Source: an uncultured Eubacteriales bacterium
GTDB lineage: Bacteria > Bacillota > Clostridia > Oscillospirales > Ruminococcaceae
Length of the DNA: 44,080 bases
Direction of reading: 5' to 3'
NCBI GenBank assembly: GCA_900319075.1
Contig: ONMZ01000025.1
Span: 1 to 44,080 of the forward strand
Positions 1-44,080 of this stretch are shown here, in pieces. The position numbers were made by a program, and so were the translations under genes. How positions within the stretch are numbered: the first letter of the stretch is position 1; every line of letters begins with the position of its first letter. The notes under the pieces are model-generated. The model was not told the DNA's origin and ran no database searches. It worked only from the letters and a program-made list of their open reading frames with translations.

Positions 1-315
1 TTTCAATTTTGGGTGTGCAAATATTCTTTCTCACTGCCTCTATATTAGAGGGCTATGTTTCACAGCATCTTGAAAAATGAATAACGAAGGAGTGAGTCCG
101 ATGTAAAACTAAGCCGCAGGAGTGAGAGAGTGCCGATGATATTATCTCTCTTCTGCCAATGATAGCGAAGAAAGAAAGGTCAATTTGAGGGGTGCAAACG
201 GCAGTCCGAAAACCGCAGGTATTCTGTCAATGCCAGCCTCGCAGGCGGCAGTCCGCCACCCGCAAAATGCTGGCTCGGGGCGGACCCCGGACCCCCTCAT
301 AGCGAAAAGAAAGGA
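1..315. other. Non-coding region upstream of mobC, candidate oriT
   Basis: No convincing gene. Positions 232-274 form a nested inverted repeat: GCCAGC (232-237) pairs with GCTGGC (269-274), and inside it GGCGG (244-248) pairs with CCGCC (253-257). A GC-rich palindrome follows at about 276-289. Its place directly before a mobC/relaxase pair fits an origin of transfer. The stretch CCCGCAAAATGCTGG (259-273) is almost repeated before the second mob module at 36719-36733, which supports a shared relaxase-related role. The nick site is not identified. Confidence 0.35.
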
Positions 316-636
316 GTGATGAAATTGAGAACAAGAGATGTAACTATCACCGTCCGCTGTACCGAGGACGAGCGGAGAAAGATCAGAGAGCGAGCCACAA
401 GCCGAGGTCTTAAACTGTCTGACTTCGTTCTGCGGTCGGCGCTGGGCAAGAAGATCGTTGTGCTTGAAGGCTTCCACGAGCTGAGCAAACAGCTCAAATC
501 TGTGGGCAACAATCTCAACCAGCTGACCAGGCTTTGCAACGAGGGCAGGGTGAAAGTTGCCGAGCTGAAAGAGTGCAGAGGTCTGCTTATGGACATCTAC
601 GGTCGGCTGGGCATGATGCTAAAGGAGGTGAAATGA
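316..636 (+). CDS. mobC: MobC-like relaxosome accessory protein
   Basis: Small basic protein of about 106 residues that would help the relaxase bind and open the origin of transfer. Residues 5-40 look like a ribbon-helix-helix/MobC N-terminus (VTITVRCTEDERRKIRERA, then LKLSDFVLRSALG). The C-terminal half has the NNLNQLTRLCNEG segment typical of MobC proteins. The start is uncertain: GTG at 316 and ATG at 319 lie too close to the AAGGAG at 311-316, while TTG at 325 has the best spacing (8 nt) and would give MRTRDVTITV. The stop overlaps the relaxase start as ATGA at 633-636, so the two are translationally coupled. Family assignment is firm; DNA target is not known. Confidence 0.85.
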   Translation: MMKLRTRDVTITVRCTEDERRKIRERATSRGLKLSDFVLRSALGKKIVVLEGFHELSKQLKSVGNNLNQLTRLCNEGRVKVAELKECRGLLMDIYGRLGMMLKEVK

Positions 637-1958
637 TGCCGATAATCCACTTTGCAAACAGCAAGAATCAGACAACGGGCGGCTTAAAAAAGCTGCTCGG
701 GTATGTCAGCAGAGAAAAGAAAACGAAGCTGGAGGACAGGCGGTTGGTGTCGGGTGTGAACTGTTCGACCGAGAATGCCTACAATGAAATGATGCTCACC
801 AAGCAGATGCACAAAAAGAACGGCGGCAGGCTCTACTACCATCTTGTGCAGAGCTTCCCGAAAGGCTATGACATCAAGCCCGAGCTTGCGCACAAGATAG
901 CTTTGGAGCTGACCGAGAAAGCATTGAGCAATTACGAATGTGTGGTGGCGACTCACATCGACCGTGAGCATATCCATTCACACATTGTGTTCAACTCGGT
1001 GAGCTTTGAGACGGGGAACAAGTATCATTCCAACAAGGATAGTGTCCTAAAACTGATGCAGCTGTCTGATGAGATATGCGAAAGCTATGGTGTTCACACC
1101 TTGCAGAAACCTACATTTAATAAAGACGGGCAGAATGATGTTCTCGGTGACAAGGAGTACCGCAGTGCTGTGCGTGGCGATAGCTTCAAGTTCGCTTTGA
1201 TGAACGCAATCACAGACTGTATGAAACAAGCCAAGTCCAAAAAGCAGTTTGTCAAACTAATGAATCGCAAAGGTTACGAGGTGCGGTGGGAGCAGCAGCG
1301 AAAGTACATCACCTACACCACGCCAAAAGGAAAGAAATGCAGGTGCAACAAGCTGCACGACAGGAGATTTTTAAAGGAGGTAATGGAGTATGAATTCAAG
1401 ATCAGAGATAGGATTTTTAATGGAGAAGAACAAGGACAATATGCAGCAGGCGACAGAGACCTTGCCTATGGTGGTAGTGCAGGAGCAGAACTGGACGGCG
1501 GTGCTGAAGATATTGAGTTCGATATGTCAGTCGCAGGACGAGGTCAGAGAAGAACTAAAAGAGCTGCCGACCGGCAAACAGATGACGAGGTACGAGCAGA
1601 ACCAGTCGATACTGCTTGGCAGGTACCAGCAGGAGAGCGAACAGAATCGTCAGCAGATACATCAGGAGATGAAAGAGATGAGCAGCGAACTGCTGAAACA
1701 GGTTGGGAGTATGAAAGAGGAATACTCATCAAAGCTGAAAGAGCAAGAGAACTGGCGGCAGAAAGTAAGCTCAAGGCTGTGCAAAATTCTGATAGCATCA
1801 CAAGCAGTGCAATTGATACTGTGGGCGATATTGCTGCGCTGGCTACGCTGATAGAGGACAATGATGAGGACGAGGACAAGCACTACGCTCCCGTTGACCG
1901 CAAGCGGCTCAAAGAGGAATGGGAGAAGAAAGAGTCGCTGGGGATGCATATGGGGTAG
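633..1958 (+). CDS. mobA: MOBP-type relaxase (MobA/VirD2 family)
   Basis: Relaxase of 441 residues that would nick at oriT and stay bound to the 5' end of the transferred strand. The N-terminal 200 residues carry the catalytic domain: the IIHFANSKNQTTGGLKKLLGYV start, and the metal-binding three-His motif HIDREHIHSHIVFNSV at about residues 110-125. ATG at 633 follows AAAGGAGG at 621-628 and overlaps the mobC stop; ATG at 636 is an alternative. The C-terminal third (from about residue 265) is a low-complexity run rich in G, D, E, R, A, T and S. Its odd composition is explained by a second gene in another frame over the same bases (1390-1851). No coupling protein or type IV secretion gene is visible, so transfer would need a helper element. 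Confidence 0.9.
   Translation: MMPIIHFANSKNQTTGGLKKLLGYVSREKKTKLEDRRLVSGVNCSTENAYNEMMLTKQMHKKNGGRLYYHLVQSFPKGYDIKPELAHKIALELTEKALSNYECVVATHIDREHIHSHIVFNSVSFETGNKYHSNKDSVLKLMQLSDEICESYGVHTLQKPTFNKDGQNDVLGDKEYRSAVRGDSFKFALMNAITDCMKQAKSKKQFVKLMNRKGYEVRWEQQRKYITYTTPKGKKCRCNKLHDRRFLKEVMEYEFKIRDRIFNGEEQGQYAAGDRDLAYGGSAGAELDGGAEDIEFDMSVAGRGQRRTKRAADRQTDDEVRAEPVDTAWQVPAGERTESSADTSGDERDEQRTAETGWEYERGILIKAERARELAAESKLKAVQNSDSITSSAIDTVGDIAALATLIEDNDEDEDKHYAPVDRKRLKEEWEKKESLGMHMG
1390..1851 (+). CDS. Nested MobB-like membrane/coiled-coil protein inside the relaxase gene
   Basis: A 153-residue protein wholly inside the relaxase gene, in a different frame. The ATG at 1390 has a strong AAAGGAGG at 1373-1380 with 9 nt spacing, which the relaxase itself does not need. 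The protein has a sensible design: a polar Gln/Glu-rich middle with heptad-like helices (residues 40-120, for example QQESEQNRQQIHQEMKEMSS) and one hydrophobic segment at the very C-terminus (about residues 131-150, ILIASQAVQLILWAILL) ending in basic RWLR, as in a tail-anchored protein. By analogy with mobB genes nested in mobA of RSF1010 and ColE1-type plasmids (established), it may anchor or stabilise the relaxosome at the membrane (inference). The relaxase frame here encodes low-complexity sequence, which suggests that this frame is the constrained one. Confidence 0.7.
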   Translation: MNSRSEIGFLMEKNKDNMQQATETLPMVVVQEQNWTAVLKILSSICQSQDEVREELKELPTGKQMTRYEQNQSILLGRYQQESEQNRQQIHQEMKEMSSELLKQVGSMKEEYSSKLKEQENWRQKVSSRLCKILIASQAVQLILWAILLRWLR

Positions 1959-1987
1959 ATTTATGGAATTATGAAAGGAAAAAGCAA

Positions 1988-2188
1988 ATGACAGACATTA
2001 CAATTACAAACAAACCAACAATGCTGACAATAAAGCAAGCCGCCGCACTGGTCGACGGTCTTACCGAGTACAGAGTAAGGGAGCTGTGCAAGTCGGGCGA
2101 GCTGCCGTGCCTTATGGCAGGGAAGAAATACCTCATAAACAAGGAAGTGCTGCTGAGATATCTTCGGGGTGATGCCGATGCGGACTGA
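1988..2188 (+). CDS. Excisionase-like helix-turn-helix protein
   Basis: Protein of 66 residues with a MerR/excisionase-type winged helix: MLTIKQAAALV, then YRVRELCKSGELPCLMAGKKYLINKEVLLRYL. These small proteins bind the arms of att sites and tip a tyrosine integrase towards excision. ATG at 1988 is preceded by AAAGGA at 1974-1979; longer upstream starts would run into the relaxase end and lack a ribosome site. It lies between the relaxase and the integrase, the usual place for xis in Firmicute mobilisable elements. It could instead be a small transcriptional regulator of the integrase. Confidence 0.8.
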   Translation: MTDITITNKPTMLTIKQAAALVDGLTEYRVRELCKSGELPCLMAGKKYLINKEVLLRYLRGDADAD

Positions 2189-2282
2189 TAACTTTCTGTG
2201 TTGTAAGTGGAAACTCTTTGAGTTTGGTCTGGATACCGGGATACCTTTGTGGTATCCTGGTGTGTAAAACGGAGGTGATAGA

Positions 2283-3695
2283 ATGGCATATATCGAACCA
2301 AGAAAGAACAAAAAGGGCGAAATAATCGCATACAGGATCAGAGTCAACAAGGGATATGATGCAAACGGCAAAAAGCTCAATCCCTATCAGATGACATTCA
2401 AGCCCGACCCTGACAAGTCCGACAGACAAAACGCAAAGGCTCTCAACGAAACAGCTGTTGAGTTTGAGAAGAAGTGCAAGCAGGGATATGTTGCCGACAG
2501 CAAACAGACCTTCAGAGCGTACTCGGAGTATGCGATGAGAATGAAAGAGCGAGCAGGCGTGAAGCACTCAACGCTGGTAAGGTATGAGGCAATGCTCAAG
2601 GACATCAATACCGAGATAGGACACCTGCGACTGACTGAGATCAGACCGCAGACGCTCAATGTGTTCTACGAGAGCCTTGAAAAGACAGGTGTACGCAAAA
2701 CAGCCGAGCGGGCAGCGGTAAGGGTAGATTTCAAGGAATTCCTTAAATCAAAGAAAATCACCCAGGAGGAACTGCATAAAAAGTCGGGTGTGGGCATGAT
2801 GACAATACGCTCAGCGATAAACGGCGGCAATATACTTCTTGAAAAGGCACAACAGCTGTGTGATACTCTTGGCGTGCCGCTGACAAAACTGTTCATAAAG
2901 GTCAGGGACAAGAGTGTGCTTTCCAACAAGACGATAAGGGAGTATCACAGACTCATATCAAGCATTCTCGCCCTTGCTGACAAGGAGATGATAATACCGT
3001 TCAATCCTGCGGCAAAGGCTACACCGCCCAAGACGAAAAGACCAAAGGTCAATTACTTTGAGTTTGAGGATATAGAGAGGATAGTAAAATGCCTTGAGAA
3101 AGAGCCGCTGAAATGGAAAACACTGATAAACCTGCTCATCATAACGGGCGCAAGGCGGGGAGAGATAATGGGGCTAAAATGGGACGCTGTTGACTGGGAG
3201 AAAAGCAGGATACACATACATCTCAATCTGCTTTACACGTCAGACAGAGGCATATACGAGGACACCACCAAGACCGAGGAGTCGGAAAGGTACATTACCT
3301 TGCCGCAGGAAACAATGCAGCTTTTGAGAGAATACCGCAAATGGTACATCACCACAAGCACAGCATACGGCTCACGCTGGCATAACACAGGCTTCCTGTT
3401 CTTCCAGGAGAGGTCGGGCTACGAGGGAATGCCTATGAATCCCGACTCGGTGAATATCTGGCTGAGGTCATTTTCCAAAAGGCATGAGCTGGGGCATATA
3501 AACCCTCACGCATTCAGGCACACAATGGCGAGCCTGCTGCTGCACGGCAATATGGACATAGCTGCGATAAGCAAAAGGCTCGGTCACGCAAAGATAACCA
3601 CAACGCTTGACATCTATTCTCACATAATGAAAGAGTCCGACAGCGAGTCGGCGGAAACCATAGCGGACATCGTACTAAGAAAGCAAATGGCATAG
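2283..3695 (+). CDS. int: Tyrosine integrase with an inserted XRE-type HTH domain
   Basis: Site-specific recombinase of 470 residues, longer than the roughly 390-400 usual for Tn916-like integrases. Order: N-terminal arm-binding domain (1-70), core-binding region beginning about 75, and a Cro/C1-type helix-turn-helix inserted at about 148-206 (EFLKSKKITQEELHKKSGVG, then MTIRSAINGG and LCDTLGVPLTKLF). The core-binding region then continues (SNKTIREYHRLISSILALAD), and the catalytic domain follows from about 258. Catalytic residues visible: Arg291 (TGARRGE), His409 and Arg412 (HAFRH), His435 (GHAK) and Tyr445 (LDIYSHI). ATG at 2283 follows GGAGGTGATAGA. A 341 bp segment (3264-3604) and the last 93 bp recur at 22190-22530 and 40661-40753, about 95% identical by my count. 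Confidence 0.93.
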   Translation: MAYIEPRKNKKGEIIAYRIRVNKGYDANGKKLNPYQMTFKPDPDKSDRQNAKALNETAVEFEKKCKQGYVADSKQTFRAYSEYAMRMKERAGVKHSTLVRYEAMLKDINTEIGHLRLTEIRPQTLNVFYESLEKTGVRKTAERAAVRVDFKEFLKSKKITQEELHKKSGVGMMTIRSAINGGNILLEKAQQLCDTLGVPLTKLFIKVRDKSVLSNKTIREYHRLISSILALADKEMIIPFNPAAKATPPKTKRPKVNYFEFEDIERIVKCLEKEPLKWKTLINLLIITGARRGEIMGLKWDAVDWEKSRIHIHLNLLYTSDRGIYEDTTKTEESERYITLPQETMQLLREYRKWYITTSTAYGSRWHNTGFLFFQERSGYEGMPMNPDSVNIWLRSFSKRHELGHINPHAFRHTMASLLLHGNMDIAAISKRLGHAKITTTLDIYSHIMKESDSESAETIADIVLRKQMA

Positions 3696-3699
3696 AAAA

Positions 3700-3733
3700 A
3701 ACAAGCCGCACAGAAAAACTGTGCGGCTTGTTT
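3700..3733 (+). terminator. Intrinsic terminator after the integrase
   Basis: A 14 bp perfect stem (3700-3713 with 3719-3732) closes a loop of five A and ends in TTGTTTG. It lies 5 bp after the integrase stop and closes the mob-xis-int transcript. Near symmetry means that it could also stop leftward transcripts. Confidence 0.85.
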
Positions 3734-3787
3734 GCATTGAAAAGTATGGTCGCCACCAATACTAATATAGTTTCTTTAATCACGCTA

Positions 3788-3967
3788 CTATTTCTTTTTA
3801 GCTTTCCTAAATAATACAAACCCGGCAAGACCTAATGCACTTCCCGCAGCTCCGCTTATTTTTCTTATTGTACCATTTTTGTTCCTACGACAGTTTTCGC
3901 ACAGCTTTTTCTTATTGGTACTCATTAGCTCACAACCACATTTTTTGCAGTAGCGAATTTCATTCAT
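3788..3967 (-). CDS. Small zinc-ribbon membrane protein, unknown function
   Basis: Protein of 59 residues, not recognised. It begins MNEIRYCKKCGCELMSTNKKKLCENC, a treble-clef/zinc-ribbon pair of CxxC motifs (CKKC and CENC). After a basic linker comes one short hydrophobic segment (GAAGSALGLAGFVLF) and a basic tail. The start at 3967 is chosen because AAGGAG lies 9 nt upstream; a longer form from 3991 would start before that site. It overlaps the stop of the upstream gene by 8 nt (3960-3967), so the two are coupled. Possible roles in sensing or assembly at the membrane are not supported beyond topology. Confidence 0.65.
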   Translation of the reverse strand: MNEIRYCKKCGCELMSTNKKKLCENCRRNKNGTIRKISGAAGSALGLAGFVLFRKAKKK

Positions 3968-5078
3968 CGTTATCATCTCCTTTTTCTTCATCGGGGATCA
4001 ATAATTCATGCATATTATATTCGATTTGCAATGATGTATCAAAAGCAGCAATGCGTCTTGATATATCACCAAATTTATCAACAACATCAATTTTCTTTTC
4101 TGCTGCACTTTCATTAATCATCAATAAAGTATCTCTATTATCAAGTTGATTTTCAACTATAAATGCCTTGAACTCTTCTAAGCACACTTTACAAGGCTCG
4201 TATTCTCCAAGGATAGCATATCCTTCACATTCGGTTTGAACAGCATTTGTAATAGCGACAAGTGCTTGCAATGCGTCAGTTGCTTTTACAGAGGAATCAT
4301 TTCTTTTCATCATTTGTTTAATATTGCTTTCGTGGAAATGATCCCGAATGTACAACAAATTCTGAGAAAAATTACGCATTAAGGCTCTCTTGGCATCAGT
4401 TGCTGAACTGATCACAAATAATAACGCTTTTTCTCGCAACTTTGAATCTATTATTTTTCTCGCTTGTTTAAGCTTGTCTCTTGCACTATCAGCCATAGCC
4501 AATCTATCGTTCTGAAGCTCAATATGAAGTTCTCGAATAGCATCACCTATAAATTCAATCTCATCAAGTATTTGAGCCATTGTAGCGTGAACCGATAGAT
4601 TATTCAGAGACTGAGTCAGGTTAGGAGCAAAAGACATATTTTCCAGTCTGACCTGCTTTACAATTTTACTACCATCCCGAATTGTTAGTAGTATTTCGCC
4701 GTTTTTATCTATGGTAAACCTATACACACCCTTAGCAATAAGGTCTTTTACATAGGTGTCCATTTTTGCTACCATGATATGTTCTTTTTGAGCCATTGAT
4801 AAAATGATTTCTGCAATGGCAGGAAGTTTAGCCCGTATCTTTTCCCAGTTCCCAAATTGACCTATAAAACTCTTATTATCTTCGTAGGAGATAACGCTAA
4901 GGTCGCCACGATTTGCTTGCCAACCTTCAATGTCATATTCAAATGTTGGAGATATTTCAAATTTATCTTGTTCGCTAATTGGACGTGAAGAATCAGCACT
5001 TTGGAAACCACAATGAGGGCATTGTGTCGCTTTATCAGATATTTTTGTGCCACATTCAGGACATAGAATCAAACTCAT
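3960..5078 (-). CDS. Zinc-ribbon protein with long helical body, unknown function
   Basis: Protein of 372 residues, not recognised. Residues 1-25 form a zinc ribbon (LILCPECGTKISDKATQCPHCGF: CPEC and CPHC). Residues about 45-150 look mixed alpha/beta (YRFTIDKNGEILLTIRDG). The rest (about 160-355) is mostly helical with two more Cys close together (CKVCLEE) and an acidic tail (PDEEKGDDNDE). Start ATG at 5078 has GGAGG upstream. No membrane segment is seen. It forms a coupled pair with the small zinc-ribbon membrane protein downstream. Both genes are clearly more AT-rich than the nitrogen genes on their right, and they sit beside a mobile element end, so lateral gain is likely. Confidence 0.7.
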   Translation of the reverse strand: MSLILCPECGTKISDKATQCPHCGFQSADSSRPISEQDKFEISPTFEYDIEGWQANRGDLSVISYEDNKSFIGQFGNWEKIRAKLPAIAEIILSMAQKEHIMVAKMDTYVKDLIAKGVYRFTIDKNGEILLTIRDGSKIVKQVRLENMSFAPNLTQSLNNLSVHATMAQILDEIEFIGDAIRELHIELQNDRLAMADSARDKLKQARKIIDSKLREKALLFVISSATDAKRALMRNFSQNLLYIRDHFHESNIKQMMKRNDSSVKATDALQALVAITNAVQTECEGYAILGEYEPCKVCLEEFKAFIVENQLDNRDTLLMINESAAEKKIDVVDKFGDISRRIAAFDTSLQIEYNMHELLIPDEEKGDDNDE

Positions 5079-5166
5079 GAGCCAACCTCCAATCGCACTC
5101 TTTCAGTTTCCTTTTTTGTGTAGGAATTCTAATGAAAAGCGGTCATAGCTAAGATAGTTTAATCAG

Positions 5167-5412
5167 TCAACACCTTACCGTAAAGCGTTCGTTCCCTGAG
5201 TGGCTGCAGGTGTACAGTGACATGTCGTAGTGGCTTTGGACCATATCAGCCACCTGAGCAGGCTTGAGCATTTCATCGTCCTCAACACGGTATTTGAAAG
5301 TCTCATAGTCCATATTGGTGAAAAGAACCGTGTCATCTGATCGCTGTGCGGCTGCTTTTTTTGTGTGAAAAGTTGAAACAGATACTGTAGCACCCTGACG
5401 GCTGATGCTCAA
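5167..5412 (-). pseudogene. Class B sortase remnant (C-terminal third)
   Basis: An 81-residue open frame resembling only the end of a class B sortase, an enzyme that normally has about 220-260 residues. It keeps a motif like the catalytic TLxTC region (SLYTCSHSGNERFTV at residues 65-79), including the Cys and the Arg that follows by a few residues, but the catalytic His region and signal anchor are absent. The apparent start lies inside the terminator of the upstream regulator gene and has no ribosome binding site. I read it as a decayed gene at the edge of the insertion-prone region. A translated short sortase fragment would be inactive. Confidence 0.6.
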
Positions 5413-5439
5413 AAAAAGAGAGCCGGACGCATCCGACTC
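5411..5439 (-). terminator. Terminator of the eight-gene nitrogen operon
   Basis: On the minus strand GAGTCGGA and TCCGGCTC pair around a short loop and are followed by TCTTTTTTT. It lies about 65 bp after the stop of the ANTAR regulator gene, so the leftward operon ends here. Confidence 0.85.
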
Positions 5440-5505
5440 CCATAGTCTTTAGCTTTATTTCTACCCTATCGAGCATTTCCCTAAAAACTTTTAAAGAGAG
5501 ATTTA

Positions 5506-6102
5506 TTACTGTGGGGTTTTGTCATACTGTGAGATCAGCTGCTGCGCTGTCTCACGCTTGGTGATGCACTTGTCCATTGCGAGCTTTTCGATATAGCGGT
5601 GCGCATCGTTCTCGGACATTCCTTTTTCAGAGATAAGCAGCCATTTTGCCCTGTTAACAAGGCGTATCTCCTGCATTTTATCCTCAAGCGAGATGGACTT
5701 TTTCTCAAGTCTGCGCAGCCTTTCCCTTGCGCTTTCAAGCCAGTCAAAAGCCTGCGAGACCATTTGCTTTGGCGACGGCTTTGGCAGGGTATATACTCCG
5801 TGGGGACACACTCTGTCGAACACATCGTGGTAATACTCGCTTTTGACTAGCAGCAGCACAGCACTTGCCATACCTGCGCTGCGGTCGATAGCAAGGGTGA
5901 TGCCGTCGTCATCTGGCAGAGGGACATTGATTATCAGCATATCAAAGCTGCGTTCGAGCAGTCTGCGTTTTGCACCGCTGACGCTTGTTTCAAGCTCGCA
6001 TTCATAGTTTCGTCTGTCTGTTATAAGCTCGGTAAGAGCCTGATTGAATTTCGGCTGTGACGAAACTATCAGGACGCTGTATCTGCGTTCTTTGAGCTGC
6101 AA
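5506..6102 (-). CDS. ANTAR-domain response regulator (NasT/EutV type) with degenerate receiver
   Basis: Protein of 198 residues: receiver-like domain (1-115), coiled linker (120-140) and ANTAR RNA-binding domain (about 140-190; NRAKWLLISEKGMSENDAHR, then YIEKLAMDKCITKRETAQQL). ANTAR proteins bind leader RNA hairpins and prevent intrinsic termination, often of nitrogen genes (established). The receiver lacks the usual acidic residues: the acidic pair is replaced by Ser-Ser (LIVSSQ), and the phosphate-accepting Asp position reads Asn59 (MLIINVPLP), so classical phosphorylation is unlikely. It is the last gene of the glutamate synthase operon, 32 bp after the GNAT gene. Leaders at 13031-13076, 13224-13369 and 26512-26564 are plausible targets, which would make the operon autoregulated. 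Its input signal is unknown. Confidence 0.88.
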   Translation of the reverse strand: MQLKERRYSVLIVSSQPKFNQALTELITDRRNYECELETSVSGAKRRLLERSFDMLIINVPLPDDDGITLAIDRSAGMASAVLLLVKSEYYHDVFDRVCPHGVYTLPKPSPKQMVSQAFDWLESARERLRRLEKKSISLEDKMQEIRLVNRAKWLLISEKGMSENDAHRYIEKLAMDKCITKRETAQQLISQYDKTPQ

Positions 6103-6134
6103 ATGTATCCCTCCTTATGCATAGTTTTCAGGCA

Positions 6135-6596
6135 TTAAAGCTCCTTTGCATAGCAAACCGCACCGACGAGCTTGTCATACGGCGGATAGTTTTCGATAAG
6201 TTTGTAACCACGTTTTGTGTACATACCGACAGCCTCAGTCATCTGCGGTCTGGTCTGAAGTATCACTCTTGCAAAACCCTGCTCTTTGGTTTTTTGCTCA
6301 ACAAGCTGCATCATTTTGTCTGCGATATGCTGTCTTCTGTATTCGGGCTGCACCCATACACGCTTTATTTCGGTGCTTTTGTCATCATATCTTTTCAAGC
6401 CTGCACAGCCTACAGCTTTACCGTCATCATAAGCTATAAGAACGTCAGGTATCTGAGCCGAAGCATTATACGGAACAAAGCCTTTGCGTTTGCTCACGCC
6501 GCCGACAAGGCTGCTGTAATAGTCCTCGGTTATCTGATAGAACATCTGAAAGTCGCTGTTTGTAACGCTCGTCCACGTATATGTTATCTCACCCAT
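6135..6596 (-). CDS. GNAT family N-acetyltransferase
   Basis: Protein of 153 residues with the GNAT fold. Motif A is RVWVQPEYRRQHIADKMMQL at about residues 80-99, where the RRQHIA stretch matches the acetyl-CoA-binding (Q/R)xxGxG/A position. It ends with VGMYTKRGYKLIENYPPY, a typical beta-turn motif B. Substrate unknown. It lies 10 bp after the glutamine synthetase gene and before the ANTAR regulator, so it is co-transcribed with glutamate synthase. A role in acetylating an amino acid or a nitrogen enzyme is conceivable but is only inference from position. Confidence 0.85.
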   Translation of the reverse strand: MGEITYTWTSVTNSDFQMFYQITEDYYSSLVGGVSKRKGFVPYNASAQIPDVLIAYDDGKAVGCAGLKRYDDKSTEIKRVWVQPEYRRQHIADKMMQLVEQKTKEQGFARVILQTRPQMTEAVGMYTKRGYKLIENYPPYDKLVGAVCYAKEL

Positions 6597-6606
6597 TCAA
6601 AGCTCC

Positions 6607-7815
6607 TTATTTGCAGTAAATGTCGATAAGCCTCTGCGGCAGGAGGGCTTTGACAAAGCCGCTTTCGGCTGCCAGCTTTTTTGCTTGGGCAAGACTCTCG
6701 GGCAGGGTATCAAAGTCTTTTGTCACTGACTCGTCCGCACTGAACAGGTCAAAGTCCGCAACAGGCGGCAGATACAGATTATTATTTATGCCGTCAAGCC
6801 CTGCATAGATAAGCATAGTGTATGCAAGATACGGATTAGCCGACGGATCTGCACTTCGCAGCTCTGCACGTCTGTACTCGCCCTTTGCGGCAGGTATACG
6901 TACAAGCTGTGAACGGTTCTCACCCGACCACGAGATGAACTTCGGTGCTTTAAACTTGCCAAGCCTTTGGTATGACGCATCACACGGATCAAGAAACAGG
7001 TTTATATCCTTTATGTGTTTCATTATCCCTGCTATCACTGACGGCAGGATAGTATGATGCTTGTCGCTGCCGACGGAAATGTTGATGTGAAAAGCATTCC
7101 CCGGCTTGTCTTTTAAAGGCTTTGGCGTGAAGTCTGCGTAAAGTCCGTTTGAATGTGCGACTGTTTTGACGACGGTTTTGTATGACATAACATCGTCAGC
7201 AGCAGTCAGCGGATCGGCATGACGGAAATCTATCTTGTTCTGTCCCGGTCCTTCCTCGTGGTGCGAGTTCTGCGGAGTAATGCCCATCTGTTCAAGATGC
7301 AGGCATATCTGCCGCCTTATGTTCTCACCCTTGTCCTCGGGCGCTATGTCCATATATCCTGCGGTATCGTAGGGGATAGTCGTGGGGTTGTCGTTCTCGT
7401 CGAGCTTGAACAGGTAAAATTCCAGCGCAGAACCGAAGGAAAACTCGATGCCCTGTGCTCTTGCGTCTTCGACGGCTTTGACGAGTAGACTTCTTGTGTC
7501 GCACTCGAAAGGCTGGTCATTCGGCTTTTTTATCGAGCAGAACATTCTCACCACACGCCCATGTTCGGGTCGCCACGGCAGGACCGACAGCGTGTCAGGA
7601 TCGGGAAAGAGCATAAGATCGCTTCTTGCTTCGTTTCCAAAGCCCCTTACGGCAGATGCGTCAAAGCCAATGCCCTGCTCAAAAGCTCTTTCAAGCTCAG
7701 ATGGCATGATCGAGATGTTCTTTTGCTTGCCGTAAACATCACAGAAAGCAAGCCTGATGAATTTAACATCTTCCTCTGCGGTATACTGGATTATTTCCTG
7801 CGGTGTGTATTTCAT
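6607..7815 (-). CDS. glnA: Glutamine synthetase type I (short form)
   Basis: ATP-dependent ligation of ammonia to glutamate. 402 residues, at the short end for GSI. Motifs: early beta-grasp region (VKFIRLAFCDVYGKQKNISI), active-site Glu segment GSALEFYLFKLDEND, the ammonium/glutamate region NSHHEEGPGQNKIDF, the ATP-site His in GNAFHINIS, and the Arg-rich NRSQLVRIPAAKGEYRRAEL and DPSANPYLAY. ATG at 7815 follows AGGAGG; a longer frame to 7890 has no ribosome site. The NxxxxYD loop for adenylylation found in proteobacterial GSI is not apparent. It belongs to the glutamate synthase operon, giving a complete GS-GOGAT unit, and is distinct from the type III enzyme at 13396. Some GSI-like enzymes ligate other amines, so glutamine is likely but not certain. 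Confidence 0.9.
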   Translation of the reverse strand: MKYTPQEIIQYTAEEDVKFIRLAFCDVYGKQKNISIMPSELERAFEQGIGFDASAVRGFGNEARSDLMLFPDPDTLSVLPWRPEHGRVVRMFCSIKKPNDQPFECDTRSLLVKAVEDARAQGIEFSFGSALEFYLFKLDENDNPTTIPYDTAGYMDIAPEDKGENIRRQICLHLEQMGITPQNSHHEEGPGQNKIDFRHADPLTAADDVMSYKTVVKTVAHSNGLYADFTPKPLKDKPGNAFHINISVGSDKHHTILPSVIAGIMKHIKDINLFLDPCDASYQRLGKFKAPKFISWSGENRSQLVRIPAAKGEYRRAELRSADPSANPYLAYTMLIYAGLDGINNNLYLPPVADFDLFSADESVTKDFDTLPESLAQAKKLAAESGFVKALLPQRLIDIYCK

Positions 7816-7837
7816 AGTTATCCTCCTGGTTCGGATG

Positions 7838-7880
7838 TCAGAAATAAGTGTAAGAGGTAAGATAGATCTCCTGCCTCTTG
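7838..7880 (-). repeat. Intercistronic inverted repeat
   Basis: Between the GXGXG gene and glnA, AAGAGG on the minus strand pairs with CCTCTT about 20 nt downstream. The same motif, CTTACCTCTTA, occurs in the operon leader around 12961-13012, where AAGAGGTAAG and CTTACCTCTT form a longer inverted repeat. It may set mRNA stability; it lacks a T run. Confidence 0.4.
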
Positions 7881-7904
7881 CTTCTTTCATCTGAGATCTT
7901 GCTT

Positions 7905-8624
7905 CTAATTGGCAACGTACATCTGGCGGTATGGGTTTTTGCTGTCGGGCATAACGACTGTGAAAGGAGAATCGAGCAATTCTTTCATATCATAGCCAAA
8001 ATATGTGCAGAAATGCCTTAAATAGTGGCCGATCTCCTCAAGCTCCTTTTTATCGGCAAAGTGAGTATGCACCTGGCTTGGAAACTTAATTCCCTTGCAG
8101 TCGCTTCGTAGGAACATCTTTCCGCCGTGCATGCCTGTCGAGGTAAAGTTGCTGACGATAGGCTTGTCGTTATCGACAAGTCCGAGCACGATGATAGTTC
8201 CGCCTGCCTGATATTCTCCAAGAAAGCTGCCGGCTTTTCCGCCGATAACGATAGCAGGCTGCTTTTCCTTATAGGCTTTCATATGAATGCCCGCACGGTA
8301 GCCTGCGTTTCCCTGAACATAGATGTGACCGCCACGCATCGCATAGCCGACTGCATCGCCAACGTTTCCGTGAATAACTATCGTTCCGTCGTTCATCGTA
8401 TCGCCGACTGCGTCTTGTGCGTTGCCCATGACTTCTATCTTTGCGCCGTTGAGGTAAGCGCCGAGAGCGTTTCCTGGGATACCGCTGACGGTAACTGTCT
8501 TATCCGAGATGCCTGCCGCTAAAAATCGCTGACCGAGACAGTTCGTGATATTGCAGCTGCCACGGCTCTGACGAAGGGCTTCGTTGAGGTCGATAAAGTC
8601 AAGACCTGTTGCATTTATATTCAT
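7905..8624 (-). CDS. Glutamate synthase GXGXG-domain protein (GltB C-terminal domain)
   Basis: Protein of 239 residues equal to the C-terminal beta-helix domain of the large glutamate synthase subunit, here a separate gene. Repeated Gly-containing turns mark the helix: SGIPGNALGAYLNGA, MGNAQDAVGDTMNDG, HGNVGDAVGYAMRGG, QGNAGYRAGIHM, GGKAGSFLGEYQAGG. In intact GltB this domain is structural and helps position the ammonia tunnel. The C-terminal 60 residues (VHTHFADKKELEEIGHYLRH and onward) are an extension typical of split versions. The start at 8624 overlaps the stop of the oxidoreductase gene, so production is coupled. A formylmethanofuran dehydrogenase subunit C relative is excluded by the operon. 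Confidence 0.92.
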   Translation of the reverse strand: MNINATGLDFIDLNEALRQSRGSCNITNCLGQRFLAAGISDKTVTVSGIPGNALGAYLNGAKIEVMGNAQDAVGDTMNDGTIVIHGNVGDAVGYAMRGGHIYVQGNAGYRAGIHMKAYKEKQPAIVIGGKAGSFLGEYQAGGTIIVLGLVDNDKPIVSNFTSTGMHGGKMFLRSDCKGIKFPSQVHTHFADKKELEEIGHYLRHFCTYFGYDMKELLDSPFTVVMPDSKNPYRQMYVAN

Positions 8625-9862
8625 TATACCACACCTCCGAGCATTTTTCTACGGGTTTCGGGCAAAAAAATCGCAAGTGTTGCATCTTTTTTCAATTCGT
8701 CAACATTTACACCGCTTAAATCCGTCTTTTCACGTATGAGCCTCGTATAGATTCCTGCTCCCGTGACATCGCCGATGATGATATATCCCGTGAGCCTGTC
8801 GTCCTTGATATAAAGGCGCTTGATGCCGCCGCAGATCTTTTCTTCGTATATCTCGCCTTCACCCTTTGCAAAGTAGCTGCCTGCGCTTGTGCAGTGCAGA
8901 CCGAAAAATCCGATCGAGTTCATAGGGATAGCGTTAGTTATGCTGCTTTCGCCTCCTGCCATATTTACGCCTGCGCAGTAACCCTGCATATAGGCGTTCG
9001 GCAGAATAGCGAGCACTCTGTTCGCACCGGCAGAGCTGTCAAAGCCCTCGGTGCAGTCGCCTGCGGCATAGACATTTTCAAGTGTGGTCTGCATTTTTGT
9101 GCCGATGATTATGCCTCTGTTTACCTCTGCGCCTGCGTCCTTTGCGAGCTGAACATTTGCTCTCACGCCGACTGCAAGCACGAGGATATCAAATTCGACA
9201 GTTTCGCCGCTTTTCATTTTTGCTTTGTTTTTTTCAAAGCTCTCGGCGCTGTCTGAAAGCAGGAACTTAATACCCTTGCTTTCAAGGTGCTTTTGCATAA
9301 CATCGGCACATTCACTGTCAAGAATACTTGAAAGCACTCTGTCTGCAAGATCGCAAACTGTCACACTTCCGACTCTGCCAAGGATACCCTCTGCGCATTT
9401 GAGTCCGATAAGTCCTGCGCCTATGATAAGCACACGGCTGTCTTTTTTCAGAGCCTTTTCAAGCGCAAGGCTGTCGTCCATAGTCATAAAGGTGAATTTG
9501 CTTTTGACATTTTCAAGTCCATTCATTTTGGGAATGAAAGGTGACGAACCTGTTGCAAGACACAGCTTGTCAAACGTTGTTTTTTTGCCGTCAAAGGTGA
9601 CCTCGCCTTTTTTTGCATCTATCTTTTCAGCCGTGGCATAAATAAGCTCGGTATTATTCTTATCGTAGAAATCAAGGCTGCGGTAGTTCATTTTTTCAAG
9701 CGTTGTTTTGCCCTCAAGATAGTAGGATATAAGAGGTCTTGAATAGACGGGGTGCTTCTCTGCGGAGATGACGGTTATCTCGCTTTCCTTGTCAGCGCTG
9801 CGGATACCCTCGATGCAGCCTGCTGCGGCAACGCCGTTTCCGATGATAACATACTTGCTCAT
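8624..9862 (-). CDS. FAD/NAD(P)-dependent oxidoreductase of the split glutamate synthase
   Basis: Protein of 412 residues of the pyridine nucleotide-disulfide oxidoreductase class without the redox disulfide, like NADH:rubredoxin and nitrite reductase large-subunit FAD domains. N-terminal FAD site VIIGNGVAAAGCIEGIRS (4-21); central NAD(P) site VLIIGAGLIGLKCAEGI (about 145-161); second FAD motif VYAAGDCTEGFD (about 265-276). Probably it feeds electrons from NAD(P)H through the ferredoxin-like subunit to the FMN subunit, doing the job of GltD, though its sequence is not GltD-like. Cofactor preference is unclear. Start ATG at 9862; 9 bp separate it from the ferredoxin gene. Confidence 0.88.
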   Translation of the reverse strand: MSKYVIIGNGVAAAGCIEGIRSADKESEITVISAEKHPVYSRPLISYYLEGKTTLEKMNYRSLDFYDKNNTELIYATAEKIDAKKGEVTFDGKKTTFDKLCLATGSSPFIPKMNGLENVKSKFTFMTMDDSLALEKALKKDSRVLIIGAGLIGLKCAEGILGRVGSVTVCDLADRVLSSILDSECADVMQKHLESKGIKFLLSDSAESFEKNKAKMKSGETVEFDILVLAVGVRANVQLAKDAGAEVNRGIIIGTKMQTTLENVYAAGDCTEGFDSSAGANRVLAILPNAYMQGYCAGVNMAGGESSITNAIPMNSIGFFGLHCTSAGSYFAKGEGEIYEEKICGGIKRLYIKDDRLTGYIIIGDVTGAGIYTRLIREKTDLSGVNVDELKKDATLAIFLPETRRKMLGGVV

Positions 9863-9871
9863 TGTTACTCC

Positions 9872-10300
9872 CTACCTTTCCTCATATACTATAGCATTGT
9901 TCGGGCAGCCCTTTACACAGGCAGGCTCGCCGCAGCTGTTTTCAAGACAAAGCTCGCACTTTTGAGCCACTCCTGTCGGTCCCGGTCTTACTGCGCCGTA
10001 GGGACACACAAGCACGCAGGTCAGGCAGCCCACGCATTTGTTCTTATCTATCTTCACAATTCCGTCCTGCTTGTTTATCGCACCTGCGATACAGCTTTTC
10101 ACGCAAAGCGGATCTTTGCAGTGACGACAGGACACAGCATAGGTGATGTCGCCCGACTGCTCGATGTGTACACGGGGGTATATCGGCTTATCTTTCAGTG
10201 CCTTGACCATATCGGTAAGTCCCGAATTGGCAAAAGCGCAGTTATACTCGCAAAGGTGACAGCCAAGACACCATTGTTCGTTTACATATACTCGTTTCAT
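9872..10300 (-). CDS. Polyferredoxin-like 4Fe-4S electron-transfer protein
   Basis: Protein of 142 residues with four Cys clusters: WCLGCHLCEYNCAF, SCRHCKDPLCVKSCIAG, KCVGCLTCVLVCPYGAV and KCELCLENSCGEPACVKGC, as in HycB/DmsB-type subunits carrying up to four 4Fe-4S clusters. ATG at 10300 (MKRVYVNEQW) follows AGGAGGGACATCAG; a longer frame to 10348 would overlap the upstream gene. Between the FMN subunit and the oxidoreductase, it likely wires electrons from NAD(P)H, or from ferredoxin, to the glutamate synthase active site. It is cytoplasmic; no signal peptide is seen. Confidence 0.9.
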   Translation of the reverse strand: MKRVYVNEQWCLGCHLCEYNCAFANSGLTDMVKALKDKPIYPRVHIEQSGDITYAVSCRHCKDPLCVKSCIAGAINKQDGIVKIDKNKCVGCLTCVLVCPYGAVRPGPTGVAQKCELCLENSCGEPACVKGCPNNAIVYEER

Positions 10301-10313
10301 TCTGATGTCCCTC

Positions 10314-11819
10314 CTATTCTCCTGCATGGGATATGCCGAGTATCTCAAGCTCTTTGGCGGTCAAGCCGACTCCACGCAGCATAAGTCTGTTTCCTCGCAG
10401 AGACTCAATAGAGTTGATGCCCATACCGCCCATAAGCTCCTTGATCTCGTGGCGCCATGCGTTCATAAGGTTTACAAGGCGCTGGCTGCCGATGTCGGGG
10501 TTGAGTCTTTTTACAAGGTCTGGTCTCTGGGTTGCTATTCCCCAGTTGCACTTGCCGCTGTGGCAGGTGCGGCAGAGGTGACAGCCAAGCGCAAGCAGTG
10601 CAGCCGTTGCAACATAAACTGCATCTGCACCGAGTGCGACTGCCTTGACTACGTCTGCTGCCGAGCGTACGCTTCCGCCGACAACAAGAGAAACATTGTT
10701 TCTGATGCCCTCGTCACGAAGACGCTGGTCGACCGATGCAAGTGCAAGCTCGATAGGTATGCCGACATTGTCTCTTATCCTTGTCGGAGCAGCACCCGTA
10801 CCGCCGCGGAAACCGTCGATAGCGATGATGTCCGCACCGCTTCTTGCGATACCGCTTGCTATCGCAGCGATGTTATGCACTGCTGCGACCTTGACAATGA
10901 CAGGTTTTTTGTAATCTGTCGCTTCTTTAAGCGAATAGACGAGCTGGCGCAGATCTTCGATCGAATAGATGTCATGGTGAGGAGCAGGTGAGATAGCATC
11001 TGTACCTTCGGGGATCATTCTTGTGCGTGACACATCGCCGACTATCTTTGCGCCCGGAAGATGTCCGCCGATTCCCGGCTTTGCACCCTGTCCCATTTTT
11101 ATCTCGACTGCGGCAGCGGCTTCGAGATAATTCTTGTGAACGCCGAAACGTCCGGATGCGACCTGAACTATAGTGTTTTCACCATAGCAGTAAAAATCCT
11201 CGTGAAGTCCTCCCTCGCCTGTGTTATAGCAGATGCCAAGCTCTGTTGCGGCTCTTGCAAGTGATGCGTGAGCGTTGTAGCTTATTGATCCGTAGCTCAT
11301 TGCTGAAAACATCACAGGCATAGAGAGCTCTATCTGCGGTGGCAGCTGCGTGATAAGCTCACCATTTGCACGGCGCAGTATCTTGTCGGGCTTTTTGCCA
11401 AGAAACACTTTGGTCTCCATTGGCTCTCTCAGCGGATCGATAGGCGGGTTTGTAACCTGCGAGGCATTGATAAGTATCTTGTCCCAGTAAACAGGCAGAG
11501 GCTTTGGATTGCCCATTGACGACAGCAATACACCACCGCTGTTTGCCTGCTTGTATATCTCTTTGATAGTCTGGTCAGACCAGTTTGCATTTTCACGCAG
11601 ACGGCAATCGCTTTTTACTATTTTAAGAGCGTGTGTCGGGCACAGCGAAACGCACCTCTGGCAGTTCACGCACTTTGACTCGTCCGAAAGCATTACGCCG
11701 AGGTCGGTATCGTAGCGGTGCACCTCGTTGGCACACTGACGCTCGCACACACGGCAGGAAATACAGCGGCTTTGGTTTCTCACCACTTCAAATTCGGGAT
11801 ATATATATTGATCTATCAT
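10314..11819 (-). CDS. gltB: Glutamate synthase FMN/Fe-S subunit (GltB central domain, archaeal type)
   Basis: Protein of 501 residues that reduces 2-iminoglutarate to glutamate. N-terminal ferredoxin module with two 4Fe-4S motifs (CISCRVCERQCANE and CVNCQRCVSLCPTH, residues 18-65). The FMN-binding TIM barrel follows from about 150 (MSYGSISYNAHASLARAATE, then KMGQGAKPGIGGHLPG, IIAIDGFRGGTGAAPT and VVGGSVRSAADVVKAVALGA). A 3Fe-4S-type Cys cluster is CHLCRTCHSGKCNWGIATQ. This is the split architecture found in archaea, Thermotogales and clostridia. Its start overlaps the amidotransferase stop at 11819. Ammonia would come from that neighbouring subunit. Confidence 0.94.
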   Translation of the reverse strand: MIDQYIYPEFEVVRNQSRCISCRVCERQCANEVHRYDTDLGVMLSDESKCVNCQRCVSLCPTHALKIVKSDCRLRENANWSDQTIKEIYKQANSGGVLLSSMGNPKPLPVYWDKILINASQVTNPPIDPLREPMETKVFLGKKPDKILRRANGELITQLPPQIELSMPVMFSAMSYGSISYNAHASLARAATELGICYNTGEGGLHEDFYCYGENTIVQVASGRFGVHKNYLEAAAAVEIKMGQGAKPGIGGHLPGAKIVGDVSRTRMIPEGTDAISPAPHHDIYSIEDLRQLVYSLKEATDYKKPVIVKVAAVHNIAAIASGIARSGADIIAIDGFRGGTGAAPTRIRDNVGIPIELALASVDQRLRDEGIRNNVSLVVGGSVRSAADVVKAVALGADAVYVATAALLALGCHLCRTCHSGKCNWGIATQRPDLVKRLNPDIGSQRLVNLMNAWRHEIKELMGGMGINSIESLRGNRLMLRGVGLTAKELEILGISHAGE

Positions 11820-12916
11820 CAGAATTTACCCTCCTTGACACGAACTATAACAGGCTCTCCGCCGCTCGGTGCATAGAAATTCTCAGCGTCAGGCTCCATG
11901 ACTCTGACGGCAGCCTCCTCACTTGCGATAAACACCTTGTCGTTCTTTTCGGCGGTTATCATCGAACGCAGCTTCAGCCTGTCGTTGAGTGCCATAAGTC
12001 CGCCGTCCCAGCCGAAAACTATCGAGAACGGACCTGTGATGAGTAGGTTTGAAAAGACTGTTCGCAGATAAGTGAGCTTTTCTTTTTCTTTCTCGGGCTT
12101 GGAGTTTATCGTACTCCAGAACGGTGCAGCGATAACAGAAGCGACCTCTTCGAGAGTAAGTTTCTGCCGTCTGAGCAGGTAGTCTATTATATAGGTGATG
12201 ACCTCTGTGTCGGTCTGTAAGTTGCATTTATAGCCAAACATCTCGATAAAGCGGCGATTGGCATCGTATGACGATATTTCGCCGTTGTGGACTACCGAGT
12301 AATCAAGCATTGAGAACGGATGTGCTCCTCCCCACCAGCCGGGCGTGTTCGTCGGGTAGCGTCCGTGAGCTGTCCACGAATAGCCCTCGTACTCCTCAAG
12401 CCTGTAAAAGCGTCCCACGTCTTCGGGGAAGCCGACCGCCTTGAAGCAGCCCATATTTTTGCCGCTTGAAAAGACATATGCGCCTTTAAGCTCAGTGTTT
12501 ATCTTAACGACTGTCCTTGCGACAAATTCGTTTTCATCGATCTGCTCGGCTGCGAGCATTGATTTAAGCGGTGCTGCGAAATATCTCCAGATGATCGGTT
12601 CGTCGGTTATCCCGGGTATCTTCCTTGTGGGAATGATCTCGCCCTTTACTATCTCAAACCTTTCCTTTAAAAGAGCCTCACATTCTTTTCTTGTACTGCG
12701 GTGGTCAAAGAAAATATGGAATGCAAAAAACTCCTTATGCTCTGGGTAGATGCCATATGCGGCAAAACCTCCTCCGAGCCCGTTGGAACGGTCGTGCATC
12801 GGCTTCATCGCCTCGGCGATAAGATCGCCCGTGATGCCTTTGCCCTCCCTTGAAATGACTGCGGCTATGGCACAGCCTGACGGGATACGGACCTCTCCTT
12901 CTCTTTTCATCATCAT
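11819..12916 (-). CDS. Glutamate synthase class II glutamine amidotransferase subunit
   Basis: Protein of 365 residues corresponding to the N-terminal domain of GltB; it hydrolyses glutamine and delivers ammonia to the FMN subunit. The likely catalytic Cys is in RIPSGCAIAAVIS (about residue 15), so a short propeptide would be removed to free an N-terminal Cys. Other class II marks: GGGFAAYGIYPEHKEF, HGRYPTNTPGWWGGAHPFS, VVHNGEISSYDANRRFIE and TDTEVITYIIDYLLRR. Three consecutive ATG codons at 12916, 12913 and 12910 follow GGGAGAG; the exact one is not decided. First gene of the eight-gene operon, preceded by a 160 nt leader with a terminator. Confidence 0.92.
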   Translation of the reverse strand: MMMKREGEVRIPSGCAIAAVISREGKGITGDLIAEAMKPMHDRSNGLGGGFAAYGIYPEHKEFFAFHIFFDHRSTRKECEALLKERFEIVKGEIIPTRKIPGITDEPIIWRYFAAPLKSMLAAEQIDENEFVARTVVKINTELKGAYVFSSGKNMGCFKAVGFPEDVGRFYRLEEYEGYSWTAHGRYPTNTPGWWGGAHPFSMLDYSVVHNGEISSYDANRRFIEMFGYKCNLQTDTEVITYIIDYLLRRQKLTLEEVASVIAAPFWSTINSKPEKEKEKLTYLRTVFSNLLITGPFSIVFGWDGGLMALNDRLKLRSMITAEKNDKVFIASEEAAVRVMEPDAENFYAPSGGEPVIVRVKEGKF

Positions 12917-13030
12917 CTCTCCCTTTTAGAAAAATTAAGAACGCTTCGCTTTTCAGAAGTAAGAGGTAAGAAAACTAAAACCTTGGTTATGGTGCTTTTC
13001 TTACAGCTTACCTCTTTTTTTCTTACAACT

Positions 13031-13076
13031 AAAAAAGACGCCATTCAGCCCGTAAGCTGAATGAACGCCTTTGCTC
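13031..13076 (-). promoter_or_regulatory. Leader terminator with GCAAAGGCG box (putative ANTAR target) of the gltB operon
   Basis: Just after the predicted transcription start, the RNA begins with GAGCAAAGGCGTT and folds into a stem of about 16 bp with one bulge and the hexaloop UUACGG, followed by UCUUUUUU. This is a strong intrinsic terminator about 115 nt before the first gene. The operon encodes an ANTAR regulator, so conditional antitermination is likely. The box resembles those in the glnN leader and in the leader at 26512. Confidence 0.72.
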
Positions 13077-13086
13077 ATTTGCAAGT

Positions 13087-13115
13087 ATTATACTCCTGAA
13101 ATTCATTTTTGTCAA
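13087..13115 (-). promoter_or_regulatory. Sigma-70 type promoter of the gltB operon
   Basis: On the minus strand TTGACA (13115-13110), 17 bp spacer, TATAAT (13092-13087): a perfect consensus. The start is predicted near 13080. It is divergent from, and about 70 bp away from, the glnN promoter; the AT-rich spacer between them holds several TTTGCAAATGCAAA-like palindromic pieces that could bind a regulator. Confidence 0.85.
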
Positions 13116-13187
13116 GCTTTGATATATAAATTATTTGTAAACTGCAAGTTTTGCAAATGCAAATTGCAAATTTTCATCAAAAAGGGG

Positions 13188-13216
13188 TTGACAAATCAAA
13201 AATCATGTTGTATAAT
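13188..13216 (+). promoter_or_regulatory. Sigma-70 type promoter of glnN
   Basis: TTGACA (13188-13193), 17 bp spacer, TATAAT (13211-13216): a perfect consensus. The transcript should start near 13223, immediately before the first AGGCAAAGG box. Confidence 0.87.
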
Positions 13217-13223
13217 GCAAGAC

Positions 13224-13285
13224 ATAGAGGCAAAGGTGTCTTGAAGTAATCTGGCTATCTTCAAGCAATTGTCTCTATTTTTATT
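13224..13285 (+). promoter_or_regulatory. First glnN leader hairpin, possible terminator
   Basis: ATAGAGGCAA (13224-13233) pairs fully with TTGTCTCTAT (13269-13278; one G-U), enclosing a second hairpin CTTGAAG/CTTCAAG (13240-13246 with 13259-13265), and is followed by TTTTATT. The 5' arm holds the box AGGCAAAGGTGTCTTG (13228-13243). Confidence 0.6.
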
Positions 13286-13312
13286 GCCTTTGGCAGACTA
13301 TCTCAATATTTT

Positions 13313-13369
13313 AGGCAATGGCGTCTTGGGTGCGGGCAATAGCCTGTGCTTAAAGACGCTTTTGTTTTG
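13313..13369 (+). terminator. Second glnN leader terminator with repeated box
   Basis: The box AGGCAATGGCGTCTTG (13313-13328) repeats the first at 13 of 16 bases. GCGTCTT (13321-13327) pairs with AAGACGC (13353-13359), with an inner GC stem, and is followed by TTTTGTTTT. Located 27 nt before the glnN start codon, it would block expression unless disrupted. An upstream hairpin ATTGCCT/AGGCAAT ends next to the terminator arm and could act as the competing structure. Confidence 0.78.
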
Positions 13370-13395
13370 CAGTTATTCTAAGGGAGGAAACGAAA

Positions 13396-15492
13396 ATGAG
13401 CACAGTAACAGAACTTTTTGCAAGCAAGGTATTTGATGACAGAGTAATGAAATCAAGACTTTCATCAAAGGTCTATAAGTCACTCAAGGAGACTATCGAC
13501 ATCGGCGCAGCACTTGACATCACCGTAGCCAATGCAGTCGCAGAGGCTATGAAAGACTGGGCGGTGGAAAACGGAGCGACCCACTACACCCACTGGTTTC
13601 AACCGCTTACAGGCATCACAGCCGAAAAGCACGACAGCTTTATCAGCCCGTCGCCTGACGGCAGAGTTATCATGGATTTCTCGGGCAAGGAGCTTATAAA
13701 GGGCGAGCCTGACGCATCGAGCTTTCCTTCGGGCGGTCTGAGAGCGACCTTTGAGGCAAGAGGCTACACCGCCTGGGATCCGACTTCTTATGCCTTTATA
13801 AAGGGAAAGACACTGTGCATACCCACGGCATTCTGTTCATACGGCGGCGAGGCGCTTGACAAGAAGACACCGCTGCTGCGCTCAATGCAGGCACTTAACA
13901 AACAGGCACTGCGTATTCTGAAGCTGTTCGGAAACGACAACGTAAAGCACGTTACTACTTCGGTAGGTCCTGAGCAGGAATACTTCCTTATCCCGAAGGA
14001 GCTTTACGACAAGAGAAAAGACCTTATCTACACAGGCAGAACTTTGTTCGGCGCAAAGCCGCCTAAGGGACAGGAACTTGATGACCACTATTTCGGCGTT
14101 ATCAAGCCAAGAGTCGAGGAGTATATGTCAGACCTCAATGACGAGCTTTGGAAGCTGGGAATCCTCGCCAAGACACAGCACAATGAGGTCGCACCTGCAC
14201 AGCACGAGCTTGCGCCTATCTATGCTACTACAAATATCGCTACCGACCACAACCAGCTTACAATGGAAATAATGCAGAAGGTCGCTAAGAAGCACGGACT
14301 TGTTTGTCTGCTCCACGAAAAGCCGTTCGCAAATGTCAACGGTTCGGGCAAGCACAACAACTGGTCTATCGCCACCGACACAGGAGTAAACCTGCTGACA
14401 CCCGGCGAAACACCTTACGAGAATGCTCAGTTCCTGCTTTTCCTGTGCGCTGTTATCAAGGCTGTTGACGACTATCAGGATCTGCTGAGAATTTCCGTTG
14501 CTACTGCAGGCAATGACCACCGCCTGGGCGCAAACGAAGCACCGCCGGCTGTTATCTCTATTTTCCTTGGGGAAGAGCTTGAGGGTATTCTCAAAGCTAT
14601 CGAGACAGACACGCCGTATGAAGGCGTTGAAAAGAAGGTAATGAAGCTGGGCGTAAGCGTACTGCCGAAATTCACAAGGGACACTACCGACAGAAACAGA
14701 ACTTCACCGTTTGCATTTACAGGCAACAAGTTCGAGTTCAGAATGCTCGGCTCGTCAAACTCCATCGCCTGCGCAAACATCATGCTCAATGCCGCAGTTG
14801 CCGAGAGCCTGAAGATCTACGCAGACAGACTTGAAAAAGCAGACAACTTTGAAGAAAAGCTGCACGAGATGATAAAGAAAACTATCACCGACCACAAGCG
14901 CATCATCTTCAACGGAAACGGCTACGATGATGCCTGGATCAAGGAAGCTACCGAAGTGCGTGGTCTGCTGAATTACCGCACCACTCCTGATGCTATCCCG
15001 CATCTTATGGACGAAAAGAACGTTAAGATGCTCACATCTCACGGAGTATTCTCCGAGGCAGAGATCAGAAGCCGTACGGAAATCACTCTTGAAAACTACT
15101 GCAAGGCAGTTGTTATCGAGGCAAACACAATGGAGCTTATCGCACGCAGAGAAATTCTCCCTGCTATCGAGGAATATGCTGCATTCGTGGCAAACACAGC
15201 AAACGCAAAGAAATCACTTGCAACCGACCTCACCTGCACATACGAGGCAGAAACAGTCAAGAAGCTCTCACAGCTTGCAAGCGACGCTTATGCAAGCCTT
15301 GACGAGCTCAAAGCAGCACTTGTCAAAGTCGAGGGCGCAAAGAACGTTATCGAGGCAGGTTATCTTATCAGAGATGAGCTGCTGGGCGTTATGGACAAGC
15401 TCAGAGCTTCCTGCGACGAGGCAGAGACAATCACCTCGTCTAAGTTCTGGCCATTCCCGACTTACGATGAACTGCTGTTCGGCGTAAGATAA
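13396..15492 (+). CDS. glnN: Glutamine synthetase type III
   Basis: Protein of 698 residues, standard length for GSIII, which forms double-ringed dodecamers and makes glutamine from glutamate, ammonia and ATP. Signatures: the GSIII-specific N-terminal block [20 protein letters not shown] (about 112-131), then GPEQEYFLI (about 197), [19 protein letters not shown] (about 258), [18 protein letters not shown] (about 315), [18 protein letters not shown] (about 373) and [16 protein letters not shown] (about 442). ATG at 13396 follows AAGGGAGG. Expression looks gated by two leader hairpins (13224-13369). In ruminococci GSIII is the main enzyme at low ammonia (general knowledge of the family). Its place beside Amt/PII supports that role. 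Confidence 0.96.
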
Positions 15493-15504
15493 ACATTTGC
15501 TGAA

Positions 15505-15582
15505 AAAGCCGTCTGCCTCCTGCGAACTTCAAACGCGTGAACCGATAATAACTTCCATCTTCACGCAGGAGCAGCGGCTTTA
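15505..15582 (+). terminator. Long hairpin between glnN and amt
   Basis: AAAGCCG, CTGC and TCCTGCG pair in order with CGCAGGA, GCAG and CGGCTTT across a loop of about 40 nt, followed by AAATTTT. A partial terminator would lower amt expression relative to glnN. A TATAAT at about 15601 might give amt its own weak start, but no good -35 is seen. Confidence 0.6.
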
Positions 15583-15627
15583 AATTTTAAAGTAAAGAAA
15601 AGTATAATATAGAAAGGATATGATCCT

Positions 15628-17031
15628 ATGACAGTCGAATTTTGGTTTTTAATAGGCGCTGCATTGGTCTTCTGGATGCAGGCAGGCTTTGCAATGGTAG
15701 AAACAGGTTTCACCAGAGCAAAGAATGCAGGAAACATCATTATGAAAAACCTGATGGATTTTTGTATCGGTACCGTGGTGTTCTCTTTGCTCGGATATAC
15801 TATTATGATGGGCGAGGATACCCTCTTCGGACTTATCGGTATACCAAACCTTGATATGTTCACACATTTTAAGGAATTCATCGCAAGCCCCGGTGACGGC
15901 AGCTTCACAGGCGCATCTACATTCGTGTTCAACCTCGTGTTCTGCGCAACAACAGCTACTATCGTTTCGGGCGCAATGGCAGGCAGAACGAAGTTTTCAA
16001 GCTACTGCATATACTCAGCAGTTATCTCGCTTTTCATCTATCCCATCGAGGCGCATTGGATATGGGGCGGCGGCTGGCTTTCAAAGCTTGGTTTTCACGA
16101 CTACGCCGGCTCTTGTGCCATCCATATGGTCGGCGGTATCGCTGCCCTTATCGGTGCGTCAATGCTGGGTGAAAGAATAGGTAAATACGAGCGTGACAAG
16201 GACGGCAAGGTAGTAAAGGTAAACGCTATACCGGGTCACTCTATCACGCTGGGTGCACTGGGAGTTTTCATTCTGTGGCTGGGCTGGTACGGCTTCAACG
16301 GTGCGGCAGCAACAAGTGTTTCAGAGCTTTCGTCGATATTCGTCACAACGACTATCGCTCCGTCTGTTGCAACGGTCACAACTATGATCTACACCTGGGT
16401 AAAGAACGGCAAGCCTGACGTTTCGATGTGCCTTAACGCATCGCTCGCGGGACTTGTGGGAGTTACCGCAGGAACGGACGCATTTGACGCAATAGGTGCG
16501 GCAGTTGTGGGACTTGTTTCGGGACTGCTCGTAGTCTGGGTAGTTGAGCTGCTTGATCTAAAGCTGCACATTGACGATCCCGTGGGTGCTGTGGGCGTGC
16601 ATATGGCAAACGGTATCTGGGGAACTATCGCAGTTGGCTTGCTTGCAAACCCGGATGCTCCCGCAGGCTTGAAGGGACTTTTCTACACAGGCGAATTCAA
16701 GCAGCTGGGCTTGCAGCTTTTAGGCTTTGCATCAGTCGCAGCTTACGCAGCGGTGATGATGATCATCACATTCACCATTATCAAAAAGACCAACGGACTT
16801 CGTACCACTGCAGAGGAGGAGATCCTCGGACTTGACATCACCGAGCACGGTCTGCCAAGTGCATACCCCGACTTTATGCCGTCGGTACATAAGTACACCA
16901 CCTATGACAATCAGGACGTAATCGCAGTTGAGGGCGACACCCCCGAGGCGGAAGCGATCCCTGTCAAGAAGGTACCGACATTTGATGACGGCACAAGATC
17001 GTCTGCAAGGAGGCAAAGTTTGACCGCTTGA
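15628..17031 (+). CDS. amt: Ammonium transporter (Amt family), reading frame breaks before a PII domain
   Basis: Membrane channel for ammonium, about 11 transmembrane segments, starting directly at TM1 (FWFLIGAALVFWMQAGFAMVE) without a signal peptide. Conserved pore His residues lie in CAIHMVGG and VGVHMANGIWG; the signature EAHWIWGGGWLSKLGFHDYAGS is complete. ATG at 15628 follows GAAAGGAT. After the last TM (about residue 385) a cytosolic tail of some 70 residues leads to TFDDG. There the frame runs into SSARRQSLTA and stops at 17031, whereas the alternative frame continues as KIVCKEAKFDRLKKAMSKIG, the start of a PII protein. One extra A near 16994-16997 would join both into one Amt-PII polypeptide. 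The function of the transporter half is secure. Confidence 0.93.
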   Translation: MTVEFWFLIGAALVFWMQAGFAMVETGFTRAKNAGNIIMKNLMDFCIGTVVFSLLGYTIMMGEDTLFGLIGIPNLDMFTHFKEFIASPGDGSFTGASTFVFNLVFCATTATIVSGAMAGRTKFSSYCIYSAVISLFIYPIEAHWIWGGGWLSKLGFHDYAGSCAIHMVGGIAALIGASMLGERIGKYERDKDGKVVKVNAIPGHSITLGALGVFILWLGWYGFNGAAATSVSELSSIFVTTTIAPSVATVTTMIYTWVKNGKPDVSMCLNASLAGLVGVTAGTDAFDAIGAAVVGLVSGLLVVWVVELLDLKLHIDDPVGAVGVHMANGIWGTIAVGLLANPDAPAGLKGLFYTGEFKQLGLQLLGFASVAAYAAVMMIITFTIIKKTNGLRTTAEEEILGLDITEHGLPSAYPDFMPSVHKYTTYDNQDVIAVEGDTPEAEAIPVKKVPTFDDGTRSSARRQSLTA

Positions 17032-17336
17032 AGAAAGCGATGAGTAAAATAGGCATCACGGGAATGACTGTATCCCACGTTATGGGCTATGGTACACAAA
17101 AGGGCAAGCCGGAATATTACAGAGGCGTTGCGGTTGAAACAAACCTTATGCCAAAGGTACAGGTTGACATTGTAGTCAGCAAGGTGCCTGTCAGAAGCGT
17201 TATAGAAACTGCCAAGAAGGCTCTTTATACAGGTCACATTGGTGACGGAAAGATCTTTGTTTACGATGTTGAGAACGTTGTAAAGGTCAGAACGGGGGAA
17301 GAAGGCTTTGACGCTTTACAGGACAGCGAGGAATAA
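17028..17336 (+). CDS. PII-like (GlnK) domain, probably the C-terminal part of an Amt-PII fusion
   Basis: PII proteins sense 2-oxoglutarate and ATP/ADP and plug the ammonium transporter. This frame, opening at TTG 17028, lacks beta-strand 1. The missing part is found upstream in the same frame from 16995 (KIVCKEAKFDRL), fused to the amt coding region. Visible: GITGMTVSHVMGYGTQKGK, T-loop YYRGVAVETNLMPK, B-loop TGHIGDGKIFV and C-loop VKVRTGEEG. The T-loop Tyr uridylylated in enteric PII is Val here, so that modification is excluded. No convincing start codon with spacing exists: AAGGAGG at 17008-17014 is 13 nt from the TTG, and ATG 17040 would drop more of the fold. Either a one-base frameshift (real or sequencing) or separate translation of a shortened PII. 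Confidence 0.75.
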   Translation: MKKAMSKIGITGMTVSHVMGYGTQKGKPEYYRGVAVETNLMPKVQVDIVVSKVPVRSVIETAKKALYTGHIGDGKIFVYDVENVVKVRTGEEGFDALQDSEE

Positions 17337-17352
17337 ATGACAAATAAAGCAG

Positions 17353-17381
17353 ACAGGGAGCGGCAGAAGGCTGCTTCCTGT
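17353..17381 (+). promoter_or_regulatory. Hairpin in front of asnB
   Basis: ACAGGGAGCGGC pairs with GCTGCTTCCTGT (12 bp with two G-U) around AGAAG, then GTGTTT. It lies 16 nt after the PII stop and 25 nt before asnB. Weak terminator or attenuator. Confidence 0.5.
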
Positions 17382-17406
17382 GCTGTGTTTAATCGGAGGG
17401 ATAGAT

Positions 17407-18990
17407 ATGTGTTGTATAATGGGATACTGCTCCGCACAGGCGGATATGCAGCTGCTGAAAGAATGTTTCGGAAGGACAAAATCACGTGGTCCTGATGACA
17501 CAAGATATGCCCGGCTTGAAAGGGGAGTGCTGGCGTTTCACAGGCTTTCCATAATGGGACTGACCGATTCGGGAATGCAGCCGTTTCACCTGGGGAAAAG
17601 CTATTGTGTATGCAACGGCGAGCTTTACGGCTTTGAAAAGCAGCGTATGAAGCTTGCCGCAAAGGGATATAAATTTGAAAGTGACTCAGACTGTGAGATA
17701 ATCCTGCCAATGTATGAGCAGTACGGCACGGATATGTTTTCAATGCTGGATGCGGAATTTGCCTGTATCATCTATGACGGCGAAACAAAAAAGTTCATAG
17801 CTGCCCGTGACCCCATAGGCATTCGTCCCCTTTATTACGGCTATGATGAAAACGGTGTGATCGCCTTTGCCAGCGAGCCTCAGAATCTTATCGGCATCGC
17901 ACTTGACATCAGACCGTTCCCTCCCGGGCATTTCTGGGTCGACGGTGAGTTCACCTGCTATTGTGATATTGCTGATGTTGCAAGGGTCTGCCTTGATGAC
18001 CACGAAACGATCTACAAGAACATTCACGATAAACTTGTGGCAGGGGTTGAAAAGCGCCTTGTTGCCGATGCAAAGGTGGGCTTTCTGCTTTCCGGCGGAC
18101 TTGACTCGTCCCTTGTGTGTGCCATCGCACAAAAGAAAATGGACAAGCCGATAAAGACCTTTGCAATAGGTATGAGCGAGGACGCTATCGACCTTAAATA
18201 CGCAAAGCAGACCGCCGATTATATCGGCAGCGAACATACCGAGGTCATCATAGGCAAGGATGATGTTATCGCAGCACTTGAGCCTGTTGTAAAGCTGCTT
18301 GGCACATTTGATATAACCACCATACGTGCAAGCATAGGAATGTACCTTGTCTGCAAGGCTATCCACGAAAAGACGGATATACGTGTTATCCTCACGGGAG
18401 AGATCTCAGATGAGCTGTTCGGTTATAAGTACACCGATTTTGCACCAAACGCACGTGAGTTCCAGCTTGAAGCACAAAAACGTGTCAGGGAACTTCATAT
18501 GTACGATGTGCTTCGTGCAGACAGGTGCATCTCGGTAAACTCGCTTGAGGCAAGAGTGCCTTTTGGCGACCTCGACTTTGTAAAATACGTTATGGCAATA
18601 GATCCGGCCAAAAAGCTCAACACCTACGGCAAGGGCAAGTACCTTCTGCGCAAGGCTTTCGAGCAGGGCGACTATCTGCCGCACGATATTCTTTACCGTG
18701 AAAAAGCTGCGTTCTCCGATGCAGTCGGACACTCGCTGGTAAACTACCTCAAAGCCTATGCCGAGGATTATTATTCCGACGAAGATTTTTACCGCCTCAG
18801 CGAAAAGTACACACACGCTAAACCATTCACCAAGGAGTCGCTGCTTTACCGTGAGATATTTGAGCGCTACTATCCGGGACAGAGCAAGATGATAGTCGAT
18901 TTCTGGATGCCGAACAAGAGCTGGGACGGCTGCAACGTAAACGATCCGTCAGCAAGAGTGCTCTCCAACTACGGCGCAAGTGCGTGTTAG
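17407..18990 (+). CDS. asnB: Asparagine synthase (glutamine-hydrolysing)
   Basis: Makes asparagine from aspartate, ATP and glutamine. 527 residues. Starts MCCIMGY, so Met removal frees the class II amidotransferase Cys; ATG at 17407 follows GGAGGGATAGAT, which decides against the longer frame. Amidotransferase half: SRGPDDTRYARLERGVLAFH, RLSIMGLTDSGMQPF, CNGELYGFEKQ and AARDPIGIRPLYYGY. Synthetase half from about 210: PP-loop LLSGGLDSSLVCAIA, then ILTGEISDELFGYKY and LEARVPFGDLDFVKYVM. Downstream of amt and glnN, so it draws directly on their product. Confidence 0.95.
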   Translation: MCCIMGYCSAQADMQLLKECFGRTKSRGPDDTRYARLERGVLAFHRLSIMGLTDSGMQPFHLGKSYCVCNGELYGFEKQRMKLAAKGYKFESDSDCEIILPMYEQYGTDMFSMLDAEFACIIYDGETKKFIAARDPIGIRPLYYGYDENGVIAFASEPQNLIGIALDIRPFPPGHFWVDGEFTCYCDIADVARVCLDDHETIYKNIHDKLVAGVEKRLVADAKVGFLLSGGLDSSLVCAIAQKKMDKPIKTFAIGMSEDAIDLKYAKQTADYIGSEHTEVIIGKDDVIAALEPVVKLLGTFDITTIRASIGMYLVCKAIHEKTDIRVILTGEISDELFGYKYTDFAPNAREFQLEAQKRVRELHMYDVLRADRCISVNSLEARVPFGDLDFVKYVMAIDPAKKLNTYGKGKYLLRKAFEQGDYLPHDILYREKAAFSDAVGHSLVNYLKAYAEDYYSDEDFYRLSEKYTHAKPFTKESLLYREIFERYYPGQSKMIVDFWMPNKSWDGCNVNDPSARVLSNYGASAC

Positions 18991-22127
<3,137 letters not shown>

Positions 22128-22189
22128 TCGCTGTGCTTACACCGAACATTAAGTATTCCTGCCTGAAAGCCTCTTATCTGTTTTTCAAT

Positions 22190-22530
22190 ACCACCAAGAC
22201 CGAGGAGTCGGAAAGGTACATTACCTTGCCGCAGGAAACGATGCAGCTTTTGAGAGAATACCGCAAATGGTACATCGCCACAAGCACAGCATACGGATCA
22301 CGCTGGCATAACACAGGCTTCCTGTTCTTCCAGGAGCGGTCCGGATATGAGGGAATGCCTATGAATCCCGACTCGGTGAATATCTGGCTGCGGTCATTTT
22401 CCAAAAGGCATGAGCTGGGGCATATAAATCCCCACGCATTCAGACATACAATGGCCAGCCTGCTGCTGCACGGCAACATGGACATAGCTGCGATAAGCAA
22501 AAGACTCGGTCACGCAAAGATAACCACAAC
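22190..22530 (+). pseudogene. Left fragment of a second tyrosine integrase gene
   Basis: These 341 bp match 3264-3604 of the intact integrase (about 95%, mostly third-position changes; a single Thr to Ala by eye). They encode residues about 328-441, from TTKTEESERYITLP to GHAKITT, and end exactly at the AC dinucleotide where the 18 kb element begins. The 5' part of the gene is missing: sequence left of 22190 is unrelated and starts 62 bp after purF. The open frame that reads across it from 22124 is accidental. Silent drift shows that the copy was under selection until recently. Confidence 0.93.
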
Positions 22531-22556
22531 TGTCACCACCCAAAAAGGACACACCC
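22506..22556. other. attL of the serine-recombinase element
   Basis: Left half is integrase coding sequence (ATAACCACA), crossover AC at 22529-22530, right half is the element arm TGTCACCACCC then AAAAAGGACACACC. The arm mirrors that at attR. Confidence 0.82.
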
Positions 22557-22587
22557 CACCCACCGCAGCCATATTCGATATAACAAC

Positions 22588-22625
22588 AAAGGTCCGGCGA
22601 CTTGCCAAAGCAGCCGGACCTTTTT
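22588..22625. terminator. Bidirectional terminator at the left end of the element
   Basis: AAAGGTCCGGC (22588-22598) pairs with GCCGGACCTTT around a 14 nt loop, followed by TT on the plus strand; the reverse strand also ends in T. It serves the leftward gene at 22646 and shields the element from purF transcription. Confidence 0.85.
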
Positions 22626-22645
22626 GATTACTATTGACTGTGATC

Positions 22646-23353
22646 TTATTCTTTTCTCTTGAATACATAATGATCCGGTTTCATTCCGCCGTAGATGTAA
22701 TTTCCCATTTTCCATTCGACGAATAAAAACTCAGTCCCGTTGATCTCGGTTATCCAATACTTTGCGGCAGTTGTACGGTGAAGATTAAGAATATAACCCT
22801 TAGTCCATTTATCATGCCATTCGCTGTCCATATAGGTTTGTATCAAGCTCCCTTCAGGGAATATTTCCATAGATCTGAGGTATAGATCATCATACTTTTT
22901 ATCGGGAGAAAAATCTCCGATCTCTGATACAAATGCGACCGAGTCCCATTCCCCGATCAGCGCTTCATCGGATACAAATGGCAGGTCTATGTTATCATGA
23001 ATGCCGAGAGTTTCTTTAGTATACCGTTCGCTGTCAGCTTTTACGAACACCTCTGTCTTGTCATCAAGTCTGAAAAAAAGATACTGCCTGCCGCCTATAT
23101 CCCGAAAGTCATATCTGTATGTAAGTATCGGCTCATCACCGCCGTAGTGGATAAGGATAACGCCCTTTGTCCAGCCCTCAAATATCCAGTAAGGCTCACC
23201 GTTCGGGAGAAAAAACAGGATATTATATTCACCGCTTTTGGCGTTCAGGTCTGTGACTGAAAGACTATCCGTACTGCTTGTCCAGCCGATGTTCTCCCAT
23301 TTGCCTATCACTCTGTCGTCGTTGACAAATTCCATTCCGTTAGCTATTTTCAA
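22646..23353 (-). CDS. Hypothetical protein with two tandem beta-rich repeats
   Basis: Protein of 235 residues, not recognised. Two halves align: VNDDRVIGKWENIGWT with VSDEALIGEWDSVAFV, LPNGEPYWIFEGWTKGVILI with FPEGSLIQTYMDSEWHDKWTKGYILNL, and GGRQYLFFRLDD with NGTEFLFVEWKMG. Each half looks like a small lipocalin-like barrel (GxW start, alternating strands). No signal peptide, Cys pair or catalytic motif is seen. The start at 23353 overlaps the LysR gene stop (ATGA), so both are co-expressed. A small-molecule binding role would suit the fold but is unproved. Confidence 0.75.
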   Translation of the reverse strand: MKIANGMEFVNDDRVIGKWENIGWTSSTDSLSVTDLNAKSGEYNILFFLPNGEPYWIFEGWTKGVILIHYGGDEPILTYRYDFRDIGGRQYLFFRLDDKTEVFVKADSERYTKETLGIHDNIDLPFVSDEALIGEWDSVAFVSEIGDFSPDKKYDDLYLRSMEIFPEGSLIQTYMDSEWHDKWTKGYILNLHRTTAAKYWITEINGTEFLFVEWKMGNYIYGGMKPDHYVFKRKE

Positions 23354-24213
23354 AGTGTATCACCCCTTGCATCATCAAGCCACTTTGCAAGCCCCTTGAA
23401 ACGCTTGTTATCCTCTTTTCGCCAACAGCAGTAAAAGACCACCTTTGCGGCATCGTCGGCTATCGGGATATTGACACGGTTGTCGTGATGCTGCGGCATT
23501 TTGATCGTAACGCTTGATGAAAATGACGGCAGGGCCGATGCCTTTATCAGCTCGCCCAAAGCGTCATACTCGCTTTGCACGATGTACTTTGTATTCGGGG
23601 TGTGCTTCTGATGCACCTCATGCCAGAAACCGAGGTCTGAAAACAGCAGCATCGTTTCGCCGTCAAGGTCGGAAAAATGAACCTCACTGTATCCTGCCAG
23701 AGGGTGTGCAGGCGGCACGGAAAGATAAAGCTGCTCTTCGAAAAAACGCTTGCAGACTATGCCCTCCGCATTCACCTCAAAGGGCGTGACAAGTATCTGA
23801 CAGCTGCCGTTTGTAAGCTCGTTTATGAAGTCGTCATGGTACTTCATCTCGCTTGATATTTTCATATCGGGAAACTGCTCTGAAAGCGTTGGGACAAGTC
23901 TCCACAGCGGTGCAGGGGCACAGGATATTACGGAGATAGTCCTGTGGCTGAGATCAAAGGCACGCACACGCTCGGTCAATGCCTCATTATCATCAATTAT
24001 CTTCCTTGCAAGCTCGACAGCGAGCCTGCCGTTTTCGTTAAGCTCCACCTTGTTTTTGCCTCTGTCAAAGAGCTTCACGCCGATCATGTCTTCGAGCTTG
24101 TTCACAGTCCTACTGAGTGCAGGCTGACTTAAATGCAGCTGCTCCGCCGCTTTTGACATTGTTCCGCAGTCGGCAATAGCCACAAGCTGCACGAGCATAT
24201 ATATTTCTATCAT
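23350..24213 (-). CDS. LysR-family transcriptional regulator
   Basis: Protein of 287 residues. N-terminal winged helix: LVQLVAIADCGTMSKAAEQL, HLSQPALSRTVNKLEDMIGV, KLFDRGKNKVELNENGRLAV. The co-inducer domain follows from about 90 (SVISCAPAPLWRLVPTLSEQ). ATG at 24213 is preferred over GTG 24216, since AAGGCGG lies 7 nt before it. It is divergent from the aldo/keto reductase gene at 24354, the usual arrangement for a LysR target. Inducer unknown; neighbours suggest a carbonyl or redox signal. Confidence 0.9.
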   Translation of the reverse strand: MIEIYMLVQLVAIADCGTMSKAAEQLHLSQPALSRTVNKLEDMIGVKLFDRGKNKVELNENGRLAVELARKIIDDNEALTERVRAFDLSHRTISVISCAPAPLWRLVPTLSEQFPDMKISSEMKYHDDFINELTNGSCQILVTPFEVNAEGIVCKRFFEEQLYLSVPPAHPLAGYSEVHFSDLDGETMLLFSDLGFWHEVHQKHTPNTKYIVQSEYDALGELIKASALPSFSSSVTIKMPQHHDNRVNIPIADDAAKVVFYCCWRKEDNKRFKGLAKWLDDARGDTL

Positions 24214-24302
24214 CACATCACCGCCTTTTGTTCAGTATAGCATATACACTGCAATATGTCAACTTCTATAATTCAGACTTATAGCTCTATCAGTAATTAG
24301 TA

Positions 24303-24332
24303 TTGTACAATCACGAAAGCTTGATGTATAAT
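24303..24332 (+). promoter_or_regulatory. Promoter of the aldo/keto reductase-flavodoxin pair, with ATTGTACAAT palindrome
   Basis: TTGTAC (24303-24308), 18 bp, TATAAT (24327-24332). The -35 is embedded in ATTGTACAAT, a perfect palindrome. The second reductase cluster has the same arrangement at 32799-32828, which suggests a shared regulator, possibly the LysR protein. Confidence 0.65.
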
Positions 24333-24353
24333 AAAGCTAAAGAGGTGGAACTT

Positions 24354-25196
24354 ATGAAAAACATGATCCTTTCAAACGGAGTGGAAATGCCGATGCTTGG
24401 CTTCGGCACATTTATGATAAAACAGGACTGCGAGCAGCACGTCGCAGATGCCCTGAAACTCGGCTATCGGCTGATAGATACGGCGGCTTCGTACTTCAAC
24501 GAAGAGGCTGTCGGCAGGGCGATCAAGGCAAGCGGCATACCCCGTGATGAGCTGTTTGTAACATCAAAGCTAAGGGTTCAAGACGCAGGGTACGAGAACA
24601 CTTTAAAAGCCTTCGATAAGTCGCTCAAAGCCCTCGGACTCGATCACTTGGACTTATACCTGATACACCAGCCCTACGGTGATTATTTCGGCTCCTGGAG
24701 AGCTATGCAGAAGCTGATGAAGGACGGTTACATTCGTGCGATAGGCGTTTCAAATTTCAGCGCCGAACGTGTTGTGGACTTGGCTCTCAACAGCGACAAC
24801 GCCCCGATGGTGGATCAGATCGAGCTGCACCCGTTCTTTCCGCAGGAGGACACTATCTCAGAGATACGAAAATACGGCTGTGTGCCGCAGGCATGGGGAC
24901 CTCTCTGCGAGGGGCAGAAGGATATTTTCAACGATCCCACTCTCTGCGAGATAGGCAAGGCTCACGGAAAAGCCGCCGCACAGGTCGCCCTAAAATGGAA
25001 TCTGCAAAGGGGCGTGGCGGTCATTCCTCGCTCGACAGACACGGCGCACAGAGCCGAAAATATCGACCTTGATTTTGAGCTTTCCGAGGACGAGATGAAG
25101 CGCATCTCCGCTCTCGACATAGGCCGCAGCGAGATAATCGACCACCGCTGCGCACACACCGCAAGGCAGCTGATAAACTGGAAGATACACGATTAA
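24354..25196 (+). CDS. Aldo/keto reductase
   Basis: NAD(P)H-dependent carbonyl reductase, 280 residues. Catalytic tetrad visible: Asp and Tyr in RLIDTAASYFNEEAVG, Lys in FVTSKLRV, His in LYLIHQPYGDYFGSW. C-terminal cofactor site: KWNLQRGVAVIPRSTD and HRAENIDLDFELSEDEM. ATG at 24354 follows GAGGTGG; upstream ATGs at 24303 and 24324 lie in the promoter. It resembles 2,5-diketogluconate reductase-type enzymes. It is followed 12 bp later by a flavodoxin-like lipoprotein. A paralogue lies at 34191. Confidence 0.92.
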   Translation: MKNMILSNGVEMPMLGFGTFMIKQDCEQHVADALKLGYRLIDTAASYFNEEAVGRAIKASGIPRDELFVTSKLRVQDAGYENTLKAFDKSLKALGLDHLDLYLIHQPYGDYFGSWRAMQKLMKDGYIRAIGVSNFSAERVVDLALNSDNAPMVDQIELHPFFPQEDTISEIRKYGCVPQAWGPLCEGQKDIFNDPTLCEIGKAHGKAAAQVALKWNLQRGVAVIPRSTDTAHRAENIDLDFELSEDEMKRISALDIGRSEIIDHRCAHTARQLINWKIHD

Positions 25197-25208
25197 GGAG
25201 GAATTATT

Positions 25209-25952
25209 ATGAAGAAACTTATCGCTTTACTGGCACTGACAACCGTTCTGCTCACAGGCTGCGGAAGCTCCGAAAGCAGTTCATCAGCTGCTCAGACCAC
25301 AACTTCGGCTCAGGCAGAAACACAGACTGCCGAAAGAAGTGAACCTGCTGCGAGCGAACAAACAACGAAAGAAGCATCTGACTCTTCAGAAGCCGCACCG
25401 CAGGAAAGCACATCTGCAAGCAAGATACTTGTGGCATATTTCACCCCCGCCGAGAACGGTGAAAATGATGCGATAACATCTGCCTCTGTCGTGAGCTTCA
25501 AGGGCGAGGATATGGGCAACGCCGAGGCTATGGCAAACATGATCGCTGACTACACGGGCGCAGACCTTTTTTCCATTCAAACGGTAAAGGACTACCCGCT
25601 GGAATACAACGACCTTGCCGACAACGCCAAGGCAGAGCAGGACGCAGGCGAACTGCCGGAACTTGCGGCATCTATTGACATCAGCGACTATGACACGGTG
25701 TTTATGGTCTATCCGATATGGTGGTACACGATGCCGCAGCCAATCTACAGTTTTTTGAACGAGTACGATCTTTCAGGCAAGACTATATTTCCCGTCACTA
25801 CTCACGAAGGCAGCGGACTTGCCGATTCTGTATCAAAGCTCTCTGAGCTTGAACCGAATGCGACGGTGAAGGACGGCTTCTCTGTCCGTGGCGCTGATGT
25901 GGGCGGCTCTCAGGAGGACATTGAAAGCTGGCTGAAAGAACAGGGCTTTTAA
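25209..25952 (+). CDS. Flavodoxin-domain lipoprotein
   Basis: Protein of 247 residues. Signal peptide with lipobox MKKLIALLALTTVLLTGCGS (Cys18), then a Ser/Thr/Glu/Ala linker to about residue 70. A flavodoxin fold follows (KILVAYFTPAENGENDA; FMN-binding YPIWWYTMPQPIYSFLNEYD; FPVTTHEGSGL). An FMN protein tethered outside the membrane, so it would work in extracytoplasmic electron transfer or quinone/flavin reduction, unlike its cytoplasmic relative at 32933. ATG follows AAGGAGGAATTATT. Substrate not evident. Confidence 0.9.
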   Translation: MKKLIALLALTTVLLTGCGSSESSSSAAQTTTSAQAETQTAERSEPAASEQTTKEASDSSEAAPQESTSASKILVAYFTPAENGENDAITSASVVSFKGEDMGNAEAMANMIADYTGADLFSIQTVKDYPLEYNDLADNAKAEQDAGELPELAASIDISDYDTVFMVYPIWWYTMPQPIYSFLNEYDLSGKTIFPVTTHEGSGLADSVSKLSELEPNATVKDGFSVRGADVGGSQEDIESWLKEQGF

Positions 25953-25964
25953 GGAGGAAACAAC

Positions 25965-25982
25965 ATGAACATATTCACTTAA
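25965..25982 (+). other. Five-codon ORF with strong ribosome binding site
   Basis: AAGGAGG, 8 nt, then ATG and a stop after MNIFT. Most likely the 5' stub of a deleted next gene of the flavodoxin operon. Confidence 0.4.
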
Positions 25983-26476
25983 CCCTGTTTCACAGAATGT
26001 TTACAAGTGTTCTCTGTTTTGCACAGATGCACAAGAATTGATTTGTATATTATAACAATGCAGTTTTAGCACAGCAGCTTTACTGCATATCATTTGACTG
26101 CCTCTGAATAAGATAAGACCAATACGGTGCAGCGCCGTATTGGTCTTTCATAGTTATGATATATGTTTGAGGGTGGGAGTGAGATTGTATAGTTTAGTTT
26201 ATAATTCTCCGTTTTAACAGTGAGCTTTAATGATAAAGCATCGGTCCATAAATTATAAAATCAGATGCAAATATTGATAATGTCCATTCAACTCAGAGCA
26301 GATACTTCATTTGTTTCTCTATATAGGCTGTAACAGCAAAATGAATTATTGCTATTTGTTTCCTGCAATGTGTTCATAACTGTCAACCGTCTCAAGTTAT
26401 TGGTTTTACACCCGATAAATTTCCGACATTTCCCCTTGCAAAGCCGTATAAAAGAAACACGTTAATAATTTATTCA
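25983..26476. other. Non-coding stretch
   Basis: No gene seen. It holds a clear terminator at 26115-26150 and otherwise AT-rich sequence without notable repeats. Confidence 0.6.
26115..26150 (+). terminator. Terminator of the reductase-flavodoxin operon
   Basis: AAGACCAATACGG pairs with CCGTATTGGTCTT around TGCAGCG; short T run (CTTTC). Works best rightward. Confidence 0.75.
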
Positions 26477-26564
26477 TTGACTTTGGGCATTTGATATGAT
26501 AACTTTAAATTAGGCAATGGGGCTGTTTTACCGCTTAATCGGCAAGATAGCCCCATTATTTTTT
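26477..26564 (+). promoter_or_regulatory. Promoter and leader terminator of the AraC-type regulator (ANTAR-like leader)
   Basis: TTGACT (26477-26482), 17 bp, TAACTT. The RNA would begin near 26511 with AGGCAATGGGGCT; AATGGGGCT (26516-26524) pairs perfectly with AGCCCCATT (26549-26557), followed by ATTTTTT. The box at the transcript start resembles those of glnN and the gltB operon. The start codon lies 19 nt after the T run, so read-through is needed for expression. Confidence 0.68.
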
Positions 26565-26582
26565 GCAGAGGGGCAGGTGAGG

Positions 26583-27344
26583 ATGTTGCTTTACAGAGTG
26601 CTTGTTGTGGATAATTCAAACTATGACCTCAGGCATTACAGAGCGATGTCCGTCTTTGCCGAGTGCGGCTTTGAAATGACGGCTCACACCTCCGACCCTG
26701 CAAAAGCCGTTGAGCTCGCAGCTGAACTTGAATGTGATATGCTGCTGTGCATCAATCGCCCTATGGCAGTTATTGCTGCCGATCTCCTCAAACGCCTTGC
26801 AAAGGCTAAGCTGAAAACTCCCGTTGTCATAATCAGCAAGGTGAATATTGCGGGAGATATGCGGGAGTGCTTTCTCCTGGGCGCTGTGGATTACCTTATC
26901 GAACCCGCACTTGAGGAGGATATCCGTGCGGCACTGATACGCAGCTCAAAGGCAATAAGCAGGAACATAATGAGTGCGCAGTACGAAAATGTACTAAGAG
27001 CAGCTCTTTCACAGATACCCATTACCCAGGGCAGCGATACCTTCATCGAAAAACTGCGAGCCCTGCTTGAAGAAACACAGGGCGCAGCGATAACAGTTGA
27101 GGCTGCTGCCGATCGTTTCGGTTTCAACCCCGATTACTTCGGAAGGTACTTCAAGGCAAGAGTCGGTATGCCCTTTACAGAATTCTATAAGCGGCTATCT
27201 ATGGAGTATGCCAAGCTGCTGCTCGCTTCGGGGCACTATAAGGTCAGCGAGGTGAGCAATCTGCTGGGTTTCGCTTCGGCGGATTATTTCTCCAACGTTT
27301 TCAAAAAGGTAACAGGCAAACTGCCCTCGCAGTTCAAGAGATAG
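26583..27344 (+). CDS. AraC-type regulator with degenerate response-receiver domain
   Basis: Protein of 253 residues: receiver-like domain (1-115; YRVLVVDNSNYDL and the TPVVIISK beta-strand) and AraC DNA-binding domain (about 155-253; VEAAADRFGFNPDYFGRYFK, then VSEVSNLLGFASADYFSNVF and TGKLPSQFKR). The phosphate-accepting Asp is missing: MLLCINRPM occupies the place of the usual DxxMP strand. ATG at 26583 is chosen because the frame to 26517 lies in the leader terminator. It ends convergently with an 11 nt overlap against the ANTAR gene. Being 370 bp before gdhA, it may control the glutamate dehydrogenase/transhydrogenase genes. Confidence 0.88.
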   Translation: MLLYRVLVVDNSNYDLRHYRAMSVFAECGFEMTAHTSDPAKAVELAAELECDMLLCINRPMAVIAADLLKRLAKAKLKTPVVIISKVNIAGDMRECFLLGAVDYLIEPALEEDIRAALIRSSKAISRNIMSAQYENVLRAALSQIPITQGSDTFIEKLRALLEETQGAAITVEAAADRFGFNPDYFGRYFKARVGMPFTEFYKRLSMEYAKLLLASGHYKVSEVSNLLGFASADYFSNVFKKVTGKLPSQFKR

Positions 27345-27525
27345 TCAGGTCTGCTATGACAGCCTCAGCTATCTCGCTTTTCCGGACACACTTATCCATC
27401 GCCTGCTTTTGCAGATATTTGTGAGCCTGCTGCTCGGTCATGCCCCTGCTTTTCATCAGCAGCTGCTTGGCTTTTTCAGTCAGCTCATTCTCGGTCTGTT
27501 TATCGGAGAGACCTTTTTCCCACAT
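27334..27525 (-). CDS. Stand-alone ANTAR-domain protein
   Basis: Protein of 63 residues (65 if ATG at 27531 is used) consisting only of an ANTAR domain: LTEKAKQLLMKSRGMTEQQA, HKYLQKQAMDKCVRKSEIAE. ANTAR domains usually follow a receiver, PAS or GAF domain; none is here. ATG 27525 is preferred because AAAGGGGGT is 9 nt away, while 27531 is only 3 nt from it. It closely resembles the ANTAR part of the chromosomal regulator at 5506, so it could bind the same leaders as a constitutive activator, or compete by dimerising with it. It overlaps convergently with the AraC-type gene, so antisense effects are possible. Confidence 0.82.
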   Translation of the reverse strand: MWEKGLSDKQTENELTEKAKQLLMKSRGMTEQQAHKYLQKQAMDKCVRKSEIAEAVIADLTIS

Positions 27526-27644
27526 TTTCATCTACCCCCTTTTGAAACACTATTATAAGAATGCGCTCGCCTGCCGTCAACAGGGGAATAAGGAAGATGT
27601 AGGAAATTTAGTGTATAAGTCAGAAATTCACAGGCGCTTAATCG

Positions 27645-27674
27645 TTGACCTTTCATACCTTTCTGCGGTATGAT
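27645..27674 (+). promoter_or_regulatory. Promoter of gdhA
   Basis: TTGACC (27645-27650), 18 bp, TATGAT (27669-27674). Short leader without terminator, unlike the island genes. Confidence 0.6.
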
Positions 27675-27696
27675 TTTGATGTGGGCGCATTATTGA

Positions 27697-29046
<1,350 letters not shown>

Positions 29047-29058
29047 CAGGAGGACGCT

Positions 29059-29193
29059 ATGGACAATACTAACTATGCACCCGTTATTGAGATAGCTCAC
29101 CCCGAAATGCAGATAGGTCTGCCGCAGCGTGATGTCCGGCTTGATACTCCCACCACCTGCGAATATACCGAAAACACCGAGACTTACGATTAA
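29059..29193 (+). CDS. Small 44-residue protein after gdhA
   Basis: Short open frame with CAGGAGG 7 nt before ATG 29059, only 12 bp after gdhA. Sequence is acidic and polar (MDNTNYAPVIEIAHPEMQ, then DVRLDTPTTCEYTENTETYD), no membrane segment, one Cys. Not recognised. Spacing and ribosome site argue for translation with gdhA; a regulator or partner of GDH is only a guess. Confidence 0.5.
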   Translation: MDNTNYAPVIEIAHPEMQIGLPQRDVRLDTPTTCEYTENTETYD

Positions 29194-29206
29194 ACGAACC
29201 TCCCCA

Positions 29207-29255
29207 TACAGCACGGCAGCACCGCCATATAAGCGATGCTGCCTTATGCTGTGTA
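29207..29255 (+). promoter_or_regulatory. Large hairpin between gdhA and pntA
   Basis: TACAGCA, GGCAGCA and GC pair in order with GC, TGCTGCC and TGCTGTGTA. No T run. Likely an mRNA processing or stability element separating gdhA from the transhydrogenase genes. Confidence 0.5.
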
Positions 29256-29285
29256 ATACAAGTAAACAATGGAAGGAGTATGAAA

Positions 29286-30407
29286 ATGAAAAAAATACTG
29301 GTCTGCCGGGAAACAGACCCCCGAGAGACCCGCACTCCGCTTATCCCTGATGATGTTAAGAGACTTATATCAATGGGCTATGAGATCAGAGCAGTCAAGG
29401 GTACAGGTGCAAAAAGCGGTTTCTCCGATGCTGATTACGAAAAGGCAGGAGCTGTGCTTGTTTCTTCCAACGAGGAGGGCTACAGGGGCAGCGAGGTCGT
29501 GCTGCGCATTATGAAACCCGAAAGCATAGAGGGGATCGAGAGCGGCACTCTGCATTTAAGCTATCTTGATCCCTTCAATGAGAAGGCTCTGCTTAATGAT
29601 ATGGCAAAGGCGGGAATACAGGCAGTTTCACTTGAAATGATACCCCGCACCACCCTCGCACAGAAAATGGACGTGCAGTCCTCGCAGACTTCATTAGCGG
29701 GTTATGCTGCGGTCGTGAATGCTGCCGCAAAGCTCCCGAAAATTCTCCCGATGATGGTAACTCCTTCGGGAACTATCAACCCTGCGAGAGTGTTTATCAT
29801 AGGTGTCGGCGTTGCAGGCTTGCAGGCGATAGCCACCGCCAAACGTCTCGGCGCAAGAGTCGATGCTTTCGACACCAGACCGGTAGTCGAGGAGCAGGTA
29901 AAGTCTTTAGGCGCGAGCTTTGTCAAGATAGATCTGGGCGAAATGGGACAGACCGATCAAGGCTACGCCAAGGAGCTGACTCCCGAGCAGGTCGCCAAAC
30001 AGCAGGAGGCACAGGCCAAGGTCTGCGAGCGCTCGAATATCGTTATCACCACTGCAAAGGTCTTTGGAAGAAAAGCGCCGCTGCTTATAAAGAAGGACGT
30101 TCTTGACCGTATGCAGCCTGGCTCGATAGTGGTGGATATGGCAGTATCCACCGGGGGAAACGTGGAGGGCTCAAAGCTCTTTGAGGACGTTGTCACCGAC
30201 AATGGCGTTACCATAATGTCCGGCGATCTGCTGGAGCGGCAGGTGCCTTACGATGCTTCAAAAATGCTTTCGGGAAACTTCACCGCATTCCTTACTCACT
30301 TTTACAGCAAGGAGACAAAGGAGCTTGATGTTGATCTGAAAGATGAGATAATGCGGGGCTGTCTGCTTACACAGAACGGCTCTGTGATCCACGAAAGATT
30401 CAAGTAA
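29286..30407 (+). CDS. pntA: NAD(P) transhydrogenase subunit alpha part 1 (NAD(H)-binding)
   Basis: Soluble domain I of proton-translocating transhydrogenase, 373 residues: binds NAD(H) and exchanges hydride with domain III. Motifs: RETDPRETRTPLIPDDVKRL, RTTLAQKMDVQSSQTSLAGY (the RQD-loop region), NAD site VFIIGVGVAGLQAIATAKRL (about 174-193), VDMAVSTGGNVEGSK. ATG 29286 has AAGGAG 7 nt upstream; ATG 29280 is too close. In clostridia and Rhodospirillum the alpha subunit is split as here. Related to alanine dehydrogenase, but the operon settles it. Confidence 0.94.
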   Translation: MKKILVCRETDPRETRTPLIPDDVKRLISMGYEIRAVKGTGAKSGFSDADYEKAGAVLVSSNEEGYRGSEVVLRIMKPESIEGIESGTLHLSYLDPFNEKALLNDMAKAGIQAVSLEMIPRTTLAQKMDVQSSQTSLAGYAAVVNAAAKLPKILPMMVTPSGTINPARVFIIGVGVAGLQAIATAKRLGARVDAFDTRPVVEEQVKSLGASFVKIDLGEMGQTDQGYAKELTPEQVAKQQEAQAKVCERSNIVITTAKVFGRKAPLLIKKDVLDRMQPGSIVVDMAVSTGGNVEGSKLFEDVVTDNGVTIMSGDLLERQVPYDASKMLSGNFTAFLTHFYSKETKELDVDLKDEIMRGCLLTQNGSVIHERFK

Positions 30408-30419
30408 GGAGAGAATGAA

Positions 30420-30734
30420 ATGGCAACAGGAGAAATATTACTGCTGGTTTTCGTGTTCGTGATCGCCGGCTTTCTGGGCGTCGAGCTTATCTCGAAGGTC
30501 CCCTCGCAGCTGCACACACCGCTGATGTCGGGTACGAATGCGATCTCCGGCATAACCATAGTCGGAGCGATCTCTGCTACCGCAGTCGCCCTGCACACCG
30601 AAGGCATGGTGTCGAATATATGCGGCTTTGCGGCGATAGTATTGGCGACGGTAAACGTCATCGGCGGCTACCTTGTCACTGACCGAATGTTGGGAATGTT
30701 CAAGTCAAAGGATAAAAAGGGGGATAAAAAGTGA
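30420..30734 (+). CDS. NAD(P) transhydrogenase subunit alpha part 2 (membrane)
   Basis: Membrane part of 104 residues with three hydrophobic helices (ILLLVFVFVIAGFLGVELI, AISGITIVGAISATAV, ICGFAAIVLATVNVIGGYLV) and the conserved VPSQLHTPLMSGTNAISGI loop. It forms the proton channel with the beta subunit. It follows pntA after 12 bp and ends in a Lys-rich tail whose stop overlaps the pntB start. Confidence 0.94.
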   Translation: MATGEILLLVFVFVIAGFLGVELISKVPSQLHTPLMSGTNAISGITIVGAISATAVALHTEGMVSNICGFAAIVLATVNVIGGYLVTDRMLGMFKSKDKKGDKK

Positions 30735-32167
30735 GCTGGGAAAATGTCAGCACCGTCATGACGACGATCCTTTACATGGTCTCGGCGGTGCTTTTTATCC
30801 GTGGAATAAAGCTGCTGGGCAAGGCGGATACTGCCCGCAGGGGAAATCTTATGTCCGCAGCAGGTATGCTTATTGCAGTCGTGACCGTCCTGCTTGAAAA
30901 AAACGTCACCGATACCCTCACCGAAGGTCCTGCAAAAAACGCCTATATATGGGCTTTGGCAGCTATAGTTCTCGGCGGCATCATCGGAGCTGTCTGGGCT
31001 AAAAAGGTCGAAATGACAGGTATGCCTCAGCTGGTGGCGCTGTTCAACGGCTTCGGAGGACTGTCCTCTCTGCTGGTCGCACTGACGCAGTATATGACTG
31101 ACAAGAACATCAACGCATTCAGCTCTGCGGCACTCGGTCTGACTATCGCTATAGGAGCGATCGCCTTCACGGGCTCGGTGGTGGCCTGGGGCAAGCTGTC
31201 GGGCAAGCTGTTCAAAAAGAATATTTCTATCCCCGGAAAGAATCTGATCAATGCCTGCCTTGCAGCAGTCGGCCTCGCCGGAGTTGTGATGTACGTCCTG
31301 AGTGTTGCAGAGGTCGTTGATACAAGCGTAGGAAAGGTCGGCGTTATCATCACCACAGCCGCATATCTGATACTGGGCTTTACTATGGTCATTGCTATCG
31401 GCGGCGGAGATATGCCCGTAATAATCTCGCTGCTGAATGCCTTTTCAGGTCTTGCCGCAGCCTTTGCCGGACTTGCCATGAGCAATTCGGTACTTGTGGT
31501 TTCGGGCTGTCTGGTGGGAACAAGCGGCCTTATCCTGACGCTTATCATGTGCAAGGCGATGAACAGAAAGCTCACGGCGCTGCTGTTCAGCTCCTTCGGC
31601 GCAAGCAGCAAAAAGGGTGCAGCGGGAGAGCATAAGGAGCCAAAGTCCATGTCCGTCGAGGACGCCTATCTGATACTGGAAGCCGCCAGCTCGGTAGTAT
31701 TTATCCCCGGCTACGGAATGGCTGTTGCGCAGGCACAGCACGCAGTCAAGGAGCTGTGCGACAAGCTGGAGGAAAACGGCGCAGAGGTGAGCTTTGCGAT
31801 ACACCCCGTTGCGGGTCGTATGCCCGGTCACATGAACGTGCTGCTGGCAGAGGCTAATGTGCCCTACGAGCAGCTCAAGACCGCAGACGAGATGAACCCC
31901 CAGATGCCGAATACCGACGTTGCGATAGTCATTGGTGCAAATGATGTGGTGAACCCTTCGGCAATATCTGACGAGACCAGCCCGCTTTACGGAATGCCTA
32001 TCATCAATGCTTTTGAAGCAAGGACGGTATTCGTGCTGAAACGAGGCAAAGGCACAGGCTTCTCGGGCGTGGAGAATCCGCTGTTCACCAACGACAACAC
32101 CATTATGATCTACGGCGACGCCAAAGCCACAGTCTCCTCGCTCGTAAGCGAGTTCACCGAAGAATAA
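30731..32167 (+). CDS. pntB: NAD(P) transhydrogenase subunit beta
   Basis: Protein of 478 residues; about nine membrane helices (residues 5-270), then soluble NADP(H)-binding domain III. Domain III marks: VFIPGYGMAVAQAQHAVKEL (about 318-337), HPVAGRMPGHMNVLLAEA, IVIGANDVVNPSA and FVLKRGKGTGFSGVENPLF. Starts with GTG at 30731, overlapping the previous stop (GTGA). The complete enzyme uses the proton gradient to drive NADH + NADP to NADPH + NAD, supplying GDH, whose gene lies just upstream. Confidence 0.95.
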   Translation: MSWENVSTVMTTILYMVSAVLFIRGIKLLGKADTARRGNLMSAAGMLIAVVTVLLEKNVTDTLTEGPAKNAYIWALAAIVLGGIIGAVWAKKVEMTGMPQLVALFNGFGGLSSLLVALTQYMTDKNINAFSSAALGLTIAIGAIAFTGSVVAWGKLSGKLFKKNISIPGKNLINACLAAVGLAGVVMYVLSVAEVVDTSVGKVGVIITTAAYLILGFTMVIAIGGGDMPVIISLLNAFSGLAAAFAGLAMSNSVLVVSGCLVGTSGLILTLIMCKAMNRKLTALLFSSFGASSKKGAAGEHKEPKSMSVEDAYLILEAASSVVFIPGYGMAVAQAQHAVKELCDKLEENGAEVSFAIHPVAGRMPGHMNVLLAEANVPYEQLKTADEMNPQMPNTDVAIVIGANDVVNPSAISDETSPLYGMPIINAFEARTVFVLKRGKGTGFSGVENPLFTNDNTIMIYGDAKATVSSLVSEFTEE

Positions 32168-32536
32168 AATACGCAGGCTTCAGCAGATCGCAGCCACATA
32201 TTTATCGAAAATACCTTTATTATTGTGAATCAGGCTTAGTATCATATCATTCCCGTCCGATCATTTCCTCCTTCAGCCACCCCTTCCCGACGATGATGAC
32301 TGTTATCATCATATCCTCAGTTTTGCAGACGATCGGTGGGTGCGGTTTGGGAACAGGATGAGGCAGCAATCTGATGCCGTCCTCGTCCTCCTGCTTTGCA
32401 AGGATCTTCGGCGGAGTTTCACCTCGACCATAGCAAAAGCTCGTAAACACGCAGTTTACGGGCTTTTTTCTTTGCCCTAAACTAATGGCTGTCCATTATA
32501 TGTTCGTAGTGTAGGTAATATATTTTCGGTTGTCCT
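32168..32536. other. Non-coding stretch after pntB
   Basis: Apart from the terminator at 32435-32469, no gene is supported. A leftward 67-codon frame (32247-32450) begins inside the terminator and lacks a ribosome site. Confidence 0.5.
32435..32469 (+). terminator. Terminator of the gdhA-pnt region
   Basis: AAAAGCTCGTAAAC pairs with GTTTACGGGCTTTT (one T-G) around ACGCA, followed by TT. Symmetric enough to act both ways. Confidence 0.8.
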
Positions 32537-32767
32537 GCCACTTGACACCTATGCCGTATCGTTGTTTCATCAGAAAACGTTGGTACAAGTGACGGCATAG
32601 CAAGCTGGCAAACAATGCAGAGACGTCTGAAAACGCTTGACAGCTACGGCATACCGACCGAGTTTCACAGCTTTGAAGGGCTGCCTCACGGCTTTGGGCT
32701 CGGCACAGGCACAGCAGCAGAGGGCTGGATAAATGATGCGGTGGATTTCTGGGAAAGTCAGCTATAA
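32537..32767 (+). pseudogene. C-terminal remnant of an acetyl-esterase-like alpha/beta hydrolase
   Basis: In frame to the TAA at 32765 one reads TSDGIASWQTMQRRLKTLDS, then YGIPTEFHSFEGLPHGFGLG and WINDAVDFWESQL: the last 70 or so residues of a sugar-ester esterase with the catalytic Asp (SDG) and His (LPHGFG) regions. No start, no nucleophile Ser region. A decayed gene within the element cargo. Confidence 0.65.
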
Positions 32768-32798
32768 CTCATAGTAATAGCAGTATCACGATTCTGTA

Positions 32799-32828
32799 TT
32801 GTACATTTTCGGAAAAGTATGCTACAAT
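32799..32828 (+). promoter_or_regulatory. Promoter of the flavodoxin-SDR-reductase-hydrolase operon
   Basis: TTGTAC (32799-32804), 18 bp, TACAAT (32823-32828), with ATTGTACATT around the -35, like the promoter at 24303. A second possible start (TATAAT at about 32895) lies nearer the gene. Confidence 0.6.
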
Positions 32829-32932
32829 ATAGGTAACCCAAAGGTTTATAAGTAATAACTGATCGGAACTTCACAAACGGTCCCGGTCATGTTATAATAG
32901 AGATACAAAAAACACACAAGGAGGTATCCCAC

Positions 32933-33424
32933 ATGAGCAAGAAACTGGTACTATACTTCTCGGTATACGGCACAGCAAAAAAAGTCGCTGAGGAGATCGC
33001 AAGGCAGACGGGCGCAGACCTGACAGAGATCATTCCCGAAACACCCTATGACAGCAACCGTGACAACTACAATGCACTTGCCGCTTATGCAAAGAAGGAA
33101 CACGACGAGGATATGCGACCTGCGATCAAGAACGATATCAATATCACTGACTATGATACCATTTTCATCGGCTATCCCATGTGGTGGTACACCTTCCCGA
33201 TGATCATTTACACGCTGTTCGACAAGTACGATTTCAGCGGCAAGACCATTATTCCGTTCAACACGCACATGGGTTCTCACGACGGCGGTACATATGATAC
33301 CATTCGTGAGCTTGAACCGAATGCGACCGTTGTGATGAACGGTCTGCCTGTTGAAATGAAAGCAGCGGAAACAGGTGCAGCAAAGCAAGTTGAAAAATGG
33401 CTAAATAGTCTTAATTTAGATTGA
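32933..33424 (+). CDS. Flavodoxin
   Basis: Cytoplasmic FMN protein of 163 residues. FMN phosphate loop region LVLYFSVYGTAKKVAEEIAR, aromatic loop GYPMWWYTFPMIIYTLFDKY, and IIPFNTHMGSHDGGTYD. Same subfamily as the lipoprotein at 25209 but without signal peptide and linker. ATG follows AAGGAGGTATCCC. First gene of a four-gene operon with tight 13-15 bp spacings. Electron partner not known; it may serve as a quinone or nitro-reductase-type flavoprotein. Confidence 0.93.
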   Translation: MSKKLVLYFSVYGTAKKVAEEIARQTGADLTEIIPETPYDSNRDNYNALAAYAKKEHDEDMRPAIKNDINITDYDTIFIGYPMWWYTFPMIIYTLFDKYDFSGKTIIPFNTHMGSHDGGTYDTIRELEPNATVVMNGLPVEMKAAETGAAKQVEKWLNSLNLD

Positions 33425-33439
33425 TACGGAGGTGTAGTA

Positions 33440-34177
33440 ATGGACAATGTGAAGGACAAAGTTGTTATTATCGCAGGTGCTTCATCGGGCATCGGTAAAG
33501 AAACGGCAAGAATGCTTGCGAAAAACGGTGCAAAGGTTGTCATGAGTGCAAGACGTGAGGATAGACTCAAAGCACTCTGCGATGAGATCGGTGAAAATGC
33601 AGTCTATCTGAGATCAGATGTCTCAAATCCCGATGATATGAAAGCACTGGCTGCGCTTGCAAAGGAAACATTCGGCAAGATCGATGTACTGTTCGCCAAT
33701 GCAGGTATTATGCCTGCCGGAAATATGTCCGAGCTTAAGGTGAATGACTGGATCAGTATGGTGAATATCAATATTAACGGTGTACTTTATGCAATAGCAG
33801 CGGTGCTTCCTGAGTTCAATGCCCAAAAGTCAGGTCACATTATCGTAACATCTTCTGTAGCGGGAACAAAATCAGTACCGGGAAATGCGGTTTACAGCGG
33901 TACAAAGCACTTTGTCAGAGCGATGATAGATTCATTCCGCACAGAATCTGTCATGGAAGGAACGAATATCCGTACAACGCTCATTTATCCCGGTGCAATT
34001 AAGACGGAGCTGCTGAATACTGTTGCACCGTCTGAAACCAAATCAATGGTTGAGGAGTTTTACAAGAATGTCGGCATCGAACCCGACGCGATTGCAAATG
34101 CTGTTCTGTATGCTGTTTCACAGCCGGAAAATATTGATGTATCAGATATGGTCGTTAGACCTGCAAGAGAAAATTAA
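33440..34177 (+). CDS. Short-chain dehydrogenase/reductase (SDR)
   Basis: 245 residues. Cofactor site IIAGASSGIGKETARMLAKN (11-30), NAG motif LFANAGIMPAGNM, catalytic Ser in IIVTSSVAG and Tyr-x-x-x-Lys in VYSGTKHFV. An NADP preference is suggested by the basic SARREDRL after strand 2. Classical SDR of the YdfG/serine-alcohol dehydrogenase group. Starts 15 bp after the flavodoxin gene. Substrate unknown. Confidence 0.94.
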   Translation: MDNVKDKVVIIAGASSGIGKETARMLAKNGAKVVMSARREDRLKALCDEIGENAVYLRSDVSNPDDMKALAALAKETFGKIDVLFANAGIMPAGNMSELKVNDWISMVNININGVLYAIAAVLPEFNAQKSGHIIVTSSVAGTKSVPGNAVYSGTKHFVRAMIDSFRTESVMEGTNIRTTLIYPGAIKTELLNTVAPSETKSMVEEFYKNVGIEPDAIANAVLYAVSQPENIDVSDMVVRPAREN

Positions 34178-34190
34178 GGAGGATATACTT

Positions 34191-35051
34191 ATGGAATTTG
34201 TAACACTGAACACAGGAGCAAAAATGCCGCTGGAAGGCTTCGGCGTATTTCAGGTACCCGATCCTGCCGTATGCGAGCAGGCAGTTTATGATGCGATCAA
34301 GACAGGCTACCGTCTGATCGACACAGCACAGGCTTACATGAACGAGGAGGCTGTCGGCAAGGCTGTCGACCGTGCGATTGCTGACGGTATCGCAAAGCGT
34401 GAGGAGCTTTTTATCACCACCAAAGTATGGGTGTCCAATATGAAGACTGAGGACACAGCTTATGAGTCCGTGAAAACATCTCTTGCAAAGCTGGGACTTG
34501 ATTACGTTGACCTTATTCTCCTGCACCAGCCTATGGGCGACTATTTCGCAGCATACAGAGGTATCACAAGAGCATACAAGGAAGGACTTGTCAAGGCGAT
34601 CGGCGTTTCCAATTTCTATCCTGCGATCCTTGCAAATCTCTGCAAGAATGTGGAGATCATTCCTGCGGTAAATCAGGTAGAGCTGCACCCGTTCTTCCAG
34701 CAGGATAAAGCACTTGCAACCATGGAGGAATACGGTATCGCACCGCAGGCTTGGGGGCCGCTTGCAGAGGGCAAGCACGGCATCTTCTCTCACCCCGTCC
34801 TCTCCGAGATCGGCAGCAAGTACGGAAAGACCGCCGCACAGATCGCCCTCAAATGGAACACGCAGCGTGGTGTTTCAATTCTGCCGAAGTCCGTTCACGT
34901 GGAGCGTATTGAGCAGAATATCGACATCTGGGACTTCACACTTACCGATGAGGATATGCAGAAGATCGCAGAGCTTGACCTTGGTCACAGCGAGATCGTT
35001 GACCATGATTCTCCCGAATTTGTCAAGGCTCTGAACGGAATGAAGGTATAA
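34191..35051 (+). CDS. Aldo/keto reductase
   Basis: 286 residues, paralogue of the enzyme at 24354. Catalytic Asp and Tyr in LIDTAQAYMNEEAVG, Lys in ITTKVWVSN, His in ILLHQPMGDYFAAY; cofactor site KWNTQRGVSILPKSVH. ATG at 34191 follows AAGGAGGATATACTT; a much longer frame from 34023 overlaps the SDR gene and is rejected. Its conserved GDYF segment after the catalytic His is shared with the other copy. Confidence 0.93.
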   Translation: MEFVTLNTGAKMPLEGFGVFQVPDPAVCEQAVYDAIKTGYRLIDTAQAYMNEEAVGKAVDRAIADGIAKREELFITTKVWVSNMKTEDTAYESVKTSLAKLGLDYVDLILLHQPMGDYFAAYRGITRAYKEGLVKAIGVSNFYPAILANLCKNVEIIPAVNQVELHPFFQQDKALATMEEYGIAPQAWGPLAEGKHGIFSHPVLSEIGSKYGKTAAQIALKWNTQRGVSILPKSVHVERIEQNIDIWDFTLTDEDMQKIAELDLGHSEIVDHDSPEFVKALNGMKV

Positions 35052-35064
35052 GGAGGAATCTATA

Positions 35065-35937
35065 ATGGAAATGCAGAAAGCCGTATTTATGAACAAGGAG
35101 CTGAATCTGCGTCTTGCAGGACTGCTCTATCTGCCGACGAACTTCGATCTCAGCAAAAACTATCCGGCAGTTGTTGTGACCGGACCGATGCTCTCCGTCA
35201 AAGAACAGGCACAGTCTGTCTATGCCAAGCGTCTGACCGAAGCAGGATATGTGACTCTCGTTTTTGACGGTGCATATTTTGGTGAGAGCGAAGGTATGCC
35301 GAGAGGTCAGGAACTCCCCGATGTCAAGGAAAGCGATATTGAGGGGGCTGTCGATTACCTCACAAGCCTTCCCTATGTAGATAATGAGCGTATCGGCGGA
35401 CTCGGTATATGCGGTTCAGGTTCGTATATGTCCGTGGCAGGTGTGAAAGAGCCGAGACTGAAAGCAATTACCGCTATCGTTCCGGCGATCTCCGATATTT
35501 CCAATTCTCCAATGATGGGCTTTTTCAAGCCGGAGGAGGAAGTCAAAGCAGCGAAAGAAGCCTATGATAAAGGTGAAGGCGAGCTGATATATCTCAATTT
35601 TATGCCGAGAGCATTTGATGAGGGTGCAGCCTACTACTATTCCTCCCGCGGCAATTCGGCACGCTGGTCGAATCAGGTCGTTGCGTGGAGCCAACTTGAA
35701 CTGGTGAAGTACAATGTGGTGAACATCATGAAGGAGATGCAGAAGCCCTATCTTGTCATCACGGGTGAAAATGCGTGGTCGAAACCTTCCTCTACAGAGG
35801 TATTCGATGCAGTTCCTCACAGCAATAAGGAAATATTCGTTGTTCCCGAAGCGAGCCACTTTGATATGTATGATCTTGAACCCTATGTGACAGCGGCGTT
35901 TGAGCGTATATTGCCGTTCTTTGATAAGTATCTGTAA
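35065..35937 (+). CDS. Alpha/beta hydrolase (dienelactone hydrolase-like)
   Basis: 290 residues. Fold marks: YPAVVVTGPML (strand and oxyanion region), LVFDGAYFGESEG, nucleophile elbow GLGICGSGSYMS with Cys in the nucleophile position as in dienelactone hydrolases, Asp region LVITGENAW and His in VPEASHFDMYD. No signal peptide. Last gene of the flavodoxin-SDR-AKR operon, 13 bp after the reductase, followed by a terminator. Substrate not evident; xenobiotic or carbonyl detoxification is inference from the neighbours. Confidence 0.9.
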   Translation: MEMQKAVFMNKELNLRLAGLLYLPTNFDLSKNYPAVVVTGPMLSVKEQAQSVYAKRLTEAGYVTLVFDGAYFGESEGMPRGQELPDVKESDIEGAVDYLTSLPYVDNERIGGLGICGSGSYMSVAGVKEPRLKAITAIVPAISDISNSPMMGFFKPEEEVKAAKEAYDKGEGELIYLNFMPRAFDEGAAYYYSSRGNSARWSNQVVAWSQLELVKYNVVNIMKEMQKPYLVITGENAWSKPSSTEVFDAVPHSNKEIFVVPEASHFDMYDLEPYVTAAFERILPFFDKYL

Positions 35938-35957
35938 AGTTCATATTAAACACAGAC

Positions 35958-36000
35958 AAGGTGTACTATGACCTGTAGGGTCTCATGGTACACCTTTTTT
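35958..36000 (+). terminator. Terminator of the flavodoxin-SDR-reductase-hydrolase operon
   Basis: AAGGTGTAC pairs with GTACACCTT, with inner pairs around the loop, then TTTT. Located 20 bp after the hydrolase stop. Confidence 0.88.
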
Positions 36001-36182
36001 GTTTTGCTAAACAGCAGGGAGAAAAACAGTTTTAAATCTAAATATTATGTAAACACGTCCTGTTTTGCCTTAACTTTTCGCCCGAAATCCTAGGTATAAG
36101 TGAGAGGCTATTATTTTCGATAAAAAGTATTCTTTGATAAAACTTGCCAGTCTCTCCTTATCTAATACACTGTACAAGTCAC

Positions 36183-36229
36183 ACATTTTACATAGGGCTA
36201 ATTTGTTGAATACAGAGAATTTGTACAAT
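36183..36229 (+). repeat. Direct repeat copy 1
   Basis: Starts ACATTTTACAT, continues with ATTTGTTGAATACAGAGA and ends TACAAT; copy 2 is at 36361-36409, 178 bp downstream. Both are preceded by similar CAxxC(A)CA sequence. The spacing fits protein binding sites in a transfer or maintenance region. Confidence 0.7.
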
Positions 36230-36360
36230 GATAGTGAAATATCGCTTAAAAATATGCCGCATTATGTAGTGTCTTATGAAAGAAGGTTTCACTGTGTCAC
36301 AATAAAGACCATGTTCAGAAAGGTGGGGCGACTACTCCACAGCAGCTATATGCAAACCAT

Positions 36361-36409
36361 ACATTTTACATTGGTCTGATTTGTTGAATACAGAGATAAT
36401 TATTACAAT
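36361..36409 (+). repeat. Direct repeat copy 2
   Basis: Second copy of the repeat at 36183, with the 18 bp core ATTTGTTGAATACAGAGA identical and the flanks partly diverged. Confidence 0.7.
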
Positions 36410-36549
36410 TCTCTCGAAACCGCTTATATAATCGGCTCAAACTGTCCTTACTATTGGAAGGCAGTTTAATCTCGGCTGCATACGCAGCGAAGAAGTCAAA
36501 CTAAGCAACAGCCCATACGGACTTAATTATCATTCAGGAGGTGTTTACA

Positions 36550-36561
36550 ATGGTCGCTTAA
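36550..36561 (+). other. Three-codon ORF behind a strong ribosome binding site
   Basis: CAGGAGGTGTTTACA then ATG GTC GCT TAA. Either a remnant or a leader peptide of the mob operon. Confidence 0.3.
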
Positions 36562-36704
36562 AAGAAACGTCTATATGTGATAATCATTTTGCAGCCCTAT
36601 CGGGCAACGGTATAGCTGTTTGAAAAATCGCATTTTTACCCTGATTTCACAGCTATCATTTAGCAAGCATAGATTTTTCCGTACACCGAAAAAATCCGTA
36701 TCCC

Positions 36705-36757
36705 GATTTTGCGATGCCCCCGCAAAATCGCTGTTTAGGGAACCCGTCGCCCTAAAC
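36705..36757 (+). other. Candidate origin of transfer (tandem hairpins)
   Basis: Two adjacent perfect inverted repeats: GATTTTGCG/CGCAAAATC (36705-36713 with 36721-36729) and GTTTAGGG/CCCTAAAC (36733-36740 with 36750-36757), about 50 bp before mobC. CCCGCAAAATCGCTG (36719-36733) nearly repeats 259-273 before the other mob module. Confidence 0.45.
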
Positions 36758-36807
36758 TGAAATTCCCCATTCGAGGGATACACAAAGAAGATTACCAAAA
36801 GAAAGGA

Positions 36808-37158
36808 TTGATAAAAATAGCAAGAAAATACAAGCAAGTAAAACGCAAGGAGCTGACATTTGACCTTAGTGACTGGGAGAAAATCGAGCGTCGGGCTGAG
36901 GCTTGTCACACCGACACAACTAAATATCTCCGCAGAATGATACTCGACCGTGAGCCGATCTTTTATGATATGAAAAATGTCGCCCCGATGATAAACGGTA
37001 TGCGAACAATCTCACGCAACATCAACCAGATCGCAAAGAAGGCGAACGAAACAAACACGCTCAATGCAGAGGATTATGAATTTTTACGCAAGGAGGTGGA
37101 ATCGCTATTCCATACTGTAAATCTATCGCTCTCCACGCTACTGTCGAGAAAAGTCTGA
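36808..37158 (+). CDS. mobC: MobC-like relaxosome protein of the element
   Basis: About 114-116 residues; ribbon-helix-helix start (KRKELTFDLSDWEKIERRAE), then TDTTKYLRRMIL and the ISRNINQIAKKANET segment characteristic of MobC. No ATG is available. TTG at 36808 abuts the AAAGGA, while ATA at 36817, where comparable proteins would begin with MARKYKQ, has ideal spacing. It overlaps the relaxase frame by about 50 nt. Assists the relaxase at 37107. Confidence 0.85.
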   Translation: MIKIARKYKQVKRKELTFDLSDWEKIERRAEACHTDTTKYLRRMILDREPIFYDMKNVAPMINGMRTISRNINQIAKKANETNTLNAEDYEFLRKEVESLFHTVNLSLSTLLSRKV

Positions 37159-38531
37159 GGTACATACTCAACCCCGACAAGACCGAGGACTTGCTTTACA
37201 CGGCATCGGTAAATTGCATGACTGACGCTGAATCCGCCTACTTGCAGATGAGGCTTGTTTATGATCAATTCGCCAAAGACCATTTCAACAGCCCTCCGCC
37301 CCTGCAAGGCAAAGGCTCGGTGAAAGCTATCCATTACATACAGAGTTTCTCGCCTGATGATGACGTCACGCCAGAGCTTGCCCACAAGATCGCAAAGGCT
37401 TTTCTCCGCAAAGCTTTTGGTGATGATGTGCAGGCGGTAATTGCAACCCACGTTGACAAGAAGCACATACATTCACACATCATAATAAATTCCTACTCGC
37501 TGTCGGGAAAGAAATATTATGCTAACCGCAACTCTTTGAAAGAGATAAGAAATATCTCTGACGGGGTAAGCCTTGTCTATGGCGTAAAGGCTAACCCGAA
37601 GCTCACAGGCAAGGGCAAGTCGATCAACTACAGCGAATGGCAGCACCGCAAGAACGGCACCTCTTGGAAACAGAAAATTCGTGATGAGATCGACAAGCTG
37701 ATACCTACCGTCAATTCGCTTGATGAGTTAATACAAGAGCTTGAAGAACGTGAGTATGAAATCAAGCGTGGGAAGTATATCTCGATCAAAGCCCCCGGGC
37801 AGGAACGCTTTGTTCGCACTAAAACGCTGGGGGATGAGTACACGGAGGACAGCTTGAATATCCGCATTCGTTATCGTGAGGTGGGTGCAGGAAGCACGCC
37901 CGAGCAGACCGCAAGCTCTGAATTGCAGGCTGCCTATGTTGCAATAATCGGTGATGTTAGAATACTTGCAGCCCAGCGGAAGAAAGTGCCTCGCAAGCGA
38001 ATCGTCACAGCTGCATACTCGGTTGAAAATGATCTTGATGTTTACAAGCTGTCGGCACAGCTATCTGTCATTAACAATGAAAATATCAAATCAATCGGTG
38101 ACCTGCAAGGGAGAATTGCTAAGTTGAGTTCCGACTACGAAACACAGAGGGGAGAGATCAATAACTATATTGATGAACACAACAGGCTTGTAAGCCTATG
38201 GGAGCAGGCACAGCTTTTTGATGAGTTATCATCTAAGGACAAGCTGTCAGACGCCGAGCAGCTTCAACTCACCATTTGCAGGCAGGCTATAGAACAGAAT
38301 AACATCCACAGCAAGGCAGATTATGACCTGCTTCGTAATCAGACCTACAGCCTGCAAAGCAAGATCAACAGCCTGAAAGATACACTTGAAAAGACTCGTC
38401 AGCGGTATGATGTGTACTGCGATATCTCTAAGACGTATGGCGAGATCTCAAAGGGCGACTATATCAGCAATCTTGTCGAAGAAGAACGTCAGCGGCAGGA
38501 GCAGGTCAAAAAGAAAAATAAAAGGCGATGA
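37107..38531 (+). CDS. MOBP-type relaxase of the serine-recombinase element
   Basis: Relaxase of 474 residues if read from ATT 37107, the codon where the conserved N-terminus PYCKSIALHATVEKSLRYIL begins. AAGGAGG lies 10 nt upstream, and no ATG occurs until well inside the domain. NPDKTEDLL and VNCMTDAESAYLQM follow. Catalytic His triad in ATHVDKKHIHSHIIINSYSL (about 131-150). The middle SINYSEWQHRKNGTSWKQKI is typical of the clostridial group. The C-terminal 150 residues are coiled coil. It nicks oriT of the element so that a helper plasmid or ICE can move it. The non-AUG start may mean low expression or recent damage. Confidence 0.88.
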   Translation: MPYCKSIALHATVEKSLRYILNPDKTEDLLYTASVNCMTDAESAYLQMRLVYDQFAKDHFNSPPPLQGKGSVKAIHYIQSFSPDDDVTPELAHKIAKAFLRKAFGDDVQAVIATHVDKKHIHSHIIINSYSLSGKKYYANRNSLKEIRNISDGVSLVYGVKANPKLTGKGKSINYSEWQHRKNGTSWKQKIRDEIDKLIPTVNSLDELIQELEEREYEIKRGKYISIKAPGQERFVRTKTLGDEYTEDSLNIRIRYREVGAGSTPEQTASSELQAAYVAIIGDVRILAAQRKKVPRKRIVTAAYSVENDLDVYKLSAQLSVINNENIKSIGDLQGRIAKLSSDYETQRGEINNYIDEHNRLVSLWEQAQLFDELSSKDKLSDAEQLQLTICRQAIEQNNIHSKADYDLLRNQTYSLQSKINSLKDTLEKTRQRYDVYCDISKTYGEISKGDYISNLVEEERQRQEQVKKKNKRR

Positions 38532-38625
38532 AGATCGCCGTATGAAGGGAGTGACAATCAATGAAAGTACGTGTAACTTTTATCCTCGCAATAAACTAAC
38601 TATTAAGAAACGGGAGGATAAATAT

Positions 38626-38847
38626 TTGAGCAGAAGATTAGACATATTTGAATACGCCGAGCAGCATAAGGACTGCCCCGAACACACCAATGAGTATGAG
38701 ATTGACGGAAAGAAATACATAGTCCACAGCCACTTTGTCGGACAGAAAGATATTGACAAGGTGCTGTCGGAGATAGCCGTGAATAGGGCGCTGTCCGAGG
38801 TGCTGTATAATAATGCTGATAGAAACACAAGCAAAACTATAGCGTAG
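38626..38847 (+). CDS. Small hypothetical protein between relaxase and recombinase
   Basis: 73 residues from TTG at 38626 with CGGGAGG 9 nt upstream: MSRRLDIFEYAEQHKDCPEH, then TNEYEIDGKKYIVHSHFVGQ and a helical tail. Looks like the small accessory proteins often found beside large serine recombinases in gut Firmicutes; function unknown. Could assist excision directionality (inference). Confidence 0.7.
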   Translation: MSRRLDIFEYAEQHKDCPEHTNEYEIDGKKYIVHSHFVGQKDIDKVLSEIAVNRALSEVLYNNADRNTSKTIA

Positions 38848-38864
38848 AATATCAAATCGGAGTC

Positions 38865-38893
38865 TTGCCATATTCGGTATCTTGTGGTATAAT
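38865..38893 (+). promoter_or_regulatory. Promoter of the serine recombinase
   Basis: TTGCCA (38865-38870), 17 bp, TATAAT (38888-38893). Confidence 0.75.
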
Positions 38894-38938
38894 GTAGGTA
38901 TCGAATATGGCTGCTTTGATTACGAAAGGAGTAGAATT

Positions 38939-40609
38939 ATGGCAAAGCAGACCATTTACAATGCAGGAATTTACGTCCGCCTCTCGCAGGAGGATATGAG
39001 GGCAGGCGAATCCCTATCAATAGAAAACCAAAAGCTGATACTTACAAAGTACGTTAAGGAACAAGGCTGGAACCTGATCGACATTTATGTTGATGACGGC
39101 TTTAGTGGAACAAGTTTTGACAGACCGGGCGTGCAGCGTTTGCTTGATGATGCGAAGGTCGGGAAGATCAATCTGATAATTTGTAAGGACTTGAGCCGTT
39201 TCGGGAGGAATTACATAGAGGTAGGCAGATATGTTGACTACATATTCCCGAGCTATAATATCAGATTTATTGCCCTTAACGATAATGTTGATACAGCTAA
39301 CAAGGACAGCTCGGCACATGATATGATGCCGATAGTCAACCTCTTTAATGAATGGCACGCCGCTTCTACCAGCAAAAAAATCAAGGCTGTTATCGAGGCA
39401 AATGCTAAGGCGGGGAAATATCGTGCAACTTGTGCGCCATACGGTTATGTTAAGAGCAATACTGAAAACAGGCTGCCTATACCCGATGAGCCTGCGGCAA
39501 GTATTGTCAAGCGTATTTTTGAATTGAGAGCAAAAGGAGTTAGCCCTCGTCACATCTGTGATATGCTTAATGAGGAGAAGATACCCACGCCGTCCGATTA
39601 TGCAGCGCAAAAGCATGGTGTGACTACCAACCGCAGTGTTAATCACCTTTGGTATCCCGAGGGGATAAGGCGCATAACAAGCAATCCCACATATCTCGGA
39701 CATCTGGTTCAGCTACGAACAACAACTGTCAGCTACAAAAATCACAAGCTCGTGAAAAAGAGCGAGGAAGACATGGTGATCATCAAGAATACCCATGAGC
39801 CCCTTGTGTCGCAGGAACTTTGGGATAAAGTCAGAGGGGTCGAGGCATCGGTCAGTCAGGGCAAGCGTGACAAGCACGGTGAGATAATGCCGCTTTCGGG
39901 ATTGATGTACTGTGCGGACTGCGGTGATAAAATGCGGCTCGGTTGGAACAATACCACTGCGGGCAGTAAGAAAAAGCCTCGGAAATATCTAAGGCACAAC
40001 TATCAATGCGGTAAGTACAGCAGATTTGGCAAGTACCTTTGCACAAGCCATCATATCAAAATGAAAGACATTAATGCGATAGTGCTTTCAGATATTCGGT
40101 CAAAGGCGGCATTGGTGATTGCAGACGAGGAGTATGCAAGAGAGTTTTTTCTTTCGCAAAAGGAGCAGTACAACACCAAGCAGTCCGAAGCTGATACAAA
40201 ACGGCTGCATGAGTGCAAGACAAGGCTTGACGAGCTTGCAAAGCTGATACCTTCGATCTACGAAGATAAAGTCATTGGCAAGATACCCGAGAGCGTTTGT
40301 GTCGAACTGCTTGAAAAGTATCAGACCGAACAGACTGCACTTACTGACGAGGTCGGTCAGATAGAAAGCAAGCTGTCAGCTATCAAGCAGGACAAGCAGG
40401 ACGTTGAGGAATACATAAACCGCTTAAAGAAATATGCCGATGTTCCCGAGCTGACTCGTGAAATGGCTCTTGAACTGATCGAGTACATCACGATAGACGA
40501 GTATGCGGCAGACCGCCCGAGGGATATTCATATTTATTACAAGTTACTTGACAAGCCGCTGCCGAACAAGATGAGGCTTGATGTTAAGAAGAATGATGAA
40601 ACGGCGTAA
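38939..40609 (+). CDS. Large serine recombinase (TndX/TnpX type)
   Basis: 556 residues. Resolvase domain 1-150 with catalytic Ser in YVRLSQED (Ser16) and Arg residues in CKDLSRFGRNYIEVGRYVDY. Recombinase domain 165-300 (GKYRATCAPYGYVKS, LWYPEGIRRITSNPTYLG). Zinc ribbon MYCADCGDKM with YQCGKY and LCTSH (about 325-375). Coiled coil and C-terminal segment 400-520. ATG at 38939 follows GAAAGGAG; the upstream frame to 38882 covers the promoter. It catalyses insertion and excision of the 18 kb element between the att sites at 22530 and 40661. Confidence 0.96.
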   Translation: MAKQTIYNAGIYVRLSQEDMRAGESLSIENQKLILTKYVKEQGWNLIDIYVDDGFSGTSFDRPGVQRLLDDAKVGKINLIICKDLSRFGRNYIEVGRYVDYIFPSYNIRFIALNDNVDTANKDSSAHDMMPIVNLFNEWHAASTSKKIKAVIEANAKAGKYRATCAPYGYVKSNTENRLPIPDEPAASIVKRIFELRAKGVSPRHICDMLNEEKIPTPSDYAAQKHGVTTNRSVNHLWYPEGIRRITSNPTYLGHLVQLRTTTVSYKNHKLVKKSEEDMVIIKNTHEPLVSQELWDKVRGVEASVSQGKRDKHGEIMPLSGLMYCADCGDKMRLGWNNTTAGSKKKPRKYLRHNYQCGKYSRFGKYLCTSHHIKMKDINAIVLSDIRSKAALVIADEEYAREFFLSQKEQYNTKQSEADTKRLHECKTRLDELAKLIPSIYEDKVIGKIPESVCVELLEKYQTEQTALTDEVGQIESKLSAIKQDKQDVEEYINRLKKYADVPELTREMALELIEYITIDEYAADRPRDIHIYYKLLDKPLPNKMRLDVKKNDETA

Positions 40610-40635
40610 ATGCGCTGTTTTTAGCAACAGAAGAT

Positions 40636-40686
40636 TGTGTGTCCTTTTGGCACGTTGACTACGCTTGACATCTATTCTCACATAAT
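40636..40686. other. attR of the serine-recombinase element
   Basis: Element arm GTGTGTCCTTTTGGCACG then TTGACT, crossover AC at 40661-40662, then integrase gene sequence GCTTGACATC. Together with attL it defines the element ends. Confidence 0.82.
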
Positions 40687-40753
40687 GAAAGAGTCCGACA
40701 GCGAGTCGGCGGAAACGATAGCCGATATCGTACTAAGAAAGCAAATGGCATAG
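40661..40753 (+). pseudogene. Right fragment of the second tyrosine integrase gene
   Basis: 93 bp matching 3603-3695 of the intact gene with three differences; encodes LDIYSHIMKESDSESAETIA and the end DIVLRKQMA, including the catalytic Tyr. Separated from its left part by the 18 kb insertion. Confidence 0.93.
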
Positions 40754-40762
40754 AGAACACAA

Positions 40763-40799
40763 AAGCAGCCGCATAGCTGAATTAGCTGTGCAGCTGCTT
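40763..40799 (+). terminator. Hairpin after the interrupted integrase gene
   Basis: AAGCAGCCGCATAGCT pairs with AGCTGTGCAGCTGCTT (mismatches inside), then a weak T-rich tail. It corresponds in position to the terminator at 3700. Confidence 0.65.
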
Positions 40800-40886
40800 G
40801 ATATTGTTTCCCGATAGCATAGAACGTTGACAAAACGATATAATAATGATATAATATGTATAGAATGAATCAAGGAGGTGGCTTGT

Positions 40887-41156
40887 ATGATGATAAAGCC
40901 TTCAACAAGTTTGCGAAACGAATATAACGAAATATCCTCATACTGCAAGCAGAACAAACAGCCTGTTTTCCTTACCAAAAACGGTGAGGGTGACCTTGTT
41001 GTGATGAGTATGGAAGCATATTCATACCGTGAAGAAATGCTCAATCTGCGTGAAAAGCTCCTTGAAGCCGAGGCACAGAGACTTAGCAGTGCAAGGACGT
41101 ACTCCGTCGATGAGGTCGATAAGATGATGGAGGACCTGATAAATGGCGCTGAATGA
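40887..41156 (+). CDS. Phd/YefM-family antitoxin
   Basis: 89 residues. N-terminal Phd fold: MIKPSTSLRNEYNEISSYCK, PVFLTKNGEGDLVVMSMEAY; C-terminal helical toxin-binding part (EKLLEAEAQRLSSARTYSVD). ATG 40887 has AAGGAGG with 9 nt spacing, preferred over GTG 40878. It overlaps the toxin gene by 14 nt. Such pairs repress their own promoter and stabilise mobile DNA. Confidence 0.9.
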   Translation: MMIKPSTSLRNEYNEISSYCKQNKQPVFLTKNGEGDLVVMSMEAYSYREEMLNLREKLLEAEAQRLSSARTYSVDEVDKMMEDLINGAE

Positions 41157-41484
41157 AAACTATAAGATCGAGTATCTGCCGATAGCAGTGCAGGACATGA
41201 ACGAGATAGTCTCATCTTTTCTGATGATGGGCAGCAAGAACGGTGCGATAAGGATCAAGGATAAAATGAAGCAGACGGCGCAGCGGCTCGGGACATTCCC
41301 ACGAATGTCAATAACTGTTCCCGATGAGGCTCTTGCAAGAATCGGTTACAGAATGACGGTCATTGAAGATTATCTGATGTTCTACCGTGTCTTTGATGAT
41401 GAAAAAAAGATCATTATATATCGTGTGCTCAACGGAAAGATGGATTATCCGTCAATACTGAAAAGGCTCACAGAACAAATATAA
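41143..41484 (+). CDS. RelE/ParE-superfamily toxin
   Basis: 113 residues: YKIEYLPIAVQDMNEIVSSF, then helix AIRIKDKMKQTAQRLGTFPR, GYRMTVIEDYLMFYRVFDDE and IIYRVLNGKMDYPSIL, the standard beta-sheet with C-terminal basic/Tyr positions of ribosome-dependent or gyrase toxins. It is slightly longer at the C-terminus than classic RelE. Whether mRNA cleavage or gyrase is the target cannot be told. Its gene is translationally coupled to the antitoxin. Confidence 0.9.
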   Translation: MALNENYKIEYLPIAVQDMNEIVSSFLMMGSKNGAIRIKDKMKQTAQRLGTFPRMSITVPDEALARIGYRMTVIEDYLMFYRVFDDEKKIIIYRVLNGKMDYPSILKRLTEQI

Positions 41485-41489
41485 AATGA

Positions 41490-41525
41490 AAAGCAGCCGG
41501 GCTGAAAAGTCCGGCTGTTGCTATA
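41490..41525 (+). terminator. Hairpin after the toxin gene
   Basis: AGCAGCCGGGCT pairs with AGTCCGGCTGTTGCT around GAAA, starting a few bases after the toxin stop. Little T run. Confidence 0.55.
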
Positions 41526-41633
41526 TGAAAATATGAAACTAAAAACTGAGGAGATATACGGGGCTTTCCGACCATATGAAAGCGAGGCTTCCCAAAATAG
41601 TGCCCTAATAGTGCCCCAAAGTGCGATTTTGAA

Positions 41634-41669
41634 CAAAAAACACGCTGCTTGAGTTGCCTCAAACAGCGT
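41634..41669 (-). terminator. Terminator downstream of the tRNA-Met 3' fragment
   Basis: On the minus strand ACGCTG, TTGAG / CTCAA, CAGCGT form a hairpin followed by GTTTTTTG. This is the natural stop of a tRNA gene read leftward, so the flank left of 41677 is the original downstream side of the tRNA or a captured copy. Confidence 0.75.
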
Positions 41670-41676
41670 ATCTGCG

Positions 41677-41721
<45 letters not shown>

Positions 41722-41748
41722 AACGTGTCAATAAATATATTAAACTAT

Positions 41749-41767
41749 GCTAATCTCTGCTAATCTC
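41749..41767 (+). repeat. Short direct repeats, possible integrase arm sites
   Basis: GCTAATCTC at 41749-41757 and 41759-41767, 10 bp apart, one helical turn, about 30 bp from the att core. Confidence 0.45.
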
Positions 41768-41837
41768 GACTGATTAACGCTTTGAGAGCTTTTACATAAC
41801 GTAACATATGCTGATTTTAGGTAGGTTTCGTGAAAAA

Positions 41838-41924
41838 GGTGTCCTTTTGGTGTCCTGGGGTGAGATTTTGGATTTTGGTGTCCTAGAAAATATGAAACTG
41901 AATTTTTGTGATTTTGAGGACACC
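41838..41924 (+). repeat. GGTGTCCT repeats, possible integrase or excisionase arm sites
   Basis: GGTGTCCT at 41838-41845, 41849-41856 and 41877-41884, and inverted AGGACACC at 41917-41924. The first two are 11 bp apart. Located inside the element beside the att core. Confidence 0.5.
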
Positions 41925-41933
41925 GTAAAAACC

Positions 41934-42024
41934 CGATGGTCGTAGGTTCGTTAAAATAACTAAAACTACTCTATAAAACAGAATAAAACGACCATAGGGG
42001 TGAAAACTCGATGGTCGTAGGTTC
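41934..42024 (+). repeat. Two 16-mers mimicking the tRNA-Met att core
   Basis: CGATGGTCGTAGGTTC occurs at 41934-41949 and 42009-42024, 75 bp apart. It differs by one base from CGAAGGTCGTAGGTTC of the tRNA fragment (complement of 41702-41717) and is in the opposite orientation. Confidence 0.6.
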
Positions 42025-42159
42025 TGTTTGGATACTTGAGTGTTACTATACAATCTGTATAGATACTCAATATATATCTTGCTTGTAAACTGCGTATCTA
42101 CGCACCTTTGTAAACCCAACATAATATAATAACTGTTCAAAGCTCAAGAAATATCGACT

Positions 42160-42206
42160 GCTCGTACAAATTGGTTCAGAAGAACCGATAGGTACGAGCT
42201 TTTTTT
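42160..42206 (+). terminator. Strong terminator just before the amidoligase gene
   Basis: GCTCGTAC (42160-42167) pairs with GTACGAGC (42192-42199), with an inner GGTTC/GAACC hairpin, followed by seven T. Only 32 nt before the ATG, so it may attenuate the amidoligase transcript. Confidence 0.85.
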
Positions 42207-42238
42207 GTGTCCATTTTTCGATGAAGGGAGGTGAGATC

Positions 42239-43270
42239 ATGGCTGGAAACTTTGAAGGTATCAAGAATCGGCGGTTCGGCATTGAGATCGAGATGACAGG
42301 AATAACCCGCTGCTCTGCCGCAAAAGCAATACGAGATGTGCTTGGCGGTTCTGTTGAGCATATCGGTGGCAGCTACGATAAGTACAAGATCTATGATGAG
42401 GACGGCAGAGCGTGGAGCATTGTGTCCGATGCAAGCATTGAGCCATACAAGAAAAACGGCGACAGGGCGAGTGATCTGTACAAGGTCGAGATGAACAGTC
42501 CCGTGCTTGACTATGAGGATATTCCCCTTCTGCAATCGGTCATACGAGGTCTGCGTAGTGCGGGTGCGATCACAGGTCCGCAGTATGACTGCGGTACACA
42601 TGTGCATATCGACGCTTCTGACTTTGATGCACAAAAGATACGAAATCTCGTGAACATCTGGTCAAGCAAGGAAGATTTCCTCTGGGATGCACTTCAGGTG
42701 TCATCTGCTCGGTCGACTTACTGCAAAAAGATAAACCGCAGCTTTGTTGAGCAGCTCAACCGCCGCAAACCAAAGGATATGGAAAAGATCAAGCAGATGT
42801 GGTATTCGGAGACATATCAGTCACCGAGCAATCACTACAATTCAACCCGTTACCACGCACTCAACCTGCACAGCTACTTTCAGCACGGGCATTTCGAGAT
42901 ACGAGCCTGCAACGCAAGTCTTCACGCAGGTGAGGTCAGAGCACAGATCGTTCTCGCACTTGCTATCTCAAATGCCGCATTTACAAAGAAATACTGTTCA
43001 CCGGCTGTATCGCATTCTGACAATATGCGGTACAGCTTTCGTGTTTTCTTACTGAATTTAGGCTTGATCGGTGACGAGTTCAAGAACTGTAGAACACATC
43101 TGCTCAAACATCTTGACGGCAATATCGCCTGGCGGCACCCCGAAGATGCCATAGCACAGCGTGAACGGTTGAAAGCACAAAGACAGCAGGTTCAACACAT
43201 TGAGCCTGTTCAGTCGGAAGAACCCGATGAAACCGAAGATGAGACCGAAGGAATGGAAATGAGTATGTAG
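42239..43270 (+). CDS. Amidoligase-family enzyme (COOH-NH2 ligase, glutamine synthetase fold)
   Basis: 343 residues. Conserved blocks: FGIEIEMTG (13-21), YKVEMNSPVL (81-90), YDCGTHVHIDASDFD (116-130), and HFEIRACNASLHAGEV (about 217-232) with the Glu, His and Arg positions of the putative amidoligase active site. The C-terminus is acidic and disordered. ATG 42239 follows AAGGGAGG. This family is thought to form amide bonds between carboxylates and amines, acting on peptides or glutamate-like molecules, and is known from phages and conjugative elements. It is paired with a cyclotransferase-like gene 11 bp downstream. The true substrate is unknown. Confidence 0.85.
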   Translation: MAGNFEGIKNRRFGIEIEMTGITRCSAAKAIRDVLGGSVEHIGGSYDKYKIYDEDGRAWSIVSDASIEPYKKNGDRASDLYKVEMNSPVLDYEDIPLLQSVIRGLRSAGAITGPQYDCGTHVHIDASDFDAQKIRNLVNIWSSKEDFLWDALQVSSARSTYCKKINRSFVEQLNRRKPKDMEKIKQMWYSETYQSPSNHYNSTRYHALNLHSYFQHGHFEIRACNASLHAGEVRAQIVLALAISNAAFTKKYCSPAVSHSDNMRYSFRVFLLNLGLIGDEFKNCRTHLLKHLDGNIAWRHPEDAIAQRERLKAQRQQVQHIEPVQSEEPDETEDETEGMEMSM

Positions 43271-43281
43271 AAAGGAGAAAT

Positions 43282-43842
43282 ATGAGTAATAGAGAAGAAC
43301 CAAAGAAACTGCTGTATATCGCATACGGCAGTAATATCAACCTGTGGCAAATGGCACTGAGGTGTCCACACTCAAAGCCACTTGATCCTGCGATGCTGAA
43401 AGGCTGGGAGCTGGAGTTTCGTGGAGTTGCCAATATCGTTCCCAACAAAGATGCAGAAGTACCGATCCTGCTGTGGGAATTGGATCCAAGAGATATCCCA
43501 AGGCTTGACCACTATGAAGGATTCCCGAACAGCTACTACAAAGAAAATGTGGAGTTTGAGCTGAACGGTGAAAAGTGCATAGGTATGGCGTATCTGATGA
43601 CAAAAGATACAAGGCAGATCAATCCGCCGTCAAGCTACTACATGCAGACGATATGGGAGGGATACCTTGAAAACGGCATGGATACAAGCTATCTGCTAGA
43701 AGCACAGTCAAGAGCCTTGGATGTGTCATCGCAGCGTGAGCTTGAAAGTCATCTTGAATTGAACGAGATGGAAGACCAGTTCGATGACGAGGACGATGAT
43801 CCCGATATGGAAGATGACATTCAGATGTCTTTCGGGATATGA
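43282..43842 (+). CDS. Gamma-glutamylcyclotransferase-like (AIG2 family) protein
   Basis: 186 residues. N-terminal YIAYGSNINLWQM (12-24) is the substrate-binding YGS loop; the probable catalytic acid is Glu79 in DHYEGFPNSYY. Residues 150-186 form a very acidic tail (DQFDDEDDDPDMEDD). Family members cleave gamma-glutamyl amides to 5-oxoproline. With the amidoligase it forms a make-and-break pair for gamma-glutamyl bonds seen in other mobile elements (general knowledge of amidoligase neighbourhoods). ATG at 43282 follows AAAGGAGAAAT. Confidence 0.88.
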   Translation: MSNREEPKKLLYIAYGSNINLWQMALRCPHSKPLDPAMLKGWELEFRGVANIVPNKDAEVPILLWELDPRDIPRLDHYEGFPNSYYKENVEFELNGEKCIGMAYLMTKDTRQINPPSSYYMQTIWEGYLENGMDTSYLLEAQSRALDVSSQRELESHLELNEMEDQFDDEDDDPDMEDDIQMSFGI

Positions 43843-43855
43843 AGGGGGTGAGAAA

Positions 43856-44080
43856 ATGAAGTACAAGGGATATTGGATAACCATTGCTCCTGCCGATGAC
43901 ATCAGAAGGAGTGATGCGATGGGGAACGAAACGGTCTGCAAAGGCTTTAACATCAAGGTGTTCAAGGATAAGGGAAAGACAGAACTGTTTGATGAGTTCT
44001 CTGCCGCTGTTGGTCACGAGATACTTGAAAACAGCGTAGAGGAAGCCGAGCAGTTCGCAAAGGACACGATCATCTGCGAA
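43856..44080 (+). CDS. Unknown protein, runs off the window
   Basis: Open frame of at least 75 codons from ATG 43856, behind GAAGGGGGTGAGAAA. MKYKGYWITIAPADDIRRSD, then GFNIKVFKDKGKTELFDEFS and EEAEQFAKDTIICE. Not recognised; resembles short alpha/beta proteins found in ICE modules. 13 bp after the cyclotransferase gene, so a third member of that operon. Confidence 0.75.
   Translation, partial: MKYKGYWITIAPADDIRRSDAMGNETVCKGFNIKVFKDKGKTELFDEFSAAVGHEILENSVEEAEQFAKDTIICE

Follow-up and report, generated by a model that had tools for sequence, protein, structure and literature searches.

A serine-recombinase element inserted at the catalytic-tyrosine codons of a tyrosine-integrase fragment, and a recombinase clade with the same apparent target

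Genes and boundaries of the element

The window analysed here is the whole of a 44,080-nucleotide stretch (contig ONMZ01000025.1, positions 1 to 44,080) from an uncultured Eubacteriales bacterium of the Ruminococcaceae. It holds an element of 18,132 bp (22531-40662), the right end of which carries the gene of a large serine recombinase (LSR; Table 1). According to Pfam, this recombinase contains Resolvase, Recombinase, Zn-ribbon and DUF4368 domains, and the three that define an LSR (the N-terminal Resolvase, the Recombinase and the Zn ribbon) are over their cut-offs. An integrative and mobilisable element (IME) has its own integrase and a relaxase or oriT, and lacks mating-pair machinery. The element fits this description, as a relaxase and a NikA-like protein were recognized by Pfam and no conjugation-pore families were among the matches of the 17 chosen element ORFs that were scanned; no oriT was located. 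The sequence-only reading had also counted an ANTAR protein as cargo; the full ANTAR protein (5506-6102) lies outside the element, and only a short minus-strand match is found inside.

Table 1. Features of the element, its target and the surrounding island in the window
Feature	Position	Strand	Evidence
Copy 1, intact integrase of same family, attB unoccupied	2283..3695	+	PF00589 to profile 170 of 172
Left part of tyrosine-integrase 3' fragment, attL flank	22124..22530	+	blastn 95.6% to 3264-3604; PF00589
Core AC, attL	22529..22530		flank/arm comparison
Left arm of attP	22531..22555	+	18/25 match to right arm
Hypothetical protein, 235 aa	22646..23353	-	no Pfam match
LysR-family regulator	23350..24216	-	PF00126, PF03466
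Aldo/keto reductase	24303..25196	+	PF00248
Flavodoxin	25209..25952	+	PF12682
AraC-type regulator with weak receiver-like domain	26517..27344	+	PF12833; PF00072 just below cut-off
Short ANTAR-like stretch	27352..27513 (about)	-	tblastn 46% over 54 aa to ANTAR protein 5506-6102
gdhA, NADP-type glutamate dehydrogenase	27712..29046	+	NF006929 over cut-off
pntAA, transhydrogenase alpha 1	29280..30407	+	N-terminal part of NF006942, below whole-protein cut-off
pntAB, transhydrogenase alpha 2	30420..30734	+	C-terminal part of NF006942, below cut-off
pntB, transhydrogenase beta	30731..32167	+	NF006974, E 2.3e-130, below cut-off
Flavodoxin	32933..33424	+	PF12682
Short-chain dehydrogenase	33440..34177	+	PF00106
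Aldo/keto reductase	34185..35051	+	PF00248
Alpha/beta hydrolase	35065..35937	+	PF02129, PF01738
NikA/MobC-like mobilisation accessory protein	36808..37158	+	PF21983
MobA/VirD2-type relaxase	37191..38531	+	PF03432, E 9.7e-30; frame open upstream of listed start
Small conserved gene before recombinase	38542..38847	+	56-59% aa over 52-54 aa; no Pfam
Large serine recombinase, 556 aa	38939..40609	+	ATG start; PF00239, PF07508, PF13408, PF14287
Right arm of attP	40636..40660	+	arm match to left arm
Core AC, attR	40661..40662		flank/arm comparison
Remaining integrase 3' end with catalytic-tyrosine motif (TTLDIYSH...)	40661..40754	+	94% to 3600-3704
45-bp tRNA-Met 3' end, likely host-island attachment site	41677..41721	-	exact copies in intact tRNA-Met genes

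Read inward, the arms of the element are TGTCACCACCCAAAAAGGACACACC and AGTCAACGTGCCAAAAGGACACACA, which are equal at 18 of 25 positions. This match, like the place of the recombinase gene at the right end, had been noticed from the letters alone and was recomputed; among random position pairs of the window, an arm match of at least 18/25 was seen in 3 of 1,000,000. When the window flanks were joined with one AC, a continuous integrase frame was obtained; the integrase sequence is split at this dinucleotide. An LSR turns an attP beside its own gene into attL and attR that share a 2-bp core, and the arms, the AC core and the unsplit sites described below agree with this scheme. Taken together, the arms, the core, the mobilisation genes and the boundaries bear out an 18.1-kb serine-recombinase element with att sites.

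The split integrase and its site in related genomes

The left integrase fragment stops just before the catalytic-tyrosine codon, and its PF00589 match ends at profile position 163 of 172. At the DNA level, the two fragments are 95.6% (3264-3604) and 94.3% (3600-3704) identical to copy 1. However, the interrupted sequence is not the second integrase gene that had been claimed. Its homology to copy 1 begins only at 22190, at about codon 328 of copy 1 and directly after purF, which rules out a whole gene and leaves a 3' fragment. L080, L158 and L160 have exact copies of the 45-bp tRNA-Met end inside intact tRNA-Met genes, and this stretch is likely the attachment site of the host island. In this genome the island need not have been disabled by the insertion, because the element entered what was a fragment already and copy 1 is still intact.

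In a related genome (G010:C24), a different LSR element of 8,987 bp was found in an integrase 96% identical to the window's target, inserted at exactly the same base. It differs from the window element in its arm letters and in its cargo, which is restriction-modification. A search of relatives for an uninterrupted target, as had been proposed, was successful: G011 and G016 carry the window's target integrase unsplit, as does copy 1. Unsplit integrases were likewise found for the target of L181 (in G006 and G015), and for that of L191 in none of 29 genus genomes. The G010 element at the identical base, together with the unsplit genes of G011 and G016, therefore gives independent support for the boundaries in the window. 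Misassembly at the window's arms was judged unlikely, G010 having independently the identical junction base. The boundaries, att arms, target class and differing cargo of these LSR elements can be read from the sequences themselves.

Is gdhA-pnt mobile cargo?

It had been proposed that gdhA and the pnt genes move as cargo. They are enclosed by both arms in a continuous assembly, but gdhA-pnt within the element is known from one assembly only, a single MAG contig, and AraC-gdhA-pntAA-pntAB-pntB occurs in the genus as an ordinary operon, with the same gene order in relatives without this recombinase. The sequence-only reading had named such an arrangement as evidence against itself; it is found for the module, but not for its place here. 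The window's type of LSR was near gdhA/pnt in none of the 18 loci read in relatives; in two of these loci a distant tyrosine integrase lies in the vicinity (L049, 36%; L053, 28%). Three genomes with near recombinases were searched, of which those of L166 and L168 have gdhA-pnt on other contigs and that of L167 showed none.

An alternative is that gdhA-pnt is resident chromosomal DNA which came to lie between the arms through later rearrangement or MAG misassembly, the insertion itself being real. We regard this as unlikely, but it has several points in its favor: the operon stands beside amtB, glnK, glnA or purF in several relatives, an ammonium-assimilation block lies directly left of the element, and gdhA-pnt was not seen with the three near recombinases searched. 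Against it, besides the enclosure by both arms, the neighboring flavodoxin, reductase, dehydrogenase and hydrolase genes are absent from all 18 gdhA/pnt loci read in relatives (some of which are short contigs), and the sister species G008 (99% complete) showed only a GDH paralogue. The presence of gdhA-pnt is patchy among relatives. In gene trees computed with a horizontal origin of gdhA-pnt in mind, gdhA of the window groups with G009, G011 and G020 (93/97), and the pnt genes gave no resolution. When the sequences flanking G016's native ammonium cluster were sought in the window's genome, there were only scattered matches of 67-70% and one short match.

Target sites across the recombinase clade

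Recombinase pieces at least 61% identical to that of the window were collected, the window's included. In 31 of 36, the sequence at attR passes, 50-64 nt beyond the recombinase stop codon, into an apparent tyrosine-recombinase end at its catalytic-tyrosine codons. The search rule, which requires T and Y at fixed positions (one threonine coming from the arm), was passed by 121 of 20,000 random stretches. Of the five pieces without such a tail, L189 and L218 appear to be inserted elsewhere, and the other three (L193, L202 and L220) are incomplete or broken. A tree built from 50 recombinases has the trait in 30 of the 32 rows of two neighboring clades, with 2 as the least number of changes; the two exceptions are a row with too little sequence and a recombinase whose match ends early. 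None of the remaining 18 rows shows the trait, 2 of them having too little sequence.

Both ends were located in seven elements, and all seven left flanks are an integrase cut just short of its tyrosine, with PF00589 matched up to profile position 157-163 of 172. An arm match tried on 26 loci gave six left ends, and a junction pattern applied to a chosen set of 24 loci gave one more, so that six elements were bounded by arm match alone and one (L169) by a pattern that itself demands an integrase. The arm-match search of the window also gave one 16-of-26 chance match. One two-ended case, L188 (R. flavefaciens SAb67), comes from a record that does not carry the MAG label. The left fragment of L169 continues into the element as TVHISYGH, with Y.H one residue off its usual place, and loss of integrase activity is not certain there; Y.H is absent from the read-through of the other six.

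It might be argued that one old insertion was inherited with its integrase lineage, since the target integrases of the window and of G010 belong to one family and the right ends of L170, L200, L211 and L217 are near relatives of each other. We consider this highly improbable, because the targets are too diverse. The seven left fragments represent six different integrases that are pairwise 22-39% identical (window and L177, 96%). The 34 right junctions, 32 of them distinct as DNA, give protein tails that fall by single linkage into 28 groups at 90%, 27 at 70% and 14 at 50% identity, although 27 of the 34 were read on the right side only, where the tail by which the integrase is recognized is no longer than about 40 aa. 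The tyrosine-recombinase ends in 31/36 pieces and the 7/7 left flanks thus point to repeated targeting, in which the clade uses conserved tyrosine-integrase codons as attB, at GH....T/T...Y.H with core AC. Plasmid, phage and viral collections yielded only distant recombinases: the best place was below 60% in all 514 matching plasmid records and all 800 matching phage records, and 31-40% at 6 loci on viral contigs.

Comparison with known systems

Going by the available text of the sources, the window element resembles several known systems. Like Tn4451/Tn4453, clostridial IMEs, it has a single serine recombinase and a 2-bp crossover (PMC5704250). However, Tn4451 integrates with low specificity (PMC5704250), whereas in the window's clade 31 of 36 pieces sit at a single protein motif, which sets it apart from Tn4451 by description. 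Streptococcal serine-integrase IMEs sit in traG, maff2 and snf2 of Tn5252-superfamily ICEs (PMC5357655) and so are likewise nested in, and disrupt, a conserved gene of another element; the genes they enter serve conjugation or accessory functions within a single ICE superfamily, while the clade described here enters integrase genes, and does so in different integrases. Nested, site-specific insertion that can be reversed was shown by experiment for Tn1806-like ICEs in snf2 of ICESa2603-family ICEs, but these are conjugative, with three serine integrases and methyltransferase or helicase targets (PMC12942858).

A further parallel, within what is accessible of PMC10083194, is a multi-targeting LSR clade with DUF4368 (PF14287 here), whose close relatives enter divergent target genes. 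In contrast, the targets of the window's clade are divergent members of one superfamily, entered at one motif, a pattern that the accessible text of PMC10083194 does not mention. The 14 target groups given here (50% identity, tails of at most 30 aa, clade-wide) are counted differently from those of that study, which used whole target proteins in 90% clusters. In the literature searched (main texts, few subscription journals), no description of serine-recombinase insertion into tyrosine-integrase genes was found among the matches listed. Nested serine-recombinase IMEs are already known. The target seen here, the catalytic-tyrosine codons of many tyrosine integrases, is more unusual than the metabolic cargo that had first drawn attention to the locus.

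Proposed mechanism

We think it quite probable that the element is an IME moved by a DUF4368-type LSR, with the catalytic-tyrosine codons of tyrosine-recombinase genes as attB, truncation of the host integrase and, here, gdhA-pnt as cargo. The LSR would join its own palindromic attP to the codons for GH....TT...Y.H, crossing over at the AC that opens the fourth codon ahead of the catalytic tyrosine. Insertion would remove the last part of the host element's integrase, tyrosine included, and should usually switch the gene off. Because the same two bases stand at both junctions, excision would restore the integrase gene without a scar. The excised circle could borrow the conjugation machinery of another element through its relaxase and MobC-like genes. 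Since the motif is widespread in tyrosine integrases, such elements could insert into a wide range of unrelated mobile elements and travel with them. The site used in this genome was an integrase fragment of the tRNA-Met island, and the cargo would be gdhA-pnt with redox genes; sister elements carry anti-phage or other genes. Excision, transfer and loss of host-integrase activity are what we infer from these arrangements.

What the insertion does for the guest can be read in two ways. The first is that the LSR simply recognizes a conserved DNA motif in common, dispensable integrase genes, a safe haven in which loss of the host integrase is an inconsequential by-product. We give this an even chance; serine-integrase IMEs occur in other conserved ICE genes (traG, maff2, snf2; available text of PMC5357655 and PMC5704250), and the window's target was already a fragment. 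The second, which we consider somewhat less probable, is that a clade specialised on the catalytic site of a rival superfamily acts as a removable lock: the host would stay immobile until the guest leaves and then be scarlessly mobile again, and the lock would have spread through many tyrosine-integrase elements, its cargo ranging from phage defence to ammonium assimilation. Both readings predict identical sequences, and no point separates them.

A single odd insertion becomes a rule, that of a recombinase clade landing in the active-site code of other elements' integrases. If true, this would be a route to very broad access to other mobile elements and to control of their movement, and would supply a set of recombinases whose DNA target is predictable and resembles a protein motif; element-on-element interference could then be studied by experiment in Ruminococcus cultures and in E. 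coli. Confirmation of the metabolic cargo would mean that central ammonium assimilation travels on such elements.

Finally, relatives of the small conserved gene that precedes the recombinase also precede recombinases in L078, L079, L080, L082 and L084, and by its position it is a candidate directionality factor.

Ends of the window element and a second insertion at the same base

As the sequence-only reading had proposed, the window element has defined att sites: an AC core lies at each end, and the arms, read inward, are equal at 18 of 25 positions, a match of at least 18 being reached by 3 of 1,000,000 random position pairs. When the flanks are joined through a single AC, an integrase frame is restored, and at the DNA level the two flanking pieces share 95.6% and 94.3% identity with copy 1, the intact tyrosine integrase of the window. 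The proposed split at AC is thus upheld, but the split sequence is not a whole second gene; it is a 3' fragment whose homology begins at 22190, behind purF, at about codon 328 of copy 1. The uninterrupted integrase expected in related genomes was found unsplit in two genomes of the genus (contigs G011:C165 and G016:C86).

In a further genome, G010 (contig C24, locus L177, CADAHS010000024, 45,799 bp), an integrase 96% identical to that of the window is interrupted at the base used there. The recombinase of this element is 69% identical to the window's, the arms form a different palindrome (20 of 25 or 20 of 26 positions match), and among the cargo proteins are a type IIG-like restriction-methylation enzyme, a specificity subunit and a DUF4238 protein. 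The G010 insertion is independent of the window's, at the identical integrase base. Because an intact tRNA-Met lies downstream of the integrase in G010 and G011, and its 45-bp 3' end recurs in the window, the host of the window element is most likely a tRNA-Met island. In G008 (C2) and G028 (C18), a single contig holds at least two copies of this 45-bp end, and tandem island accretion at tRNA-Met is likely there.

The source genome of the window comprises 2.26 Mb in 58 contigs (the window is C35) and is 86.65% complete. Its nearest relative by rpoB among the genomes compared is G008 (93% over 3,019 columns), and the two adjoin a clade with G009, G020, G006 and G016.

The recombinase family at tyrosine-recombinase ends

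In a collection with a single genome per species (84,980 species), one scan found 66 loci of the recombinase family; nearly all named carriers of related recombinases are recorded as Ruminococcus or as other Clostridia or Bacillota. Directly after the recombinase stop codon, apparent tyrosine-recombinase ends are read (e.g. TTLDIYSH, TTLSVYSH, TTMNIYAH, TTSNVYCH); the target is a motif rather than one gene. The junction rule (T..xYx[HND] at 40-75 nt, frame open for at least 18 aa) was written after the first listing and later widened for Y.D and Y.N already observed. It recovered 31 of the 36 recombinase pieces at least 61% identical (window's included) and 3 of the 24 below 61%, these three all being C-terminal parts of broken genes; among 20,000 random stretches from the same loci, 121 passed. 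Pieces with less than 120 nt remaining, or with a match ending before residue 500, were left out; in L190, left out for its early-ending match, the tail is visible by eye. The five exceptions at or above 61% are L189, L193, L202, L218 and L220; the L189 and L218 recombinases are close to the clade, and their right flanks have no integrase reading.

The right junctions total 34, of which 32 differ in DNA; the protein tails of the 34 form 28, 27 and 14 groups at 90%, 70% and 50% identity. AC is present in 34 of 34, which is no independent count since the rule itself demands a Thr codon there. The 33 hand-listed loci come from 29 genomes, four of which have two each. In Ruminococcus sp. YE71 (L184), a pair of family recombinases is separated by about 5 kb; the second is in pieces, and each runs into a different integrase end.

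Both ends were placed for seven elements (see table), six left ends by arm match with no integrase required, and that of L169 by a pattern that did require one. All seven left flanks carry an integrase fragment whose PF00589 match ends at profile position 157-163 of 172, while that of intact copy 1 extends to 170. The fragments represent six different integrases, pairwise 22-39% identical, the window and L177 sharing one (96%). As is established for this protein family, the part removed by insertion is normally the one that holds the catalytic tyrosine. Continued into the element, six of the seven fragments give no Y.H; that of L169 (3167-3223) reads TVHISYGH, and since its Y.H is only one residue late, this fusion could be either inactive or functional. 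Possibly the L169 element supplies a substitute integrase tail. An unsplit relative of the L181 integrase, in G006, reads LGHSTAVTTMSIYAH uninterrupted across the site.

Elements with both ends located and other mapped features
Feature	Position	Length	Arms
Window element	22531-40662	18,132 bp	18/26
L169 element		about 8.55 kb	18/26
L174 element		10,636 bp	20/26
L177 element (G010)		8,987 bp	20/26
L181 element		6,992 bp	19/26
L188 element, R. flavefaciens SAb67		11,482 bp	21/26
L191 element		9,283 bp	19/26
AC core copies	window 22529-22530, 40661-40662		
Small conserved gene	window 38542-38847		
Direct repeat before mobC	window 36180-36229, 36358-36409	52 bp	
tRNA-Met 3' end	window 41677-41721	45 bp	
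Ammonium-assimilation block	window 3705-22189	18.5 kb	
Mobilisation module beside tyrosine integrase	L258:1619-5717		
R. flavefaciens FD-1 region	L214:561-7832		
Paired recombinases, YE71	L184:9962-17000		

In a tree of 50 recombinases, this right-end trait is explained by two changes and is limited to two neighbouring clades (13 and 19 rows), with 30 of the 32 rows positive; of the other two, one has too little sequence and one an early-ending recombinase match. The node uniting both clades is weakly supported, and the negative rows L189, L194 and L218 attach at the same open fork.

Proposed mechanism and known systems

The recombinase would pair attP with an attB formed by two conserved motifs in the coding sequence of tyrosine recombinases, with exchange at AC. 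Judged from sequence, insertion would leave the host integrase without its tyrosine, the intact gene would return unchanged upon excision, and the relaxase and MobC-like proteins would permit mobilisation by a helper. By its position, the small conserved gene might be guessed to encode a directionality factor.

Serine-integrase IMEs are known inside conserved genes of other mobile elements, namely traG, maff2 and snf2 (PMC5357655, PMC5704250), and ICEs nested in snf2 are known (PMC12942858). Known DUF4368 recombinases are described as multi-targeting (PMC10083194), whereas the window clade uses tyrosine-integrase catalytic codons. No earlier report of insertion at these codons was found in the literature passages covered.

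Cargo

Within the genus, AraC-gdhA-pntAA-pntAB-pntB forms a conserved operon. Some part of gdhA-pnt is matched in 28 of the 29 genomes compared from it (window's included), in some by a GDH paralogue only (G008, G006, G016, G010); G009, G011 and G020 have gdhA and the three pnt genes in order. In 18 of 18 gdhA/pnt loci of relatives, several on short or cut contigs, neither the window recombinase, relaxase and MobC (E 1e-6) nor the redox genes flanking the module were matched. Among the genomes with three near recombinases (L166, L167 and L168), gdhA-pnt sits on other contigs in those of L166 and L168 and was not found in that of L167. As cargo, gdhA/pnt is therefore a single case: the genes lie inside the arms here, and the proposal that they move with the element is less well supported than its att sites.

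In the L167 genome, a counterpart of the window element's mobilisation module (84% DNA) adjoins a tyrosine integrase (L258), which points to module exchange between recombinase types. A direct repeat (85%) in an AT-rich stretch before mobC is also found in L258; this region is possibly oriT. Sister element L188 carries a type I methyltransferase. Upstream of the family recombinase in R. flavefaciens FD-1 (L214) there are matches to DrmA/DrmB (DISARM) and a helicase-like protein; no left end was located there. Proteins tested in L169 and L191 gave weaker matches.

Left of the window element, an ammonium-assimilation block (ANTAR, glnA, glutamate-synthase-like genes, glnA3, amtB, glnK, asnB, pyrG, purF) is bordered on both sides by directly repeated copies of the integrase 3' end. 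G008 has only two matches to it, the one listed being a glnA paralogue. G006 has both junctions (contigs C91 and C100, 95-98% identity) and an additional, second copy at about 82%. The block, too, could be an island, either mobile or recombined.
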